Source: Pontiella desulfatans (GTDB taxonomy: Bacteria; Verrucomicrobiota; Kiritimatiellia; Kiritimatiellales; Pontiellaceae). From it: 64,000 nucleotides of DNA. Made by a program: the position numbers and the translations under genes. Shown piece after piece: positions 1-64,000 of this stretch. The notes beneath the pieces were generated by a model that saw nothing but the letters and a program-made list of their open reading frames with translations, made no database searches and was not told where the DNA came from. Within the stretch, counting starts at the first letter, position 1. The number at the start of each line of letters is the position of its first letter. The stretch is from positions 1,116,001 through 1,180,000 of the forward strand of contig NZ_CAAHFG010000001.1 in assembly GCF_900890425.1 (NCBI RefSeq). The letters run 5' to 3'.

Positions 1-2060
1 CCGCGCAGGTAGACGACAATATCCTTGGTCATGGCGCCGTTAATCAGACGCACGGCATCGCGCGCCTGTTCAATGGTGCGGAAGGGTTCGGTCTCGGTGC
101 CCGGATGGGTCTCGTCCCCGAGGGCGGGGTCGATGTAGTATTCCTGAATGGGCTCGGGCTGTTCCACCACAAGATAACCGTCGGCGTCGAGGGTGAGCTG
201 GTCGGTGCCGAAGCGGATGGAATCGGTGCCCTGTGTAAAGTTGGTGATGGTCAGGGTCGGGAGCGACCAGGTTTCGGCGGAGCTATCCAAGAAGGCCAGT
301 TGGGAGGTGCCGGCGTTGCCGAAGTCGAGGGTGGCCGGGCCGTTGACTTCCAGTGTGGAAAAAGTGCCGCCATGTCCGCCGGTTTCAAGGATCGAACCGG
401 CATTGAGGATGAGTGCGGAGGAGGCATCCAGCGGTTGGTGGGTCGCGAACCGGAGCGTGCCGGCATCGACGGTGGTCTTACCCTGCCATTGGTTTTGTCC
501 GCTCAGAATGAGCCGGCCGGCGCCGGTTTTTCGGACACTGGCCAAGGTGGGATTGCAGGCGGTATTGATGCCGACGGTTCGTTCTGCTCCCGTGTTGATG
601 GTGAGGGCAACGTTGTTGGAAATGCTGAACTGCGCGGGGCTGATGGTCAGGTCGCCCGCTCCGGTAATGTTCCAAAGGGGATCGGCATATTCACCGCAAC
701 CTTGTGCCAGGTGCCCTTGTCCCAGAATAGTGAGGGCCCGGGTTGCGGATGCCATCTCGATGGCGTGGTGGTTGCCTTCGGTGTTGTGGCCGATGTTGAA
801 CAGGGTGTTGGAGACGATTGTGAGAACGACATCCTTTTCAGGAGCGAGCACCCGTAGCTCATCCACGCCGGTGCCTGCATGGATCGTCGGCTGTGCGTTC
901 GGTGCCGAAAAGGGGGTGTCGAACAGCGCAACGGCATTGTCGGGGGGCACCGCGTTGCTGATCCAGTTCGAGGCGGTCTCCCATGCATGGCCCGAATCGC
1001 CGTCCCAGTGGTATTCGCCGACCGTTGCAAAGTCCGGGGCGAAGGCAAGGTAGCCGCTGGAGAGCAGGGCGAGGTTGGAGCTGCCGTTGAGGGTGATGCC
1101 CGCCAATTGGGCGGGCGAAAGTCCGCCGGCGGTAGTGCCGAAACGGATGGAGTCGGTGCCGGGCGTGAAGTTGGTAATGATCAGGTTCGGTGTAGTCCAG
1201 GCAATGCTGGAAGAGTCGGCGAATGCGAGATGGCTTGCGCCGGTGCTTTCAAAATCGAAGACTACGTGGCTGTTGACCGCCAGGGTGGAAAACTGGCCGT
1301 CGTGCCCGCCGGGTTCGAGCACGGCATTGTTGTTGAAGACCACGGGGGAGGAGCTGGAGACGGCCTGGTTGGTGCCGAATTCCAGCGTGCCGTTTGAAAT
1401 GGTGGTTGGCCCGCTCCATTGATTCTGCCCGTGCAGGATCAGCCGGCCGGAGCCGGTCTTCTTGATGCCGGCGGTGGTGGGGGATACGGCGGGGACAATG
1501 TTGACGGTGCGCGCCGAGCCGGCACTGATGGTGAGGGTCTGGCTTTCGATCTCCAGTGCGGCGGTTTCAATGGTTAGATCGCCAATGGGCTGCCCGCTGG
1601 TAATCAGCCAGGTCGAATCGCCATTGGCGTTGCGCTGGACGAAAGTGCCGTCGCCGATGATGGTCAGGTTTTTCCGCGCGGCGTTCATGGAGATGGATCG
1701 TCCATCCAGTCCCGTGTTGTTGTCCACGCTGAGCGAGGTTCCGGCGGGAATGGTGATGGTCACGTCTTTGGCGGGCTGGATGATTCGAATTTCGTCGATG
1801 ATGTCGGCGGCGGTCACGGTCGGTTGACTGTTTCCTGAAGTGAAATCGGTGGTGAAAATGGCCACGACATCTTCGCTTGGCACCCCCACCGACCAGTTCG
1901 ATCCGGTGAACCAATTGGCACTGGTGTCGCCCTGCCATTTGGTGGTCGAAATCGTGACGGCATGCGCACCGGAGCAAGCAAACGCAAGGAGCAGGGTTGG
2001 GAGGAACAACGCATGGTTGCACACGCTCCTCGCCCAGTGGATAAGGGAGTTTCTAGTCAT
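1..2060 (-). CDS. Autotransporter-repeat / parallel beta-helix fusion protein (partial, C-terminus beyond window)
   Basis: The frame is open from an ATG at 2060 (minus) to the left edge, giving about 686 visible residues. A signal peptide occupies roughly residues 1-36 and ends at an Ala-His-Ala site. It is followed by autotransporter-associated beta-strand repeats, recognised by units such as KTGAGRLILSGQNQWQG and DFGNAGTSQLAFLDSS. Near the left edge the repeats stop and a new domain begins: EYYIDPALGDETHPGTETEP, then PFRTIEQARDAV. That is the usual opening of a right-handed parallel beta-helix hydrolase or lyase. The visible part therefore suggests a secreted enzyme with a long repeat stalk at its N-terminus. 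The catalytic activity is unknown because the rest is missing. The gene has the recurrent promoter element 64 nt upstream of the ATG (2125-2174). Confidence 0.85.
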   Translation of the reverse strand, partial: MTRNSLIHWARSVCNHALFLPTLLLAFACSGAHAVTISTTKWQGDTSANWFTGSNWSVGVPSEDVVAIFTTDFTSGNSQPTVTAADIIDEIRIIQPAKDVTITIPAGTSLSVDNNTGLDGRSISMNAARKNLTIIGDGTFVQRNANGDSTWLITSGQPIGDLTIETAALEIESQTLTISAGSARTVNIVPAVSPTTAGIKKTGSGRLILHGQNQWSGPTTISNGTLEFGTNQAVSSSSPVVFNNNAVLEPGGHDGQFSTLAVNSHVVFDFESTGASHLAFADSSSIAWTTPNLIITNFTPGTDSIRFGTTAGGLSPAQLAGITLNGSSNLALLSSGYLAFAPDFATVGEYHWDGDSGHAWETASNWISNAVPPDNAVALFDTPFSAPNAQPTIHAGTGVDELRVLAPEKDVVLTIVSNTLFNIGHNTEGNHHAIEMASATRALTILGQGHLAQGCGEYADPLWNITGAGDLTISPAQFSISNNVALTINTGAERTVGINTACNPTLASVRKTGAGRLILSGQNQWQGKTTVDAGTLRFATHQPLDASSALILNAGSILETGGHGGTFSTLEVNGPATLDFGNAGTSQLAFLDSSAETWSLPTLTITNFTQGTDSIRFGTDQLTLDADGYLVVEQPEPIQEYYIDPALGDETHPGTETEPFRTIEQARDAVRLINGAMTKDIVVYLR

Positions 2061-2124
2061 AAAGAATACCATCCGGTTCCAGCGGTTTTGTATGGACTGG
2101 ATATTTGTAGCAACATGGCCAAGC

Positions 2125-2174
2125 TAACGAAAAGGGGCAGGGCATGTCTTGTAGAAATTAAGCACGCTGGTGTA
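2125..2174 (-). promoter_or_regulatory. Recurrent TACAC/TACAAGAC promoter-like element (copy 1)
   Basis: On the minus strand, TACACCA at 2174 is followed 21 nt later by TACAAGAC, ending at 2146. TCGTTA (2130-2125) lies 15 nt further on. The last base is 64 nt before the ATG at 2060. The geometry matches the other copies in this window. That these are -35 and -10 boxes is inference. Confidence 0.6.
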
Positions 2175-2187
2175 CGCGGATCATGAA

Positions 2188-2218
2188 CAAAAAAAGCCCC
2201 GGCGGGTGGGCCGGGGCT
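2188..2218 (-). terminator. Rho-independent terminator of the 354-aa PEP-CTERM gene
   Basis: On the minus strand a 9-bp perfect stem (AGCCCCGGC with GCCGGGGCT, 6-nt loop) is followed by a run of T residues. It lies 20 nt after the stop codon of the gene ending at 2239. Confidence 0.85.
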
Positions 2219-2238
2219 GCGAAAGAGTGCTAAACGAA

Positions 2239-3303
2239 CTAGATCATGAAACGGCGGCGGATGAAGAGCATGCCCAGGCCGCTGAAGAGGGCCAGACCGA
2301 CGCTGGCCGGTTCCGGGATCAGGTAGCCTTGGCTGTCGAGGGCGATGCCTTCCGATGAGCCGTTGATCGTGATACCGGCCAGTTGGGTTTCCGACAATCC
2401 ATTGCCATCGATGCCGAACTGAATCGAATCGCCTGCGGTGTAGTTGATGATATCCAGCGTGGTTCCCCAGGCGACGGCTGAGCTGTCATCGAAGGAGAGA
2501 ACACTTGATCCCAGTCCACCTAAATCAAAGGTCACGGTACCGTTGACTTCGAGGGTGTTGAAGTCGCCGCCGAAACCGCCGGTTACCAGTGTGGTTCCGT
2601 CGTTGAAGGCCATGGCTGAAGCACTGTTGACGGCCTGTGCCGCACCCAATTGTAACGTTCCGCCTTCGACGGTCACGGTGCCGTCAATGGCCATCGCTGC
2701 ACCGTAAATCAAGGTGCCGGCGCCTGTCTTTCTGACATCCCGGGTGCCACCAGCCATAGCGGTTCTGATATCAATAACTCCGGCCCCTGTGACTTCCATG
2801 TTCATATCCTGATCCAGTAATACTGAACCGCTCTCGATGATAAGATCACCGGCGCCGGTGGCTGACCATGTCACTTCAGACACAGTGCCTCCGCCGTTGT
2901 CGGCGTGAACGGCGTTGTCCTGCCAGAATTCTCCACCGATATTAAGCCAATAATCGTAAGCGCTGTCTTGTTGGAGGCCGACGCTACTAACCGAGCGAAC
3001 ACGCAGGCTGTTGGCGGCACTGCCGGTCATTTTGACGTTTTTCGGCAGGTTGCTCGCTACCTTGATCTTCTCAACAAGGAAGTTGGCATTCATGTTCGGT
3101 GCACCGCTACCAGTAGAGCTTGAATTGAATTGCATAATGTCGCCCGACCCCGGTTTGACACCCACCCAGTTCCCGTCACGGGACATAAGTCTATTGTTGA
3201 CGCTATCGGTACCCTTCCAGGACCTGGTGGTACCGTAAACGGCCGATTGTACGGCCAGAATCGCCACCAGGGCCAATCCCATCATTCCCATTGTTTTTTT
3301 CAT
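2239..3303 (-). CDS. PEP-CTERM-anchored autotransporter-repeat protein
   Basis: The protein is 354 aa. A signal peptide (MKKTMGMMGLALVAILAVQS) starts it and autotransporter-type beta-strand repeats (residues ~180-320) form the middle. The C-terminus is a textbook PEP-CTERM tail: IPEPAS, a hydrophobic segment, then RRR. PEP-CTERM proteins are processed by exosortase and sent to the cell surface or exopolysaccharide matrix. No catalytic domain is visible. The N-terminal half is clearly paralogous to the 713-aa protein starting at 4448, sharing for example the NWVGV and PNMN stretches. The ribosome-binding site AGGAG precedes the ATG at 3303. A copy of the recurrent promoter element lies 98 nt upstream of the ATG and a strong terminator follows the stop codon, so it is probably monocistronic. 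Confidence 0.9.
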   Translation of the reverse strand: MKKTMGMMGLALVAILAVQSAVYGTTRSWKGTDSVNNRLMSRDGNWVGVKPGSGDIMQFNSSSTGSGAPNMNANFLVEKIKVASNLPKNVKMTGSAANSLRVRSVSSVGLQQDSAYDYWLNIGGEFWQDNAVHADNGGGTVSEVTWSATGAGDLIIESGSVLLDQDMNMEVTGAGVIDIRTAMAGGTRDVRKTGAGTLIYGAAMAIDGTVTVEGGTLQLGAAQAVNSASAMAFNDGTTLVTGGFGGDFNTLEVNGTVTFDLGGLGSSVLSFDDSSAVAWGTTLDIINYTAGDSIQFGIDGNGLSETQLAGITINGSSEGIALDSQGYLIPEPASVGLALFSGLGMLFIRRRFMI

Positions 3304-3401
3304 GTTCTTTTTCTCCTGTTCTCTCTTTTCCCGTTGCTCGTTGGATGACTCCAGCGGACGTAGTTCAATACACAGTTATCTGCTTTATTGAGGGTATAAG
3401 C

Positions 3402-3450
3402 TAACAGGTGGGGGAGGGAGCGTCTTGTAGTATAAAAGCATGCTGGTGTA
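3402..3450 (-). promoter_or_regulatory. Recurrent TACAC/TACAAGAC promoter-like element (copy 2)
   Basis: On the minus strand this copy has TACACCA, GCATGCTTTTATAC, then TACAAGAC ending at 3422, and CTGTTA at 3407-3402 after 14 nt. It points to the PEP-CTERM gene whose ATG is at 3303, leaving a 98-nt leader. Confidence 0.65.
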
Positions 3451-3656
3451 CATTTTTGCGAATTGCGTCCAGCCCTTGGAAAATGCGTGTAGGCCATGTC
3501 CCCGGCATGGCGGGCGTCCGCAAAGCCCATGCGCAGAGCCCGTCCGCCGATCTGGATCACAACCTATCAGAAGGTGGAGGGTGGCATCTTGTGCTGGTGT
3601 ATGTAGATACGTTCGTTAAACAGGACGGGCTGTAGCGCGTGAGGCGCGTGGGGCAC

Positions 3657-3681
3657 AAAAAAACCGGGCGCTTGACCCGGT
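3657..3681 (-). terminator. Rho-independent terminator of the EF-hand gene
   Basis: On the minus strand a 6-bp stem (ACCGGG with CCCGGT) has a 7-nt loop and is followed by a T-run. It sits about 25 nt after the second, ancestral stop codon of the EF-hand gene. Confidence 0.8.
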
Positions 3682-3752
3682 TTCCGTATTGCAGATAGAC
3701 GATCCGCCTATTTCTTTTCGACTTCTTTCTTTTTAGCTTTTTTCTTCTTGAC

Positions 3753-4052
3753 TTATTTCTTCTCGGCTACTTCTTCTTTTTCAGCGCCCTTTTTCTTTTT
3801 GCCTTTGGGTTTCCCTTTTTCGTCGCCGGTCAACTTGCCGTCTTTGTTTTTGTCGCGCTTGTCGAAGTGGGCTTCGGCCGCGGCTTGGTCGAATTTCTTG
3901 CCGGCTTTCTCGGCTTCAGCCTTGCGCCAGGCCACATACGATTCCTTGGTGGTGACCTTCGGCTTGCCTTTGCCTTCGTCCTTTTTCTTTTCTCCAGCCT
4001 GTACGGTGATGCCGATGCATGCGATCAGTGCCAAGATGAATAATTTCTTCAT
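3753..4052 (-). CDS. Small secreted lysine-rich EF-hand protein
   Basis: The protein is 99 aa. The start at 4052 is chosen because MKKLFILALIACIGITVQA is a clear signal peptide preceded by AAAGGA; longer upstream extensions have no signal sequence. The mature part is very rich in Lys and Glu and contains one canonical calcium-binding EF-hand loop, DKNKDGKLTGDE (about residues 69-80), preceded by AEAHFDKR. After the stop codon the same frame continues with 14 more Lys-rich codons to a second stop near 3709. The TAA appears to be a one-base change of an AAA Lys codon that removed a C-terminal segment. It probably binds calcium outside the cytoplasm; its partner is unknown. A divergent promoter pair upstream links it to the repeat protein at 4448. 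Confidence 0.8.
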   Translation of the reverse strand: MKKLFILALIACIGITVQAGEKKKDEGKGKPKVTTKESYVAWRKAEAEKAGKKFDQAAAEAHFDKRDKNKDGKLTGDEKGKPKGKKKKGAEKEEVAEKK

Positions 4053-4193
4053 TTCTTTTTTCCTTTGGTTGTCGGGGTTTTTCCCGCTGGTTTCTTCAAA
4101 AAAGCCTTCACTCGGTGCAGGGCAACTTTTCGCCCCCGCCCGCAGACTCCGCAAACCAGATGGTTTGGTCTACTTGTAGGCAATGTTGTTTTG

Positions 4194-4243
4194 TAGCAAT
4201 GTGCAACCCGGCTTGTCTTGTAGAAAAAAAGCGTGTCGGTGTA
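4194..4243 (-). promoter_or_regulatory. Recurrent TACAC/TACAAGAC promoter-like element (copy 3)
   Basis: On the minus strand this copy has TACACCG, ACACGCTTTTTTTC, then TACAAGAC ending at 4215, followed 15 nt later by TTGCTA (4199-4194). It reads towards the EF-hand gene (ATG at 4052). Confidence 0.65.
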
Positions 4244-4295
4244 CATTCTCATCGGCAAACGAACGGGAAGGGGATGGTTGCAATTAGCATTTATC

Positions 4296-4345
4296 TACAC
4301 CAGCATGCTTTTTTTCTACAAGACGCCAAATTCCCTTCTTTGCTA
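4296..4345 (+). promoter_or_regulatory. Recurrent TACAC/TACAAGAC promoter-like element (copy 4)
   Basis: TACACCA at 4296 is followed by GCATGCTTTTTTTC and TACAAGAC (ending 4324). TTGCTA lies at 4340-4345, 15 nt downstream. The gene starts at 4448. This is one of the cleanest copies. Confidence 0.7.
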
Positions 4346-4447
4346 GATTAACTCAAGCTCAAGCTCTCCAAAGCAGAGACATTGCTGGGATGGGTGTTTG
4401 TTCGTAGTTTCGTAGCAAAACCGAAATTGAACCGGAGGATTAGGAAG

Positions 4448-6589
4448 ATGAAAAAAACAATGCGAATGATAGGGCTGGGCATGCTGGCATGCGTATGTGC
4501 GCAAACGGTGGCATACGGACTCGATCGGCAATGGACGGGCACAGATACGACGAATAACAAACTGATGACCCGGAATCAGAACTGGGTCGGTGTGCGACCG
4601 ATCGCAGGAGATTATATTTCATTCACCTCAGCATCGATTGGATGGAACAAACCGAATATGAACGATGATTTTCTGACGGAGCTTCTCCGGGCCAGAACGT
4701 CGTTGGCTCAGGATATCACCATGGAAGGCGGTGCTTCTAATAATCTGCGCCTTCGCTCGACAAGTGGGCTTGCGATTGAAAACAACAGTGGACAGCTGTT
4801 ATGGATCGATTTTAGCGGGAGTTTGCGGCAGGACAACGATATTTTCAGCACTTCAGTCAATGCTTCCGAGGTAACGTGGCGGACTGCTGGTTCGAATAGT
4901 GTGCTTAAGGTAACTCCCGGCAGCATCACGCTGGAGTGCGATCTTTTGCTGGACGTTGACGGAATCTCATCCATGGAGATCGGGAGCTCTATAAGTGGTT
5001 ACGCTACTGCCAAAGGTTGGGATATCACAAAAATAGGAACCGGCACCCTGACCCTCAGCGGATCGAGTATTTTGACCGGCTATACGACTATTTCCCAAGG
5101 AACGCTTCAGTTGGGGGCAAACCAACCCATTGGCGGAAATTCGGATCTGGTTTTTGCCGATGGCACCACCCTGAAAACAGGTGGCTACGACGGCGATTTC
5201 GATAAAGTGGACGTCAGCGGAACCGTGATAGTCGATTTTGAAAACGTGGGAACCAGCCAGATTTCGTTTAAAGACAGCTCAGCCGTTGCCTGGGGCACTC
5301 CAGCCCTGAACATCACCAACTTTACGGATGGAGTCGATTCTGTTCGCTTCGGTACCGATGCCAACGGTTTGACACCCACCCAGCTGGCGGGCATCACGGT
5401 AAACGGTGTTTCGGGCTATGCCCTCGATAGCGATGGCTATCTTGCGTTGCCTGTCCCGGCAGACGAACAGGAGTGGGTCGGCGGAACGAATACCGATTGG
5501 CACATCGCAGCAAACTGGGCAAGCAACAGCGTGCCGGGTGCGGCCGGCGTCGCCATCTTCGATGCCGCTTTTGCTTCGAGCAATTCTCAGCCCACGGTTA
5601 CATCGAACGCGGTTGTCGATGAGCTGCGGGTGCTCGCTCCCGAACAGGATGTGGAAATCACGGTGGCTTCCAGCGCCACGCTTGGCGTTGCCCAGGCATC
5701 CATTAACATGGCAAACGCTGCAAGCAACCTGACGATCTTCGGCGAAGGCGCATTCGTGCAGTTGCCCGGCACCGAGTCCGATCCGCTTTGGGACGTCGCC
5801 AGCACCAATGGCGGCGATTTGGCCATCGATACGGATTCGTTCGTAATCTCGAACGGCGTGGCCCTGACGATCAATGTGGATGCATTGCGCACGGTGGATA
5901 TCCAGACTAGTGCCGACGTTTCCACGGCCAGCGTCACCAAGACGGGCGAAGGCCTCCTGATCCTCGGCGGTTCCAATGGATGGAGCGGCGACACGACGAT
6001 CAGCGGGGGAACGCTTCAGCTGACAGCGGATAATGCCCTCAGTTCAGATTCGGCGGTTGTTTTCAGCGATGGAACCACACTTGAAGCCGAAGGGGTATCC
6101 GGTTCCTTCTCGACGCTCGAAATCAACGGAAGCGTGACCTTCGATCTGGATGGAGCCGGAACCAATGCCCTTGCGTTCGCCGACAGTTCCGGCGTTGCAT
6201 GGGGCTCGACCCTGGTTATCACCAACTATACCGATGGCGTGGATTCGATCCGCTTCGGCACCAACAGCACGGCACTAACCGAAGCCCAGCTGGCGGACAT
6301 CACCCTCAACGGGGAAGGAAACCTGGTTCTGGATGAAAGCGGCTATCTGGTGGTTGGGCCGGTGCCGGTCGGGGATGTTGCGTTGGGAACCGTTTCCGGC
6401 GTTGGCGTATCCCTTGCGTGGGGCAGCGTGGTTGGCCAGGGTTATGAGGTGCAGTACAAGACCAATCTACTGGATGCGGTTTGGATGTCATACACCAACC
6501 TCGCGGGAACCGGCGGGGAGCTGTCGGTCACCTCCTCCGTCGTGAATGCCGCGGAGTTCTACCGGATTGAATCGGCATTTTCCGAGTAG
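4448..6589 (+). CDS. Secreted autotransporter-repeat protein, 713 aa
   Basis: The start at 4448 gives a signal peptide (MKKTMRMIGLGMLACVCAQT) after GGAGG and AGGAAG. The body contains three rounds of autotransporter-associated beta-strand repeats, each with a KTGEGLLILGGSNGWSG-like unit and an ADSSGVAWG-like unit. Within the chain, EWVGGTNTDWHIAANW (about residue 340) opens a second passenger-like block of the kind that starts other proteins here. The C-terminal ~70 residues form a small beta-sandwich-like domain ending in FYRIESAFSE. There is no PEP-CTERM tail and no beta-barrel autotransporter translocator, so the export route beyond Sec is unknown. The N-terminal third is paralogous to the gene at 2239-3303. 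No catalytic motif is seen. Confidence 0.88.
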   Translation: MKKTMRMIGLGMLACVCAQTVAYGLDRQWTGTDTTNNKLMTRNQNWVGVRPIAGDYISFTSASIGWNKPNMNDDFLTELLRARTSLAQDITMEGGASNNLRLRSTSGLAIENNSGQLLWIDFSGSLRQDNDIFSTSVNASEVTWRTAGSNSVLKVTPGSITLECDLLLDVDGISSMEIGSSISGYATAKGWDITKIGTGTLTLSGSSILTGYTTISQGTLQLGANQPIGGNSDLVFADGTTLKTGGYDGDFDKVDVSGTVIVDFENVGTSQISFKDSSAVAWGTPALNITNFTDGVDSVRFGTDANGLTPTQLAGITVNGVSGYALDSDGYLALPVPADEQEWVGGTNTDWHIAANWASNSVPGAAGVAIFDAAFASSNSQPTVTSNAVVDELRVLAPEQDVEITVASSATLGVAQASINMANAASNLTIFGEGAFVQLPGTESDPLWDVASTNGGDLAIDTDSFVISNGVALTINVDALRTVDIQTSADVSTASVTKTGEGLLILGGSNGWSGDTTISGGTLQLTADNALSSDSAVVFSDGTTLEAEGVSGSFSTLEINGSVTFDLDGAGTNALAFADSSGVAWGSTLVITNYTDGVDSIRFGTNSTALTEAQLADITLNGEGNLVLDESGYLVVGPVPVGDVALGTVSGVGVSLAWGSVVGQGYEVQYKTNLLDAVWMSYTNLAGTGGELSVTSSVVNAAEFYRIESAFSE

Positions 6590-6610
6590 CTCCTTTCAAT
6601 CGCTAAAAGC

Positions 6611-6650
6611 ATAAAAGCACGCGGTGATCTACACCAGCGTGCTTTTTTTT
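6611..6650 (+). terminator. Hairpin terminator overlapping the next promoter element
   Basis: AAAAGCACGC pairs with GCGTGCTTTT, and GGTG with CACC inside it, followed by eight T residues. The hairpin follows the stop at 6589 and its 3' arm is the upstream half of promoter copy 5. Termination and initiation signals therefore share the same bases. Confidence 0.7.
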
Positions 6651-6679
6651 TACAAGACAGGCTCTTACCGAGGCTGATA
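6630..6679 (+). promoter_or_regulatory. Recurrent TACAC/TACAAGAC promoter-like element (copy 5)
   Basis: TACACCA at 6630 is followed by GCGTGCTTTTTTTT and TACAAGAC (6651-6658). CTGATA lies at 6674-6679. The downstream gene starts at 6774. Confidence 0.65.
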
Positions 6680-6773
6680 CTTTATTAATCATCTGGAAGC
6701 AGGAGTGTTCCCATATGCGGGTTTTCGGCGTACAGGGGCGGTGAAAAACAAAAGCGAGTCTGGAGAAACAACG

Positions 6774-8045
6774 ATGAAGAAAGCAATAGGATGGATTTTA
6801 GCGGGACTGGTGGTATTCACATTTGCGGGAACGGCCCTGGCGGCCAATGAAAACTGGAATGGTACCGCGGGAACGACCTGGCATACCAACGCCAACTGGT
6901 CGGGCGATAACAACCGGGTTCCTCGCAACAATGACATCGCTGATTTTGCCACGAATTACAAAGTGGGAAGATCGGCTCCGACGGTTGCCGCCGGCACCAA
7001 TGCCGTGTTTGGTGAGTTGCGCGTTTCAGCCGATGCGCTGCAGGATATTGTGATCACACTCGAAGGTGATATGACGATCAGCGAAAGCAGCTCCAGCGGC
7101 AATATATCCATGCGCTTCCAAGGGGACAAAAACATGAACCTCTCCGGTCCCGGAACTTTTCGGCAGAATTTCACAACCAATGCCTCGGGTGACGTCATTA
7201 CCCGAAAGCGGTGGGTCGGTAACCTAGCCGGTTCCGCCGCCGACCTGACCATTGATACCGGTGCTTTTGAAATCGGCGACGGCACCAAGCTGGAAGTGGA
7301 AATCCGTGAAGGCCAAACCTGGCATTTCAAGACCCCCTGTGAACCAACTACTGCTTGGGTCAAGAAAGAGGGCGACGGTACATTGACCCTCCATGAGCAA
7401 AATCAATGGACCGGACAGACCTGGGCTCAGGACGGCATTTTGCAGTTTGCGACAAACAATGCCATCAGCAGTTCGTCGTTGTTGATGATCACCCGCGATG
7501 CAGTCGTGAAAACGGGCGGATTCGACGGCGACTTCGGCCTCTTGGACATCGCGACGACCGGCGCGGCTGTGATCGATTTCGAGGGGCTGGGAACGAGCCA
7601 ACTCACATTTGCCGACTGTTCCGATACGAACGAGGTGATATGGAGCAGCTCTACCATCTTGAACCTGGCCAACTTTACAGAGGGCGCCGACTCCATTCGC
7701 TTCGGCACCGACCGTGCCGGGTTGACGGAGGCGCAGGTGACAAACATTACGGTAAATGGAATGTCGGGTTATGCGCTCAATTACGAGGGTTATCTGGTAA
7801 CCACCAACCCTGTCCCGCAGGCGATCGGAAAAGTGGGGGCTGTTGCGCCGGTCAATGTTGAGGGCATTGCGTTGACGTGGGAGTGTCAGGAATTTCAAAG
7901 CTATGATATCGAATGCCGGGATGATTTGATTACCGGGACATGGACGGTTTACACGAATGTGATCGGGATCGGTGGGACGAATATGATGACCGTCCCGGTG
8001 TCAGCGGATAAGGGCAATGAATATTATCGCGTGATCTCGGATTAG
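6774..8045 (+). CDS. Secreted autotransporter-repeat protein, 423 aa
   Basis: The ATG at 6774 follows GGAG and gives a good signal peptide ending in ALA-AN (residues 1-24). The mature protein opens with NENWNGTAGTTWHTNANWSG, the pattern that starts passenger-like blocks in its neighbours. Repeat units WVKKEGDGTLTLHEQNQWTG and DFEGLGTSQLTFADCS follow. The C-terminal ~75 residues resemble the end domain of the 713-aa protein and finish with YYRVISD. There is no PEP-CTERM tail and no enzyme motif. It has its own promoter element 94 nt upstream of the ATG. Confidence 0.85.
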   Translation: MKKAIGWILAGLVVFTFAGTALAANENWNGTAGTTWHTNANWSGDNNRVPRNNDIADFATNYKVGRSAPTVAAGTNAVFGELRVSADALQDIVITLEGDMTISESSSSGNISMRFQGDKNMNLSGPGTFRQNFTTNASGDVITRKRWVGNLAGSAADLTIDTGAFEIGDGTKLEVEIREGQTWHFKTPCEPTTAWVKKEGDGTLTLHEQNQWTGQTWAQDGILQFATNNAISSSSLLMITRDAVVKTGGFDGDFGLLDIATTGAAVIDFEGLGTSQLTFADCSDTNEVIWSSSTILNLANFTEGADSIRFGTDRAGLTEAQVTNITVNGMSGYALNYEGYLVTTNPVPQAIGKVGAVAPVNVEGIALTWECQEFQSYDIECRDDLITGTWTVYTNVIGIGGTNMMTVPVSADKGNEYYRVISD

Positions 8046-8065
8046 ACCAATGCCCGACGCACGGT

Positions 8066-8086
8066 GCTGCGGCGATATGCCGCAGC
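8066..8086 (+). terminator. Possible terminator hairpin
   Basis: A perfect 8-bp stem (GCTGCGGC with GCCGCAGC) with a 5-nt loop lies 20 nt after the stop at 8045. The T-run downstream is short and displaced (CATCTTTT at about 8100), so efficiency is uncertain. Confidence 0.45.
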
Positions 8087-8181
8087 GGTGCGCTGGACAT
8101 CATCTTTTAATCAGGTTAAAACGAAACGGTTTTGTCGGTGTGTTCCGCGAGTGATTGGCCCTATGGGCGGAAGAGGATGGT

Positions 8182-10968
8182 ATGAAAATCATGAAGGTTG
8201 TTGTTTTGATGTGCGGCGTACTGGTGTGCGGGATTTCCTGTCACGCGGCCAAGACCACCGGGAATGTCCATTGCATAGGCGTTCAGGTCTTTTTCGCCAA
8301 CTACAACGATGCGCCGCCCGCTTCGATCATGAGCAACAAGTTCCGAAGCGCAAAGCTCCAGTACGAGAAATTTTCACTAGGCGCGATGAACATGACCTAC
8401 GAAACCGGTTTTGTGCAACTGCCGCTGGATCGCAATCAATATCTGGGCGGTGCGTTGGACGACGCGGTCAATAATGAATTGGTAAAGCAGGGCTACCGGC
8501 TGGCCGACTTTGATATCATTGCCTACTTCCACGGGTCCCACCCCTCGGGAAACAAGGGGGTGGTCGGTGGCGGAAAGATCTGGCTGAGCGGCAACGGTGG
8601 CGCCATGATCCACGAAATGGGGCATGCGTTCGGGTGGGGGCATCAAAAAAGATGGGCTGCAAAACCTGAGACGGATGAACCGTACGACCCGATCCATTCC
8701 AACGGCAACAGCGACGTGATCGATGTCTGGTCGTTCATGACCACCGGCACCGTGGATACGGAGGTGGCTGAAAAGGTGCGGGCCAAATGGATTCCAAACT
8801 ACTATTTCCTGAAGCAAAACACCAATGCCACGGTGCGCCTCTATAACTATGACGAATTCAATGCCACCGTGCCCGAAGGGTTCAGGCGTGCCATGCGCGT
8901 GAAGCGTTCTTCCGGCAATAAAAAATATTTTTGGCTGGGATATCGGGCTCGCCAGCTCAAAGAGGTTGATTCGGGGGGAGATCCGACGGACAAGGACAAC
9001 AAATATTTCCGCCAAGGGCTGGTGTTTCACTGGGAGCGGGCGGATGACGCCACCGATGCGCGGATGTCCGGGACGAGTCCCGTGGCGTTGGATTTGCATT
9101 ACGGCGCTGACAAGAACACCAACGACCAAACGCTCCAGCCGGGCGAAACCTTTTCCGATTCGGCAGGCGATGTGCACATCACCAACCTTGGGCGCGGCGG
9201 TTCCGCTCCCAACGAATACATCGATGTTCAGGTCAACACCGGGAGCTTCCCCGGAAACCAGGCGCCGGAACCCACTTGGAACGCGCCGTATTCCCTGCTC
9301 AAGGGGGAGTCGTACGACTTTGTCGTGAATCCCCACGAACCCGACGGCGATCCCGTCTCCTGCATGTGGAAGACGACGACGGCAGGCGTTTCGGTCAATA
9401 CCAGCTCCAATGTGCTTCGAAAGTCCTGGAATAGTACAGGATCGAAAAAGCAATATGTCTGGGTGTCGGACATGAAGGGCGAGGTTGTCAAGCTCTCGCG
9501 CACGATTGAGGTGGTGGATGCCTATCCGGTTTCGCAGTGGCAGGGCGTGGGGTCCAACACGGTGTGGAACACCGCTTCGAACTGGGTGTCCGCCGCAGAA
9601 CCATCGACCAAACTCGATATTGCGTCCTGGAGCGAAGCCTTTGCCGGCGCGAACCAGCCGGTGCTCAATTCCAACGTCCTGAGCCGTTTGGTGTATCAAT
9701 TGAGTGTGGAATCCAGCCTCGACAAGGATGTTACCCTGACGTTGCAGGAGACCAACAACGCACTCAAGGTCTATGGCGGCATCGACATGTCGGCGGCCGA
9801 CCAAAAGTTGTCCATCGTGGGGGATGGATCGGTGTGGATACAGGCCTGGCAGCCTTGGGTCGTTTCGAGCAATTCCTCCTTGAGGCTGGAAGCCGACCTG
9901 AACATGAAAGCCAACCAATTGACGGTGGAATCAGATGGGGCCGTCGAGCTGTCCGGCGATGTTTCGGGCGGCGGGACGTTGGTGAAGAGCGGTTCAGGTA
10001 CGCTGGCCCTTCGTGGCGGCTCCCTGGATGTTCAAAACATGATCCTCGACGCCGGCGGCCTGTCGCTCGGATCGGCCGCATCCATCGATGCCATCACGAT
10101 CACCAACAACCTGATCCTGAACGGCGGCGGGTTGATGATCGATATCGATCCGGCAGCCACCCCCAATTGCGACCGGCTCCAGGTGCTCGGAACCTTGGGG
10201 GGAACCGGCGGCGGGGCGCTGAAGGTTTCCAACCTGGGGGCCGCAACCTTCTCTTCCGGGCAGATTTTTCAGGTCTTCGACCAGCCGTATCCGGCCGGCG
10301 CAACCATGGCGATCGAACCGGCTCAGCCGGGCCCCGGTTGGGTTTGGGTCAACCGCTTGGCGATCGATGGCAGCATTGCCGTTGTTCCCGCACCTTCGGA
10401 AGGAACGTTCGACCATTGGGCGACCATGGAGTCGGGCATGTTCGGGCCCAACGCCGCTTTTGAGGCCGACCCGAATTCCGATGGCCTGAAAAACGGGCTG
10501 GCCTATTTCCTCGGGGCGCCCGTTGCGCGGGAAGAGGCCTCGGGATACATGCCGGTCTGGGAGGTTTACCCCGGTTCCAATGTGGCGTTCAGTGTCTACT
10601 ACCGCCGTCTGGACGAAGCAACGAACCAAGTCTACCATGCCATTGAGTACACCACCAACCTGACGGAGTGGATCCTTGCGGTCGATGGCCAGGATGGGAT
10701 TGTTGAAACCGTTGAGGACGATTATTATGGACGCGGTATTGATCGCGTGAACGTTTCGCTCTACGAAGAGCTCGCCCCCGGCGGAATGCTATACGGCCGC
10801 TTGGTGGTGCTTGACCGCATGTCGCCCGAGGTGGTGATGCCGCATTATGATGCCTGGGCGGCTGGCCATGGCTTAACCGGTGCCGATGCCGACCCATCAA
10901 AGGATGTGGATGGGGACGGACGAACCAATGTGGAAGAGTTTTTAGACGGAAGCAGTCCGGCCGAATAG
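8182..10968 (+). CDS. Secreted HExxHxxGxxH metalloprotease-like / repeat fusion, 928 aa
   Basis: The ATG at 8182 is preceded by AGAGG and begins a signal peptide. The N-terminal domain (to ~residue 300) carries HEMGHAFGWGH at residues 144-154. This is a metzincin-type zinc site with three His ligands and the catalytic Glu. A possible Met-turn, WSFMTTG, follows. Next comes an Ig/PKD-like domain (~350-450, YSLLKGESYDF to SDMKGEVVKL), then autotransporter-type beta repeats. The C-terminal segment has two calcium-loop-like motifs, DPNSDGLKNG and DVDGDGRTNVEEF. It is predicted to be an extracellular protease or a metal-binding adhesin; the substrate is unknown. It starts a three-gene set with the PEP-CTERM protein at 10991 and the paralogous protease at 11774, separated by 22 and 36 nt. 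Confidence 0.85.
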   Translation: MKIMKVVVLMCGVLVCGISCHAAKTTGNVHCIGVQVFFANYNDAPPASIMSNKFRSAKLQYEKFSLGAMNMTYETGFVQLPLDRNQYLGGALDDAVNNELVKQGYRLADFDIIAYFHGSHPSGNKGVVGGGKIWLSGNGGAMIHEMGHAFGWGHQKRWAAKPETDEPYDPIHSNGNSDVIDVWSFMTTGTVDTEVAEKVRAKWIPNYYFLKQNTNATVRLYNYDEFNATVPEGFRRAMRVKRSSGNKKYFWLGYRARQLKEVDSGGDPTDKDNKYFRQGLVFHWERADDATDARMSGTSPVALDLHYGADKNTNDQTLQPGETFSDSAGDVHITNLGRGGSAPNEYIDVQVNTGSFPGNQAPEPTWNAPYSLLKGESYDFVVNPHEPDGDPVSCMWKTTTAGVSVNTSSNVLRKSWNSTGSKKQYVWVSDMKGEVVKLSRTIEVVDAYPVSQWQGVGSNTVWNTASNWVSAAEPSTKLDIASWSEAFAGANQPVLNSNVLSRLVYQLSVESSLDKDVTLTLQETNNALKVYGGIDMSAADQKLSIVGDGSVWIQAWQPWVVSSNSSLRLEADLNMKANQLTVESDGAVELSGDVSGGGTLVKSGSGTLALRGGSLDVQNMILDAGGLSLGSAASIDAITITNNLILNGGGLMIDIDPAATPNCDRLQVLGTLGGTGGGALKVSNLGAATFSSGQIFQVFDQPYPAGATMAIEPAQPGPGWVWVNRLAIDGSIAVVPAPSEGTFDHWATMESGMFGPNAAFEADPNSDGLKNGLAYFLGAPVAREEASGYMPVWEVYPGSNVAFSVYYRRLDEATNQVYHAIEYTTNLTEWILAVDGQDGIVETVEDDYYGRGIDRVNVSLYEELAPGGMLYGRLVVLDRMSPEVVMPHYDAWAAGHGLTGADADPSKDVDGDGRTNVEEFLDGSSPAE

Positions 10969-10990
10969 CTGAACGAGGAAAGCAGGATCA

Positions 10991-11737
10991 ATGAAAAAGC
11001 AAACGATTATTGCAGTGGCGCTCTTTGGAATGGCAGCCGGGCAGGTGCCGGCCGAACTGTTGGTTGGAACGACGACCAATACCACGATTACGGCACCTGT
11101 CGCAATCGGAGATTTCGGGCTTGGGGCGGATTATCCGATCCTTCAGGCACGCTCTTTCTCCACCGGGGCGGCGTGCAGTTTGACGGGACTGTTTTTCGGG
11201 GCAAACCTATACCACGAGAGCGGTTTGGGCGGAATCAGTTTTTCGATATACACCGACAGCACCAGTCAACCGGGTAGTCTTGTCGCTGGAGGACTCAACC
11301 TCTTTTCGGCGACGTCGGCAACCATTGGGAACGTGCTGGCCCCCGGGGCCTCGTTGGCGCTTGACGCCAATACCGCCTATTGGCTTGTGGCCTCGGTTGA
11401 CCAAACGTTGGGAAGCACGACCTATAAGTGGAACCAGACGGACTCCGCCGCGTTTGAATCCGATTTTGCCGGGACTGGAATGCCGTTGGCTTATGCCAAC
11501 GGCACCGATGGAACCTCCTGGGCCAATTACAGCGGTTCATCCATGGCCATGGAGATCCATGCGGTTCCGGAACCCGGAACCATTTCGCTGATGGGACTCG
11601 GATTTTTCGGGAGTCTTCTGGCTCGTCGGCGCCGCACCCGCAAGAGTCGCTCCCGCGAATTCGAACTGCCCGAATATACGCGTCCGTTTCTTGAGGAGGA
11701 AACGGAGCGGCCATTGGACCAGTCGGCGTTGTATTAG
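10991..11737 (+). CDS. PEP-CTERM protein with choice-of-anchor-R-like domain
   Basis: The protein is 248 aa. A signal peptide is followed by a beta-rich domain (TITAPVAIGDFGLGADYPIL, ISFSIYTDSTSQPGSL) that resembles the choice-of-anchor R family. It ends in a PEP-CTERM signal: VPEPGTISLMGLGFFGSLLA followed by RRRR. Unusually, about 37 further residues follow the Arg cluster (ending DQSALY), rich in Arg and Glu, whereas PEP-CTERM tails normally end within a few residues. The gene lies between two paralogous metalloprotease fusions in one apparent operon, so it may be a surface partner or substrate of those proteins. That last point is inference. Confidence 0.8.
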   Translation: MKKQTIIAVALFGMAAGQVPAELLVGTTTNTTITAPVAIGDFGLGADYPILQARSFSTGAACSLTGLFFGANLYHESGLGGISFSIYTDSTSQPGSLVAGGLNLFSATSATIGNVLAPGASLALDANTAYWLVASVDQTLGSTTYKWNQTDSAAFESDFAGTGMPLAYANGTDGTSWANYSGSSMAMEIHAVPEPGTISLMGLGFFGSLLARRRRTRKSRSREFELPEYTRPFLEEETERPLDQSALY

Positions 11738-11773
11738 GCGAATAACAAGCCCGGCGGCTAAAAAGGGGGCAAG

Positions 11774-14716
11774 ATGAGAAACTGTGTATGCAGTATGTTG
11801 TTGTGTGCCGCCATTTTGTTGGCGGGCGTCAGTAAGGCCGCCAAGACGACGGGGAACGTGAAGGTGCTCTGCGTCCGCGTCTTGTTCAAGGACTACAAGA
11901 ATCCCCCCTCGCTTTCGACCATAACCAACCGAATCCGGGGTGCGGAAACCCAGTTCGAGAAGTTTTCCTTCGGCAAGATGGATGTCACCTACGACACGGT
12001 GACCGTCACCTTGCCCAACAACCGCGGTACCTATACTGCGGGAGCGCTCGCCTCCGCCGCCGAAAACAAGGTGCCCGGCAGTGGGAACTACGACATTGTC
12101 GTATTTTTCCATGGCGGCCATGCGTCGGGAAACAAGGCTATTGTCGGCGGAAGCCGGGTATGGACGACCAATGGCGGTTCGCTGATCCACGAGATGGGGC
12201 ACTGCTTCGGATGGGGGCACCAAAGCCGTTGGACGTCGAGCAACTCCAATCCGATCAGCGATGGCGGCAAGCTCGACAATGATGTCTACCAGTTTATGAA
12301 GACCGGAACGATCGATCCGGGCCCGGCTAGGAAGTGGGGTGCCAAATGGATCTCCGACCGCTACAACTTTACCGCCACCGCAGATCTGGATCGAACCGTG
12401 CGGCTCTATGCCTTCGACCAGAAAAACATGGATCCGGCCAACAGCAAGCGCACCATACGGGTTCAGCGCACCACCGGAACCAAAAAATTCTTCTGGCTCG
12501 GCTTCCGCGCCACGCAACTCAACAACTATGATTCGAATGTAAAGAACAACCATCTCCGCCAAGGCGTAGTCTTCTATTGGGAGCGCAGCAACGCCAGTCC
12601 GGTGCTGCTGGACATGCATCCGAATACGGGAGGGGTCAACGACCATTCCCTCCAGCCCGGCGAGACGTATGCCGACAAGGTCGGCGATGTCTACATCACC
12701 AACTTGGGCCGTGGGGGGACGTCGCCCAACGAATATGTCGATGTCCAAGTCAAGCGCGGCGAGTTCCCCGGCAACCAGGCGCCGGTGCCAACGTGGAACG
12801 CGCCCTATTCCGTATTGAAAGGCGAACCCTACACGTTTGTGGTGACACCCAACGATCCCGACGGTGATCCCGTCGCCTGCATGTGGAAGACCGCGTCGTC
12901 GGCCATTCCGGTGAACACCAGCTCCAACTCCATCACCAAGTCGTGGGACAGCACCGGAACGAAAAAGGTGAGTGTTGTGGTTTCCGACATGAAGGGCAAG
13001 ACCGCCACGCTGACGCGCAATGTCGAAGTGGTGGACGCCTATCCCGTTTCGCAATGGACGGGCGAGGGGGAAGATGCCGTTTGGAACACGACCTCGAACT
13101 GGCTTTCCGGCGCGGAGCCCTCCACGAAGCTCGACATCGTTTCGTTCAACGGTTTGTTCAGTGGTGTCAACCAGCCGTTGATCGACGGAGCCGGTGTCGT
13201 GCAACGCTTGGTCAAGCAGGTGCGGCTCGACCCCGTTCTGAATCGGGATGTCGCCATCACGCTTTCCGATACCAACAGTCTGCTGCGGATCTATGGCGGC
13301 GGCATCGACATGTCGTCAACCACCCGCTCCCTTGATGTGGTCGGCGATGGCGAAGTGCGCCTGAATGCCTTCCAGTCCTGGACGGTGGCGACCGGTGCCG
13401 CATTGACCGTGGCGGCGGAACTCAACATGAACAACAAGGGGCTGCGCATCGACGGCAACGGAACGGTAGTTCTATCCGGCGGAATCACGGGGGGCGGTGC
13501 TCTGGTGAAGGGGGGGCAGGGGGTGCTCGAACTGGGCGGCTCGCTCGTAGAAGCGGAAAGCATTGTTGTTGATGAAGGATCGCTTTCGCTGGGGAACTCC
13601 AGTATTAAATCATGCTCCCTGCCCGGCGACCTGAGGGTGGACGGAACCCTGCGGATCGATGCCGATCCGGCGGCAACGGTGAACTGCGATCATTTTAATG
13701 TGGCCGGCGAATTGGCCGGAACCGGAAGGCTTCATGTTTCTGTTCAGGGCGGTGGTTCCTTTACTAATGGCCAGCTCTTTCAGGTGTTTAACAAAGCGTT
13801 CCCGAATGGAAACTTGCTAGCGATTGAGCCGACGGTTCCCGCGCCGGGCTTCGTATGGGCCAACCGGCTGGCGATTGACGGAACGATTGCCGCCGTTTCC
13901 GCGCCGCCTGCCGGAACATTCGACGCCTGGACAAAAGTCGTTTCAGGTGTGCTTGATCCTAGTGCAAAATTCGAGGCCGACCCGAACGGCGACGGCATCA
14001 AGAACGGCATGGCCTATTTCCTCGGTGCATCCCTGGCCATGAACGACTCAACCGGCTTGCTGCCGCAATGGAATTATAACCCCGGAACCAACGCCGCGTT
14101 TTCCGTGACCTACCGCCGTCTGGACGAAGCCACCAACCAGATCTATTCCGCCATCGAATACACCACCAACCTGACCGACTGGATTCTCGCCGTCGATGGG
14201 CAGGACGGCATTGTTGAAACGATCGATGACGATTTCTTCGGCGCGGGGATCGACCGCGTTACGGTTTGCCTGTGCGACGGCCTTGCTCCGGGCGGGGAAC
14301 TCTTCGGGCGGCTCGTGGTGCTCGATCGCATGTCGCCTGCGGTGGTCTTGCCGCATTACGGCGCATGGGCCGCGGGGCTGGGGCTCACCGGCCCCGATGC
14401 CGACCCGACGCGCGATGTGGACGGGGACGGCGATACGAACGTGAAAGAGTTTCTCAGTGGTGCCGATCCCCGGAATCCCTTCAACAATGGTGCCCAGTTC
14501 ACGAGGGGAACCGTCTCGCATGTCAGTGGGCTCGCGGGCGGGTTCTACGGCATCCTGGGGGATGACGGGATTAGGTATGATCCGCACAGTTCGTTGCCGC
14601 CGGAACTCAGGGTCGACGGCATTAGGGTGATGTTCCAGGCGCGCCGCCCCTTGGGCGCAGTATGCATTCATGCATGGGGAGCCATTGTTGAGATTCTTGA
14701 AGTACAGGAGCTGTGA
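11774..14716 (+). CDS. Secreted HExxHxxGxxH metalloprotease-like / repeat fusion, 980 aa
   Basis: The signal peptide ends near residue 22. The zinc motif HEMGHCFGWGH lies at residues 139-149, followed by QSRW and a later FMKTGTID that may form the Met-turn. An Ig/PKD-like domain (YSVLKGEPYTF to SDMKGKTATL) and autotransporter-type repeats follow, then DPNGDGIKNG and DVDGDGDTNVKEF calcium-loop motifs. It is closely related to the 928-aa protein at 8182 over its full length, but carries an extra C-terminal domain of about 70 residues (GGFYGILGDDGIRYDP to HAWGAIVEILEVQEL) that I cannot assign to a named family. GGGGG precedes the ATG. It is the last gene of the 8182-14716 set. Confidence 0.85.
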   Translation: MRNCVCSMLLCAAILLAGVSKAAKTTGNVKVLCVRVLFKDYKNPPSLSTITNRIRGAETQFEKFSFGKMDVTYDTVTVTLPNNRGTYTAGALASAAENKVPGSGNYDIVVFFHGGHASGNKAIVGGSRVWTTNGGSLIHEMGHCFGWGHQSRWTSSNSNPISDGGKLDNDVYQFMKTGTIDPGPARKWGAKWISDRYNFTATADLDRTVRLYAFDQKNMDPANSKRTIRVQRTTGTKKFFWLGFRATQLNNYDSNVKNNHLRQGVVFYWERSNASPVLLDMHPNTGGVNDHSLQPGETYADKVGDVYITNLGRGGTSPNEYVDVQVKRGEFPGNQAPVPTWNAPYSVLKGEPYTFVVTPNDPDGDPVACMWKTASSAIPVNTSSNSITKSWDSTGTKKVSVVVSDMKGKTATLTRNVEVVDAYPVSQWTGEGEDAVWNTTSNWLSGAEPSTKLDIVSFNGLFSGVNQPLIDGAGVVQRLVKQVRLDPVLNRDVAITLSDTNSLLRIYGGGIDMSSTTRSLDVVGDGEVRLNAFQSWTVATGAALTVAAELNMNNKGLRIDGNGTVVLSGGITGGGALVKGGQGVLELGGSLVEAESIVVDEGSLSLGNSSIKSCSLPGDLRVDGTLRIDADPAATVNCDHFNVAGELAGTGRLHVSVQGGGSFTNGQLFQVFNKAFPNGNLLAIEPTVPAPGFVWANRLAIDGTIAAVSAPPAGTFDAWTKVVSGVLDPSAKFEADPNGDGIKNGMAYFLGASLAMNDSTGLLPQWNYNPGTNAAFSVTYRRLDEATNQIYSAIEYTTNLTDWILAVDGQDGIVETIDDDFFGAGIDRVTVCLCDGLAPGGELFGRLVVLDRMSPAVVLPHYGAWAAGLGLTGPDADPTRDVDGDGDTNVKEFLSGADPRNPFNNGAQFTRGTVSHVSGLAGGFYGILGDDGIRYDPHSSLPPELRVDGIRVMFQARRPLGAVCIHAWGAIVEILEVQEL

Positions 14717-14724
14717 GGAATCAG

Positions 14725-14742
14725 CCTAGATCCGAATCTAGG
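14725..14742. repeat. Palindrome between convergent genes
   Basis: CCTAGAT, CCGA loop, ATCTAGG: a perfect 7-bp inverted repeat 9 nt after the stop of the 980-aa gene and facing the convergent lipoprotein gene. There is no T-run. It may be a weak bidirectional terminator or a small REP-like unit; the rest of 14717-14830 holds nothing recognisable. Confidence 0.4.
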
Positions 14743-14830
14743 ATCAAACAAATTGCATGTGTGCGGGGTTGACTCTCTTCTCAGCTGCAGGAGCGGCGGG
14801 GCCGGGGCTCAACGGCAGCGGTCTAGGAAA

Positions 14831-15217
14831 CTAGTCCTGGGCTTCGGCGACTGTCCATTTGAACCGGACCTTGAAATCGCCGAAGCATCTTTCACAGACC
14901 CAGTGGTAGTGGTTCTCGGTCACGTAGCCGACCCGTAAGGGATTCTCATGTGCTTCCGCCTGGGAGAACGGCGCATCGCAGAATTTGCAGTGGTCGTGAT
15001 CCCATTCCTCTTCCGGATGGGGGCGGTAGCTGCGGTGGATGAGCGTCACGCCCATCAGGTATTCGTCGAGGTCCTCCTTGCCCTTGAGCCGCCAGTCGTC
15101 TGCCGCCACGGGAGTTTCGGGGAGGCTGGCCATTTCTTCGGTGGGCTCGGCAGGTGGCACCGGTGTTTGGCATCCAAAACTTGTGAGCAGGAGTAGGGCG
15201 AGTAGTCTTTTAATCAT
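14831..15217 (-). CDS. Small secreted/lipoprotein with two CxxC motifs
   Basis: The protein is 128 aa with its start at 15217 (AGGA upstream). MIKRLLALLLLTSFGCQT looks like a lipoprotein signal, although the lipobox (SFGC) is imperfect. The C-terminal half has HCKFCDAPFS and, 33 residues later, WVCERCFGDF. These two CxxC pairs could form a zinc ribbon or bind another metal. I do not recognise the family. It lies 48 nt downstream of the leucine-rich-repeat gene and is probably the last gene of the operon that starts at 24645. Confidence 0.7.
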   Translation of the reverse strand: MIKRLLALLLLTSFGCQTPVPPAEPTEEMASLPETPVAADDWRLKGKEDLDEYLMGVTLIHRSYRPHPEEEWDHDHCKFCDAPFSQAEAHENPLRVGYVTENHYHWVCERCFGDFKVRFKWTVAEAQD

Positions 15218-15265
15218 TGGTTTTCCTCGATTGGTTTTTTTGATGGATGTGAGCATATCACTTGA

Positions 15266-17041
15266 TCATCTTGAATAATACACCAAGTTGGGGAGGTTCT
15301 TTTTGAGACGGGTTATGGCCTCCTGGCTAATCCTTGATTCCTCATCCTTTCGGAGCCGGATCTCAAGCTCCCTAAGCGATGAAATTCCCTCAAGATGCGC
15401 CAGACCTGCATCGGTGATGGTGTTCCCGCTGCGGATAGTCAATTTCTTCAAATGCTTCAATTGTGCAAGGCAGGCGAGGTCGTCGTCGCCAATGCCTGGA
15501 AGCTCAAGCTGTTCGAGCCGGGGCAGTCCCGAAAGATCCAGCACGGCGTCGTTGTTCGAAATCCCTCGGACGGTCAGTGCTCTCAAATGGGCAAGCCTAT
15601 TGAGTCCATTCAGTCCGGAAACGGTTACGTTGGGCGCATAGCCGAGTTCAAGCTGTTCCAGCTTCTGCAAGGGCGCGAGTTCGGCAAGCGCTTGGTTGGT
15701 TAACTGGCTCGGTGAAAGAAATCGAAGTGATTTCAGGTTGGTTAGCTTGGCAAGCTGGCGCATACCTTCATGGGTCAGTAAGGAGCCGTTTAGGTAAAGG
15801 GTTTCCAGATGGCCGATACTGGCTACAGACTGCATGCCTGAATCCGTAACGTGCCGGGCGTTGGGCATTTGCAGTTTCTTGAGTTTTTTCAGCCCGGAAA
15901 GGTGTTCGAGTCCTTTATCTGTAAAGTGCCCGGTATAGATCCTAACAGACTCAAGGGATTGAATCTTTCCGAGGTGGGCCAGCCCTTCGTCGGTGATGAC
16001 ATTCCTGCCTGAGAAAAGCTTGTGCAACAAGGAGATATCCTGAAGAGCGGGAAGTTCCTTCAACGGGGCAAGCCCATCGTCCGTGAAGCAGCCACTCAAC
16101 GACAGGGATTCGAGACCCGTAAAATTCACCAGTTGGGACGTTGGGATGAATTCCGGGTTTTTACTTTTTATCGCCAATGTCTTTAACGAAGGCATGTCGG
16201 GCAAGGCTGCGATGGCCTCGCCTCTGATATCGCTAAATTCCAACCGCTGGAGCGATGGGATATTGCCGAGGTAAACCAATCCTTCAGATCCGGTTTCGAA
16301 ACCGCTCAGATATAGATACTCAAGCGATGGCAGCTGTGAGAGATGAACCAGGCCGTTCCCTTCATAGCCTTTCCATCCAATCATTAACTCCTCCAATGCC
16401 GACAGCCGTGCAAGGTGGGAAAACCCCTTGCAGGTAATCACGGATTCCGAGGATAGGCGAAGGCCTTTCAGCGATGTTAATTCGCCAACGATGGCCATGC
16501 CGTCCTCGTCGATCGGGTCGATATGCAGTCGCTCCAATGATTCAAGTTTCTTCAGCGAAGCGAGTCCCTTATGGGTGGCTGCGCCGCTGCCGAGCACCAG
16601 CGTTTTGAGCTCCGTCAGGGTGCCGATGTCGTCGATGTACTCGTCTTTCGGGCTGCCATGGAACTCCAAGGCCTCGATGGCGTCGGGCGCAAGGTTGGCC
16701 AAGGTCGAGAGATCGATCCAACCTTCGGGTTCGACGGCAAAGCCCAATCTCATGTTTAGGGGAACGGCAACGTCTCCCTTGGCTTCGCCGACCTGCACCC
16801 ATTTCCCCGCAATCCCTCCCCACCACCAGTGCGAGGGCTCGCTGTTGGCTGGTTGATCCATATCCACCAGAACACCAAGGGAGGTGTTGTTTGGGAAATT
16901 CAGCGTCCGGCCTGAAGGCCGGCCTCGTTTATTTGTCCCGGAAGCTACGCATGAAACCATGCATAGGAATCCGATAGAGACCATAAGAGGCCACGTCCTC
17001 TTGCCTGCAAATCGGCTTTTCTTCCTCAATCCATCTGTCAT
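15266..17041 (-). CDS. Leucine-rich-repeat protein, probable lipoprotein
   Basis: The protein is 591 aa. A basic N-terminus is followed by a hydrophobic stretch ending LCMVSC, a plausible lipobox. Residues ~120-580 are built from roughly 18-19 leucine-rich repeats of about 24 residues, of the planctomycete/RNI-like kind (ITDEGLAHLGKIQSLESV, FTDKGLEHLSGLKKLKKL). Such repeats usually bind proteins; no catalytic domain is visible. The ATG overlaps the stop codon of the 2535-aa protein (ATGA at 17041-17038), so the two are translationally coupled and probably work together at the cell surface. Confidence 0.85.
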   Translation of the reverse strand: MTDGLRKKSRFAGKRTWPLMVSIGFLCMVSCVASGTNKRGRPSGRTLNFPNNTSLGVLVDMDQPANSEPSHWWWGGIAGKWVQVGEAKGDVAVPLNMRLGFAVEPEGWIDLSTLANLAPDAIEALEFHGSPKDEYIDDIGTLTELKTLVLGSGAATHKGLASLKKLESLERLHIDPIDEDGMAIVGELTSLKGLRLSSESVITCKGFSHLARLSALEELMIGWKGYEGNGLVHLSQLPSLEYLYLSGFETGSEGLVYLGNIPSLQRLEFSDIRGEAIAALPDMPSLKTLAIKSKNPEFIPTSQLVNFTGLESLSLSGCFTDDGLAPLKELPALQDISLLHKLFSGRNVITDEGLAHLGKIQSLESVRIYTGHFTDKGLEHLSGLKKLKKLQMPNARHVTDSGMQSVASIGHLETLYLNGSLLTHEGMRQLAKLTNLKSLRFLSPSQLTNQALAELAPLQKLEQLELGYAPNVTVSGLNGLNRLAHLRALTVRGISNNDAVLDLSGLPRLEQLELPGIGDDDLACLAQLKHLKKLTIRSGNTITDAGLAHLEGISSLRELEIRLRKDEESRISQEAITRLKKNLPNLVYYSR

Positions 17042-20000
17042 GGCAGGGTGACGCGGACGCGGTAATGCCGGTTCGGGCTGAGCGAGTTGGTTGTGTCCCG
17101 CAACATGATTCCTCCTTCTCCGGGGAAGGCAGGCGAGGTCGGAGAGAAGGGGATAACCAGGTTGGTCGTGCTTTCAATCCAGTATTCGCGCTCCGCCGAA
17201 GATGGGAAGGAGAGTTCGTGGATTCCCGTATTCGTGGATTGCGCGATGGCGATCCAGAGGAAGGAATTGGTATCGTCGGGATCCGTGTCGGCAATGTATT
17301 CCTGTAAGTCCGTGAATGCGTCGCCATCCTGGTTGCCGGTTCCGTCCGAGAGGGTGGTGCTGCCAAGCTGGTCGATCTCCCATGCGTCGATGATTCCGTC
17401 CCCGTCCCCGTCGATACTGGTCGTGACCAGGGCAATCTGGTTGCCGTTGGTGCCGTAGTTGTACTGGAGCGTGTAGTCGGCCGGCAGTCCCGTTACACTG
17501 GCAAATGCGCCGGTTATCGCGCCGTATTCCGCAAGGACATAGACCTCGTTGATCAGGGAACTCAACTCGTTGAGTTGGAGTGTGGCGCCGGTGATATCCA
17601 GATCCGAAGTCACGATCAACTGGTCGCTGACCGAATTGGTTCCATCGATCTCCAGCTCGAGTTTTCCGTCGATGATGGCGGGCGTGCTGTTGCTGATCAC
17701 GACGCTCATGACGTTTTCGTCGCCGCCAAATTCCCATGTCGATTTTTCCGTGACATTCAGGTTGGTGTAGGAGGAATAGGTATTGGCCGCCCGCCCGTTT
17801 CCTGAAAGATAGAGCTCGCCGTTTTTCCCGTCCCGGAAAATGCTGCCGTCCTCGCCGGGTTTGCCGTTGCTTCCAACATGATCTCCCCCCGCCACGTCAA
17901 TCACGCCCTGAATAACGGTGGCGCCACGAAGGACAACGCGTCCTCCTCCGCCGTCACCGCCGTATTCATTGCTTGTGGTTCCGCTGTCGGAAACTCCGCC
18001 GGGCGCGCTAAGGGTCGCGCCGGAACAATCGAGGGTGCCAAAGCCGTCACCGTCGGAATCGGCCACGATACGGATGCCGCCTCCGGATCCGCCGCCGCCT
18101 GTGCGCCGTTTGTCCGCGGTGGTCGTTCCGGACGAATTGCCTCTGCCGCCCTTGGCCGTGATGCTGGTTCCTGCGGAAATAGTGATGTCGTTGATGGCCA
18201 ATAGTTGTATGGCCCCGCCGCCGGCTCCGCCGGCCCCGCGGTTTCCGGCCCCACCGCCGCTTCCGGCACGCGGGCCGCCCGAGGTTCCAAGCTTGGCGAG
18301 GTCAAGGCGTCCATACCAGCTGCCGCCAGCGGGAGTTCCCGTGTTGCTGTCGCCCCCGTCGCCACCAAAGGCACCGCCCCCGCCGCCTTTGCTTGCAGTT
18401 GAGCTGTCGGTGTTCCGTCCGCCGCCTTTTCCGCCCACGGTGGTATAGGCATCGGACGCAGCGCTTTCGCCTCCGCGGACGTCTGCGCCGGTTTTATCAT
18501 CGCCGCCCGCGCCGCTGCCAAAGGTGCGGCTTCCTCCGTTCGCGCCGTTCTGTCCACCATTGTCGCCATTCAGATTAAAGTCCTTTTCGATGATGATATT
18601 ACCTTCGGACAGATAACCCGTTCCGTCGGCGATCAAGCGGATGGCGCGGGAATCGTTTCCGCCGAAAGTTAACGTTGTATCGGCTCCGATATGAATCTCG
18701 CCAAAGGTCCAGGTGGCGGTGTTTGCTTCGATAGACGCCGTGTGTACGACCGCCGCGATGGGGCCGGCGCCATCGGCATCGTAGGTCAACGTCTTGGCAT
18801 CGGTATTGATATCCAGAGTGGATCCCGCATGGGTCGCGACGAGGTTGGGCGTCATTGCCTCCGTCGTGAAATACGATGCCTCGGTCCAGCTTTCGCCCCA
18901 GTGGTTGGTGGCCTGGAAGCGGTAGTAATAGGTTTCTCCGGGAATGAGTCCGGCCACGGTATTGCTTATAAATGATGCTGAATGCACGCCAAGGTTTTCC
19001 GAGTTTTGCCAGGCCGTGTTCGTGATTCCTGCATCGGTGGTTCCCCAGTATGCCCATACCGTGGTGGGAGCATTTCCGGTGGATACCAGATCGCTTATGA
19101 TGGTGGCCGAAACGCCGGTCACATTCGTGGATTCAGGAAGCTCGTCGAGCACAGGTCGTCCGGATGGAGGAACCACTTCCGTGGTCGCGAGAGCCCAGTT
19201 TGCACCGCTGGCATTGCTGGCATAGAAGCGGTAGTAGTGTTCCGTTTCCGGGGAAAGGTTCGTCACGTTGATGCTTAATGGACCTTCGGAGACCACTCCG
19301 AGCGGCACGGCGGCATCCCATGCATTGATGTTTTTCCCGCCGTCGAATTCGCCGTGGAACACGATCACTTCCGCAGGGTCCGAGCCGGAGTCCAGCAATG
19401 CGCCTTGCAAGGTGGCCGAAGTCGGTGTGAGGTTGGTCGGGCCACCGTCATTTGAGACAACCGGCACCTCGTGCGCTGCTGCTCCATAGCTGTTGAACGC
19501 GCTGTTTGAACCCATGTTGAAATGCACGGCATCGACCCAGTCTGCGCTGCGGACCACGCTGGAAATCCGCATTTCGTCGAGCGGTCCCTTGAAATAATGG
19601 TCGGAGCCATCAGGTGAACCACTGCCGATATTCAATGGGGTATCGGGGTTTGGAATATACCCGGATGTGACACTCTCCGCGGTATTGGATCCGTCGACGT
19701 AGAGGGTTTGGTTGCTTGAACGTTGATCATAGGTGCCTGTGAGGTGGGTCCACGATCCAACCGATACGGCCGGTCCGACCGTATAAGCCCATGTAGATCC
19801 ATTTCCCATCTGGAATTGCCAGTTGTTGGCGCTATTGGCGAAGCAGATAAATCCTTCATTAGGCCCATCTCTTCTGTTGCTGAACGGCGCGCGAAGGTCA
19901 TTCTGTTTTCCATCGACCCGGCCCCAGAGGGAGACCGTCAGGTTGCTCGGATTCAGATCCGCGGAGTAGGGGACCTGTAGCGTGTCGTCCACGCCATCAA

Positions 20001-23000
20001 AGAACAGGGCGTCGCCCGCTTGGCCCGCGATATTCGTGGGGCCGCCGAGCACGGTGGCATCGTGCCCGTTCGCGGTGGAATCCAGGCCCAGCGCGTCGCT
20101 GAGATGCCATACGCCTTCGAAGCCCTCGCTCCAGGTGGAGCCGTCGGTGGTGTAGGGCGGCGCGACCACCGCGCCGGGGTTGCCTCCGTAGGCCCAGACG
20201 AAGGTGTTGCTGGAGAGCGCGGGGATTTGGACCCATACGGCCGAATCGCCATTGGTGCTCCAGTTTTCGGTCTCATAGTTGAGGACGGTGGTGCCGTCCT
20301 CCGCCGTAAAGCGAAGGTCGCCGCCGTCCAGCGAGGCGAAGGCCCCGTAGTGGAAGTTTGACAGCGCTTCGTTGAATACCACCAGAGCCGGGAAATTGGT
20401 CAGGGTTTCCGTGCCGTCGTAGCCGGGAAATTCGATCTTCATTTTGAAGCCGTAGCGGTTGGTGTCCAGCGTGGAGCTCGGCGTAGTAAACGCCGTTGTT
20501 TCCGAAGCCCATGCATCGCCATACGCGTTGGTGGCATAGTACCGGTAATAGTAGGTCGTATCCGCTGTGAGTCCGGTGATGTTGGTGCTGAGAGTTCCTG
20601 TGGACTGGGTGCCTAGATTTGCACTGAGATCCCACTCATCAAGCTCTTCGGCAGCATCTTCGTCGCCCCAGTAAACATGCACGGTCGTGGCGGCAAAACC
20701 GGTCGAGGTAAGGTTTCCTCCCAGGGAAACCGACGTTTCCTGAATACCGGAGATTCCGTTGTTTTCGATCACCGGAATATCTTCGGGGGTCTGGAAAGCG
20801 CCCATCTTCGTCCAGGCTTCGGCGAAGGAATTGGTTGCGGCAAAGCGGAAGAAATATTCCGTGTTTGCATACAGGTTGGTGGCATCGAAACTGATCGGAC
20901 CCGCAGATGCGATTCCCAGGTTTTCAACCACCTCCCATGCACTGGTGCTGGCCACGGTACCGCCGTCTTCCTGTCCGTAGCAGACGAACACGGTGGTCGA
21001 TGCGGCACCGGTCGTGAGCAGCTCGGCGTTCAGCGTAACCGTATAAGGCATCAGGGCCGAAACACTGCCGGCATCGCTGATCATCGGAACTTCGATTCCC
21101 GCAACGTCGTATAAGCTGTTGAAGGCATCGTTCGACGCCATGTTGAGATAGGCGGCGCCGACCCAGTTCGCGGAGCGGGCGATGCTGGAAACGCGGACTT
21201 CGTCGAGTTCGCCGTTCCAGTCGAGGTTTCCGGTTTCGGTTTCGCCCAGACGCAGGTTGGGCCCAGAGGCGGTTTGAATGGGTTGGCTAAGCACGGCGCT
21301 TTGGCCGACCGCGCCATCGAGATAGAGCAGGCCTTCGTCGATATTGGGGGTTCCATCGTCGGGGATCACGACCGCGGCGTGATGCCACTGGTCGTCGTTG
21401 GCGACCGCGCCGTGCGCGATGTGGCCGCTGTTGACGTCGGCGTATAGAACGCCGTCTCGAAGGCCGACTTCAAGATGTTCGCCGGGCGCTTCGTTGCCCC
21501 AGCCGGTGATCGCCGCGTTGGTGGCGGTGGATTTGATCCAGGCGGTGACGGTGCGGCCGCCGTCGGTTACGCCGGGATATTCGGAGGTCACCAGGCTGTC
21601 GTCCGTTCCATCGAAGGTTCGGGCGTCGGCGATGACGCCGTCGGTGGAATCCACGTCGTTGAGGGCGATGGTATCGCGCGCATTGGGCGATGAATCGGTG
21701 GCCTCATCTCCGGTCATGTGCCAGACGCCTTCAAACCCTTCGGTCCAAGTGGAGCCGTCGGTGGTATACGCAGGAGAGGCTACCCCGTTGGTGTTGCCCC
21801 AGTGAGCCACGATGGTGGTGTTATTGGTGAGCAACGGTACCTGTACCCAGACCTGCGAGTTGCTCTCGGTATTCCAGTTTTCGATTTCATAGTTAAGAAT
21901 CGTGGTGCCGTCGATGGCCGTAAAGCGCAGGTCGTCGCCTGCACTGGATGCCATCTGCGCATAACGGAAGAGACTTTTTGCTTCATCCAGAATGACCAAT
22001 GCCGGGAAGTTGGTCAGACTTCCAGTTGCATTCGGGAAGGTGATTTCCATGCTGTACTGGAAATTCGCAGGAACAAGCGGGGCTGCCGGGGTCCGGAATT
22101 CTGCCTCGGTTTCGGCCCATGCGGTGCGGTTGGAGTTCACTCCATAGAAGCGATAGTAATAAGGGGTCAGCTCGCTTAAGCCGGTTACGTTTGTGCTAAA
22201 GGACTGCGCAGAGGAAACCGAACCAAATGAGGCCATATGGTCCCAGGCGTTGGTATTGATCCCGCCATCGCTCGTGCCCCAATAGACGCGCACTTCGGTC
22301 GGCGCATCGTTGGTGTTGAGCTCCCCGGTCAACGTGGCAGAATCGTAGGCTACGTTCGATGCTCCGTTGGAGTTGCTGAGCAGGGTGCCCGGTAAATACA
22401 CCTCGACGGTTCCATTCGAAGCCAGATGGTTTCCCCATGCAAGGGGGTAGCCCGGAGTCGGGGTAATATCCAGCAGTTCGGCACCGGCTACAGCCGTATC
22501 GGAAAGCTGGAACGTATCGCCGTTTTGCAGGGCTTCTCCCTGATTGTTAATCCGTAGACGGGCCGAGCCGGCCAAGGTCAGGGTGCCGGTCAGATTCAGC
22601 TGATCGTTGGTCGGCCCACTGCGATCCACATCCATGAGCAGATCGCCATTAAGCGTCAGGCCGCCACTGATGGCCAGCGAACCGTAGCCGGGTCCCGGAG
22701 AGAGGGTGGCTTCAGATTCTACCGTCACATTGTTCGCGATGGTTCCTGTTCCGCCCAGGGTCGCAGCAGAAATGGCACCGACGGTGCCCCCACCGGCAAG
22801 AGTGCCATCAATCAGCAGGCTTCCCGTTCCTGTAACTTGTGTACTGCCGGAATGACTACTGGTTCCGCTGAGGGTCAGGGCGCCGACACCCTTCTTGGTG
22901 AACGTTCCTTCGCCGGCAATCGATGATACTTCCGCATCCGTCACCGTGTTGATTGTAAGATTCCGGTCTTCGAGGTCGATCTCTGTGAGCACATTAAGTT

Positions 23001-24645
23001 CGCCGGCGCCGCCGCCGGTGCCGATGAACCAGGTCTGGTTGACTGCGGGAATGACACTTCCTGAACCGGTGATGGTCAGGTCGTGGTCCGAGGCAAGCAT
23101 TTTAATGCCGTTTTCCCACAGGAAGAGATCGCTTTCGGAGTCCGTCATATCAACGGTCACATCCCTAGTCAGGCTTTCTTCCAGTTCTAGTCCGCGCAAG
23201 GTCTTGGCCGCCGTAGTGGCGAGCTGGAAGGCCCCGGTAAAGTTGCTGTTCCAACGGGCGCTTTCCGAGCGGTCGTTCGGAATTTCTTCCGGAGTCCAGT
23301 TTGCGGCGGTGTTCCATCCGGCGCTGTCCGATCCATCCCAGTCTGAAACCGGCCATGCGCTGACAATGGTAATGGTTTTGCTGATGGTTTTGGTTTTGCC
23401 CTTCATGTCCGAGACCACGGCCTTGACCTGCCAGTTGCCTAGTTTTGAGGGGGTCACCGTCAAGGTGGGCGCACTGGTATTGTATACGATGTCGCGTTCG
23501 GGCGTGGTCCACATGCAGGCGACTTCGTCGCCGTCCGGATCGTTGCCTTCGATGGTGATGGTGAGCTTTGCGCCCTTTTTCCACATGGCGGGCGCATCCC
23601 AGGTCGGCACGGGAGCACCGTTTCCGGCAAAGGTTCCCCGGTTGATGCGGACATCCAGATATTCATTGGGCTCGCTTCCGCCGCGACCGAGGTTGGTGAT
23701 ATACACATCGCCAGCCGTATCGGAATAGGTTTCGCCGGGTTGGATGGAGTGATTGTCGAGCCCGCCGCCGGTGTGCATGTCCAGCCACGTGGTGGATGCC
23801 GCGGAACTGCGTTCCCACCAGAAACAGAGACCCTGACGCAGTTCGGTGTTTTTTCCTGCTCCACTGACGTTGTTGAGCAATCTGGAACGATAACCGAGCC
23901 AGAAAGCTTTCTTGGTCAACGTGTTTCGGGTTACGCGAATGGTGCGTTCTCGGTTGGCCGAGGCGATATTCTTCTGGTCGAAGGTATAGAGGCGTTTGGT
24001 GTAGCTTCCATTGTTGTAGACGGTATGGCGATCGGTGATCCAGCCATGCCCCCATTTTTCGGAGGGTTCCGGATCCATGGAGGCGGTTTTCATGAAGTGG
24101 AAAACATCGGGAGTAACGAGTTTACCTGACCCGATCGGGTCGGAGTTATTGGATGCCCATCGGCTTTGGTGTCCCCAGCCAAAGTTGTGGCCCATCTCGT
24201 GCATGGTGGAGCCACCGGTACTACTGGAGATAAATTCGTTGCCACCGACGGTGGCGTGGCTGCCGAAATGTGTTCCGCCGGGATAGAAGCCAAAAATCTC
24301 GACGCCGCCGATCAGGATCCCTTGGGCTTTGAGCTTGGCTCTGGCTGCGGCTTTCATCGCAGTGCCGCTGTAGCTTGTCCGGTTGTTGGGCAATTTAACG
24401 GTTGCTGTTCTGACGATAATATCGAGTTTCCCGTAGGAAAACCTTCCGTAGTTGAGTCTTGCCGAATTGAGCCTTTGCTCGATCGTTTTCTCACTGGGGC
24501 CCCCCGCATCCTTGAAAACGACACGAACCCCCAGCACTTTGATGGTGCCCTTGCTCTTCGCCGCGTGGCCGATGCTCGGCCATGCCATGAGGACGCAGAT
24601 CGCCGCGATCATTCCGGTTTGAACTAAACGGGTGCTTGTTTTCAT
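17038..24645 (-). CDS. Giant secreted metalloprotease-like multidomain protein, 2535 aa
   Basis: The signal peptide (residues 1-28) is followed by a zinc domain with HEMGHNFGWGH at residues 149-159 and FMKTASMDPEP after it, as in the two shorter paralogs. In order there follow: an Ig/PKD-like domain (~350-430); autotransporter-type repeats (~430-740); an FN3-like module (VAYDSATLTGELNTNDAPTE); and a DUF2341 domain joined to a LamG-like domain. Two more FN3-like modules lead into a second DUF2341-LamG pair, with further FN3-like modules after it. A strongly Gly-rich tract (~residues 2030-2230), another beta-rich stretch, and a DGDGDGIIDAWE / NQDGDAFTDLQEY calcium-loop segment near the end complete it. 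Such architecture suits a surface-bound glycan- or protein-degrading adhesin. The promoter element lies 77 nt upstream of the ATG. Confidence 0.88.
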   Translation of the reverse strand: MKTSTRLVQTGMIAAICVLMAWPSIGHAAKSKGTIKVLGVRVVFKDAGGPSEKTIEQRLNSARLNYGRFSYGKLDIIVRTATVKLPNNRTSYSGTAMKAAARAKLKAQGILIGGVEIFGFYPGGTHFGSHATVGGNEFISSSTGGSTMHEMGHNFGWGHQSRWASNNSDPIGSGKLVTPDVFHFMKTASMDPEPSEKWGHGWITDRHTVYNNGSYTKRLYTFDQKNIASANRERTIRVTRNTLTKKAFWLGYRSRLLNNVSGAGKNTELRQGLCFWWERSSAASTTWLDMHTGGGLDNHSIQPGETYSDTAGDVYITNLGRGGSEPNEYLDVRINRGTFAGNGAPVPTWDAPAMWKKGAKLTITIEGNDPDGDEVACMWTTPERDIVYNTSAPTLTVTPSKLGNWQVKAVVSDMKGKTKTISKTITIVSAWPVSDWDGSDSAGWNTAANWTPEEIPNDRSESARWNSNFTGAFQLATTAAKTLRGLELEESLTRDVTVDMTDSESDLFLWENGIKMLASDHDLTITGSGSVIPAVNQTWFIGTGGGAGELNVLTEIDLEDRNLTINTVTDAEVSSIAGEGTFTKKGVGALTLSGTSSHSGSTQVTGTGSLLIDGTLAGGGTVGAISAATLGGTGTIANNVTVESEATLSPGPGYGSLAISGGLTLNGDLLMDVDRSGPTNDQLNLTGTLTLAGSARLRINNQGEALQNGDTFQLSDTAVAGAELLDITPTPGYPLAWGNHLASNGTVEVYLPGTLLSNSNGASNVAYDSATLTGELNTNDAPTEVRVYWGTSDGGINTNAWDHMASFGSVSSAQSFSTNVTGLSELTPYYYRFYGVNSNRTAWAETEAEFRTPAAPLVPANFQYSMEITFPNATGSLTNFPALVILDEAKSLFRYAQMASSAGDDLRFTAIDGTTILNYEIENWNTESNSQVWVQVPLLTNNTTIVAHWGNTNGVASPAYTTDGSTWTEGFEGVWHMTGDEATDSSPNARDTIALNDVDSTDGVIADARTFDGTDDSLVTSEYPGVTDGGRTVTAWIKSTATNAAITGWGNEAPGEHLEVGLRDGVLYADVNSGHIAHGAVANDDQWHHAAVVIPDDGTPNIDEGLLYLDGAVGQSAVLSQPIQTASGPNLRLGETETGNLDWNGELDEVRVSSIARSANWVGAAYLNMASNDAFNSLYDVAGIEVPMISDAGSVSALMPYTVTLNAELLTTGAASTTVFVCYGQEDGGTVASTSAWEVVENLGIASAGPISFDATNLYANTEYFFRFAATNSFAEAWTKMGAFQTPEDIPVIENNGISGIQETSVSLGGNLTSTGFAATTVHVYWGDEDAAEELDEWDLSANLGTQSTGTLSTNITGLTADTTYYYRYYATNAYGDAWASETTAFTTPSSTLDTNRYGFKMKIEFPGYDGTETLTNFPALVVFNEALSNFHYGAFASLDGGDLRFTAEDGTTVLNYETENWSTNGDSAVWVQIPALSSNTFVWAYGGNPGAVVAPPYTTDGSTWSEGFEGVWHLSDALGLDSTANGHDATVLGGPTNIAGQAGDALFFDGVDDTLQVPYSADLNPSNLTVSLWGRVDGKQNDLRAPFSNRRDGPNEGFICFANSANNWQFQMGNGSTWAYTVGPAVSVGSWTHLTGTYDQRSSNQTLYVDGSNTAESVTSGYIPNPDTPLNIGSGSPDGSDHYFKGPLDEMRISSVVRSADWVDAVHFNMGSNSAFNSYGAAAHEVPVVSNDGGPTNLTPTSATLQGALLDSGSDPAEVIVFHGEFDGGKNINAWDAAVPLGVVSEGPLSINVTNLSPETEHYYRFYASNASGANWALATTEVVPPSGRPVLDELPESTNVTGVSATIISDLVSTGNAPTTVWAYWGTTDAGITNTAWQNSENLGVHSASFISNTVAGLIPGETYYYRFQATNHWGESWTEASYFTTEAMTPNLVATHAGSTLDINTDAKTLTYDADGAGPIAAVVHTASIEANTATWTFGEIHIGADTTLTFGGNDSRAIRLIADGTGYLSEGNIIIEKDFNLNGDNGGQNGANGGSRTFGSGAGGDDKTGADVRGGESAASDAYTTVGGKGGGRNTDSSTASKGGGGGAFGGDGGDSNTGTPAGGSWYGRLDLAKLGTSGGPRAGSGGGAGNRGAGGAGGGAIQLLAINDITISAGTSITAKGGRGNSSGTTTADKRRTGGGGSGGGIRIVADSDGDGFGTLDCSGATLSAPGGVSDSGTTSNEYGGDGGGGRVVLRGATVIQGVIDVAGGDHVGSNGKPGEDGSIFRDGKNGELYLSGNGRAANTYSSYTNLNVTEKSTWEFGGDENVMSVVISNSTPAIIDGKLELEIDGTNSVSDQLIVTSDLDITGATLQLNELSSLINEVYVLAEYGAITGAFASVTGLPADYTLQYNYGTNGNQIALVTTSIDGDGDGIIDAWEIDQLGSTTLSDGTGNQDGDAFTDLQEYIADTDPDDTNSFLWIAIAQSTNTGIHELSFPSSAEREYWIESTTNLVIPFSPTSPAFPGEGGIMLRDTTNSLSPNRHYRVRVTLP

Positions 24646-24722
24646 CTATTCCACTTCCTGTTCGCGGACGAGCCACGTTGATCAACGGGTACGACGCTTC
24701 TCTAAATTAAGGACGAAAAGGG

Positions 24723-24771
24723 TACCATCCGAGCGCATTCACGTCTTGTAGAATAAAAGCATCATGGTGTA
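24723..24771 (-). promoter_or_regulatory. Recurrent TACAC/TACAAGAC promoter-like element (copy 6)
   Basis: On the minus strand this copy has TACACCA, TGATGCTTTTATTC, then TACAAGAC ending at 24743, with ATGGTA at 24728-24723. It reads into the 2535-aa gene (ATG at 24645). Confidence 0.65.
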
Positions 24772-24796
24772 GATCCGCATAGGGTGTGCAAGCAAC

Positions 24797-24956
24797 GTAG
24801 CTCGCATATCCGATGCGAGTATGCGGTGGAACAGCTCGCGTGCGGGGGACAGCGGATCGGATATCCGCCCCACGGGGTAGCTCGCATATCCGATGCGAGT
24901 TGGCGGAGGAACGGCCCGTGTGCCGGGGACGGCGGATCGGATATCCGCCCCACGGC
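24797..24956. repeat. Two tandem 80-nt REP-like units
   Basis: Units start at 24797 and 24877 and are about 88% identical by eye. Each begins GTAGC, then the hairpin TCGCAT-ATCCG-ATGCGA, a spacer, and a second inverted repeat around GCGGATCGGATATCCGC. A related unit lies at 63919-63987. There is no array of equal repeats with unique spacers, so it is not CRISPR. Confidence 0.7.
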
Positions 24957-24992
24957 GTCTCGTTCCTGCGATTAGGCATTGGCGTGCTTATA

Positions 24993-25041
24993 TACACCAC
25001 AATGCTTTTATTCTACAAGACCCGACAAACCGCTCTTGCTA
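24993..25041 (+). promoter_or_regulatory. Recurrent TACAC/TACAAGAC promoter-like element (copy 7)
   Basis: TACACCA at 24993 is followed by CAATGCTTTTATTC and TACAAGAC (25014-25021). TTGCTA lies at 25036-25041. The gene starts at 25130, an 88-nt leader. Confidence 0.7.
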
Positions 25042-25129
25042 CCTTAAACTCGTACTTGGGAGAGCTGTACTTCGCGGATGTTCCCGCGGCCAGCACCATT
25101 CGGCAGTCAAAAGAAAAGGGAATCGGGAT

Positions 25130-26179
25130 ATGAAAAAAATGATGAAAATGTTCGGGCTGGTCTTGGTAGCAGTCACGCTATCCACCATGGTTGCAACAGC
25201 AGCTTCGACAAGTAAATGGCAAGGTGATGTAAGTACAAGCTGGGTGAATGGACAAAACTGGAATGGAGATATGCCGGACGGAGATTTTGTTGCAAAATTC
25301 GATGACGAATTTATATTAGACGCCCATCAGCCGGCTATTGGCACGCAGGCGGATAACGGAGCTGTCCTCGAGCAGATTCGCGTGACTAATCCTGCACAAG
25401 ATGTTACGATTACTGCTGATGACGGAGCGGGTGGTACCGGCGGTGCAATAAACCTTGATAGGCTTGGTGGCACTACTGCATCCTCTAAGCGTTCAATCGA
25501 CATGTCAGCGGCGAGTAAGAACCTGACCATCGTAGGCGGGGGAAAGTTGGTTGAGCGCAACAACGATGCAAACTCACATTACTGGGCTATCACCGGTAGC
25601 GGCGACCTGACCGTTAGCACTGCCAGATTTGTGCTTGAACAAAATCTTAATCTCTATATCGAGACAGACACCGGGAGAACAGTAACCATTAATTCTAATT
25701 CCGAAGAATTAAGTGGCGGCGCATCTGCAGCAGACGTATTTCTTTCTGGTGATGGCCTGCTGGTACTCAACGGAACGGCTGGATGGACAGGCCAGACAAA
25801 GATTGGTGCCGGTAGCACCATCCAACTTGGAGTAAGCCAAGCTCTTAATACCAAATCGAGACTTAATATGGGCGACGGAACATTAAAAACCGGCGGTTAC
25901 GATAACGATTTCGGGGTGCTCGACGTCAACGGCGTCGCGGTCATCGACCTGCAGAGTTTCGATCACATCCAAAACTGGGTTCGCGTCTGCAAGGGGCTGG
26001 AGAAAGCCGGAACCGATTTCGACTATGGCGCGCGCCTCACCGAGATTTGTCTGCTAGGAAATGTAGCGAAACGCGTGAATGGTTTGATACGGTGGGACGC
26101 GGAGAACATGCGGATCACGAATAATGAGAAGGCGAACCAATATATCAACACCGGGTATCGCGAAGGGTGGAGCTTATAA
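25130..26179 (+). CDS. In-frame chimera: autotransporter-repeat N-terminus fused to a Gfo/Idh/MocA C-terminus
   Basis: The protein is 349 aa. Residues 1-~275 are a normal repeat protein: signal peptide, KWQGDVSTSWVNGQNWNGD, and repeat units ending ...NDFGVLDVNGVAVIDLQ. Then, without a frame break, the sequence becomes the tail of a Gfo/Idh/MocA-type oxidoreductase: HIQNWVRVCKGLEKAGTDF, TEICLLGNVAKRVNGLIRWD, ending YREGWSL. This matches the end of the protein at 53206-54561 (KRVNGLIRWDAENM, QGWSL). The junction is near 25955. Base composition also changes there, from AT-rich to GC-rich. The oxidoreductase part lacks its NAD-binding and catalytic regions and cannot be an enzyme. The stop overlaps the start of the next sulfatase (TAATG). 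It is probably the product of a deletion or recombination; an assembly join should be excluded. Confidence 0.75.
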   Translation: MKKMMKMFGLVLVAVTLSTMVATAASTSKWQGDVSTSWVNGQNWNGDMPDGDFVAKFDDEFILDAHQPAIGTQADNGAVLEQIRVTNPAQDVTITADDGAGGTGGAINLDRLGGTTASSKRSIDMSAASKNLTIVGGGKLVERNNDANSHYWAITGSGDLTVSTARFVLEQNLNLYIETDTGRTVTINSNSEELSGGASAADVFLSGDGLLVLNGTAGWTGQTKIGAGSTIQLGVSQALNTKSRLNMGDGTLKTGGYDNDFGVLDVNGVAVIDLQSFDHIQNWVRVCKGLEKAGTDFDYGARLTEICLLGNVAKRVNGLIRWDAENMRITNNEKANQYINTGYREGWSL

Positions 26180-27639
26180 TGACGAATGGCTTAACAAATA
26201 ATTTCCGAGCGCTGACGGCCTGCTTCGTTCTGGCGGTCTCGCTAACCGGAATGGCGGGGGCGCGGAAACCCAATGTGTTGTTTTTCATGTCGGACGACCT
26301 GAATACCGCACTGAGCGGCTTTGGACATCCGCAGTGCCAAACGCCGATGCTCGACCGGCTGGCCGCCGATGGAGTGCGCTTTGAAAACATGCATTGCCAA
26401 TATCCGGTCTGCGGCGCTTCACGCTCGTCCATCATGTCGGGGCTTTATCCCTACACCAACGGAACGCTGGGGAACGCGGGGACGCTGCGGGGCAACATGC
26501 CGGACGTCGTCACGATGTCGCAGCTGTTCCGCCAGAACGGCTACCATGTCGGCCGCGTCAGCAAGATCTACCACATGGGCATCCCCGGGGAAATCATCGC
26601 CGGAACCGCGGAGCGCGACGATCCGCACTCCTGGGACGAAGTGGTCAACATTAAGGCGCCGGAGCAAAACGCGCCGGGCATAAAAACCAACTGGTCGCCC
26701 AAGGACAAAGGCTCGCAGGCGTTTGTCGGGGTTGAGGCCGAAGGCGACGACCTGGTGCATGCCGATGGCATGGCCGCCGACCACGCGATCGATTTCCTGA
26801 AGCGCAACCAAGACCAGCCCTTCTTTCTGGCCTGCGGCTTCGTTCGCCCGCACGTGCCGCTGGTTGCGCCCGCCAAATATTTCGACCGCTACGACCGGGC
26901 GGCGATGATTGCCCCGGTGGTTCCCGAGGGCGACCTGGAGGATGTGCCGCAGATCATCCGCGGCTATAAAAGAAACAGCAGCACCTACGACGTGACACCG
27001 GAACTGCACAAAGGACTGCTCGAAGCGTACTACGCGAGCGTCTCCTACATGGATGCGCAGGTCGGCCGCGTGCTGGATTGCCTCGAAGAGCTGGGGTTGA
27101 AGGAAAACACCATCGTGGTCTTTACCAGCGACCATGGCTATCTGTTGGGCCACCATAACAAGTTCCAAAAACAGCATCTTTTCGAAGAGTCCACCCGCGT
27201 TCCATTCATTGTCAGCGTTCCGTGGATGAAAGACCGCCATGGGGAAGCCTCCCGGCATATCACCGAACTGATCGATCTCTATCCCTCCCTGGCCGAGCTG
27301 GCCGGGCTGGAGGCGCCCGATGGCCTGCACGGCGAAAGCCTGCTTCCGCTGCTCAACGATCCCGCCTCCAAGGATTGGAAAAAGGAGGTCGCCTTCACCA
27401 TCAGCCGCAGCGGCGGGGAATCCATTCGCACCCATGACTGGCGATTCAATCAGTGGAACTACGGGCGGGGCGGCATGGAGTTGTACGACCTCAAGAACGA
27501 CCCCGGCGAATTCACCAACTTGGCCGAGAATCCCGAATATGCGGAGCGGTTGGAGCAACTTCGGAAACAGCTCGACGCCAAACGGCTTGAAGCGGGATAC
27601 ATCGAAAAAAACAGCAAGAAAAAGCGAAAGAAGAAATGA
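26179..27639 (+). CDS. Secreted sulfatase, iduronate-2-sulfatase-like (CxAxR type)
   Basis: The protein is 486 aa. The start at 26179 overlaps the stop of the preceding chimera (TAATG), with GGAG upstream. The signal peptide ends at GMAGA, followed by KPNVLFFMSDD, whose Asp pair binds the active-site calcium. The formylglycine motif is C-G-A-S-R at residues 78-82; Ala replaces the usual Pro, which the family consensus allows. Its sequence resembles iduronate-2-sulfatase-type (S1_7-like) enzymes (MSDDLNTALSGFGHPQC, FVRPHVPLVAP). The C-terminus is a Lys tail (KKKRKKK). Sulfatases of this kind remove sulfate esters from glycans in the periplasm after formylglycine maturation. The next sulfatase overlaps its stop codon. 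Confidence 0.9.
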   Translation: MTNGLTNNFRALTACFVLAVSLTGMAGARKPNVLFFMSDDLNTALSGFGHPQCQTPMLDRLAADGVRFENMHCQYPVCGASRSSIMSGLYPYTNGTLGNAGTLRGNMPDVVTMSQLFRQNGYHVGRVSKIYHMGIPGEIIAGTAERDDPHSWDEVVNIKAPEQNAPGIKTNWSPKDKGSQAFVGVEAEGDDLVHADGMAADHAIDFLKRNQDQPFFLACGFVRPHVPLVAPAKYFDRYDRAAMIAPVVPEGDLEDVPQIIRGYKRNSSTYDVTPELHKGLLEAYYASVSYMDAQVGRVLDCLEELGLKENTIVVFTSDHGYLLGHHNKFQKQHLFEESTRVPFIVSVPWMKDRHGEASRHITELIDLYPSLAELAGLEAPDGLHGESLLPLLNDPASKDWKKEVAFTISRSGGESIRTHDWRFNQWNYGRGGMELYDLKNDPGEFTNLAENPEYAERLEQLRKQLDAKRLEAGYIEKNSKKKRKKK

Positions 27640-29024
27640 AAAAGCTATGGATGATGATTCTTTGCGCGGGCGTCGCGTTGGCCGCTTTAGCCGCGCCGCG
27701 CGCGCCCAACGTGGTGATGTTGCTCGCGGACGATCTGGGCTACGGCGATCTCGGCTGCTATGGTGGGCCCGTCAAAACCCCGGCGTTGGACGGCCTCGCG
27801 GCGGGGGGCGTTCGTTTTACCGATTTCTATTCCGGTTGCGCGGTCTGCTCGCCTTCGCGGGCGACGCTGCTGACGGGGCGGAACCATATCCGCGCGGGGG
27901 TTTATAATTGGATCAACGACGAGGTGCATCGCACGCACCTGCTGGAGCGCGAGATCACGCTCGCGGAAGTTCTCAAGAAGGAGGGGTATGAAACCGCGCA
28001 CGTCGGGAAATGGCACCTCGGCCTTCCGTACGGGACGTTCGATAAACCGACGCCCGCCGAGCATGGTTTCGACTACTGGTTCGCGACCGACAACAACGCT
28101 CTGCCCACGCATCACAACCCGACGAACTTCTATCGCAACGGCAAGGCGCTCGGAAAAATGGAGGGCTATTCCTGCCAGCTCGTCGTCGACGAGGCCATCC
28201 AATGGTTGGAAGAGCATCGCGATCCTGCCGCGCCGTTCTTCCTCAACGTCTGGTTCCACGAACCGCACATGAAGGTTGCCGCGCCCGCGGGAATCGTTGA
28301 GGAATACAGCCGGTTCAAGCCCGCGAAAAAGAACGCGCGTCTGGATCTGGCGACCTATTCCGCGACGATCGACAACACCGACCGGGCGATCGCCCGGTTG
28401 CTCGCCAAGTTGCGGGAGGTCGCGCCTCCGGAACAGACCCTGATTATTTATGGCTCGGACAACGGGTGCTACATGCCCGAGCGAACCGGCGGACTGCGTA
28501 GCAAGAAGGGGCAAAACTGGGAGGGCGGAATCCGCGTGCCCGGCATCTTCTGCTGGCCGGGAATCATTCAGGCGGGCGCCGTCGAATCCGCGCCCGCGGG
28601 TTTGACGGACGTGCTGCCCACGGTGTGTGGATTGTTGGGGCTTGAAAAACCGGACGTCCATCTCGACGGCTCCGATCTGACGGGGTTGCTGACGGGCAAG
28701 CCGAAAGAGTTCAATCGCCACCAACCATTGTTCTGGCATCTTCAGAAAGCCCGTCCGATCGTCGCGATCCGCGACGGCGACTATTCTCTACTCGCCGAAC
28801 CCGACTATGAGCTGTCGCGAAACAACACCTTGCAGGAGGCGTGGATCCCGGCCATCAAAACGGGGGGCTACACCAACTATCAGCTCTTCAACCTGAAAGA
28901 CGATCCGGCGCAGGAAAACGATCTGTCGACCGCTCAGCCTGAACGGCTGGAGCGGATGAAAAAGAAACTACTCGAAATCAACGCCAGCGTCATGGCCGAC
29001 GGTCCCGACTGGCATTTGGAGTGA
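27636..29024 (+). CDS. Secreted sulfatase (arylsulfatase type)
   Basis: The protein is 462 aa. The ATG at 27636 overlaps the upstream stop (ATGA), implying coupled translation. The signal peptide ends at LAALAA. The metal site is LLADDLGYGD and the formylglycine motif C-S-P-S-R is at residues 71-75, followed by ATLLTGR. VGKWHLG and a later SDNG motif complete the active site. It is a full-length S1 sulfatase; substrate unknown. It ends the two-sulfatase unit downstream of the chimeric gene. Confidence 0.92.
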   Translation: MKKLWMMILCAGVALAALAAPRAPNVVMLLADDLGYGDLGCYGGPVKTPALDGLAAGGVRFTDFYSGCAVCSPSRATLLTGRNHIRAGVYNWINDEVHRTHLLEREITLAEVLKKEGYETAHVGKWHLGLPYGTFDKPTPAEHGFDYWFATDNNALPTHHNPTNFYRNGKALGKMEGYSCQLVVDEAIQWLEEHRDPAAPFFLNVWFHEPHMKVAAPAGIVEEYSRFKPAKKNARLDLATYSATIDNTDRAIARLLAKLREVAPPEQTLIIYGSDNGCYMPERTGGLRSKKGQNWEGGIRVPGIFCWPGIIQAGAVESAPAGLTDVLPTVCGLLGLEKPDVHLDGSDLTGLLTGKPKEFNRHQPLFWHLQKARPIVAIRDGDYSLLAEPDYELSRNNTLQEAWIPAIKTGGYTNYQLFNLKDDPAQENDLSTAQPERLERMKKKLLEINASVMADGPDWHLE

Positions 29025-29087
29025 GCGAAGACCCTATAACCATTTGTTCCACGCGGTTTCCTCCGAGGGCGCGGCATGTTGGTTTTG

Positions 29088-29136
29088 TACGTACGTTGGC
29101 GGGTTATGTACAAGCAGCCGCGCACGAAATGCGCTA
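29088..29136 (+). promoter_or_regulatory. Divergent copy of the promoter-like element (copy 8, weak)
   Basis: TACG at 29088 lies exactly 21 nt before TACAAGCA (29109-29116), and GCGCTA starts 15 nt later (29131-29136). The T-rich centre is missing. It sits 51 nt before the sulfatase start at 29188. Spacing matches the family; sequence only in part. Confidence 0.4.
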
Positions 29137-29187
29137 TAAATGGTGGTTTGACGCGCTTAAAGCCGGCTGTAGGGAATGGAGACGAGA

Positions 29188-30666
29188 ATGAAGTGGTTAT
29201 TCATTATGTTGTTCATGGTCTTGGGACTGAGTACGCGGGCTGATGCCAAACGCCCGAATATTCTTTTCGCGATCGCGGATGATATGTCACACGCGAGCTG
29301 CTATGGCTACGCCTTTCTCGACACGCCCAACTTTGACCGCATTGCAAAAGAGGGTATCCGCTTCGACCGCGCCTATACGCCCAGCAGCAAATGCGCACCG
29401 TCTCGCTCCGTGATCATTACCGGGCGCAATCCCTGGCAACTCGAAGACGCCGCAAATCACCAACCCTATTTCCCGAAAAAGTTCAAAAGCGTCGTCGAGG
29501 CGCTGGGCGAGCATGGTTACTTTACTGGTTTCACGGGAAAGGGCTGGGGACCGGGCGATGATGGAGGACGAGAGCTGACCGGTACCGCGTTTCAGGAATC
29601 GCAAAATAAAAACCGACCAACCAATCAGATTAATCCCACCGATTATGCGGGAAACTTCGAACTCTTCCTGAAGGCCAAACCCGCCGATGAACCCTTTTTC
29701 TTCTGGTATGGATGCAAGGAACCGCACCGGAAGTATGCATTCAAGTCCGGGGTCAAAAGCGGAAAAAAACTCGCGGAACTGGATTTCCTGCCCACGTTCT
29801 GGGGAACGGACAACGCGGTGAAACACGATATTCTCGACTACGCCGTCGAAGTGGAACACTACGACATGCATCTGGGGCGAATTCTCCAAATGCTGGAAGC
29901 GGCCGGTGAGTTGGAGAATACGCTCATTATCGCGACCTCCGACAACGGCATGCCGTTTCCGCGGTTCAAGGGACATCCCTATGAGCATTCCACCCATCTC
30001 CCATTCGTCGTCCGCTGGCCGGGCCACATCAAAAACCCCGGGCGCGTCAGCAGTGACTTTATCAGTTTTACTGACCTCGCTCCGACCTTTCTGAAAGCCG
30101 CAGGTATTTCGCGGGCTGACTCAGGGCTTCAGCCGATCCAGGGGCGGAGCCTGTTTGATGTGTTTGCGGACGCGCCGAAAGGCCGCGGTTCCGTGCTGAC
30201 CGGGCGCGAGCGCAATGATATCGGACGTCCCCACGACCAGAGTTATCCCGTACGCAGTCTCCACGAAGGAACCTTGGTCTACATGCGTAATTTCAAACCC
30301 GACCGCTGGCCTTGCGGCAATCCCGAAACCGGCTACCGCGATACCGACAGCAGTCCGACGAAAACCTATACGCTCTCCCAAGAGGCGGGGTCGCTTGAAT
30401 ACGACAAGTCATACGGAAAACGCCCCGGCGAGGAACTCTATGATTTGGAAAAGGATCCGGAATGTCTCGAAAACCTCGCGCTTTCGCCGGAATACGATGC
30501 GCTCAAGAATCGGATGCGCGCCAAGCTTTTCGCGGAGTTGAAAAAGCAGGGCGATCCCCGCGTGCTCGGCCAAGGCGACGTGTTCGACGCGTATGAACAC
30601 TCGAAGCGCCCCGGTTACTATGAAAAGGAAATGGCCAAGAAGAAGGGCCGGGGGAATAAGAAATGA
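29188..30666 (+). CDS. Secreted sulfatase
   Basis: The protein is 492 aa. The start at 29188 is preferred over an in-frame ATG at 29176 because GGAG lies at a proper distance and [20 protein letters not shown] is a good signal peptide. [14 protein letters not shown] is the metal-binding segment. The formylglycine motif C-A-P-S-R lies at residues 69-73, followed by SVIITGR. The C-terminal end is Lys-rich. The GH29-type lipoprotein gene follows closely, so the two probably form an operon. Composition is slightly more AT-rich than the sulfatase pair before it. Confidence 0.9.
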
Positions 30667-30701
30667 AACTAATTCACATGGATCCAGAAAGGAAACCCGG
30701 A

Positions 30702-32363
30702 ATGAAAAAATTCATTACAATGACTATGGCCGCGCTGCTCACCGGCTGTGCAACAAACGATTTTTCAAACCCGAAGAATCAACCGGGCAATGGCGGGTAT
30801 TTGACGTATGGATCGAATATGCTGACCGATCCCTCTTTTGAAAATGTTTCGAATCCAGAGGTTGGGAAGTTTGTTGACGCCAGTATGGCCCGCAGCGGAT
30901 CCAGTGCTCTTCGGATGTCCCTTTTAAACGAGCAAATCCTGAAAAAAGAGAACCGTGTCGCCACGCTGGATCCCGTCGCGGTGGAACCGGAGCAGCTCTA
31001 CAAACTCGAAGTCTGGGTTCATATTCCTGAGATCATTACGACCCCGGACAGGAAAAGGTCGGCCTTCTTGAAGCCGGACAAGATGTCCATGTTCGGGGCT
31101 TTCCTTAGAGGGGATCTCCTCGACGTAAATGGAACCCGGTGCGGCGAGGCGCTGGTGGGAAAAAACCAGTTGGATCTGGCTCACGCCACCTACGGTTCCT
31201 GGATCCAGCTCAGGGGCTTGGTGAAAACAAACAAGGACACAAAATCCCTCCAACTCTCTTGCGGCTTGGAAGAGGATGAGGGAACGGTGTTTTTTGACGA
31301 TCTATCGTTGCGAAAAATCGACAACCCCAATGATTTCCTCCGCATGTTCGAGTCGCCGGAAGCACGCGATGAGCGGATCGGGTGGTGGAAGGAATCGGGC
31401 TACGGAATGTTTCCTATCTTTGGGATTTATTCAATCCACGGCGGGGTTTGGAAGGGCAGGTATGAACCTAACAAATATGCCGAATGGATGACGTTCCGGC
31501 AACAAGTCCCGCATGGCGAGCTCAAGGCTTTGGCCGAAGTATTCCGTCCTGACGCCTTTGACGCGGATGAGTATGTCCGCCTGGCCAAAGAGGCTGGCAT
31601 GGGGCACATCGTGATTACCGCGAAGTATCACGATGGTTTCGCCATGTGGGATACCCAGTGCGACAAGTTCAACATCAAGGATTGCAGCGGTTTTGACCGG
31701 GATATTTTAATGGAGTTGAAAGACGCTTGTCGAAAGGCGGGGCTCCATTACGGTTTTTATTACTCCCAATCTCAGGAATGGTATACCCCCGGCGGATTCT
31801 CCAGGGATCATTATGCGTTCGGTGACTACCCGGAAGATATCAAGGGTAAGGCGCGCCTGTATGAAATGGACATCGCTCCGTTTGATCTGCCCCGTAATTA
31901 TTTAGAGAATAAAAGCAAACCACAGTTGCTTGAACTGATGGAAAAGTACGACCCGGAAGTGATCTGGTTTGATGTGCCCACTGAAATCAACATCATTGAT
32001 GCGTTGGAGCTTTTGGCGATTATTCGGAAGAACAATCCCCATTGCCTGGCGGGATCTCGGTTGCATCAGTCGGAAGAGCTTCGGGATTTTCTCACCATGG
32101 GCGATTATAAAATTCCCGAGGGAGAGATTGCCGAGACCTATTGGGAGAGCCTGCCCGGCATGCAGAAACATACCTACAGCTACGACCAGTTTCAGCCGTT
32201 CCGCTCCCCCGAAGAGATTTTCAAGGAGCTGAAAGAAGTCCGGCGGAAAGGCGGGAACTTCCTGCTGGCCATCGGAGGCCCTAGAGGCGACGGCAGCATC
32301 CCGGAGATTAATTTCGAGATTTTGCGAAAGGTAAAGGCCTTGGCCGATAAAGAAGGGCTTTAA
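30702..32363 (+). CDS. GH29-type alpha-L-fucosidase-like lipoprotein
   Basis: The protein is 553 aa. The start at 30702 gives MKKFITMTMAALLTGC, a good lipoprotein signal, with AAAGGAA upstream; a longer frame from 30663 is less likely. Residues ~35-225 look like a CBM4/9-type beta-sandwich (NMLTDPSFENVSNPEVGKF ... TVFFDDLSLRKI). The rest matches GH29: GIYSIHGGVWKGRYEPNKYA, HIVITAKYHDGFAMWDT, and EVIWFDVP, where the Asp is at the position of the family's nucleophile. GH29 enzymes release alpha-L-fucose with retention. An acid/base residue could not be assigned by eye. The lipid anchor suggests it faces the periplasm or cell surface, next to the sulfatases. Confidence 0.85.
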   Translation: MKKFITMTMAALLTGCATNDFSNPKNQPGNGGYLTYGSNMLTDPSFENVSNPEVGKFVDASMARSGSSALRMSLLNEQILKKENRVATLDPVAVEPEQLYKLEVWVHIPEIITTPDRKRSAFLKPDKMSMFGAFLRGDLLDVNGTRCGEALVGKNQLDLAHATYGSWIQLRGLVKTNKDTKSLQLSCGLEEDEGTVFFDDLSLRKIDNPNDFLRMFESPEARDERIGWWKESGYGMFPIFGIYSIHGGVWKGRYEPNKYAEWMTFRQQVPHGELKALAEVFRPDAFDADEYVRLAKEAGMGHIVITAKYHDGFAMWDTQCDKFNIKDCSGFDRDILMELKDACRKAGLHYGFYYSQSQEWYTPGGFSRDHYAFGDYPEDIKGKARLYEMDIAPFDLPRNYLENKSKPQLLELMEKYDPEVIWFDVPTEINIIDALELLAIIRKNNPHCLAGSRLHQSEELRDFLTMGDYKIPEGEIAETYWESLPGMQKHTYSYDQFQPFRSPEEIFKELKEVRRKGGNFLLAIGGPRGDGSIPEINFEILRKVKALADKEGL

Positions 32364-32436
32364 AAACAGACGCTGAAACCACACCGTAGTTTTTTACCCG
32401 AAAACAGATGCATACCAGACTTTTCGCGGAGAAGAA

Positions 32437-32558
32437 AAACACTTGCCGGCCAGAATCCTCAGCTTGTCACGCAACTGTCCGAGCAATGGGAAGACTGGGC
32501 CAATCGCGCGATGGTCAAACCTTGGCCTTGGGACAAGAAGAAGAAAAAGAAGAAATGA
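32437..32558 (+). pseudogene. 3' stub of a sulfatase gene
   Basis: The frame ending at TGA 32556-32558 reads LAGQNPQLVTQLSEQW, EDWANRAMVKPWPW, then D and seven Lys. This is the typical C-terminus of an S1 sulfatase (NLA..NP.LV..L...W..WA). No sulfatase sequence precedes it: upstream lies the end of the GH29 gene and unrelated bases, and there is no start codon context. The 5' part has been deleted. The group II intron begins about 6 nt after its stop. Confidence 0.65.
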
Positions 32559-32563
32559 CCGAA

Positions 32564-34504
32564 ATCGGGTAAGAGGGAGTGACTAGCTCCCTCTCCCCAC
32601 ACCACCAAGCATGCGGGTCCGCACTTGGCGGTTCGCAAGGCACCGTCCGTTTCCGTTCCGCCCTGTGCTAGCGGCGAACCGAGTCCGGGTAGTGCATCCG
32701 AGACCATTGTTCCTTCAGACTGACCAGTCCTTGCTCCTTGAGCCACGCGTTGCCCAAGCCCATGTTCGTTGCCAGCGTGCGCGATAGTTTCCAATAGCCT
32801 TTGCGGCTACTGACCACCATGTTGATCTGCCGCTCGTCAATGCCGAGCTTGCGCAGTTGTCGCCGACGCATTTTCGGGCGTTTCCACATCTTCCAATAGC
32901 ACAGCCGTAATCTCCGGCGTATCCATTGGTCGAGCGGTGGAATGGGTTTGTAGTATTCGCTGATGCCAAAGTAGCCCATCCAGCCGCGCATGTATTCGCG
33001 CAGCTTCCTCAAACGGTATTGCATGGAGACGCCCCAGCTTCTACCGGTGAGTTCCTTGATGCGCCGTTTGAATTCCTTTTCGGACTTTTGGCTCCAGCGG
33101 ATCTTTCCGCGTATGATGTGAAACCCGAGGAAGGTGCATTCGTCGAGGCGTGCGACCTTGCTCTTGGTCTCATTGACCTCCAGCAAAAGTTCGCGCTCCA
33201 GAAATTTCCGAATACTGGAAAACACCCGTTCGCCCGCCTGCTTGGTCTTCACCATGATGATGAAGTCGTCGGCATAGCGCACGAACTTGAGTCCCCTTCT
33301 TTCGAGTTCCTTATCCAGCTCATCGAGCAGGATATTGGCGAGCAACGGCGAGAGCGGGCCGCCCTGCGGGACTCCTCTGCCCGGGTGTATGGACAGCCCA
33401 TCCGCGATTATCTCCGCCTTTAGATATTTCCTGATCAGTTTCAGCACTCGTTCGTCCTTCACCCGCTTCGCCACACACCGCATCAGCGGGTCGTGGTTCA
33501 CGGTGTCGAAGAACTTAGAGAGGTCGGCATCGACCGCGATCGGATAATATGAGCGGAACAGCTTCTTTACCTGCCGCACCGCGTCGTGCGCGGAGCGTCC
33601 GGGTCTAAAGCCATAACTCGATTCCGAAAAGTGCGGATCGAACAGCGGCGTTAAAACCTGTGCGATGGCCTGCTGGATCACACGATCCAGCACGGTCGGA
33701 ATCCCTAGCGGACGTTTACTCCCGTCCGGTTTCGGTATCTCGACGCGGCGCACCGCCGCAGGCTTGTACCTGCCGCTGGCCAACGATGAACGGATACCCT
33801 CCCAGTGCTGGCGGATAAACCCGAACGCGGCATCGATGGACAACCCGTCCACGCCCGCCGCGCCCTTGTTTGCCTTAACCCGCTTCCATGCCTTGCGCAT
33901 GTTCTCCAAGTCGAGCACCCGTTCCAATAGTTCATCATGCGGGGTCGCTTGGTCCGCCGCGCAGGGTGCAACTTCTCCGCCATACGGCTTCATCGAAGGC
34001 TCCTTTCGCGACGGGGGCGTCCACGCTCCTTGCGTTCAGCCCTTCCCGTCAGGTCAACGGTACTATGGCCTCTGCTGACTCCTTCGGGAGTAACGACGAC
34101 ATTGCTGCCGCCGCCGCTTTCCGTTGCCGGAACGCATATCCCGCAGGCCTCCCCGGATAAGAACACAGACTTCCGCTGCACAACCGCCGCATTTACCGTA
34201 GAGGTATTGCCCCGGACTTCGGCATGCTGGGCAACCTCATCCACCTCCTCAGCCTTATATGCGATTTCTGTTCGTCGGCTCACAGTTTTGATCTCCATCT
34301 TCCTCCCCACGATCCCTCGCGAGACCGCAGTTGATTTCATCTAGCGCTTCGGCTACCGTCGTTCCCAATGAAAGGAACAGCGGACAGCCGGGCAACGCGC
34401 AGGGGACTCGAACCCCATTAGTTTGTGTTCATGCCAGGCGTACCCAGCCCATGCACGGCACGGCGTACCGCCGCCCGTGATGGCGATGTTCTACGGAGTA
34501 ACAC
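32564..34504 (-). mobile_element. Group II intron with its own reverse transcriptase
   Basis: On the minus strand the 3' part is recognisable. A domain V-like hairpin (about 32638-32598, GAACCGCC ... GGTGGTGTGG) is followed by a domain VI-like stem (GAGGGAG / CTCCCTC) and the end ...TTACCCGAT near 32564. The reverse transcriptase lies in domain IV. The 5' end is not certain; GTGTTAC at 34504 is the best candidate near the next gene, making the intron about 1.9 kb. It is inserted antisense to the surrounding sulfatase genes, between the sulfatase stub and an intact sulfatase. Confidence 0.7.
32668..33993 (-). CDS. ltrA: Group II intron-encoded reverse transcriptase/maturase
   Basis: The protein is 441 aa. 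Reverse transcriptase motifs appear in order: KRPLGIPTVLDRVIQQA, SSYGFRPGRSAHDAV, AVDADLSKFFDTVNHD, GVPQGGPLSPLLANI, and the catalytic YADD at residues 240-243. The maturase (X) domain fills the C-terminal part. There is no HNH endonuclease domain; the protein ends soon after the maturase domain. Intron retrohoming would therefore rely on an endonuclease-independent route, as known for En-minus lineages. No frameshift or stop is seen, so it may be active. Its role is splicing and mobility of its own intron. Confidence 0.95.
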   Translation of the reverse strand: MKPYGGEVAPCAADQATPHDELLERVLDLENMRKAWKRVKANKGAAGVDGLSIDAAFGFIRQHWEGIRSSLASGRYKPAAVRRVEIPKPDGSKRPLGIPTVLDRVIQQAIAQVLTPLFDPHFSESSYGFRPGRSAHDAVRQVKKLFRSYYPIAVDADLSKFFDTVNHDPLMRCVAKRVKDERVLKLIRKYLKAEIIADGLSIHPGRGVPQGGPLSPLLANILLDELDKELERRGLKFVRYADDFIIMVKTKQAGERVFSSIRKFLERELLLEVNETKSKVARLDECTFLGFHIIRGKIRWSQKSEKEFKRRIKELTGRSWGVSMQYRLRKLREYMRGWMGYFGISEYYKPIPPLDQWIRRRLRLCYWKMWKRPKMRRRQLRKLGIDERQINMVVSSRKGYWKLSRTLATNMGLGNAWLKEQGLVSLKEQWSRMHYPDSVRR

Positions 34505-34579
34505 TATATGATTCGATTACATGCTAATAGACTGTCGCCATTCCCGAAAACGGAATGTGAACGCGATCTGCTGAGTCAA
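33994..34579. other. 5' part of the group II intron plus short leader of the next sulfatase
   Basis: About 510 bp from 34504 down to 33994 (minus) would be intron domains I-III. The 75 bp after 34504 lead into the sulfatase at 34580. I see no protein-coding gene here. A GGGTTCGAGTCCC stretch (about 34400) is part of the intron, not a tRNA. Confidence 0.5.
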
Positions 34580-35998
34580 ATGAGCGTTTTTATACAGATG
34601 CCACGCCTTGTCTTGTGCGTTTTTTTTGCCATTGCTGCAGCCGTACCCTTAGCTGAAGCAAAACCCAATATCGTGTTCATTTTGGCGGACGATTTAGGTT
34701 ATGGAGATTTGGGTTGCTATGGCCAGACGAAGATCCGGACGCCGAATATCGATCAATTGGCCGCCGAAGGCATGCGCTTTACGGATCATTATTCCGGGCA
34801 AACGGTCTGTACCCCGTCACGGGCCTCGCTAATGCTGGGGCAACACATGGGACGCTGTCGAATCAAAGGAAACGGCGGACAACAGCTGAAAGAAAACGAT
34901 ACGACCATCGCGCAACTGATGCAGCGGGCGGGTTATCGCACAGGTATGATCGGCAAATGGGGGTTGGACGGTGCGCCGAATCATTCGGGAAGTCCAAACA
35001 ACAAGGGCTTTGATCATTGGTTCGGTTTTCATTCCCAAGGCATGGCGCATTTTTTCTATCCGGAGTTTCTCTGGCGAAACACCACAAAGGTGGAGTATCC
35101 GGAAAACGTCGACGTCCGCGAAAACGGCTACTACAAAAAGGGAAAAGGCAAACACGCCCACAATCTCTTTGCGTCCGAAGCCGAATGGTTCATTCGTGAT
35201 AACAAAGATCGCCCCTTTTTCCTTTATATTCCTTTTGCCATTCCTCACGCGGAATTGATCGTGCCCAGCGATGATCCGGATCTCGCCTACTACAAGTCCT
35301 TGGGCTGGACTGAAACGGTGAAGCCTGAAGGCGGAGGCGGTCGAAAGGGCGACGCCGGTTACGGCACCAAGTATCACAAAGGCTATTGTGCTCAGGACTA
35401 TCCACATGCAACCTACGCGGCCATGATCAGTCGCATGGACCGCAGCGTCGGTCGGCTCATGGCATTGATCAAGGAACTGAACCTCGATGACAACACGTTG
35501 GTCATATTTAGCAGTGACAACGGCCCCTCGGGCGAGGGCGGGCAGAGCCTTGAGTTCTTCAAGAGTCAGGGCGCCCTTCGCGGTTATAAGCGCAGTATCT
35601 ACGAAGGTGGCACGCGCGTTCCCCTGATTGCCCGCTGGCCCGACAAAATCAAGGCCGGCGCTATATCTGATCACCAGTGCGGGTTCCCGGATGTGATGCC
35701 GACGCTCTGCGAATTAGCCGGCACCACCCCCTCGGCGACTACGACCGGCATCAGTTACCTTTCGGAGTTACTCGGGAAAGAACAGGCACGCGCCCCGTAT
35801 CTCTATTACCGATGGGGTAGCAAAGAGGCTGTTCGTGTCGGTAAGTGGAAATTGATTCGGCCTACGAAGAACAAGAGCCCCAAATACGAGCTCTACGACC
35901 TAGCAGCGGATCCCGGCGAAACGAAGAACTGCGCTGGCAGTATGCCCGAGTTCGTCTCTCGCCTCCTCCCGCACTTCAATCATGCGGTTGGGAAGTAG
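34580..35998 (+). CDS. Secreted sulfatase (arylsulfatase A-like)
   Basis: The protein is 472 aa from 34580. ATGs at 34508 and 34598 are also in frame and none has a clear ribosome-binding site. The 34580/34598 starts place a signal peptide (RLVLCVFFAIAAAVPLAEA) correctly at the N-terminus. KPNIVFILADDLGYGDLG follows, and the formylglycine motif is C-T-P-S-R (residues 77-81 from the 34580 start), then ASLMLGQH. The body is full length (IGKWGLDG, SSDNGPSG, YEGGTRVPLIARWP). The intron immediately upstream probably altered or removed its original leader, and with it the ribosome-binding site or promoter. Confidence 0.85.
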   Translation: MSVFIQMPRLVLCVFFAIAAAVPLAEAKPNIVFILADDLGYGDLGCYGQTKIRTPNIDQLAAEGMRFTDHYSGQTVCTPSRASLMLGQHMGRCRIKGNGGQQLKENDTTIAQLMQRAGYRTGMIGKWGLDGAPNHSGSPNNKGFDHWFGFHSQGMAHFFYPEFLWRNTTKVEYPENVDVRENGYYKKGKGKHAHNLFASEAEWFIRDNKDRPFFLYIPFAIPHAELIVPSDDPDLAYYKSLGWTETVKPEGGGGRKGDAGYGTKYHKGYCAQDYPHATYAAMISRMDRSVGRLMALIKELNLDDNTLVIFSSDNGPSGEGGQSLEFFKSQGALRGYKRSIYEGGTRVPLIARWPDKIKAGAISDHQCGFPDVMPTLCELAGTTPSATTTGISYLSELLGKEQARAPYLYYRWGSKEAVRVGKWKLIRPTKNKSPKYELYDLAADPGETKNCAGSMPEFVSRLLPHFNHAVGK

Positions 35999-36114
35999 CA
36001 GTTAGAGTTTTCCTCTAAAGGTAAAAAGTTGAAACGGTCATCTCGCGCTATGCAACAGGGTATGGTCACGATATGCATTCTACGACTATAAGTCGTAAGA
36101 AGGAGAAAGGTAAG

Positions 36115-38168
36115 ATGATGATGAAGAAGATAGCTGTTGTACTGTTTATTGCATTTGGCGGGCTGATTTCTGTCCATGCGAAGCCCATCACGATCACGGA
36201 CCGGCTGGAAAATTTCGTGGTCGAAAAGGGCGTTGATGCGGCGCCGGATGAAAAAGGATTTGTTGTGTCGCGGGAAGTAGAACTGCCGACTTTTGAGCAG
36301 GGAGCGTATTATCGCCCTTACGTCGATGACAGAAAATCGCAGGGGAACAAAGTGGAAGCGGTGGCATTCGATTCGATCCGCAGTCTGCAAAGCTATCAGC
36401 CATCCCTGACCAGAAAAGATCATGATTTCATTCAACAGGGGCAATTTATCCTGCTGAAGATCAAGGACTCAAAATATATCGCGCTGCTTCCTATGGCATC
36501 TCGCGATGTCTATTGCCAGTTTTTTGTCGAGCAAGGAAAGATCCTTCTCAAGGCGGGAAGCTTTGGAACGCAACGGATCAAGGGGGATCTTCCGCTGCTG
36601 ATCTGGTCTTATGGTTCTTCGCCCTATGCGGCAACAAAGTCGGTTTGGAAACGTGCCATCGAGTCGGGACATGTCGCGGTGGATTGGCGGTCGAGAAGTC
36701 TGCCATTGAAGACCATCGAAACTATTTCAGCCGCATGGCGGTCGATTTCGGAAAAACGCCGGACGCCGTGCTCGCGCTGCCCACTCGGGAACGGCTCAAG
36801 CGAATCAAGAAGGGCGAACGCGACGATCCCGACCTGATCGAAACCTATTTCCAGTATGGGCGCTACCTGCTGGTGGCCTCCTCCCGTCCCGGCACCTTTC
36901 CGGCCAACCTCCAGGGGCTTTGGAATCCGCACGAAAAAGCGCCCTGGGGTTCGGACTATCACTTGAACATTAATATTCAAATGAACTATTGGCCGGCCGA
37001 AACAACCCACTTGGGCGAAATGCACGAACCGTTTTTCGATCTCATCCGCTACTTTCAGCCGACCGGCAAGGCCATGGCCGAAAAGTTGGGCATGAAGGGC
37101 TGGTGCATGGGGCACGCAACCGATATCTGGGGCCACGCCCGGATCATGAGTCCGCGCGCCTATTGGGGCGGTTCCTTCTTTGGCGGGCAATGGATGACCT
37201 TCCATATTCTGGAGCATTACCGCTTCAACCGCGACAAGGCGTTCCTTGAAAAAAACTGGGATCTCTTGACCGCATCCACCGCGTTTGCCGAGTCGTGGCT
37301 CATTCCCGACTCCGAGACCGGGAAGCTTATATCGCGCCCCAGCTGCTCGCCGGAAAACCGGTTCTCCTATGGTAAGGAAGACGGGACAACGGGGAAAGCC
37401 GCGCTTTCGGCGGGAAATACGTTTGACCAGTATATGATCCTCCAGGTCTTCAACGATTATCTCGAAGCGGCGAAGGCGCTGGGGAAGGAGGCCGATCCGT
37501 TTGTGAAGAAGATTGAGGAGACCCTACCAAAGGTTCAGCGCCCGCAAATCGGCGAGGACGGGCGCCTGCAGGAATGGCGTCTTCCATTCGGTGAGCCTGA
37601 GCCTGGTCACCGGCATATGTCGCACGTCATAGGCGCGTATCCCGGAAACCAGATCAACCTCGATCGTGATCCCGCGATGCGGGACGCCGTTCTGAAATCG
37701 ATCGAGTTTCGCCTTGCCAGCGGCGGAGCTGGAACAGGCTGGAGCCGGGCGTGGACCATTGGTATGTTCGCTCGCTTTTCCGATGCGGAGCGCGCCTATG
37801 AAAACCTGTTGGCCATCCTGCGGAAGTCAACATTCGATAACTTGTGGGATCGGCATCCTCCCTTCCAGATCGATGGTAACTTTGGCTCGACCGCCGCGAT
37901 TGCCGAAATGCTGATGCACAGTCATAACGACGAGATCAAGCTACTGCCTGCGCTTCCGGCGGACTGGAAAGACGGTAGCGTTCGGGGGGTGCGGGCGAGG
38001 GGCGACTTTACCGTGGATATCGAATGGGCCGGCGGAAAGCTCAAGCGCGCGATCATCCATGGCGGGAAAAACTCGATGGGCAGAATCTCGGTGTCCTATG
38101 GCGACGCAAAACATATCGTCCATGTAGATCCCGGCGGATCCGCGGAGTTATCTCTCGCTGATTTTTAG
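36115..38168 (+). pseudogene. Chimeric pseudogene: GH36/Sip1-like N-terminus joined out of frame to a GH95-like C-terminus
   Basis: From ATG 36115 (AAGGAG upstream) a signal peptide is followed by about 170 residues resembling the N-terminal beta-domain of GH36/raffinose synthase-Sip1-like proteins (IALLPMASRDVYCQFF, LLKAGSFGTQRIKGDLPLLI, SSPYAATKSVWKRAIESG). Near 36680-36700 homology jumps to a different frame and family: HRNYFSRMAVDFG, QYGRYLLVASSRPGTFPANL, DYHLNINIQMNYWPAE, GHRHMSHVIGAYPGNQI. These are characteristic of GH95 alpha-L-fucosidases/galactosidases. The first frame stops at 36837, while the GH95 frame stays open to 38168. Neither half is a complete enzyme. The open GH95 frame (~488 codons) suggests a recent event; a restart inside it is possible but unsupported. 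Confidence 0.7.
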
Positions 38169-38197
38169 ATGACGAAAAAAGTAAGGGCCAATAATAA

Positions 38198-39529
38198 ATG
38201 AATAGATTGTTGAGTGTTATTCTGTGTGCGGGTTTTGTCTGTTCCGTCTTGGCGGTTGAGCGGAAACCCAACGTGATTATTTTCTATGTCGATGACATGG
38301 GCTGGGCCGGCGTTGGCAGCTATGGGTGCGGTTTTATCGATACGCCCGAAATCGACCGGCTGGCATCGGACGGCGTTCGTTTCACGAATGCCTATTCCCC
38401 GGCGCCCAACTGTTCCCCCAGCCGCGCAAGCATGCTGACCGGGCTCTATCCGCCGCGACATGGCATCACGCAATATCTCCCCGGTAACAAGGCCAAGCAA
38501 AACTACAAGAAAAGGCCGATGGAGCAAGCCGATCTTCCGCCAGGGCTCGATCCAAAATTCACCACCCTCGCCGATGTCTTTAAGGCTGGAGACTATGCCA
38601 CCGCCAGCATGGGAAAATGGCATTTGGGAGGAGAAAATTACTCTCCGGAAAAACAAGGGTTCGACGTGGTGGTCGGCGGTACGGACGAGGGGCATCACAG
38701 CAAGGTCTTTCCTCCGTATTTGAAAGATCCGGATGCGTTGAAAGGCGATCCGGATGAACACATCACGCACTGCTTGCAACGCAACGCTTTGACCTTTATC
38801 GAGCAACACGCGGACGAGCCGTTTTTCTTCTATATGCCGTTCTATTCCGTCCATACGCCCTTTGGTGGCAACAAGGCGTTGCAGGCCAAGTATGACCGAC
38901 GGTTCCCTGACGACAAAAAGAAGGCGGACTATTGCGCCATGACCGAGGGCGTGGATCAGTTCGTGGGGGCCGTGCGCGCGAAACTCAAAGAGCTGGAGAT
39001 CGATCAAAACACCCTCATCGTTTTCACCTCCGACAATGGCGGAGTCTTTGATGAAACCTGTGAGGCGCTGCGGGAAAAGAAGGGTCATGTCTTCGAAGGC
39101 GGCATCCGGGTGCCCTGCATCCTTGCCGGCAAGGGCGTCAAAGGCGGACGCGTGAGCGACATACCGATTAACCACATCGACTTCATGCCGACTCTCGCCG
39201 GTATCGCTGGACTGGAAGCCCCAGCGGGCGACGGTGTCGACCTTCGTCCCATCCTCGAAGGCGCCGGAAAGATTCCCGAACGCGACCTCTTTTGGCACTA
39301 CCCGCACTATGCAAACTCCGGCGGCAAGCCCGGTTCGGTCATTCGTCGCGGGGATTACAAGCTGATCCACCTTTATGAAAACGATGCGTGGGAACTCTAC
39401 AACCTGAACGAAGATCTCGCCGAATCCAGCGACCTAGCCAAGGAACAACCCGAACGAACTGCCATCATGCGGAAGGCGCTGGAAAGCTGGCTCCAAGAGA
39501 TGGGCGCGGTGATTCCAAAACGCCGATGA
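38198..39529 (+). CDS. Secreted sulfatase
   Basis: The protein is 443 aa. MNRLLSVILCAGFVCSVLA is the signal peptide. KPNVIIFYVDDMGWAGVG carries the calcium-binding Asp pair, and the formylglycine motif C-S-P-S-R is at residues 72-76. GKWHLGG and TSDNGGV are present. It is a short but complete S1 sulfatase. It lies 29 nt downstream of the chimeric GH36/GH95 pseudogene and probably shares its transcript. The next gene has its own promoter element. Confidence 0.9.
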   Translation: MNRLLSVILCAGFVCSVLAVERKPNVIIFYVDDMGWAGVGSYGCGFIDTPEIDRLASDGVRFTNAYSPAPNCSPSRASMLTGLYPPRHGITQYLPGNKAKQNYKKRPMEQADLPPGLDPKFTTLADVFKAGDYATASMGKWHLGGENYSPEKQGFDVVVGGTDEGHHSKVFPPYLKDPDALKGDPDEHITHCLQRNALTFIEQHADEPFFFYMPFYSVHTPFGGNKALQAKYDRRFPDDKKKADYCAMTEGVDQFVGAVRAKLKELEIDQNTLIVFTSDNGGVFDETCEALREKKGHVFEGGIRVPCILAGKGVKGGRVSDIPINHIDFMPTLAGIAGLEAPAGDGVDLRPILEGAGKIPERDLFWHYPHYANSGGKPGSVIRRGDYKLIHLYENDAWELYNLNEDLAESSDLAKEQPERTAIMRKALESWLQEMGAVIPKRR

Positions 39530-39553
39530 TTTCGTACGTTAGATGGCGAAATC

Positions 39554-39602
39554 TACACCGGTGCGATCTATTTATACAAGACGGGGCATCTCCCGCCTGC
39601 TA
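39554..39602 (+). promoter_or_regulatory. Recurrent TACAC/TACAAGAC promoter-like element (copy 9)
   Basis: TACACCG at 39554 is followed by GTGCGATCTATTTA and TACAAGAC (39575-39582). CTGCTA lies at 39597-39602, 44 nt before the ATG at 39646. The central ATGCTTTT is less well kept here. Confidence 0.6.
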
Positions 39603-39645
39603 CCTTTGGCTAATAGGGTAGGCTGGAAAAATCTGGGGATCGTTT

Positions 39646-41124
39646 ATGAAGAATACCACTCGCATGGGCTTAGGCGCTCTAGTTGTTGCATTCTGTGGAG
39701 TATTATTCGCGTCGGGAGCGTCCGCGGAAAAGCCCAACGTGCTGTTTATCATCTCCGACGACCTTACGGCGTCGGCACTTTCGTGTTATGAAAACAAGGT
39801 TTGCCAAACTCCGAACATCGATCGGATTGCGGAGCGCGGGGTGCGCTTCGACAACATGCACTGCATGAATCCGGTGTGTGGACCTTCCCGCGTGTCGATC
39901 ATGACGGGGCGCTATCCCGGAGAGCTGGACTGCTATAGCAACAAAGACTCGAAAAGCGTGTTCGATGACCCCTCACTGGGCAGTATGACCGAACCGTTCC
40001 GGCAGCAAGGCTGGTTTGCCGCACGGGTCAGCAAGGTCTACCATATGGGTATTCCCGGCGACATCACGAGAGGCACCGCCGGGGCGGATCATGCCGCGTC
40101 GTGGGACGTGGCGGTCAATATCAAGGATCTGGAACAAAAGCAGCCGGGGAAATACGAGCTGCTCTCCCCGAGGATGAAGAGCTCCGGCATGGGCTTCAAG
40201 GTGGTCGAGACCGAAGCGGGCGCATTGGAGCTCGCGGATGGCAAGGCGGTAACCCAAGCCATCGATTTGATCAGAGAGCACAAAGATCAGCCCTTTTTCC
40301 TCGCGGTGGGCCTTGTGCGTCCGCATGTCCCGCTTGTAGCGCCACCGGAATTTTTCGAACCCTATCCACTGGAAAGCATCGAGCTTCTGAAGGTGCCGGA
40401 CAACGATCTCGACGATATTCCCGAAGCGCATCACTTTGATGTCAACGAAGTCAAATACGGCATGTCCGAAGAGCAGCAACGCAAGGCCATTCGCGGCTAC
40501 TACGCCTCCGTTTCCTACATGGATGCCCAGGTCGGCCGCCTGTTGGACGAGCTGGATAAACTGGGCTTGGACGACAACACCATCGTCGTTTTCACCTCCG
40601 ACCACGGTTACCTCCTTGGCGAACACCACATGTGGGAAAAACAGACGTTGTTCGAAAACACCACCCGTGTTCCGTTCATCGTTTCCGTTCCTTGGCTCGC
40701 GGACGCCCAGGGTCAAGGCTGCGACCGTATCGCCGAGCACATCGATCTGTTTCCGACCCTGACCGATCTCTGCGGGATTGAAACCCCTGCCGACCTGCCG
40801 GGACAATCCTTGAAGACCCTCCTGAAAGATCCCCGGCAGGAGGGCTGGACTAAAAACGCGGCCTACACGCTGAATAGTTGGGGCGGTGAATCCCTGCGCG
40901 GTGAAGACTTCCGTCTCACGGTCTGGCACGACGGTAAAAGCGGCATCGAGCTCTACGATCTCAAAAAGGATCCCGGTGAATTCACCAACCACGCGCTCAA
41001 TCCCGAATATGCCACCCAACTCGAAACCATGCGCGGCTTGCTTGATGAACGTCGCCGCGCGGCGAAAACCGATGTCAACGCCTACCTGAAAAAGGCCCGC
41101 CCCGCCTTCGCGAAAGAGAAATAA
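39646..41124 (+). CDS. Secreted sulfatase, iduronate-2-sulfatase-like
   Basis: The protein is 492 aa. The signal peptide ends ASGASA. The metal-binding segment is KPNVLFIISDDLTASALSCY and the formylglycine motif C-G-P-S-R is at residues 78-82. FLAVGLVRPHVPLVAPPEFF and FTSDHGYLLGEHHMWEKQ are typical of the iduronate-2-sulfatase-like group. It is a close paralog of the sulfatase at 46896 over its whole length (shared VNIKDLEQ and QPGKYE stretches) and more distantly of the one at 26179. Both close paralogs sit directly behind a copy of the same promoter element, which suggests that gene and promoter were duplicated together. Confidence 0.92.
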   Translation: MKNTTRMGLGALVVAFCGVLFASGASAEKPNVLFIISDDLTASALSCYENKVCQTPNIDRIAERGVRFDNMHCMNPVCGPSRVSIMTGRYPGELDCYSNKDSKSVFDDPSLGSMTEPFRQQGWFAARVSKVYHMGIPGDITRGTAGADHAASWDVAVNIKDLEQKQPGKYELLSPRMKSSGMGFKVVETEAGALELADGKAVTQAIDLIREHKDQPFFLAVGLVRPHVPLVAPPEFFEPYPLESIELLKVPDNDLDDIPEAHHFDVNEVKYGMSEEQQRKAIRGYYASVSYMDAQVGRLLDELDKLGLDDNTIVVFTSDHGYLLGEHHMWEKQTLFENTTRVPFIVSVPWLADAQGQGCDRIAEHIDLFPTLTDLCGIETPADLPGQSLKTLLKDPRQEGWTKNAAYTLNSWGGESLRGEDFRLTVWHDGKSGIELYDLKKDPGEFTNHALNPEYATQLETMRGLLDERRRAAKTDVNAYLKKARPAFAKEK

Positions 41125-41279
41125 CGGAATAACCAGAAACGGATCAGCGAGAAGCAGTGATGAACATCCAGACTGCAGGAAAACAATCTGTCGTCTAAGT
41201 AAGACGGTGCGTTAATTTATACTTCGCCGATATTCATAACCGTGGAAAAGTAGAATGGCATGAACGATGGAGATTTTGT

Positions 41280-42734
41280 ATGAGCGCGATGAAAAAAATG
41301 CAGATGCATGCAAGCAAGCCCTTTGGCGTATTGGTGGCCGTGTTTATGATTGCGATGGCTGCCGGGGCGCGGCGGGATGCCCGACCCAACATCATCGTCA
41401 TTTTGACCGATGACCAAGGATACGGCGACGTCGGCCGGCATGGCAATCCAATCCTGAAAACGCCGAACTTTGACCGGCTCCATGACGAGAGTGTTCGCTT
41501 TACCGATTTTCAGGTAAGCCCCTGCTGCGCTCCGACGAGGTGCGCCCTTTTGACGGGCATGCACGAATTCAAGTCTGGCGTCACGCATACGATCAAGCCG
41601 TGGCGGGAAATGAATCCCCGATCGACCACCGTTGCCCAGACATTGAAAACGGCCGGATACGCGACGGGTATTTTTGGGAAGTGGCACCTCGGTCTTGATG
41701 ACGCGTACCGACCCAATAACCGCGGATTCGACGAGGCGCTCCATGCCAAGGGGGATGTCCAGAAAAGCCATTTTGATCCGGTGCTTTCGCGCGACGGGGT
41801 TGAGAAAAAATACAAAGGTTATCGGGAGGACATTCTCTTCGCCGAGGCGATGGCGTTCATCGAGAAGAACAAGGACGGGAAGTTTTTCTGCTATATCCCC
41901 ACCTATGCGCCGCACACGCCGAACATTGCTCCAGAAGAATATGTTGAACCGTACAAAGACCATCCCCAGGCCGCGTTTTTCGGGCAGGTCGCCAATGTCG
42001 ACCAAAACATTGGACTGCTTCTCGCGAAGCTGGTGGAGTTGAAAATCGATCAAGAAACACTGATCGTGCTGATCAGCGACAACGGCGGCACTAAGGGAGT
42101 CGATGCATGGAATGCCGGGATGCGCGGCTGCAAGGCCACCCCTTGGATCGGAGGAACCCGCGCGATGTCTTTCTGGCGGTGGCCGGGCGTCTTCAAGCCC
42201 CGGGATGTTGGATCGTTGACCGCGCATATCGATGTGTTGCCCACGCTGGCGGAAATCAGCAAAGCGCCGCTAACGGAAAAACACCGGTCGCAACTCGACG
42301 GGCTTAGCCTGCTTCCGCTCCTGAACAACCCCGCCGCGCCGTGGCCCGCAGATCGCATGCTCTTTACCAATGTCGGCCGCTGGGGAAAAGTCGCCGCGGA
42401 TACCCATGCCCATAATTTTGCCGCAGTCCGGATGGGCAAATACCATTTGGTGAATAACCGTTGCTGCGCTGACGCGAAGTGCCGGCATGCCAAGTGCAAA
42501 CAGGCAAGAGGCGTTGCTGATGGAAGCTACAAGTCGATCTATACCGAAGATGCTGACAAACATTATGCATTGACGCCGGAGCAGGGCTGGGGGTTGTACG
42601 ATCTGGAACACGACGTTTCAGAAAGCAGCAACCTCGCCGGCCAACATCCCGAGGTGGTTGAACGCATGGCGAAAGCCTATGACGCGTGGTGGGCGGAGGT
42701 GCGCCCGCTGATGTTCCCCGAAGATGATGTATAA
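41280..42734 (+). CDS. Secreted sulfatase with Cys-rich insert
   Basis: The protein is 484 aa, with its start at 41280 (GGAG 7 nt upstream). A slightly long N-terminus leads into the signal peptide (FGVLVAVFMIAMAAGA). RPNIIVILTDDQGYGDVG and the formylglycine motif C-A-P-T-R (residues 83-87, preceded by another Cys) mark it as an S1 sulfatase. Near residue 400 there is an unusual Cys cluster, NRCCADAKCRHAKCKQ, which could hold disulfides or a metal. The spacer upstream shows no good copy of the promoter element. The substrate is unknown. Confidence 0.9.
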   Translation: MSAMKKMQMHASKPFGVLVAVFMIAMAAGARRDARPNIIVILTDDQGYGDVGRHGNPILKTPNFDRLHDESVRFTDFQVSPCCAPTRCALLTGMHEFKSGVTHTIKPWREMNPRSTTVAQTLKTAGYATGIFGKWHLGLDDAYRPNNRGFDEALHAKGDVQKSHFDPVLSRDGVEKKYKGYREDILFAEAMAFIEKNKDGKFFCYIPTYAPHTPNIAPEEYVEPYKDHPQAAFFGQVANVDQNIGLLLAKLVELKIDQETLIVLISDNGGTKGVDAWNAGMRGCKATPWIGGTRAMSFWRWPGVFKPRDVGSLTAHIDVLPTLAEISKAPLTEKHRSQLDGLSLLPLLNNPAAPWPADRMLFTNVGRWGKVAADTHAHNFAAVRMGKYHLVNNRCCADAKCRHAKCKQARGVADGSYKSIYTEDADKHYALTPEQGWGLYDLEHDVSESSNLAGQHPEVVERMAKAYDAWWAEVRPLMFPEDDV

Positions 42735-42753
42735 ACGAAATGGAATGAGAGAT

Positions 42754-42828
42754 ATGAAATAATTTATTTTGGTATGCGCGATGTTCTGTGGTGTTGGTTT
42801 GCGCAACCTGAGAGGGTTACCAATGCGC
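42754..42828 (+). pseudogene. 5' stub of a secreted-protein gene
   Basis: After GAGAG, ATG AAA is followed by TAA and then FILVCAMFCGVGL. Reading the TAA as a mutated AAA Lys codon gives a normal Sec signal peptide start. Homologous coding sequence ends within about 25 codons. It looks like the 5' end of a sulfatase-type gene that lost its body. The rest of 42735-42946 is AT-rich with no gene. Confidence 0.4.
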
Positions 42829-42946
42829 CCCTGCTCCTATAAAAAATCTACGATCAACCCTGTTCATTTCATGCTCCTGTTTTTCGTTTAAATAATTCTA
42901 ATCAGTATCCATTTGGCGCAGCGACTTTATATATTCACCTTTTTTG

Positions 42947-44458
42947 TTAAATCTCAGGGAGCCATGTTTTTCCGGCGTTCTTCTGTGGCGCTCCCTCGGT
43001 AGAGCGCCCCTGACTGATTATTTTATGCAATTCCTTGGTTAGTTGCTGGACGGTTTCGGGATGTCTGTTGGCAATATTGGTGGTTTCCATTGGATCATTG
43101 ACCATGTCGTAAAGTTGTAATGCGGGGAGGTTGAGTTCGACGGCCTCATCGTCGGTGGGGGACGACCAACCGCCGGACCCCGGGCAGAAGGCCAGCTTCC
43201 ACCGGCCGTCGCGAATGGCGAATTTTCCGGAGATCGAGTGGTTGATGATCGAGCCGCGAACGAATGGTTTTCCCTGTAGAGCGGGCAATAGACTAACGCT
43301 GTCTACCGCCGCGCTGTCCGGCAGATCGAATCCAACGAGATCAGCGGCAGTTGCCATGAGGTCGGTCAGGCAGACCGGGGTGTTGTTTTGTGAGCCGGCG
43401 GCTACTGTTTTCGGCCAGCGAGCGACGAAGGGAACTTTGTGTCCACCTTCCCAGATATCCGATTTCCCGCCACGCACATGGGTGTTGAAGTTGATGCCTT
43501 TTTCCAAGGAGCCGTCTTCGCGGGGAAACTTGAGCGAGGTGCCATTATCGGCGCTGAAGAGGATCAGGGTGTTTTCAGTAATGCCGCTGCGATCCACGGC
43601 GTCGATCACCTGGCCGATCCGATGGTCGGTTTCGATCACAAAGTCGATATAGGGGGAGATCCCGCTTTTGCCCTTAAACGCATCGGAAGGGGCAATCGGG
43701 CCGTGCGGGGAGGTCATGGGGAAATAGAGAAAAAACGGTGCGTCCATTTTGGCCTTTTCCTCGATGTAGGCAACCGCTTTTTCGGTGATGGTCGGGAGCA
43801 CCTCATCGACCTTCCAGTCGCTGTCGGAGGTATACCAGTCGTTCTTGGGATCCGGGGTGCCCAGCACCCGGTCGTTTTCAATATAGACTCGCGGTGGTTT
43901 GTTGATGACATCGTCACCAAAATAATAATCAAAGCCGCAACTGGTGGGGCCACCGCCGACCGGAGCTTTCCAGTCGATTCCATCGCGGGCCCACTGGGCC
44001 ATGGTTTTAGCTCTTGCCGTGTGGTTGGCCTTGCCGTGTTTAAACGGCCAGCTCCAGCCCAGGTGCCATTTGCCGATGGCCGCGGTATCGTAGCCTTCGG
44101 TCTTGAGCATCGAAGCGATGGTGAGGCGATCTTTTTCGATGAGCAGCGCTTCCCAGTTGACCACGATGGTCTTCTTGAGCCGGGAACGCCATGCGTAGCG
44201 CCCCGTAAGCAGGCCATAGCGCGTCGGGGAGCATACCGCCGAGCCGGAGTGCCCGTCGGTAAATACCATGCCTTCTTTTACGAAGGCATCGATATGCGGC
44301 GTTTTAAAACCGAGCTGGTCATTGAAGGCGGATACCGAGTCCATGCCCATGTCGTCCGCAAGGATGACGATGATGTTGGGGGGTTGCGCGGCCATCACGG
44401 TTGCTGAAAACAAGATCAGGAAACGAATGGTCGCGCGTTGGATGGCCTTTTTCATCAT
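42947..44458 (-). CDS. Secreted sulfatase
   Basis: The protein is 503 aa. The signal peptide (IRFLILFSATVMAAQ) is followed by PPNIIVILADDMGMDSVSA. The formylglycine motif C-S-P-T-R is at residues 76-80, then YGLLTGRYAWRS. IGKWHLGWSW and SADNGTSLKF follow. The last gene of the minus-strand operon, its ATG lies next to the stop of the preceding sulfatase (spacing about 1 nt). This indicates coupled translation. The substrate is unknown. Confidence 0.9.
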   Translation of the reverse strand: MMKKAIQRATIRFLILFSATVMAAQPPNIIVILADDMGMDSVSAFNDQLGFKTPHIDAFVKEGMVFTDGHSGSAVCSPTRYGLLTGRYAWRSRLKKTIVVNWEALLIEKDRLTIASMLKTEGYDTAAIGKWHLGWSWPFKHGKANHTARAKTMAQWARDGIDWKAPVGGGPTSCGFDYYFGDDVINKPPRVYIENDRVLGTPDPKNDWYTSDSDWKVDEVLPTITEKAVAYIEEKAKMDAPFFLYFPMTSPHGPIAPSDAFKGKSGISPYIDFVIETDHRIGQVIDAVDRSGITENTLILFSADNGTSLKFPREDGSLEKGINFNTHVRGGKSDIWEGGHKVPFVARWPKTVAAGSQNNTPVCLTDLMATAADLVGFDLPDSAAVDSVSLLPALQGKPFVRGSIINHSISGKFAIRDGRWKLAFCPGSGGWSSPTDDEAVELNLPALQLYDMVNDPMETTNIANRHPETVQQLTKELHKIISQGRSTEGAPQKNAGKTWLPEI

Positions 44459-44459
44459 T

Positions 44460-45995
44460 TTATTTTCCTTCTTCGGGGGGAGGCGTTTTGTATTGAGTCT
44501 GCAATGCCGCGAGTTTTTTCTTCATGCGTTCCACGGTCATGCTGTATTCGGGATTATTGTATTCGCTGTTCATTTCGTTCGGATCGTTCTGGAGGTCGAA
44601 AAGTTCCCAGTCGTCCGTGTCGTAGAGGTGGATCAGTTTATAGCGGTCGTCGCGCACCCCATAGTGTCGGGCCACGCCGTGACCGCCGCCGTCGTAGTAC
44701 TGGTAGTAGATGGCGTCGCGCCATTGTGGAGAGGACTCCTGAAACAAGGGAAGCAGGCTTTCTCCCTGGATCTCTTCAGGAATTTTCTGGCCTGCCGCTT
44801 CGATGAATGTGGGAGCAATGTCAATGTTCTGGGTCAGCTGACGGATCCGGGTTCCGGGGTTGATTACGCCCGGCCAGCGCATCGCCAGCGGCTGGCGGAG
44901 CGACTCCTCGTACATCCATCGCTTATCGAACCAGCCGTGCTCACCGAGATAGAAACCCTGATCGGAGCTGTAGACCACGATGGTGTTTTCTTCGAGTCCG
45001 TTTTTTTTCAGGTAGTCGAGCAGCCGCCCAATGTTGTCGTCCACCGCGGCGACGCATCGGAGGTAGTCTTTGATGTAGCGTTGGTATTTCCAGCGAACCA
45101 ACGCCTTGCCGCTCAGGTTGGATTCAATAAACTTTTTGTTCTTCGGATCATACGCGGCATCCCAGGCCGTGCGTTCTTCAGGCGTCATGCGTTTCATGAA
45201 CAGAGTCATCGCCTTATTATACCGGCCAGGCTGCTCCGCCACTTTGAGGTCGTAGAACATGCTCATGTGTTCATCAATGCCCATTTTATGTTCGGAAGCG
45301 GAGCGGGTTCGACCGGTATAGTCGTCGAACAGGGTATCCGGCTCGGGGAACGTTACATCGTCGAACTTATTCAGGTAGGCTGGTGCCGGCATCCAGTTAC
45401 GATGCGGGGCTTTGTATTGGCACATCACCATAAACGGTTTGTCCGAATCCTTGTTCTTCTTGAGGTAGTCCATGGCCAAATCCGTGACGATTTCAGTGGA
45501 ATAGCCGGTGGTTTCCTGGGTGCCGTTGGCGGTCAGGAAATCGGGGGCATAGTAGGTTCCCTGTCCTTCCAAAACGTTCCATTGGTTGAAGCCGGTCGGG
45601 TCCGATTTTAGGTGCCACTTGCCGAAAATGGCGGTGGAGTATCCCGCCTGCTGCAGGAGCTTGGGGAAGGTTTGCTGCGTGCCGTCGAAGGTATCCCTAT
45701 TGCCGCGCTGGCCGTTGATGTGGCTGTGCTTTCCGGTCAGCACACAGGCGCGGCTGGGTGCACAGATGCTGTTGGCGCAAAAATTGTTTTCAAATAGCGC
45801 TCCGCCTTCGGCAATCCGGTCTATGTTCGGGGTGGGGGCGAGCTGGGTGATCTCGTTGAGGCCATAGGCGCTGATCGACTTGACTGCATGGTCGTCTGAA
45901 AAAATGAAAAGAATATTTGGTTTTTCCGCGGCCATGGCCGCGGTCGCGAATGCCATCACCAAAATGATGGCGATTCCGTTAGATTTCTTGCTCAT
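44460..45995 (-). CDS. Secreted sulfatase
   Basis: The protein is 511 aa. The start at 45995 is preferred (AAGGG upstream, signal peptide MSKKSNGIAIILVMAFATAA); an ATG at 46028 would overlap the upstream gene. KPNILFIFSDDHAVKSISAY is the metal segment and the formylglycine motif C-A-P-S-R is at residues 78-82, followed by ACVLTGKHSHINGQ. SSDQGFYLGEHGWFDKRW and the C-terminal DLQNDPNEMNSEYNNPEY are typical of S1 sulfatases acting on sulfated glycans. It is the middle gene of a three-gene operon. Confidence 0.9.
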   Translation of the reverse strand: MSKKSNGIAIILVMAFATAAMAAEKPNILFIFSDDHAVKSISAYGLNEITQLAPTPNIDRIAEGGALFENNFCANSICAPSRACVLTGKHSHINGQRGNRDTFDGTQQTFPKLLQQAGYSTAIFGKWHLKSDPTGFNQWNVLEGQGTYYAPDFLTANGTQETTGYSTEIVTDLAMDYLKKNKDSDKPFMVMCQYKAPHRNWMPAPAYLNKFDDVTFPEPDTLFDDYTGRTRSASEHKMGIDEHMSMFYDLKVAEQPGRYNKAMTLFMKRMTPEERTAWDAAYDPKNKKFIESNLSGKALVRWKYQRYIKDYLRCVAAVDDNIGRLLDYLKKNGLEENTIVVYSSDQGFYLGEHGWFDKRWMYEESLRQPLAMRWPGVINPGTRIRQLTQNIDIAPTFIEAAGQKIPEEIQGESLLPLFQESSPQWRDAIYYQYYDGGGHGVARHYGVRDDRYKLIHLYDTDDWELFDLQNDPNEMNSEYNNPEYSMTVERMKKKLAALQTQYKTPPPEEGK

Positions 45996-46005
45996 GTCTT
46001 TTCCC

Positions 46006-46716
46006 TTACAATGTTTTGATACGAACATTGCGGAACCAGACCGGCTGACCGTGGTACTGGAGCCCGACGTGGCCCTCGCGGGGCATATCCGTGTAGGCGG
46101 TTTTAAATTTATTCGTACTGCCGTCCGGATTTTTCCCGACCTCCGTCCACAGGTTCAGGTCCATGGAGTTAATCAGTTTCCCGTTCAGCACCACATGGAT
46201 CCAGTTATCATTGGCAATGACGGTATAGTGGTTCCATTCGCCAACGGGGTTGAGTTTGGGTTTAGCGTCGGCGGCTTTGCAGTCATAGATGGAACCGATG
46301 GAATTACGCGGCGTTTTTCCATCCTCCTGCATAATCTGCACTTCCATGGTGGTTTGGAGCCAGTTTGCAATATCACCACAGCGGATAAATATTCCGCTAT
46401 TTGTGTCCTTTGCATTTTTAAATTCGAGATCGATGATAAAATTCGAGTAGCGTTTTGTGCTCCAGATATCGCGCGGGTGCCGGGGTTTTTTCTTCCCCGT
46501 TTTCGGAGGTAGTGGTTTGGTGACCCGTTCCGGTGTCGGCTGGAGAATGTCGCCTTTGAACTGCCACATCTTTTCGGTCAGTTGCGCGTTGGACAGATCC
46601 TTCGCGAACAAGGGAGCGTAGCCTTTGTCGTTTGCTGCCTGCTCCATCAACTCCCCGATATCCGCCACCGAAGCAGTTGCAACGGCCATTATTCCCAGAA
46701 TCCACACTGTTTTCAT
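46006..46716 (-). CDS. DUF1080 (3-keto-disaccharide hydrolase-like) secreted protein
   Basis: The protein is 236 aa. A signal peptide is followed by a LamG/jelly-roll domain of the DUF1080 type: IWSTKRYSNFIIDLEFKN, SGIFIRCGDIANWLQTTMEV, GEWNHYTVIANDNWIHVVLN, and GHVGLQYHGQPVWFRNVRIK. The family includes proteins linked to hydrolysis of 3-keto-disaccharides, working with oxidoreductases of the Gfo/Idh/MocA kind; two proteins of that fold lie in the divergent array. It is the first gene of the minus-strand operon with two sulfatases, 10 nt upstream of the next start. Confidence 0.85.
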   Translation of the reverse strand: MKTVWILGIMAVATASVADIGELMEQAANDKGYAPLFAKDLSNAQLTEKMWQFKGDILQPTPERVTKPLPPKTGKKKPRHPRDIWSTKRYSNFIIDLEFKNAKDTNSGIFIRCGDIANWLQTTMEVQIMQEDGKTPRNSIGSIYDCKAADAKPKLNPVGEWNHYTVIANDNWIHVVLNGKLINSMDLNLWTEVGKNPDGSTNKFKTAYTDMPREGHVGLQYHGQPVWFRNVRIKTL

Positions 46717-46780
46717 ATTCCACCTTCGTTATTTGGTTGATGTTCTTGGAATGGCTAAGCCATGGTTGAACGTAATATAT

Positions 46781-46830
46781 TACACTACCATGCTTGGTCT
46801 GTACAAGACGCTGTGTGCATGATTGCTGTA
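46781..46830 (+). promoter_or_regulatory. Recurrent TACAC/TACAAGAC promoter-like element (copy 10)
   Basis: TACACTA at 46781 is followed by CCATGCTTGGTCTG and TACAAGAC (46802-46809), then TTGCTGTA around 46823-46830. The sulfatase ATG is at 46896. It would drive the ten-gene plus-strand array. Confidence 0.6.
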
Positions 46831-46895
46831 GTCTCGTGGAATTATTGTGGGATATAGTATTTCCATGTCGCTTCATCCGGAAGGGAGCACAGTCT

Positions 46896-48395
46896 ATGAA
46901 AAGAAACATTCGCTATGCAGCAGCCATGGTTTTTGTTGCGCTATCCGTATGCGGGGCAGATGTCGATAAACCCAATATTCTGTTCATTATTTCCGACGAC
47001 CTGACTGCGGCGCTGGGTTGCTATGGACATCCTCAATGCAAAACCCCGAACATTGACCGGATCGCGGCGCGCGGCGTGCGCTTCGACAACGTGTATTGCA
47101 TGAACCCGGTCTGCGGCCCCTCCCGCGCGTCGCTCATGACAGGACGCTACCCGGGGGATCTGGACTGCTACAGCAACCGCGATTCAAAAACACTGTTTCA
47201 GGACCCGTCCGTCACCAGCATGACCGAGCCGTTCCGTCGGGAGGGCTGGTTTGTCGCACGGGTCAGCAAGGTTTATCACATGGGCATTCCCGGCGACATC
47301 GCCAGGGGCGGAGCCGGAGCGGATCATGCCGCATCGTGGGATGTGGCGGTCAATATCAAGGATCTTGAACAAAACCAGCCGGGGAAATACGAGCACCTTA
47401 CCCCGAAGATGAAGAGTTCCGGCATGGCGTTCAAGGTGGTCGAGACCGAAGCGGGTGCGTTGGAACTGGCCGATGGCAAGGCGGCCACCCAGGCCATTGG
47501 GCTACTCAGGGAGCATGGGGACAAGCCGTTTTTTCTGGCGGTGGGCTTTGTGCGGCCGCACGTCCCGTTGGTCGCGCCGCCGGAATTTTTCGAACCCTAC
47601 CTGCTGGACGGCATCGAGCTGCAACAGGTTCCGGAAAACGATCTCGCGGATATCCCCGAAGCGCACCAGTTCGATGTCAACGAAGTCAAGTATGGCATGT
47701 CCGAAGAGCAGCAGCTCAAGGCGCTTCGCGCCTACTATGCCTCCATTTCCTACATGGATGCCCAGGTCGGGCGCCTGTTGGACGAGCTGGAGCGGTTGGG
47801 TTTGCACGACGACACCATCGTCGTTTTCACCTCCGACCACGGCTACCACCTGGGCGAGCACCACATGTGGCAAAAGCAGTCCCTGTTCGAAAATTCCTCC
47901 CGCGTTCCCTTCATCGTTTCTGTTCCATGGCTGGCGGATGCGCACGGAAAGGGCTGCGACCGCATTGCGGAGCATATCGACTTGTTTCCGACCCTCACCG
48001 ATCTTTGCGGCATTGAGGCACCTGCCGACTTGCCGGGAGAGTCGATGCAGAACCTGCTCAAGGATCCGGAGCGGGGTTCGTGGAATAAAACCGCGGCATA
48101 CACCCTCAACAGCAAGGGCGGGGAAACCGTGCGCAACGATCGCTTCCGCCTAATCGTCTGGCACGACGGAAAGAGCGGTACCGAACTCTACAACCATGAA
48201 AAGGATCCCGGCGAATTCACCAACCTTGCCGACAATCCGGAATATGCCGCCAAGCTAAAAGAAATGCGGGCGTTGCTCGATCAACGGCGGCGCGTGGCGA
48301 AGACCGATGTGAAAGCCTATCTGGAGAAGGTTCCTCCGGCTTTCGACAAACAGAAATTCCTGAAGAATCAACAGCGAAAAAAGAAACAACCCTGA
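46896..48395 (+). CDS. Secreted sulfatase, iduronate-2-sulfatase-like
   Basis: The protein is 499 aa. The start at 46896 follows AAGGGAG at good distance and gives a signal peptide (MKRNIRYAAAMVFVALSVCG). The metal segment is KPNILFIISDDLTAALGCYG and the formylglycine motif C-G-P-S-R is at residues 73-77. It is a close paralog of the sulfatase at 39646. The C-terminus is a short Lys-rich tail (RKKKQP). It is the first gene of a plus-strand array running to 63905 in which every gap is under 60 nt. Confidence 0.92.
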   Translation: MKRNIRYAAAMVFVALSVCGADVDKPNILFIISDDLTAALGCYGHPQCKTPNIDRIAARGVRFDNVYCMNPVCGPSRASLMTGRYPGDLDCYSNRDSKTLFQDPSVTSMTEPFRREGWFVARVSKVYHMGIPGDIARGGAGADHAASWDVAVNIKDLEQNQPGKYEHLTPKMKSSGMAFKVVETEAGALELADGKAATQAIGLLREHGDKPFFLAVGFVRPHVPLVAPPEFFEPYLLDGIELQQVPENDLADIPEAHQFDVNEVKYGMSEEQQLKALRAYYASISYMDAQVGRLLDELERLGLHDDTIVVFTSDHGYHLGEHHMWQKQSLFENSSRVPFIVSVPWLADAHGKGCDRIAEHIDLFPTLTDLCGIEAPADLPGESMQNLLKDPERGSWNKTAAYTLNSKGGETVRNDRFRLIVWHDGKSGTELYNHEKDPGEFTNLADNPEYAAKLKEMRALLDQRRRVAKTDVKAYLEKVPPAFDKQKFLKNQQRKKKQP

Positions 48396-48426
48396 ATGGA
48401 ACTTGGAGATACAAGGAGATGGAACA

Positions 48427-49809
48427 ATGAATACTAGCCGAAAGAATTTTATGATCTCATCCGCCGTTGCGGCCATGTCTGCCCCCATGGTTGGAACAGC
48501 AGGTTTGTTTGGCAAGGGTCGCCGAAACATGTGCGGCTACGGGGCACTCCCGCTGGAAAAGGTTCGCGTGGGCATCATTGGCGTGGGATCGCGTGGCAAG
48601 GGCGCGGTCAAGCGGCTCGCGAACATCCAGGATGTGGAAATCGTTGCGCTGTGCGACTTGGGAGAGGCGGAGGTGAATCTTTCACAGCAAACTCTGGAAA
48701 AAGCGGGACGTCCCGCGGCGAAGGCTTATTTTGGTTCCGAGGAGATTTGGAAGGAACTGGTGGCGCTCGATCTCGATCTGGTCTACATCGCGACGCCGTG
48801 GCGCTGGCACACGCCGATGGCGGTCCATGCCATGAAGAACGGAAAGCACGCCGCCACCGAGGTGCCCGCCGCCACGACATTGGACGAATGCTGGGAGCTG
48901 GTGGAAACCTCCGAGAAAACCGGCAAGCACTGCATGATGCTCGAAAACACCTGCTACGACTTTTTCGAAATGCAGACGCTCAACATGGTGCGGCAGGGGC
49001 TTTTTGGCGAGCTGACCCATGCGGAAGGCGCGTACATTCATGCCTTGTGCCATCTTATCACGAACGAAAAAAATGGATATCAGGGCCAATGGCGCTTCAA
49101 CCAGAACAACACAAAAAACGGAAACCTCTATCCGACCCACGGGCTGGGGCCGATATCGCAGTGCATGGAGATCAACCGGGGCAACCGCTTCTCGCATCTG
49201 GTTTCGATGTCCAGCCAGGAAGCGGCCTTCTCGGAATGGTCGAGGGCGCACGGCAAGGATAAATATGCCAACCTCGAGCACTATCGCGGCGACATGAACA
49301 CCACCACCATCAAATGCGCCCGGGGCGAGACGATCATGCTGCAGCACGATGTCAGCACGCCGCGCCCTTACAGCCGCATCCATCTGCTGCAGGGCAGCAA
49401 AGGCGTCGCGCGCAAATATCCAGAACCCCGGATCTTCATTGACCGGGGCGGGAAGGCGAAACGGCACCCCTGGTTCAACGAGGATCAAATGAAAGAGCTG
49501 GAGGAAAAGTACGAGCATCCGCTCTGCCGCACCATGGGCGAAATCGCCCGCAAGGTCGGCGGGCACGGCGGCATGGACTTCATCATGGACTACCGCTTGA
49601 TCTACTGCCTCAAGCACGGCATGTCGCTCGACCAGGATGTCTACGACGCCGCCGCATGGAGCAGCATTTTCCCGCTGAGCATCGATTCTGTCGCCAAAAA
49701 TGGCCGCACAGTCGACGTGCCGGACTTTACCCGCGGCAATTGGAAAAGCAACGCGCCGTTGGGCATCGTGAACGTCGATCCGTCCAAACTGCCCGTGGTT
49801 GGAAGCTAG
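48427..49809 (+). CDS. GH109-like (Gfo/Idh/MocA fold) secreted protein
   Basis: The protein is 460 aa. The start at 48427 follows AGGAG. SRKNFMISSAVAAM is a Tat-like signal. The NAD-binding motif is VGIIGVGSRGKG. The family fingerprints fit GH109, NAD-dependent alpha-N-acetylgalactosaminidases: EVPAATTLDECWELVE, KHCMMLENTCYDF, LTHAEGAYIH, YPTHGLGPISQCMEINRG, GGHGGMDFIMDYRL, VDVPDF. The usual HDLR after YIH reads HALC here, so activity is not certain. Tat export fits a protein that carries a folded cofactor. Its neighbours are two sulfatases. Confidence 0.85.
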   Translation: MNTSRKNFMISSAVAAMSAPMVGTAGLFGKGRRNMCGYGALPLEKVRVGIIGVGSRGKGAVKRLANIQDVEIVALCDLGEAEVNLSQQTLEKAGRPAAKAYFGSEEIWKELVALDLDLVYIATPWRWHTPMAVHAMKNGKHAATEVPAATTLDECWELVETSEKTGKHCMMLENTCYDFFEMQTLNMVRQGLFGELTHAEGAYIHALCHLITNEKNGYQGQWRFNQNNTKNGNLYPTHGLGPISQCMEINRGNRFSHLVSMSSQEAAFSEWSRAHGKDKYANLEHYRGDMNTTTIKCARGETIMLQHDVSTPRPYSRIHLLQGSKGVARKYPEPRIFIDRGGKAKRHPWFNEDQMKELEEKYEHPLCRTMGEIARKVGGHGGMDFIMDYRLIYCLKHGMSLDQDVYDAAAWSSIFPLSIDSVAKNGRTVDVPDFTRGNWKSNAPLGIVNVDPSKLPVVGS

Positions 49810-49818
49810 GGCGGTTGG

Positions 49819-51270
49819 ATGAAAAACCGCCGCAACTTTATCGTTTCCGCGGCCGCCGCCCTCGCGGCGGCTCCGGCTCTTGCCGGCACCAAGGGGCCGA
49901 GCCTTCCAAACATTGTCCTGGTGATGGCCGACGACCTCGGTTGGAAGGAGCTCGGCAGCTATGGGCAGACAAAAATCCGCACGCCGCATCTCGACCAAAT
50001 GGCGGAGGAAGGCATGCGCTTTACGCAGTTCTACACCGGCGCGCCGGTCTGCGGCCCCGCCCGGTGCAACCTGATGACCGGCAAGCACGGCGGCCATGCC
50101 TACATCCGCAACAACGGCGAAATCAAGGAGCACGAGTATCAACTGAACGGCGCGACGATCTATGGCGGCCAGACGCCCTTGGCCGCCGAGGAAACCACCA
50201 TTGCGGAAATCCTTAAGGCCAGGGGATACAAGACCGGCTGCTTCGGCAAGTGGGGGCTTGGCGCGGCGGGAACCACCGGCGATCCGCTCAAGAAAGGCTT
50301 CGACCGTTTCTACGGCTTCAACTGCCAGCGCCATGCGCACAACCTCTATCCAAAATATTTGGACAACGACGGCAAGCCCGAGTTCCTCGAAGGCAACACG
50401 CGCGGCCTCACCGGCGAAACCTACGGCCCGCAACGGATTGCCGATGAAATGCTGGAGTTTGTCGAAGAGAACCACGAGCAGCCCTTCTTCGTCTATTATC
50501 CGACGGTTCTTCCGCACCTCGCGCTCCAGGCGCCGCAGGCCGACATCGACGCCTATCTCGGGGAGTGGGAGGAAACGCCATACACGGGCAAGCGGTATCT
50601 GCCGCATCCGACGCCGCGCGCCTGCTATGCCGCCATGATTTCCTTCATGGACAAGCAGGTGGGGCGCCTCTTTGCGCAGCTGAAAGAGCTGGGGATCGAT
50701 GACAACACCCTCGTCATATTCACCTCCGACAATGGCGCGACCTTTCTTGATCAGGTGGACTACGAATTCTTCGACAGCGTCGGCGAACTGCGAGGATTGA
50801 AGGGCTCCGTCTACGAGGGCGGGGTACGCGAACCGTTCATCGCCCGCTGGCCGGGGCGGATCCCGAAGAATGCCGTCTCCGACCACATCGGCATCCACTA
50901 CGACATGCTCGCCACGCTGGCGGAAGTGGCCGGGGCGGAAGTGCCGGAAAACACCGACGGCATCAGCATTCTCCCCGAACTGTTCGGCAAGGGCGGGAAG
51001 CAGAAGAAGCATGATTTCCTGCTCTGGGATTTCGCTGGCTACAAAGGTCAAATCGCCGTGCGCATGGGCGACTGGAAAGGCATCAGGAAAGGGGTTGCGA
51101 AAAACCCGGATGCCCCGCTGGAACTGTACAACCTGAAGGCCGATCTTTCGGAGGCCATCAATGTGGCCGCCCAGCATCCGGAAATCGTGGGAAAAATCGA
51201 GTCGATCATCCTACGGGAACGCGACCAGCCGGAGCTCGAACGGTTCCGGTTTGGCAACTACCGTGATTAG
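49819..51270 (+). CDS. Sulfatase with Tat-like signal
   Basis: The protein is 483 aa. The N-terminus, MKNRRNFIVSAAAALAAAPA, has a twin-arginine motif, unlike the Sec signals of most sulfatases here. PNIVLVMADDLGWKELGSYG holds the metal ligands. The formylglycine motif C-G-P-A-R is at residues 78-82, followed by CNLMTGKHGGHAYIRNNG. GKWGLGAAG and TSDNGAT follow. It starts 9 nt after the GH109-like gene, so both are in one transcript. Export by Tat would mean folding, and possibly formylglycine maturation, in the cytoplasm. Confidence 0.9.
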   Translation: MKNRRNFIVSAAAALAAAPALAGTKGPSLPNIVLVMADDLGWKELGSYGQTKIRTPHLDQMAEEGMRFTQFYTGAPVCGPARCNLMTGKHGGHAYIRNNGEIKEHEYQLNGATIYGGQTPLAAEETTIAEILKARGYKTGCFGKWGLGAAGTTGDPLKKGFDRFYGFNCQRHAHNLYPKYLDNDGKPEFLEGNTRGLTGETYGPQRIADEMLEFVEENHEQPFFVYYPTVLPHLALQAPQADIDAYLGEWEETPYTGKRYLPHPTPRACYAAMISFMDKQVGRLFAQLKELGIDDNTLVIFTSDNGATFLDQVDYEFFDSVGELRGLKGSVYEGGVREPFIARWPGRIPKNAVSDHIGIHYDMLATLAEVAGAEVPENTDGISILPELFGKGGKQKKHDFLLWDFAGYKGQIAVRMGDWKGIRKGVAKNPDAPLELYNLKADLSEAINVAAQHPEIVGKIESIILRERDQPELERFRFGNYRD

Positions 51271-51290
51271 TTATTGAATAGGGGATGGAT

Positions 51291-53174
51291 ATGAGAAGAA
51301 TGGTTTGGGCCATGATGGCATTGGTTGTCGGGATGGCGTGTGGGGCGCAGGCGGCGCCGAAGAAAAACAAAGCAACGAAACGGGCGGTCGAGCTCGATGT
51401 TCCGCGCGACCAGGTGATCGCGGCGGCGCTCTACACGGTTCATGGTAATACGCTCAAGTTGAACGCGCAGCTCTTTCCGCTCAAGCCGGGCGAACCGCGC
51501 GATGTGCGTTTGGAAATAAAGGAGCCAACGGGCTGGGAGGAAATCCAGCGGGTCAAGGTTTGCGAAAACGAATATGGAAACGCGAGCAAGGATCGGAGCT
51601 GGACGGCGCTCTTCCGGGTAGTGGACTGGGACGACACCCGGGATGTCCGCTACCGCGTTGCGCATGGAAAGGATGCCTTTTTCGAAGGAACCATCCGCAG
51701 GAATCCGGTCGACAAGGAAGAGATCGTCGTGGCGGGCTTTACCGGCAATTCGATCAAGGATATTCATGGCGGGGATATTTCCCGCCAGGATCTGGTCGAT
51801 AATGTCAAGAAGGCCAATGCCGACCTGCTGTTTTTTTCCGGCGACCAGGTCTACGACCATACCAAGCATTATGAGTATTGGCTGAAATTCTGCCTCGATT
51901 TTTCCGAGATCCTGAAAGACCGCCCAACCGTTTCCATCCCCGATGACCACGATGTGGGCCAGCCGAACATGTGGGGCGAAGGCGGCAAGGTTTCAACCGC
52001 GTTCGGCGCGGCAGATGGCGGCTACCGGATGGCCGCTGAATATGTCATTGAAGTCGAACGCGCGCAGACGGCCAACCTGCCGGATCCATACGATCCCACC
52101 CCGATCGGGCAGGGGATCGGCGTCTACTACACCGACCTCAGCTGGGGGCGCATCAGCTTTGCGATTCTTGAAGACCGCAAGTTTAAGACGGGGCCGCTGG
52201 GCGCCGGCGCCGGAGTGGGAACGCGGCAGGATCGAGCCGACCATGTCAAGACGCCGGACTTCGATGTGAAGAAGATCGACAAACCCGGTCTGTCGCTGCT
52301 CGGCGAACGCCAACTGAAGTTCCTCGATGCATGGGGGCAGGACTGGGACGGGGCGGACTTCAAGGTCGCCTTGTCGCAAACCATTTTCTGCGGCGGCGCG
52401 CATATCCATGGAAAGGTGGGCGGGCGCCTCTATGGCGATCTCGACTCCAATGGCTGGCCGCAGACCGGGCGCAACAATGCGGTCAAGGCGCTGCGCAAGG
52501 CCCATGCCTTCCACTATGCCGGGGATCAGCATCTGGCCACCGTATTCCAGCATGGCGTCGAGGAATTCGGCGATGCCAACTATTCCTTCTGCGTGCCTTC
52601 CATCGCCAACCTCTACCTGCGCTGGTGGGAGCCGGAGGAACCCGGCGGAAACCGCAAGCCGGGGCAGGATCCGATCTTCGGCGAGCACCTCGACACGTTT
52701 GGCAACCACGTCACCTGCCACGCCGTGGCCAACCCGTCCAAGGAACCGAACGGCGGCGACAAGCTTACGACCCGCGCGGCCGGCTTTGGCCTGGTGCGCT
52801 TCAACAAGAAGACCCGCAAAATCACGATGGAATGCTGGCCGCGCAATACCGACATTTCCGATCCCGCGAACAAGCCCTATCCCGGTTGGCCCATCACCAT
52901 CGACCAAACCGACAACTATGGACGCAAGGCGGTCGCCCATTTGCCCACCCTGAAAATCAAGGGGGCGAAGAATCCGGTTGTCAAAGTCATTGATGAAGGC
53001 ACCGGCGAGTGGGTCTATGCCCTGCGCATCAACGGCGACACGTTCCAGCCCAAGGTGTTCAAGAAGGGAACCTACACGGTTGAGGTCGATGGCAAGATCC
53101 TCCGGGGCTTGGAAGCCCGGCAACTGAACGACCCGGAAGTGGTTGAGATTGAACCGATCCACAAGGCCATGTAA
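51291..53174 (+). CDS. PhoD-like metallophosphoesterase
   Basis: The protein is 627 aa. The start at 51291 is preferred over 51285 because AGGGG sits 6 nt upstream and MRRMVWAMMALVVG is the signal peptide. An N-terminal Ig-like domain (~40-140) precedes the catalytic domain, with LLFFSGDQVYDHTKHYEYWL and SIPDDHDVGQPNMWGEGGK as metal-binding motifs of the PhoD family; HYAGDQHLATVFQHG supplies later His ligands. PhoD-type enzymes cleave phosphodiesters or monoesters and often need Ca/Fe. Its place in a sulfatase array suggests action on a phosphate- or sulfate-bearing glycan; this is inference. Confidence 0.85.
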   Translation: MRRMVWAMMALVVGMACGAQAAPKKNKATKRAVELDVPRDQVIAAALYTVHGNTLKLNAQLFPLKPGEPRDVRLEIKEPTGWEEIQRVKVCENEYGNASKDRSWTALFRVVDWDDTRDVRYRVAHGKDAFFEGTIRRNPVDKEEIVVAGFTGNSIKDIHGGDISRQDLVDNVKKANADLLFFSGDQVYDHTKHYEYWLKFCLDFSEILKDRPTVSIPDDHDVGQPNMWGEGGKVSTAFGAADGGYRMAAEYVIEVERAQTANLPDPYDPTPIGQGIGVYYTDLSWGRISFAILEDRKFKTGPLGAGAGVGTRQDRADHVKTPDFDVKKIDKPGLSLLGERQLKFLDAWGQDWDGADFKVALSQTIFCGGAHIHGKVGGRLYGDLDSNGWPQTGRNNAVKALRKAHAFHYAGDQHLATVFQHGVEEFGDANYSFCVPSIANLYLRWWEPEEPGGNRKPGQDPIFGEHLDTFGNHVTCHAVANPSKEPNGGDKLTTRAAGFGLVRFNKKTRKITMECWPRNTDISDPANKPYPGWPITIDQTDNYGRKAVAHLPTLKIKGAKNPVVKVIDEGTGEWVYALRINGDTFQPKVFKKGTYTVEVDGKILRGLEARQLNDPEVVEIEPIHKAM

Positions 53175-53205
53175 TCGGCAGGTTGGTAAAAAGAGGGGTG
53201 GTTTC

Positions 53206-54561
53206 ATGAAACTTCCAAATAGCAGGCGCAAGTTTATGGCGGCATCGGTCGCAACGGGTCTTTTCCAAATTGTTCCGCGCCATGTGCTGGGCGGGACGAA
53301 CCACACCGCGCCCAGCGACCGGCTCAATATCGCTGGAATCGGCGTCGGCGGGCAGGGCGGAAGAATTATCCGGTCGGCTGCATCGCACAGCAACATTGTG
53401 GCGTTGTGCGATGTGGATCATGCCTATGCGGCGCGCCTGCTCAAAAAATTCCCCAAGGCGGCGCGCTATGCGGACTACCGCGAGATGCTCGACAAGCAGA
53501 AGGATATCGATGCGGTCATGATCGGCACTCCGGATCATACGCATGCCGTGATCTCCGTTGCGGCCATGCAGGCCGGAAAACATGTCTATTGCGAAAAGCC
53601 GCTGACGCGCGAGATCCACGAAGCGCGGCGAGTGGCCCAGGTGGCCAAAGGGACCGGCGTCGCCACCCAGCTGGGTATCCAGCGGCATGCCATGGAGGGG
53701 CCGCGGCTGCTCAACGAATGGATCGCCGCAGGCGCCATCGGCGAGGTTCGCGAGGTCGAAGCCTGGAGCACCCTGTCCTACTATCCCTTCGGGCATAAAA
53801 AATGGTCGCCCGCGTTCCCGCGTCGCCCGGCGGAAACCCCGCCGGTTCCGGATGGGCTGGACTGGGATGCATGGATTGGCCCTGCGGCAATGCGCCCCTA
53901 CCACAGCGTTTACCATCCCGCCTCCTGGCGTGCATGGTGGGATTTCGGCACCGGCATGATGGGAGATCGCGGCGTACATACGATCGACCCGATCATGTGG
54001 GCGCTACAGCTCGGCATGCCCGAGAGCGTCGAGGCAACCTCGACCGGGTTGAACCCGGACACGCATCCGCTGACCTCGATCGTGACCTTTCGTTTCCCCG
54101 CCCGCGAGGGGCGGCCACCGGTGAAGTTGACCTGGTATGAAGGGCTTCGGCCGCCGCGTCCTCCGGAGCTCGAAGACGGGCGCCTGTTCGGGGGCGAGCA
54201 GGGCGGAATTCTGTTCAAGGGCAGCAAGGGCATGCTGATGTCCGACTACACGGCATCGAGCCCGCGGTTGATTCCAGAACAAAAAATGCGCGAGTTCATG
54301 CCCAACCGCCCGCCCAAGACGATTCCACGAATCGAGGAAGGCGACCACGTGCTCAACTGGACCAAGGCCTGCAAGGGGCAGGAGAAGGCAGGAACCGATT
54401 TTGAATATGGCGCACGCATCACCGAAATCTGCCTGCTTGGCAATCTTGCCAAGCGCGTGAACGGGTTGATTCGGTGGGATGCCGAAAACATGCGGGTCAC
54501 CAATAACGACGAAGCAAATCGGTATGTTGAAACCGACTATCGGCAAGGATGGAGCCTTTAA
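53206..54561 (+). CDS. Tat-exported Gfo/Idh/MocA oxidoreductase
   Basis: The protein is 451 aa. The start at 53206 (AGAGGGG upstream) gives NSRRKFMAASVATG, a clear twin-arginine signal. The Rossmann motif is GIGVGGQG and the dinucleotide/substrate motif is VYCEKPLTREIHEARR. The C-terminal half contains the family's beta-sheet domain. The final ~75 residues (VLNWTKACKGQEKAGTDF, TEICLLGNLAKRVNGLIRWD) are the same module that was fused onto the repeat protein at 25130. Likely reaction: NAD-dependent oxidation or reduction of a sugar; substrate unknown. The URO-D-like gene starts 2 nt after its stop. Confidence 0.9.
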   Translation: MKLPNSRRKFMAASVATGLFQIVPRHVLGGTNHTAPSDRLNIAGIGVGGQGGRIIRSAASHSNIVALCDVDHAYAARLLKKFPKAARYADYREMLDKQKDIDAVMIGTPDHTHAVISVAAMQAGKHVYCEKPLTREIHEARRVAQVAKGTGVATQLGIQRHAMEGPRLLNEWIAAGAIGEVREVEAWSTLSYYPFGHKKWSPAFPRRPAETPPVPDGLDWDAWIGPAAMRPYHSVYHPASWRAWWDFGTGMMGDRGVHTIDPIMWALQLGMPESVEATSTGLNPDTHPLTSIVTFRFPAREGRPPVKLTWYEGLRPPRPPELEDGRLFGGEQGGILFKGSKGMLMSDYTASSPRLIPEQKMREFMPNRPPKTIPRIEEGDHVLNWTKACKGQEKAGTDFEYGARITEICLLGNLAKRVNGLIRWDAENMRVTNNDEANRYVETDYRQGWSL

Positions 54562-54563
54562 CG

Positions 54564-55574
54564 ATGAATGGTCTCGAACGAACCCTTCGATTTATCCGCA
54601 ACGAACCCGTGGATCGTCCGCCGTTTCATCCGATCATCATGCGCTGGGCCGCGCAGTATGCCGCCGTGCCGTACAAATCGTTCTGCCTGGATCCCCGCGA
54701 AAAATGCCACGCGATGATTGCCTGCGCGGATGATTTCGACCTCGACTGGGTCACGGTCATGTCCGATCCCTATGCAGAGGCATCGGCCTTTGGCATCGAA
54801 GTCGAGTATCCTGAGAACGACCTGCCCAAGGATACGGGTGGACACCTCGCCAGTCAGGAAGCTGTGCCTGGCCTGCAACCCTACCGGGTGGAAGACCACG
54901 CCCGCCTGGTGGGTCGCGTGAAAGAAATCGAGACCTTCAAGGAACAGGTCGGCGATCGTCTCTTTATCGTGGGTTGGGTGGAGGGGCCTGTTGCGGAATA
55001 TGCGGACATTCGTGGATTGACGCCCGCGGCAATGGATATGATGGATGATCCCGACATAGTCGCCGCGGCCTTCGATGTGATTGTCGAGAGCGCCCTGCCT
55101 TTCATCACCGCACAGGTAAACGCGGGCGCACACTGCATCGGCATCGGCGACGCCTTCTGCTCCCAGATCGGCCCCGGCCTCTATCGATCCCTCGCCTTTG
55201 AACGGGAAAAGCGGATGGTGGATCATATCCATGCACTGGGTGCCCTGGCCAAGCTCCATATTTGCGGCAACACATCGGCGCTGCTGCCTGACATGATCCG
55301 GACTGGAGCGGATATCATCGACATTGATCATCTGGTGCCAACGATGGCCGATGCCGCCAGGCTTCTTGCCCCCGGCCAGGTTTTCTGTGGGAAGAGCGAT
55401 CCGGTCGCCGATATTCAGGATGGCACTCCGGAGCAGATTACCGCGGTCTCATGCGAAAGCCACTCGCAGGCACTGGGCCGCTGCATTGTTTCGGCCGGTT
55501 GTGAAATCACGCCGGGCACCTCCAACGCCAACATGCGCCATTTTCGCGCAATGGCAGACCGGGTGATCCGATGA
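54564..55574 (+). CDS. Uroporphyrinogen decarboxylase-like (URO-D superfamily) protein
   Basis: The protein is 336 aa with no signal peptide, so it is cytoplasmic. The start at 54564 follows GGAG at 9 nt. MNGLERTLRFIRNEPVDRPP is the usual opening of the URO-D/cobalamin-dependent methyltransferase superfamily. AKLHICGNTSALLPDMIRTG and FCGKSDPV are conserved positions; the HxCG could bind zinc as in MtaA-type methyltransferases. It is unlikely to make heme, since it lies inside a glycan operon and no other heme genes are near. A role in handling methylated sugars is possible but not shown. Confidence 0.8.
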   Translation: MNGLERTLRFIRNEPVDRPPFHPIIMRWAAQYAAVPYKSFCLDPREKCHAMIACADDFDLDWVTVMSDPYAEASAFGIEVEYPENDLPKDTGGHLASQEAVPGLQPYRVEDHARLVGRVKEIETFKEQVGDRLFIVGWVEGPVAEYADIRGLTPAAMDMMDDPDIVAAAFDVIVESALPFITAQVNAGAHCIGIGDAFCSQIGPGLYRSLAFEREKRMVDHIHALGALAKLHICGNTSALLPDMIRTGADIIDIDHLVPTMADAARLLAPGQVFCGKSDPVADIQDGTPEQITAVSCESHSQALGRCIVSAGCEITPGTSNANMRHFRAMADRVIR

Positions 55575-55627
55575 CGTATAAGAAAGATATCCCTGCCTTG
55601 GGTAACGATTGGAAAGGCGTAGAAAAA

Positions 55628-58024
55628 ATGATGAATCGTAGGTTTGTGGTTTTAACTGCCATACTGGCCTTTGCGGGTGGTGCTGTTTGGGCGGAGGGTT
55701 CAGTGCCAAACCGGATCCATGTGGCCGTGGATGGCCACGATGGAAATCCCGGCACGGAAACCCAGCCGGTGGCAACGTTGCACAAGGCGAAGGAGCTTGC
55801 GCGGGAACGGCAGGCGAGCGACCAGCCCAGTCCGCTCGAAGTGGTTGTCGGGGGCGGAGTCTATTATCTGGAGAAGCCTCTGATTTTGTCGCCGGAAGAC
55901 AGCGGCAGCTTCATCTATCCCATCACCTATCGCGCCGCGGACAACGAGGAGGTGGTCCTTCGCGGGGGCAGGGTGGTTTCCGGCTGGGAAAAATGGAAAG
56001 ACGGGATTTACAAAACCAACCTTAAGGAACAGGGGCTGGGCAGGCTCCGGTTCCATCAGCTGTTCTATAAAAGCGCAACCTCCAAAAAGGCGACCGCAAA
56101 GCGCCAGGTTCTTGCGCGGCATCCGAATCGTGACCCGAAGCACCCGCGCACGGGCGGCTATCTCTATACGCCGGAGCAGGCGAAAGAGGGGTGCCGCCAA
56201 CTGCTTTATACCGAAGGCGATATTCCGTGGGGTGATTGGGGCGATGTTTCGCAGGCCGAAATCGTGTCGCCCTATGGCGGCTGGTATTTTGCCATCACAC
56301 CGGTCTGGAATGTGAACCGGGAGGAAAACACCGTTGGCTTCCGCCCGATCCGCAAGCCCATCGAAAAAATGAACCGCTTCTTTGTTCAAAATGTGTTGGA
56401 TGCCCTCGATGCGCCGGGCGAGTGGTTCCTGGACTATAAAAAGGGCGATTTATATTTCTATCCGCCCGCCGGGCAGATTGAAGCCGGGCAGGTGATCGTG
56501 CCCGTGATGGATCATGTAATCGAGTTGAAGGGAACCATTCCTTATCCGCACAAGGGTCTAAGCATAACCTACCAGGGGCAGCTCGAGGATTGCCCGCGGA
56601 GCGATGTGCCGATGGCGCCGGTTTCCTTCATCACGCTTAAGGGGTTCACGATCGAATGTGCGTGGCAGGACGCGATCCGGATGACCGGGGCAAGGCATTG
56701 CCGCGTGGTGAATTGCAGGATCACCAACGCGGGCAACGTGGGCGTGAATATCGGAGGGATCACGTCGGCCTATGAAGAGGTCGGGACCCCCCGGGTCAAA
56801 GAGGCAACGGGCTATGCAACGGTTGGCGCGGGCGCGGGTGGCCAGTCGCTTTGGTCCAATGATCCGGGAAAAAGCTGCCAGGTGGTGGGCTGCGATATCT
56901 GGGAGACCGGCTGCGAAGGAATCGTGCTGCTGGGTTCGGACAACCTGGCCGAGAACAACCACATCCATGACATTGGCCTCTACGCCAAGGACTGCCCCGG
57001 CATCAACCTGCTGGGTGAGCGCAACGTGGCCCGGAAAAACACCATCCACGACCTGCCGCGCTGCGCGATCTTCTTCAAGGGCATGGAGAATGTGATGGAA
57101 TTCAACGACATCCACAATGTGGTGCTGGAGACCAAGGATATGGGTGCCATCCGCTCGGTGCACCGCAATAGATATCTCGGCGGCGACATCATTCGATTCA
57201 ATCGCATTTTCGATGTTCCGGGCTATGGTTTCATGGCGGGCCAGCTCCGGCCGGACACCTTCATGACCTATGGAGTATACCTCGACGACTACACCTCCAA
57301 TGTGAAAGTGCAGGGCAACATCATCGTCAATGCCGGCCGCAGCGGGATTATGGTTCACGGCGGCAACAATGTCCTGTTCGAAAACAACATTGTCTACAAC
57401 CCGATGGGCTTCCCTTCGGAATTTTCGCCCATTGCGCCAAAAAGCGAAGCCGCCAAAGCCAAGGCCAGGGCCAGAGGTCCCGGAGAGAAGACCATTTTCA
57501 GGAACAACATTACCCGGAACAATATCATGGTCTCTTCCATGAAGGGCGCCACCATTCCCTATCGCTTTGCCCGGCCTGAATTCTGGGGAAGGCGCAAGGC
57601 CTACTTTTCAAACAACCTGTTTTACAACCTGCAAAAACCGGATGCGCCCATGGGCGTGGTGTTGGCCGACAAGAAGGCGTTGAGCTGGGAGCAGTGGCTG
57701 GACTTCGGCATGGAGGATGGTTCCGTTTTCGGCGATCCCGGATTCGTGGATATCAACAACCGGCGGTTTGAACTGAAGGAGGATTCCCCGGCGTGGGCGC
57801 TTGGGTTCAAGGCGATTCCGGTGGATGAAATCGGGTGTTATCCAAGTCCGGAGCGTGCGAGTTGGCCGCTCAAGCCCAATCTGAAACGCTTCCGCGAAAA
57901 ACCCGTCGTGAAAACCATCAGCGGCGATCCGCGCCCCGCTTCCAGAGTCTGGTTCAATGTGGAATTCATTGATGTCTCCAAGACAGGGGGGATCGGTTGG
58001 TCGGAAGAGAAGGCCAAGGAGTAG
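55628..58024 (+). CDS. Secreted right-handed parallel beta-helix protein, GH141-like
   Basis: The protein is 798 aa from 55628; ATGs at 55571 and 55631 are alternatives. The chosen start fits the signal peptide MNRRFVVLTAILAFAGGAVWA. The mature protein opens with IHVAVDGHDGNPGTETQPVA and later WEKWKDGIYKTNL, as in GH141-type and related beta-helix enzymes. Many PbH1 rungs follow (CRVVNCRITNAGNVGVNIGG, VVGCDIWETGCEGIVLLGSD, AENNHIHDIG). GH141 includes alpha-L-fucosidase and xylanase activities; catalytic residues could not be assigned here. A related beta-helix opening ends the partial protein at 1-2060. Confidence 0.8.
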   Translation: MMNRRFVVLTAILAFAGGAVWAEGSVPNRIHVAVDGHDGNPGTETQPVATLHKAKELARERQASDQPSPLEVVVGGGVYYLEKPLILSPEDSGSFIYPITYRAADNEEVVLRGGRVVSGWEKWKDGIYKTNLKEQGLGRLRFHQLFYKSATSKKATAKRQVLARHPNRDPKHPRTGGYLYTPEQAKEGCRQLLYTEGDIPWGDWGDVSQAEIVSPYGGWYFAITPVWNVNREENTVGFRPIRKPIEKMNRFFVQNVLDALDAPGEWFLDYKKGDLYFYPPAGQIEAGQVIVPVMDHVIELKGTIPYPHKGLSITYQGQLEDCPRSDVPMAPVSFITLKGFTIECAWQDAIRMTGARHCRVVNCRITNAGNVGVNIGGITSAYEEVGTPRVKEATGYATVGAGAGGQSLWSNDPGKSCQVVGCDIWETGCEGIVLLGSDNLAENNHIHDIGLYAKDCPGINLLGERNVARKNTIHDLPRCAIFFKGMENVMEFNDIHNVVLETKDMGAIRSVHRNRYLGGDIIRFNRIFDVPGYGFMAGQLRPDTFMTYGVYLDDYTSNVKVQGNIIVNAGRSGIMVHGGNNVLFENNIVYNPMGFPSEFSPIAPKSEAAKAKARARGPGEKTIFRNNITRNNIMVSSMKGATIPYRFARPEFWGRRKAYFSNNLFYNLQKPDAPMGVVLADKKALSWEQWLDFGMEDGSVFGDPGFVDINNRRFELKEDSPAWALGFKAIPVDEIGCYPSPERASWPLKPNLKRFREKPVVKTISGDPRPASRVWFNVEFIDVSKTGGIGWSEEKAKE

Positions 58025-58026
58025 GG

Positions 58027-59778
58027 ATGCATTTCAATAGACCGGGGAAGAAGATTTTCAATCCGATGTTTTTCGTTGCGGCTTTTGCCGGCTTGGCCGG
58101 TGCATCGAACGTGGGCGTGGTCGAAGATCCGCATGCACGCATCACGGATGAGGCTCCGAGCCGGTGGGTCGTGCAGTGGACGGCTCCAAAATACTATGCC
58201 GCTCCGGTCGAACTGGATCTTCGCCGTGTGCATTACAATATGCGGTGGCGGAAAGTTGAATCGGCGGACGGCAAGGCCGAGCTGGTTAAGAGCTTGTTGA
58301 AAGGCAGCGAGGACACCCTTGCGGCGTTTCGAATCGGCACGGATGTCAAGGCTGGCGATGCATTCCGCTTCGCGATTACGGCGATGGGGTCGCGCTTTAG
58401 CGGCGTAACGACTGTTTTAGGGCTGGCTGCCAACAACGAAGAGCAGGGGCTGGTGGGGCTCACAATGCATCCGGGGCCGGCGAATGGATTGCAAATCATT
58501 GCGCGGCCCGGCCTGCAAAGTGACGGGCGTGTCCGCGTGGTGCTGCTGCCGGTCGATGCGCTGGGCTATCCGGCTCAATTCAGCACACCCTTGTCCGTGG
58601 CTGTGTGTTTGGGTGAAGAGCAGCTCTGGGAAGGGGAGGTTCAATCTGCGGAGCAGGTCTGTCTGGACGTTCCCGACCTTAACGTCGTGCGGCTCACCGC
58701 AAAAAGCACGATGGGTAATGTTGTGTCCAATCCAATCTGGCCGGAAGCCTCCCGCGGCCGAATCGCTGCTTTTGGCGACATGCACTGGCATACGGATCTT
58801 TCCAGCGATGCCACCCGGGGCATTGATGAGGGGCTGGCCGCCGCACGCGACTATTTCAACAACGACTTTTCCATTCCAACCGACCACGCGCCCGAAGACG
58901 ACAAGTGGGCGGAGACGGTGAAGGCCTGCGACCGTTTCAACGAACCCGGTCGCTTTGCCACGGTCTATGGATGGGAACGCTCCAGCGCCAAGGGGCACGT
59001 CAACTTTTACTTCACCGACCCGGACCATCCGCTGAATCCGGACAACTTCCCGTATCCCAAGGAGCCGGAGACATACATCGAAAAAATACCGTATAAGGAT
59101 TTTGTGGCCATTCCCCACCACACCAATTCCCGTGGTCGGATCAAGAATGGAAAGCATGCCTTCAGCGCATATCCGTGGGGCGAGCCGATGGATGAATATC
59201 TCCGCAGCATCGAAATCATGCAGACGCGCGGGAACTACGAACGTGAGGATTCGCCGGAGAGCTGGCGAACCGATGGCCATAACAATGGTTCAAGCGCCCT
59301 GGTTGCTTTAGCGATGGGGCACAAGCTCGGCTTCGTCGGCGGCACCGACAACCATAAGGGCTGGCCCTGCGTGACCCGGAACAGCGGACGCATCTATGCC
59401 GGCATGTGGACGAAACGCCGCGACCGCCAGGAAATCTACAACGCATTGCATGACCGCCATACCTGGGCCTGCTGGGATACGCGCGCCATTGTGCTGTTCG
59501 AAATCGATTCGGCCATGCAGGGCGATGAGTTGGAGCTGGAAAAACCCCGGAAGCTTTCCGCCCGTATCAAGCTGTCGGCGGAAGCGCCGCTCGATGTCCT
59601 TGAAATCGTGACCAAAAACGGCCGCGCCATTGCGACGGAGATTCCGGACGGCGCGCTCGATATCGATACAACGGTCGATTTGGGCATGGTTGAAGAAAGC
59701 ACTTTTTTCTATCTGCGCGCCAGGCAGGCCAACGGTGCCCTGGTTTACGCCTCGCCGATATTCGTGACCGCGAGATAG
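58027..59778 (+). CDS. DUF3604 / PHP-like secreted protein
   Basis: The protein is 583 aa. The start at 58027 is 2 nt after the upstream stop, with AAGGAG at good distance. A hydrophobic N-terminus (FFVAAFAGLAGA) suggests export. The second half matches DUF3604: FGDMHWHTDLSSDATRGIDE (His-x-His metal site), DYFNNDFSIPTDHAPEDDKW, TVYGWERSSAKGHVNFYF, AIPHHTNSRGRIKN, and GFVGGTDNHKGWPC. The first ~250 residues are a beta-rich region of unknown kind. The PHP-like fold predicts a metal-dependent hydrolase. The reaction is unknown, but the family is common in sulfatase-rich loci. Confidence 0.85.
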   Translation: MHFNRPGKKIFNPMFFVAAFAGLAGASNVGVVEDPHARITDEAPSRWVVQWTAPKYYAAPVELDLRRVHYNMRWRKVESADGKAELVKSLLKGSEDTLAAFRIGTDVKAGDAFRFAITAMGSRFSGVTTVLGLAANNEEQGLVGLTMHPGPANGLQIIARPGLQSDGRVRVVLLPVDALGYPAQFSTPLSVAVCLGEEQLWEGEVQSAEQVCLDVPDLNVVRLTAKSTMGNVVSNPIWPEASRGRIAAFGDMHWHTDLSSDATRGIDEGLAAARDYFNNDFSIPTDHAPEDDKWAETVKACDRFNEPGRFATVYGWERSSAKGHVNFYFTDPDHPLNPDNFPYPKEPETYIEKIPYKDFVAIPHHTNSRGRIKNGKHAFSAYPWGEPMDEYLRSIEIMQTRGNYEREDSPESWRTDGHNNGSSALVALAMGHKLGFVGGTDNHKGWPCVTRNSGRIYAGMWTKRRDRQEIYNALHDRHTWACWDTRAIVLFEIDSAMQGDELELEKPRKLSARIKLSAEAPLDVLEIVTKNGRAIATEIPDGALDIDTTVDLGMVEESTFFYLRARQANGALVYASPIFVTAR

Positions 59779-59835
59779 TGCGGAAGGGTTGGATGGGAAC
59801 GGCATGAAAATTTGTTTTTAAACATGGAGGTTGGA

Positions 59836-62808
59836 GTGAAGAGTTTTTGTATAGCGATTTTAGTGGCGGCCAATGCGCATGCCGCTGATCTGATCCATGG
59901 AATCGGGGTTGAAAAGGATGAAGAGGGCGTGGCGGAGACCTATGTTTCCAAATGGATGGAGGCGGGAGCGAGCGCGGCGGGCGTGGCCTCGTTTTCGGTT
60001 ACGGGGATTTCCGGATCGGTCGGCGCGGAAACCTTTACCTACGACGTGACCGTTTCGGCTTATGGAGACAACGCTCTTCTTGGAACCCGCGGGGGCGCGG
60101 ACGATTTGCTGGGGGTTCCCGACGGTTTGAATTCGACCGAGCATTTTTCCGATGGCATGGGCGCGCGGATAGAGATTTCCAATATCAGCAATTCAAATGT
60201 TTTTTTTCATGGGTTCGTTTCTTTTGATCTAGGCGGGAATAGTACTGGAGAGGGCGTGCTTTTGAACGGCGAACCCTATATTGACCTCGCGCAAAGTCCC
60301 ACCAGAATCTTGGTCACCGAACCGGTTATGGTCTGGGAGGGGATTTCAATCGGCGTGACCCGTCTGCGCTACGTCGATTACGCGTTTTCGGATGTCCCGC
60401 CCGACCTTACGGCGCCCTCCGCGCCCTCCGGTCTTTCCGCGGCGCCGACCAATGGAATCGTGGAGTTGGAGTGGGACGACAATGTCGAACCCGATTTCGC
60501 CTCCTACCAGCTATATCGGGCCACGGATGCCAGCGACTACCGGAGGATCATGTCGGGGCTTACCGCCAGCGCCGCGTCCGACAAGGGGCTGGTCAACGGG
60601 CGCGCGTATTATTATCGGGTTGTCGCCAGGGATGGTTCAGGCAATTTCTCCTCGCCGTGCGCCGCGGTTTCCGCCACGCCCTGGGTTCCCGGCAGCGAGA
60701 GCCTTGCCGACGCGTCCGGCACGCATTTTGAGGACTATATCGGTGTGCCGGATGTCGCCGCGCTGCCCACAGATAAGATAAGCGATACAGATTGGGATGG
60801 CGAAGCCGACCTGTTGGAGTTCAAGTTGGGTTCCAATTTCGAGGACGATGCCCACCTCGGTGGCAACGCCATGCGGATCGGGGTTTCAGAAGGTACGAGC
60901 ATGTTCATCTATGAAGAACGTCGGAGTTCACCTGGCGTCTATGCAACCATCACCTATTCTTCCAACCTGGTGGATTGGACCACCAATCAGTCCCACGTCA
61001 CGGAGCTCTCCCGCGTGATCCAACCTGATGGAACCAATGAAACGGTCGAGGTGGAAATCGCGAACCCCGCGTTCGCGGATTCCAATGAGTTGTTCGTTCG
61101 GTTGCGCGTCGATGACGCGCTCTATGCTCCGCGCTTCGCCATCGAACCGTCCGGCGTCACCACCGGGGCGGTCTCCATGACCGCTGGCCAGGCCGCTCTC
61201 GATACTCATCTGGTCGAATACTATTTCGAGGCCCTCTCTCCAGGCGGACACGATTCCGGTTGGCGCCGCGACCGACTGTATGTTGATACGGGATTGGTTC
61301 CCGGCGCCGAATACGCCTATCGCGCGCGGCTTCGCCGAACGACGGTCGATGGGATTCCCGTGGCGGGAAGCGAAACGGAAGCTTCGCGCGGCGCCTCCGC
61401 CCGAACCAAATCAAGCGGTGCGCGCCCGAACATCATCGTTTTCATGGTGGACGATCTCGGCTACGAAGCGTTCGACATCCATGGCGATTCCAACCACGAT
61501 ACGCCACGTATCAGCGAAATGGCCCGCGAAGGGATTCAATTCACCCAATTCCATTCCCAGCCGCTTTGCACCCCGTCGCGCGTGGAGATTATGTCGGGCC
61601 AATACGCTCAGCGTAACTACACAAAGTTTGGAGAATACCTCCAATCCAAAAGCTTCGGGAATTTTTTTCAGGACGCGGGCTATCGCACATGCGTCGCCGG
61701 AAAATGGCAGCTTGACGATGGCGACCTCAACGGTATTCCGCGGCGGGATCCCCGCGTGCCGCACTGGCTCGGGTTCGATGAATATCTGCTCTGGCATTTC
61801 GAGTCGGCCAATGCCGGAAGTCGGCACTACAACCCCGTCCTAACTATTTCGCTCGATGCTTCGGGCATGGCCTCACAGCATCAGGCGGAATCCGATCCAG
61901 CCACCTTTCCCGCGCCCGCGTTCATCATGGTGACGAATAACTTTGCCTCCCCTCCGCAACCCCTAAGCTCCTCGGATTTCGGCCCCGATATGGTGAACCA
62001 GTTCATCAACCGCTTCGCGACGAATTCCGCGGTGGCCAACCAGCCGTTCTTTATCTATTGCCCTATGATTCTGCCGCATAATCCCTTTATCGTTCCGCCC
62101 GAAACGTTTGGATTGCCAGCTAATAACAACAATGAAAAGGCGCGCCTCATGACCCGCTATCTCGACCAACTGGTGGGCGACACGCTGGATCTGATCCGCT
62201 CCGACCCCGCGCTCGCGAAGAATACATTGGTCATCTTTACCGCCGACAATGGAACCCACCGGAGCATCACATCCAGATTCAATGGGGAAAACTTCCAGGG
62301 GGCGAAACGCGAAACGCGCGACGCCGGCAACCATGTGGCCTGCGTGGCTTGGTGGGGGGGCGACGGCGGCGGGATTCCCGTCGGCCAAATCAATACCGAT
62401 GTCGTGGATATCTCGGATATCATGGCCACGATCACGGAGTGCGCCGGGGTGCCCATCCCGCAGGACTACATCCAGGACGGCCGCAGCTTTCGTTCTCACT
62501 TGATGGGCAAGAGCCGCGATCCGCGCCGTTGGACCTACGGCCATTGGAAGCTGAAGGGCAGCGAGGACTCTAAAGTTATTCGATGGGCACGTAATCGCCA
62601 CTACTCACTCTATCACGCCGGAGGGACCGCCGACTCGGGGGCGGACAACATTGATCGCTCAGGAAACTTCTACGACGTGGTCAACGATCCCATGGAAACC
62701 GAGCCGCTGCCCGAACCCGAACCGGGAACCCGTCTCGCGGCGCTCAAAGCGGAGTTGCAGGCGGTGCTCGACCTCATGGACGCGGATACCGATAGCGGAA
62801 ACAACTAA
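59836..62808 (+). CDS. Large secreted fusion: beta-domains + FN3 + sulfatase
   Basis: The protein is 990 aa from a GTG at 59836, chosen because GGAGG lies 5 nt before it and VKSFCIAILVAANAHA is then a compact signal peptide; an ATG at 59812 is also in frame. Residues ~20-190 form an unidentified beta-rich domain. An FN3 domain follows (~residues 192-283, TAPSAPSGLSAAPTNGIVEL), then a DTDWDGEADLLEF calcium-loop-like segment and a second beta-region. The C-terminal ~460 residues are a sulfatase: RPNIIVFMVDDLGYEAFDIH, formylglycine motif C-T-P-S-R near residue 578, AGKWQLDDGD, TADNGTHRS. Most sulfatases of the window are about 450-510 aa, so this one carries roughly 530 extra N-terminal residues, perhaps for glycan binding. 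Confidence 0.85.
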   Translation: MKSFCIAILVAANAHAADLIHGIGVEKDEEGVAETYVSKWMEAGASAAGVASFSVTGISGSVGAETFTYDVTVSAYGDNALLGTRGGADDLLGVPDGLNSTEHFSDGMGARIEISNISNSNVFFHGFVSFDLGGNSTGEGVLLNGEPYIDLAQSPTRILVTEPVMVWEGISIGVTRLRYVDYAFSDVPPDLTAPSAPSGLSAAPTNGIVELEWDDNVEPDFASYQLYRATDASDYRRIMSGLTASAASDKGLVNGRAYYYRVVARDGSGNFSSPCAAVSATPWVPGSESLADASGTHFEDYIGVPDVAALPTDKISDTDWDGEADLLEFKLGSNFEDDAHLGGNAMRIGVSEGTSMFIYEERRSSPGVYATITYSSNLVDWTTNQSHVTELSRVIQPDGTNETVEVEIANPAFADSNELFVRLRVDDALYAPRFAIEPSGVTTGAVSMTAGQAALDTHLVEYYFEALSPGGHDSGWRRDRLYVDTGLVPGAEYAYRARLRRTTVDGIPVAGSETEASRGASARTKSSGARPNIIVFMVDDLGYEAFDIHGDSNHDTPRISEMAREGIQFTQFHSQPLCTPSRVEIMSGQYAQRNYTKFGEYLQSKSFGNFFQDAGYRTCVAGKWQLDDGDLNGIPRRDPRVPHWLGFDEYLLWHFESANAGSRHYNPVLTISLDASGMASQHQAESDPATFPAPAFIMVTNNFASPPQPLSSSDFGPDMVNQFINRFATNSAVANQPFFIYCPMILPHNPFIVPPETFGLPANNNNEKARLMTRYLDQLVGDTLDLIRSDPALAKNTLVIFTADNGTHRSITSRFNGENFQGAKRETRDAGNHVACVAWWGGDGGGIPVGQINTDVVDISDIMATITECAGVPIPQDYIQDGRSFRSHLMGKSRDPRRWTYGHWKLKGSEDSKVIRWARNRHYSLYHAGGTADSGADNIDRSGNFYDVVNDPMETEPLPEPEPGTRLAALKAELQAVLDLMDADTDSGNN

Positions 62809-62849
62809 TGGTGATAAGGGAGCGGAAAATGGTTCAAGGAGGAATGGGT

Positions 62850-63905
62850 ATGGCCAGGTTGTTTGAGCGGGGGTTGAGTTTCGCGTTTATGATCGCATTG
62901 GTGGTCCGCGCGGAGGAACCGTTGGATCTCGGTGCTCGAATGCAGCCGGTTCCTCGCGCGGCGGTTTTCCAGGACGAGGGGTGGTTCACGTGGGGTGGCT
63001 CTATGGTGCAAGGCGATGACGGGCGATATTATCTCTGCTATTCGCGTTGGCCCTATGACGTTCAGATGAAGGGATGGATCACCCATTCGCAGATTGCCTG
63101 CGCCGTTGCCGACCATCCGCTGGGGCCGTATCGATTCAGCCACAAGGTGCTGGAAGGGCGGGGGGATGGATTTTTCGATGCTACCATGGTTCACAATCCC
63201 CATATCCATAAATTCGACGGCACCTATTATCTCTACTACATCGGTGCGACGGCGCAGCCTAAGTTCGAGGCCACGCGAAGGACGCAACGGATCGGCGTGG
63301 CGACCGCGCCATCCATCCATGGTCCATGGAAGCGGCTCGACAAGCCATTGCTCGATGTCAGTCCCGATTCCTTCGACAGCCAGTTCACAACGAATCCATC
63401 GGTGGTGGAGCACAACGGGCGCTACGTCATGCTCTACAAATGCCTCGGGAAAAACAAAAAGGTGTTCCATGGCGTCGCCTTTTCCGATTCGCCCACCGGG
63501 CCGTTCAAGAAACATGGGCAGCCGATCTTTACCCACGAAACCCATCCATTCCCGGCGGAGGATCCCTTCATCTTTCCGTATCATGGAAAGCTGCATGCTA
63601 TTTTATCCGACCATGCCGTCTTCACCGGAATCAAGCAGGCGCTTTGCCTGTTTACCTCAGAGAATGGAATCGATTGGGAGCCGGCGGTAATCCCGCTTAT
63701 TTCCGACCGGACGGTTACGTGGGAAGATGGAACGCAGGAAAAGCTGGCCGACCTCGAACGCCCCCAGATCTACTTCGGCGCGGACGGCGAACCCATGGTG
63801 CTGTTTTGCGCGGCCACCCATGTGAAGCGCGCCCCCGGCAACACCTTCAATATTCATATTCCATTAAACAGGGGGCTTCTGCTAAATCCTGAGGAACACG
63901 AATAG
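62850..63905 (+). CDS. Secreted GH43/GH117-like beta-propeller glycoside hydrolase
   Basis: The protein is 351 aa. The start at 62850 follows AAGGAGG at 7 nt and gives the signal peptide ARLFERGLSFAFMIALVVRA; earlier ATGs at 62808 and 62829 are alternatives. The body shows the five-bladed propeller pattern of clan GH-F-like families: WGGSMVQGDDGRYYLCYSRW, MVHNPHIHKFDGTYYLYYIG, FTTNPSVVEHNGRYVMLYK, FPAEDPFIFPYHGKLHAIL. Acidic residues at blade starts could be catalytic. Activity cannot be assigned; GH43 and GH117 act on arabinose-, xylose- or 3,6-anhydrogalactose-containing glycans. It is the last gene of the plus-strand array. Confidence 0.75.
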   Translation: MARLFERGLSFAFMIALVVRAEEPLDLGARMQPVPRAAVFQDEGWFTWGGSMVQGDDGRYYLCYSRWPYDVQMKGWITHSQIACAVADHPLGPYRFSHKVLEGRGDGFFDATMVHNPHIHKFDGTYYLYYIGATAQPKFEATRRTQRIGVATAPSIHGPWKRLDKPLLDVSPDSFDSQFTTNPSVVEHNGRYVMLYKCLGKNKKVFHGVAFSDSPTGPFKKHGQPIFTHETHPFPAEDPFIFPYHGKLHAILSDHAVFTGIKQALCLFTSENGIDWEPAVIPLISDRTVTWEDGTQEKLADLERPQIYFGADGEPMVLFCAATHVKRAPGNTFNIHIPLNRGLLLNPEEHE

Positions 63906-63918
63906 CCGAACGCAATGT

Positions 63919-63987
63919 GTAGCACCGAATCTCAATTCGGGGCTCCCTGTGCGAAGGAAAGAACGTCGGATCGGAGTCCGGCGCTAC
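63919..63987. repeat. REP-like unit, related to the tandem repeat at 24797
   Basis: GTAGC and GCTAC bound a 69-nt unit containing CCGAAT/ATTCGG and CGGATCGGAGTCCG inverted repeats. The layout (GTAGC, hairpin, spacer, GGATCGGA-type hairpin) matches the 80-nt units at 24797-24956. It follows the last gene of the array and may also act as a transcript end. Nothing else is seen from 63906 to the window end. Confidence 0.6.
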
Positions 63988-64000
63988 TGTATTCTATCGA

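Follow-up and report, generated by a model that had tools for sequence, protein, structure and literature searches.

A predicted PAS–AraC operator repeated across a sulfated-sugar breakdown island of Pontiella desulfatans

The window analyzed here is a stretch of 64,000 nucleotides of the Pontiella desulfatans genome (positions 1,116,001 to 1,180,000 of contig NZ_CAAHFG010000001.1, hereafter C1). It carries nine copies of a short element, TACACY-N15-TACAAGAC. The sites below were taken from a pattern scan and a profile search; each is followed by its target gene.

2121..2174, minus strand: predicted operator 2146-2174 and –10 CGTTAGCTT 2121-2129
1..2072, minus strand: gene for a 1548-aa exported protein (open reading frame with a signal-like N-terminus; C1:1113426-1118072, extending left of the window)
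3398..3450, minus strand: predicted operator 3422-3450 and extended –10 TGTTAGCTT 3398-3406
2239..3303, minus strand: gene for a 354-aa exported protein with a sub-threshold PATR repeat and, by eye, a PEP-like C-terminus
4190..4243, minus strand: predicted operator 4215-4243 and –10 TGCTACAAA 4190-4198
3753..4052, minus strand: gene for a 99-aa exported Lys/Asp-rich protein
4296..4349, plus strand: predicted operator 4296-4324 and extended –10 TGCTAGATT 4341-4349
4448..6589, plus strand: gene for a 713-aa PATR/beta-strand repeat protein
6630..6683, plus strand: predicted operator 6630-6658 and extended –10 TGATACTTT 6675-6683
6774..8045, plus strand: gene for a 423-aa exported protein with a sub-threshold PATR repeat; more plus-strand reading frames follow up to 14716, including a PEP-CTERM protein at 10991-11737
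24719..24771, minus strand: predicted operator 24743-24771 and extended –10 TGGTACCCT 24719-24727
17038..24645, minus strand: gene for a 2535-aa exported multidomain protein (Laminin_G_3, DUF2341, PKD)
24993..25045, plus strand: predicted operator 24993-25021 and extended –10 TGCTACCTT 25037-25045
25130..26179, plus strand: gene for a 349-aa exported protein
26167-27639 and 27636-29024, plus strand: sulfatase genes, overlapping onward from 25130..26179
39554..39606, plus strand: predicted operator 39554-39582 and extended –10 TGCTACCTT 39598-39606
39646..41124, plus strand: sulfatase gene
46781..46832, plus strand: predicted operator 46781-46809 and –10-like TGCTGTAGT 46824-46832, the poorest –10 of the nine
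46896..48395, plus strand: sulfatase gene (the longer reading frame from 46794 was used in the domain scan)

Together with the sites beyond the window, the targets include sulfatases, a fucosidase, GH2 and GH43 enzymes, 3-keto-disaccharide hydrolases, exported repeat proteins and oxidoreductases of the Gfo/Idh/MocA type. All 15 copies in the island are followed by a same-strand reading frame with a plausible start 88-191 nt past the first base of the copy, the starts being chosen by eye and the criterion for a reading frame being loose. The gene at 25130..26179 and the two sulfatase genes overlapping onward from it likely form one operon. An earlier note on this DNA had claimed that every copy points to a gene for an exported protein. 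This holds for the nine window copies in a simple hydrophobicity test but not for all copies: neither the GNAT acetyltransferase behind C1:1186997 nor the Gfo/Idh/MocA oxidoreductase behind C1:73180 has a signal-like start. Of the three sulfatases named as targets, two are first genes at good window sites, whereas the third belonged to a weak copy. The 2535-aa protein, described as a metalloprotease, has one HEMGH motif but no Pfam protease domain at E 0.001, and the 99-aa protein is EF-hand-like by eye but has no Pfam hit at the same threshold.

Nine of the ten copies previously listed match the strict element exactly, all at their listed positions. The weak tenth copy at 29088-29136 was rejected: on its strand it is not among the window places with up to 3 mismatches, and it is absent from the 23 genome profile hits. 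A 3-mismatch place on the opposite strand, 29082-29110, overlaps that region. Up to 3 mismatches, the window holds 14 places against 2.64 expected by shuffling (largest value 7), nine of them with 0 mismatches; genome-wide, the same tolerance gave no signal (521 matches versus 1152 for the reversed pattern). The strict element occurs 14 times in the 8.66-Mb genome, always inside the same 90 kb, while the reversed pattern occurs 0 times. A fifteenth copy, at the right end of the island, begins 2 nt past the stop codon of a gene for a PAS–AraC regulator. The profile trained on these 15 sites (R1, which matches them by construction) found 7 further sites outside the island. The profile searches (the R1 genome scan, the genus counts and the divergent-site scan) scored at most the 150 best first-look candidates per genome, and one other search only up to 7.

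TACAC and TACAAGAC are parts of two half-sites that form a direct repeat 21 bp apart. The extra conserved sequence noticed earlier between the boxes, ATGC, is real and belongs to the element. The distal box of the upstream half-site, ATGC at –12, is clear in the divergent sites described below and not in the island sites. Literature searches for a PAS–AraC regulon returned nothing relevant, and a search with the operator letters and AraC gave, among the matches listed, only unrelated papers, in keeping with the earlier suggestion that the element and its regulon are undescribed.

The candidate regulator is encoded at the right end of the island, 34 kb beyond the window (G000:C1:1214198-1215010). 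Its Pfam domains are PAS_4 followed by HTH_18 (3.1e-22) and HTH_AraC (9e-21), and parts of its AlphaFold model (mean pLDDT 85.8) match the PAS–HTH regulator VqmA and AraC-type DNA-binding domains. Two features of the AraC/XylS family are present, namely a C-terminal double-HTH AraC domain in the protein and a tandem direct-repeat operator with a period of about 21 bp at or above –35. The protein is not a named AraC equivalog (AraC, RhaS, MelR, YSIRK regulator and others) in NCBIfam, where the best match reached 63.7 bits against a cut-off of 200 and the 25 of 30 matching families listed all fell below their own cut-offs.

Within the genome, only two of 55 AraC-type HTH_18 matches have an R1 site within 1.5 kb, and both are type-A PAS–AraC genes; beside the third PAS–AraC gene there is a related divergent site. 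The other 53 were rejected as the regulator, including C1:1085513, the match nearest the left end of the island, which has no R1 site closer than 32 kb. The second type-A paralogue (C1:72398) could share some of the sites, so it is by their position that they are assigned to the island's own regulator. In relatives, a DNA pattern search found 16 exact places. Six begin 2-15 nt past the stop of a PAS–AraC homologue (61-74% identity); the other ten have no adjoining PAS–AraC gene within flanks of about 1.5 kb, and some of them are likely due to chance. Copies are kept beside the regulator gene in other genera.

The linkage extends across distinct PAS–AraC proteins. With up to 2 mismatches, a site lies at a fixed place beside the gene for 61 of 92 proteins, as against 2/1511 and 1/1511 control windows, although the 92 are related and so are not independent trials. 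They were BLAST matches that spanned both PAS and HTH, with a query span of at least 200 and a start no later than residue 60; a single protein was kept for each distinct stretch of last 200 residues, and only loci longer than 2.5 kb were used (L018, L038, L046, L074 onward). One locus search kept the best 80 of 134 confirmed loci. By identity class, sites were present in 12/16, 14/17, 11/16 and 24/43. At this tolerance 31 of the 92 genes have no site, 19 of them in the class below 40% identity. For two genes of the type-A clade (L146, L147) the stretch that was searched holds no site. A tree made by a quick method with SH-aLRT support only groups the proteins by site placement, with 4 changes versus 16.6 shuffled for 'downstream' (3 mismatches allowed) and 17 versus 30.9 for 'divergent'. 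The motif also co-occurs with subfamily A: among 27 other genomes of the genus, the exact motif is present in 8 of 9 with this subfamily versus 1 of 18 without it (Fisher p 3.5e-5). Genus counts with profile R2, trained partly on relatives' sites, are partly circular and were unused as a test; for profile R3, 36 of the 45 divergent sites were used.

Downstream of the repeat, the conserved block is TGnTAnnnT. The TTGCTA-like hexamer previously taken as the –10 was mis-framed, since the –10 hexamer TAnnnT starts 4 nt past the start of that hexamer. Among the 45 divergent sites only the TAnnnT part of the block is left, lying 17-20 nt after TACAAGAC in 43 (41 at 18-19) versus a shuffle mean of 5.1 and maximum of 13. 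Across 36 type-A sites the TGnTAnnnT score is 161/180 versus 94.9 shuffled (maximum 111), taking the best-scoring –10 per site, with offsets 14-19 in the shuffle test. Island –10s are mostly TGnTAnnnT; the site at 1198087 is without a good –10, and those at 46781, 4243 and 1208228 have imperfect ones. By sequence, then, the –10 is of the housekeeping type and TACAAGAC overlaps the –35, as in a class II activator. What the DNA shows directly is the element with its spacing and its –10, the pairing of regulator and site across genomes, and the target genes.

We consider it very probable that the element is the operator of the PAS–AraC activator encoded in the same island, and that its predicted regulon comprises about fifteen promoters of sulfated-sugar breakdown genes within the 97-kb island, plus a few outside it. 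Two monomers would bind the tandem half-sites (TACAC and TACAAGAC) on one helix face, the proximal one overlapping –35 at about –39 to –31. The bound regulator would recruit RNA polymerase carrying the housekeeping sigma, the –10 being the only core element of the promoter. The signal for the N-terminal PAS domain is presumably a small molecule from sulfated polysaccharide breakdown. DNA binding, dimerization, activation rather than repression and the ligand are inferred, with linkage and co-occurrence as the evidence for binding and activation.

The overlap with –35 would also suit a protein that binds the site and acts mainly as a repressor, covering –35 until it is released by a ligand. This is improbable: the sites show no evident –35 consensus that would serve a basal promoter, and class II activators usually have a tandem site that abuts –35. 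The earlier note was right to see a promoter element defining a regulon and to list a dimeric activator among the options, but its other option is very unlikely: an alternative or ECF sigma factor for which TACAAG would be the –35, the TTGCTA-like hexamer the –10 and TACAC an additional box further upstream. The rigid spacing to a conserved downstream block and the many sigma factors of the genome (30 region-2 matches) fit such a factor. However, the distance from TACAAG to TAnnnT is 19-21 nt in the window's nine copies, and 20-21 nt in 31 of 36 type-A sites and in 41 of 45 divergent ones; this is too long for a –35, for which 16-18 bp would be expected. The repetition of TACAC as TACAAG at 21 bp and the reduction of the block to a housekeeping TAnnnT also speak against it. 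A search for region-2 (PF04542) matches found no sigma gene within the regulon or next to it that could be its partner, the nearest match on the contig being 272 kb away, and a sigma factor would leave the PAS–AraC linkage unexplained. That the copies, clustered and partly near-identical, are a dispersed mobile or structural repeat is hardly credible given their differing flanks, their kept spacing to the –10, the reading frames behind 15 of 15 island copies (by the loose criterion above), their retention beside the regulator in other genera, and an Rfam search of the window that matched no known structured RNA at the sites, only a group II intron.

Among the targets adjacent to the regulators are PF06439 hydrolases, Gfo/Idh/MocA oxidoreductases and xylose-isomerase-like TIM barrels. 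More tentatively, the PAS–AraC proteins of Verrucomicrobiota, Kiritimatiellota and Planctomycetota might form one family that shares a conserved operator code and is devoted to the oxidative (3-keto) breakdown of glycans. Its PAS domain would then sense an intermediate of the pathway, such as a keto-sugar, and one member would here have been extended into a master switch of the whole sulfated-fucan island. General control of all 3-keto-disaccharide hydrolases was rejected: the 23 PF06439 matches fall in 21 loci, two genes holding two each, and the site points only at these two double-domain genes.

Little seems to have been described of what regulates the very large sets of sulfatases and glycosidases in these bacteria, and a term search of the two Pontiella description papers found 0 occurrences of AraC or promoter. 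With the regulator named, its operator readable and the –10 mapped, it becomes possible to predict regulons straight from the genomes of three phyla and to search for the inducing sugar; together the three also suggest a design for inducible promoters in this bacterial group.

What is new here is the regulon and the regulator subfamily, which are of a known kind. VqmA is the closest solved architecture, sharing an N-terminal PAS and a DNA-binding domain in a short protein. Its TM-scores of 0.38-0.40 for the query indicate likeness of layout, not membership, and its DNA-binding domain is of the LuxR type, unlike that of AraC. The part of PMC3870299 drawn on here describes a 21-bp direct repeat in the operators of three groups of AraC-family rhamnose regulators (Bacillales, Bacteroides and Enterococcus). 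These share with the present system the AraC DNA-binding domain, the 21-bp-periodic operator and a role in sugar catabolism, while the half-site (of ATGC-N8-TACA type in divergent sites), the N-terminal PAS, the taxa and the targets differ. The 3-ketoglycoside pathway (DUF1080/PF06439 hydrolases such as BT2157) shares PF06439, Gfo/Idh/MocA and xylose-isomerase-like TIM barrel proteins, and the consulted sections of its description name no regulator (PMC9007349); compared with that pathway, the regulon predicted here adds sulfatases, glycosidases and surface proteins.

An exact search for the repeated promoter element, a TACAC box followed by the block TACAAGAC, was made over the 8,658,305 bases (6 contigs) of the Pontiella desulfatans genome, in which the window is C1:1116001-1180000. 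The pattern TACAYY-N15-TACAAGAC gave 14 matches genome-wide, every one within C1:1118146-1208256, and its reversed form gave none in the whole genome. A TACACA variant lies at C1:1215013. Nine of the ten copies described in the earlier note are exact and lie where it places them; the tenth, regarded there as weak, is not a copy of the element. A profile (R1) made from sequence alone, with the 15 copies of the ~97-kb island as input, recovered these copies and added, among the matches listed, seven sites (E 1e-6 to 5e-3) and one further match (E 0.04).

Profile sites outside the island
C1:72205, element copy
C1:73172, element copy
C1:331978, element copy
C1:546453, element copy
C2:1247527, element copy
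C2:1259170, element copy
C3:1131495, element copy

Back-to-back pairs facing divergent genes were observed at window 4190-4349, window 24719-25045 and L017:18006-18145; in one such pair 22 nt separate the two cores.

Downstream of each of the 15 island sites, on the same strand, lies an ORF that could plausibly start 88 to 191 nt from the site's first base. The targets include one PATR repeat protein above the Pfam cut-off and two more with sub-threshold PATR, a 2535-aa multidomain protein, an alpha-L-fucosidase, a GH43 enzyme, a Gfo/Idh/MocA oxidoreductase, a GNAT acetyltransferase, a two-domain 3-keto-disaccharide hydrolase and the sulfatases listed here; the remainder have no Pfam match or lie outside the domain scan.

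Sulfatases among the island targets
window 39646, sulfatase gene
window 46896, sulfatase gene
L018:19-1605, sulfatase gene

Since the window also encodes more sulfatases, GH29 and GH95 enzymes, a Gfo/Idh/MocA protein and a PEP-CTERM protein, its gene content points to a sulfated fucan as the likely substrate. The PEP-CTERM sorting signal is in the protein of window 10991-11737, and a PEP-like C-terminus was seen by eye in that of window 2239-3303; some products of the regulon may be exosortase substrates. A group II intron (window 32668-34340, minus strand; Rfam RF02001, RF01998) with its own reverse transcriptase/maturase (RVT_1, GIIM) lies inside the sulfatase island.

The C1:1215013 copy starts 2 nt past the stop of a 270-aa gene whose product combines PAS_4 with an AraC-type HTH. 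In relatives, the DNA pattern alone gave 16 exact places, six of which sit 2-15 nt past the stop of a homologue with 61-74% identity to this regulator; the other ten have no adjoining PAS–AraC homologue within the flanks examined. A site is present for 61 of 92 PAS–AraC homologues and was not found for the other 31; in the controls, each of 1511 random windows, 2 or 1 windows had one. Homologues within the genus form a type A of 61-75% identity and a type B of 51-60%, with the next at ≤40%. Type A carries the site directly past the gene's stop in the same direction; in type B and remoter homologues the site, where present, is inverted directly upstream of the start, towards a divergent gene. 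In the tree, 17 of 18 rows with downstream placement share one 20-row clade (SH-aLRT 100), which adjoins the type B clade; three Opitutales proteins of 55-58% identity, also with downstream sites, are members of this type-A clade. PAS–AraC proteins occur in at least 82 of 345 genomes of the class (E ≤1e-30). Verrucomicrobiota, Kiritimatiellota and Planctomycetota are represented among the best 80 of 134 loci, and three Planctomycetota rows, two of them named Gimesia, have the divergent site. A homologue of 34% identity without a recognisable site was observed in a Marinagarivorans MAG, on a contig binned as Pseudomonadota (L187), which may reflect transfer or mis-binning.

The 45 divergent sites, chosen by the 29-base core only, conserve ATGC at –12 to –9, TACA(C/A) at 0-4, more weakly (T)GC at 10-12, and TACAAGAC at 21-28; these columns are read as two predicted half-sites with a 21-bp period. 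TAnnnT starts 18-19 nt past TACAAGAC in 41 of the 45 and 17-20 nt past it in 43 (shuffle control for the latter: mean 5.1, maximum 13). In 36 type-A sites, each aligned by the TGnTAnnnT score itself, this block has G in 34, T in 35, A in 34 and the last T in 33, with a summed score of 161 against ≤111 when shuffled. The YTGnTA hexamer previously proposed as the –10 consists of the extended –10 together with the opening TA of the actual hexamer. If TAnnnT is placed at –12 to –7, TACAAGAC falls at about –39 to –31 and TACAC starts at about –60; TACAAG, earlier read as the –35, is 19-21 nt from the TA in the nine window copies. No TTGACA-like –35 was evident in the promoters examined, as expected where a promoter depends on an activator. 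At some of the island sites the –10 box is weak.

The genome holds two type-A paralogues. The second, in the stretch C1:72205-73235 (L038), has sites on both sides, directed away from the gene and facing a 1011-aa protein and a Gfo/Idh/MocA oxidoreductase. TACACC is found in 13 of 15 island sites and TACACA in 5 of 7 elsewhere, four of these five with AATCC before TACAAG; from this difference, the paralogues may have divided the sites between them. Elsewhere in the genus, type-A profile matches number 0 to 3 per genome (E ≤0.1, among the matches listed), so that the island with its fifteen promoters appears to have expanded within this species.

The seven sites elsewhere point to a GH2 enzyme, a sulfatase, a carbohydrate esterase, a 3-keto-disaccharide hydrolase, a Gfo/Idh/MocA oxidoreductase, the 1011-aa protein without clear family and one gene outside the domain scan. 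Double-domain 3-keto-disaccharide hydrolase genes number only two in the genome (C1:546596-547801 and 1215192-1216385), and among the matches listed no other PF06439 gene has a site directed towards it. In relatives, the first gene past the type-A site is 3-keto-disaccharide hydrolase-like in 13 of 15 cases, judged by first residues, and Pfam confirms three of these (L104, L111, L151). Nine divergent partners scanned comprise four Gfo/Idh/MocA proteins, three MFS transporters, one xylose-isomerase-like TIM barrel and one SDR. PF06439 proteins are proposed or described as 3-ketoglycoside hydrolases in the available part of PMC9007349. A tie between the regulator family and the 3-keto pathway is suggestive only, because the target families are common in the group.

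We propose that two regulator monomers would sit on the tandem half-sites, with –35 overlapped by the inner one, and recruit RNA polymerase to a –10-only promoter, and that the PAS domain would sense a metabolite. We take this operator placement over –35 to be class II geometry. The available sections of PMC6388578, PMC7356697 and PMC10880615 do not mention AraC by term, and the word 'promoter' is absent from those of the two searched for it. AraC-family operators with a 21-bp period are described in the accessible part of PMC3870299. The structure model of the regulator is confident across most of both domains, and its pTM of 0.64 leaves their relative placement unsure. On this model, the nearest solved protein for the overall layout is the PAS–HTH receptor VqmA, and the nearest solved matches for the C-terminus are AraC DNA-binding domains.

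Follow-up and report, generated by a model that had tools for sequence, protein, structure and literature searches.

A naturally occurring, probably double-jointed fusion between a repeat-protein gene and the end of a Gfo/Idh/MocA dehydrogenase gene in Pontiella desulfatans

Termination-reinitiation in E. coli needs no more of the upstream gene than its final 15 nt, even when these are placed in frame behind an unrelated ORF (PMC10666635). The locus that we describe here, from the sulfatase-rich marine bacterium Pontiella desulfatans, resembles the hyfH–hyfI and menD–menH pairs of that study in that an unrelated ORF, carried on the 3′ end of a gene X, would drive a gene Y across a short overlap, and the 1-nt overlap found here is a typical spacing of termination-reinitiation pairs. 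The difference is that the E. coli fusions were engineered reporters built on native X–Y pairs, whereas the P. desulfatans fusion arose naturally and its gene Y has apparently been replaced. Similarly, in the wrinkly spreaders of Pseudomonas fluorescens, two in-frame deletion fusions raised transcription 23- and 219-fold (PMC4395868). There, as we propose for P. desulfatans, a deletion fused an upstream ORF in frame with part of a downstream gene and placed that part under a foreign promoter; however, the part captured in P. fluorescens is an active domain, whereas the part captured here is the end of a gene, without enzymatic function, and the putative beneficiary is the next gene along. The P. 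desulfatans locus is a clean record of a known class of event, and a natural counterpart of the engineered termination-reinitiation fusions.

The window analyzed is a stretch of 64,000 nt (contig 1, 1116001–1180000) from a genome of 8.66 Mb in 6 contigs, all of which were included in our whole-genome searches. Within it lies a single open frame of 349 codons (25130–26179, + strand, as are the features below unless stated otherwise) whose relatives fall into two non-overlapping sets. Residues 1–275 consist of a probable Sec signal peptide (MKKMMKMFGLVLVAVTLSTMVATAA, 25130–25204), recognized by inspection and by the similar N-termini of paralogues, and one truncated module of a local repeat-protein family (25205–25954). 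In particular, these 275 residues match local repeat-protein paralogues only, at 30–41% identity (E values down to 1e-37). Residues 278–349, by contrast with the first 275, correspond to the C-terminal end of an unrelated, sugar-oxidizing Gfo/Idh/MocA dehydrogenase (72 codons plus the stop codon, 25961–26179), 76% identical to the product of an intact paralogue in the same window (53203–54561; hereafter gfo53203). When the whole genome was searched in six frames, residues 274–349 matched intact gfo with 72% amino acid identity (E = 1.5e-36), and at the DNA level 25987–26189 matched 54369–54571 with 78% identity (blastn, E = 5.8e-40).

The two similarities abut. Matches to the repeat paralogues stop at residues 275–281, where the gfo match starts; the last trace of repeat similarity is at about residue 275 (IDLQ in the chimera, IDFQ in paralogues), and Gfo similarity begins at D278 (DHIQNW in the chimera, DHVLNW in the intact gene), which places the join within 25952–25961 and pairs residue ~275 of the repeat protein with codon ~381 of gfo. 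An earlier note on this DNA had read the ORF as a chimera that runs in frame from a repeat protein into a Gfo/Idh/MocA protein, switching near 25955 to a tail of ~75 residues homologous to the gene at 53206–54561, with a change in base composition. Our searches bear out each of these points, with 72–76 codons matching the gfo C-terminus and gfo53203 as the tail's nearest relative, and show the compositional change to be real but modest (GC3 of 0.48 in the repeat part and 0.667 in the tail). Because the chimera tail, the tail of intact gfo (0.653) and the repeat paralogues all have a higher GC3, the anomaly lies in the repeat part, which is unusually rich in AT. (Note that the paralogous repeat genes, at 0.64–0.76, lie well above the value for 25130–25954; the repeat part of the chimera may have a separate origin.)

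The repeat-protein matches lie in a gene cluster within about 30 kb, and each paralogue has one or two modules. Beyond the point that corresponds to the join, the paralogues run on for ~80 more residues and then enter a PEP-CTERM-like tail (as in 2239–3303) or further domains. The chimera has a homologous module and an MKK-type signal peptide, as expected of a member of this family, and lacks both the last ~80 residues of the module and the C-terminal parts of its paralogues. We found the repeat family in none of 387 phylum-sampled genomes other than its own, no relative joining a repeat module to a gfo tail in the relatives' genomes searched, and no fusion intermediate in any relative, the last because the family is known only from the P. 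desulfatans genome. AlphaFold predicts beta strands across the whole module and, with Gfo sequences in the alignment, helices in the tail (block pLDDT 76–85) behind a low-confidence linker (residues 256–277). A first model gave low confidence in the tail because its alignment held no tail relatives; that low confidence was not counted as evidence. A fold search with the first model gave no significant match to a solved structure, and many of its weak hits were beta-helical proteins. The family resembles autotransporter-type beta-strand repeat proteins (TIGR02601/PATR) in that one paralogue (4382–6589) scores above the TIGR02601 cut-off and the chimera module is predicted to be all-beta; it differs in that neither model matches the chimera itself, which has a single module and lacks the C-terminal portion of its paralogues.

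The known enzymes closest to the tail and to intact gfo are the BT_2158-type glycoside 3-dehydrogenases (NF058561; PDB 8tdf). Intact gfo aligns with this family along most of its sequence (452 bits, under the family's 750-bit cut-off) and matches 8tdf with E = 3.3e-95. The chimera tail matches the C-terminal part of the family, at 29.5 bits, likewise below the cut-off. For the C-terminal alpha/beta domain of these enzymes (PF19051), the chimera covers only profile positions 203–253 of 254 and scores 17.8 bits against a cut-off of 23.3, as befits a fragment, and the NAD-binding Rossmann profile of Gfo/Idh/MocA enzymes (PF01408) goes unmatched. Lacking both the Rossmann domain and the catalytic core, the chimera cannot be a dehydrogenase, and it serves as a caution that a profile hit at the C-terminal end of this ORF does not signify a dehydrogenase.

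The tail nevertheless bears the marks of past purifying selection. Over the 72 codons, the differences between tail and intact gfo number 11 at first, 7 at second and 37 at third codon positions (chi-square p = 5e-7), with NG86 estimates of 0.15 for dN and 1.81 for dS and a dN/dS of about 0.08; with dS near saturation and so few codons, these values bound the age of the fusion only roughly. Conservation across 90% or more of 25 relatives marks out 17 positions, of which the tail keeps 16. A tree pairs it with gfo53203 (support 96/91) on equal branches of 0.16 and 0.16, and polarizing the changes by relatives assigns 9 to the tail branch and 6 to the intact-gene branch. Its evolution has been no quicker than that of the intact gene. 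Given a synonymous divergence of about 1.8, the tail was constrained for nearly all its history, presumably within a working enzyme. In simulations of neutral decay, ~15 substitutions hit one of the 16 conserved residues in 94% of runs; if the tail is now unconstrained, the fusion is therefore late, so that by this estimate either the fusion happened recently or constraint on the tail persists.

A dS of about 1.8 rules against the tail being a direct recent copy of gfo53203. A search for a full-length parental gene, which the earlier note had proposed, yielded no gfo gene closer to the tail than gfo53203 in the organism's own genome, in 29 genomes of the family, in the 387 phylum-sampled genomes or in 346 genomes of the class. 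No fragment of matching identity that could represent the missing 5′ part of gfo or a near-identical second copy of its neighbor, uroD, was found in the organism's own genome, and tblastn in phage records gave no match. In another genome, a 1361-codon frame around a gfo gene that might have been a second fusion proved to be a chance open frame. P. sulfatireligans carries a bare Gfo C-terminal fragment (locus L224, 2845–3096) in a 102-codon stop-to-stop frame; this is not a fusion and represents an unfused remnant, a separate case of a surviving tail.

What followed the tail in its original setting is suggested by the intact locus, where gfo ends in TAACG and is followed by a URO-D-family gene, uroD (54564–55574; PF01208, E = 1.2e-46), that begins ATGAATGGTCTC (MNGL). 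A uroD gene comes next, overlapping or a few nucleotides away, in 5/5 genomes with the best-scoring gfo relatives, and a URO-D-family gene adjoins gfo in 9 of 25 related loci. At the chimera, the homology to gfo–uroD runs ~10 nt beyond the stop codon, and the blastn match stops at 26189, within the opening codons of the downstream sulfatase (MTNGL). The bases after the chimera stop, TAATGACGAATGGCTT, align without gaps and in fixed register with TAACGATGAATGGTCT, with 9 of 13 identical (26180–26193), and the NGL of the sulfatase lies in the same register as the NGL of uroD. Of the window's 13-mers, 0.08% match as well, a share that rises to 0.24% when an ATG in the corresponding place is required. 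The DNA similarity of the sulfatase to its paralogues in the window begins only at 26261–26266. We infer that the start region of the sulfatase was probably taken from a gfo–uroD boundary, at a second junction in this zone; with a signal of 13 nt and 9 matches, the likeness of sulfatase codons 1–5 to uroD could be fortuitous. The earlier note had also seen that the stop/start overlap after the chimera resembles the junction after intact gfo, and had concluded that the downstream neighbors of the 3′ part probably arrived together with it. The resemblance is real and amounts to homology continuing past the stop codon, consistent with a fragment that brought along a stop codon, a Shine-Dalgarno sequence and the uroD start region. 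The conclusion about the neighbors is not supported for the sulfatase: uroD follows the best gfo relatives, the inspected relatives of the sulfatase lack an upstream gfo of the tail's clade, and homology that runs into the uroD start and ends inside the sulfatase makes the latter unlikely to be the tail's original neighbor.

Taken together, these observations lead us to consider it somewhat probable that a second, now lost, gfo–uroD pair and a repeat-protein gene were fused by deletion; that a second join set the opening few codons of uroD against the secretion-signal region of a sulfatase gene, leaving between the two joins a ~230-bp piece of the gfo–uroD boundary; and that the arrangement had consequences for the operon downstream. 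The product would be a repeat protein that is truncated and secreted and ends in a non-enzymatic Gfo tail. Such a history requires two in-frame deletions, or one deletion and an older rearrangement.

A history with a single junction, in keeping with the conclusion of the earlier note, would be cheaper, one event being enough: the lost gfo would already have stood directly before the sulfatase, in a block kept or acquired whole, and the repeat gene would have joined it through one deletion or insertion. The best relatives of the sulfatase, at 75–80%, come from other Verrucomicrobiota and from Planctomycetota rather than from Pontiella, which would fit horizontal transfer of a block. Among 80 sulfatase relatives fetched, 60 loci were inspected using the whole gfo; a same-strand gfo-like gene lies upstream of the sulfatase relative at only two of these (L074, at a distance of 144 nt, and L124), with L137 a third case. 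However, these gfo-like genes are only 26–40% identical to gfo53203, whereas the tail pairs with a uroD-linked gfo. The sulfatase relatives have signal peptides of their own at the N-terminus, most of them MK-type, and no upstream gene of the chimera type. In P. sulfatireligans (NZ_CAAHFH010000001), the relative of the sulfatase (L129/L215) adjoins a relative of the third sulfatase of the cluster and other sulfatases, with neither a gfo nor a repeat gene nearby. The match between the bases after the chimera stop and the uroD start, with the rarity given above, also argues against this simpler history, which we regard as unlikely though still worth weighing against the two-join account.

The open frame and the undecayed tail, with all but one of its conserved residues and a confidently modeled helical fold behind a flexible linker, might instead suggest that the chimera is a selected secreted protein in which the Gfo tail, as a small helical element, caps the beta-strand module or serves as its binding appendage. 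We think this improbable. In Gfo enzymes the segment belongs to a larger alpha/beta domain, with no known stand-alone role; the module's last ~80 residues and the C-terminal parts seen in paralogues are missing; the combination of module and tail occurs in no other genome searched; and a recent fusion explains the conservation of the tail equally well. Least probable of all, in our judgment a very small chance, is an assembly artefact that merged two similar loci, to which none of the observations points. A homologous gfo tail does lie 28 kb away in the window and could mislead an assembler, but at 78% DNA identity the tail is not a collapsed or swapped copy of it, the genome offers no alternative source of the tail, and the probable source assembly combined long and short reads (the P. 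desulfatans F1 genome is a hybrid Illumina and PacBio assembly; PMC6388578).

Under the two-join history, the upstream element of the repeat family would now stand ahead of a sulfatase–sulfatase–sulfatase–fucosidase cluster. This element is a 27-bp motif, TACACCANNATGCTTTTNTTCTACAAG, usually followed by AC, that occurs as an exact match at 24993–25019, ending 110 bp 5′ of the chimera ATG; the motif also precedes repeat-gene paralogues, as would be looked for in promoter capture. With up to 3 mismatches allowed, the genome has 11 sites, all within 90 kb (contig 1, 1118148–1208254), and a reversed control gave 0 sites; across 28 relatives, only two genomes have the motif, at one site each and with three mismatches apiece. 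Sites in the window lie on the plus strand (24993–25019, 4296–4322 and 6630–6656) and on the minus strand (24745–24771, 4217–4243, 3424–3450 and 2148–2174). The genomic sites are mostly directed at a following gene of the island, these being repeat proteins, a gfo, glycoside hydrolases and sulfatases. A sigma-70 scan found no sigma-70-type promoter above chance near the chimera. The motif is probably a locus-specific promoter or operator of the island, and it likely marks a local regulon of sulfatases, glycoside hydrolases and repeat proteins, which offers a testable regulon for one polysaccharide-degradation island. (Between two of the motif sites, at 24797–24958, is an 82-bp intergenic element in two tandem copies of 89% identity, parts of which recur on several contigs in the manner of an interspersed repeat family.)

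The genes that would be co-transcribed from the motif, as an operon, are closely packed. The TAATG at 26177–26181 is a 1-nt overlap, one of the two overlaps (−4 or −1 nt) looked for in coupled pairs, between the chimera stop and the sulfatase (26179–27639; PF00884, E = 9.6e-46). Two sulfatase-like ORFs similar to other sulfatases follow, at 27636–29024, with a 4-nt overlap with the preceding gene, and at 29176–30666; an alpha-L-fucosidase-family gene (30663–32363; PF01120, E = 4.7e-55) then overlaps its predecessor by 4 nt. A Shine-Dalgarno-like GGAG (26169–26172) stands 6 nt before the sulfatase ATG; it sits inside the codons for a conserved C-terminal W-S and is present in gfo53203 as well. 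The borrowed end of gfo probably supplies a ribosome restart site for the sulfatase, in which case ribosomes finishing the chimera would restart by way of the borrowed GGAG and TAATG. A broader and more doubtful idea, to which we give little weight, is that gene ends may act as reusable "restart cassettes" when they hold the stop codon and Shine-Dalgarno sequence as well as the start region of the following gene; the ~230-bp piece, an operon-internal boundary now lodged between unrelated genes, would then initiate translation of a foreign sulfatase, with the fused upstream ORF feeding it ribosomes.

P. desulfatans F1 has an 8.6-Mb genome with 521 sulfatases (PMC7356697, PMC6388578). In a genome with probably several hundred sulfatases, the chimera locus offers a readable record of how a sulfatase cluster may be rewired, in this case by joining gene ends and upstream motifs across families with frame and ribosome restart preserved. 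A group II intron (32668–34326, − strand), with a maturase ORF (RVT_1, GIIM) and matches to Rfam group-II-D1D4 at 34039–34116 and 34162–34326, separates the fucosidase gene from the next sulfatase. Further along, the sulfatase genes at 39727–41135 and 46965–48370 form a pair within the window with 79% DNA identity, a duplication younger than most.
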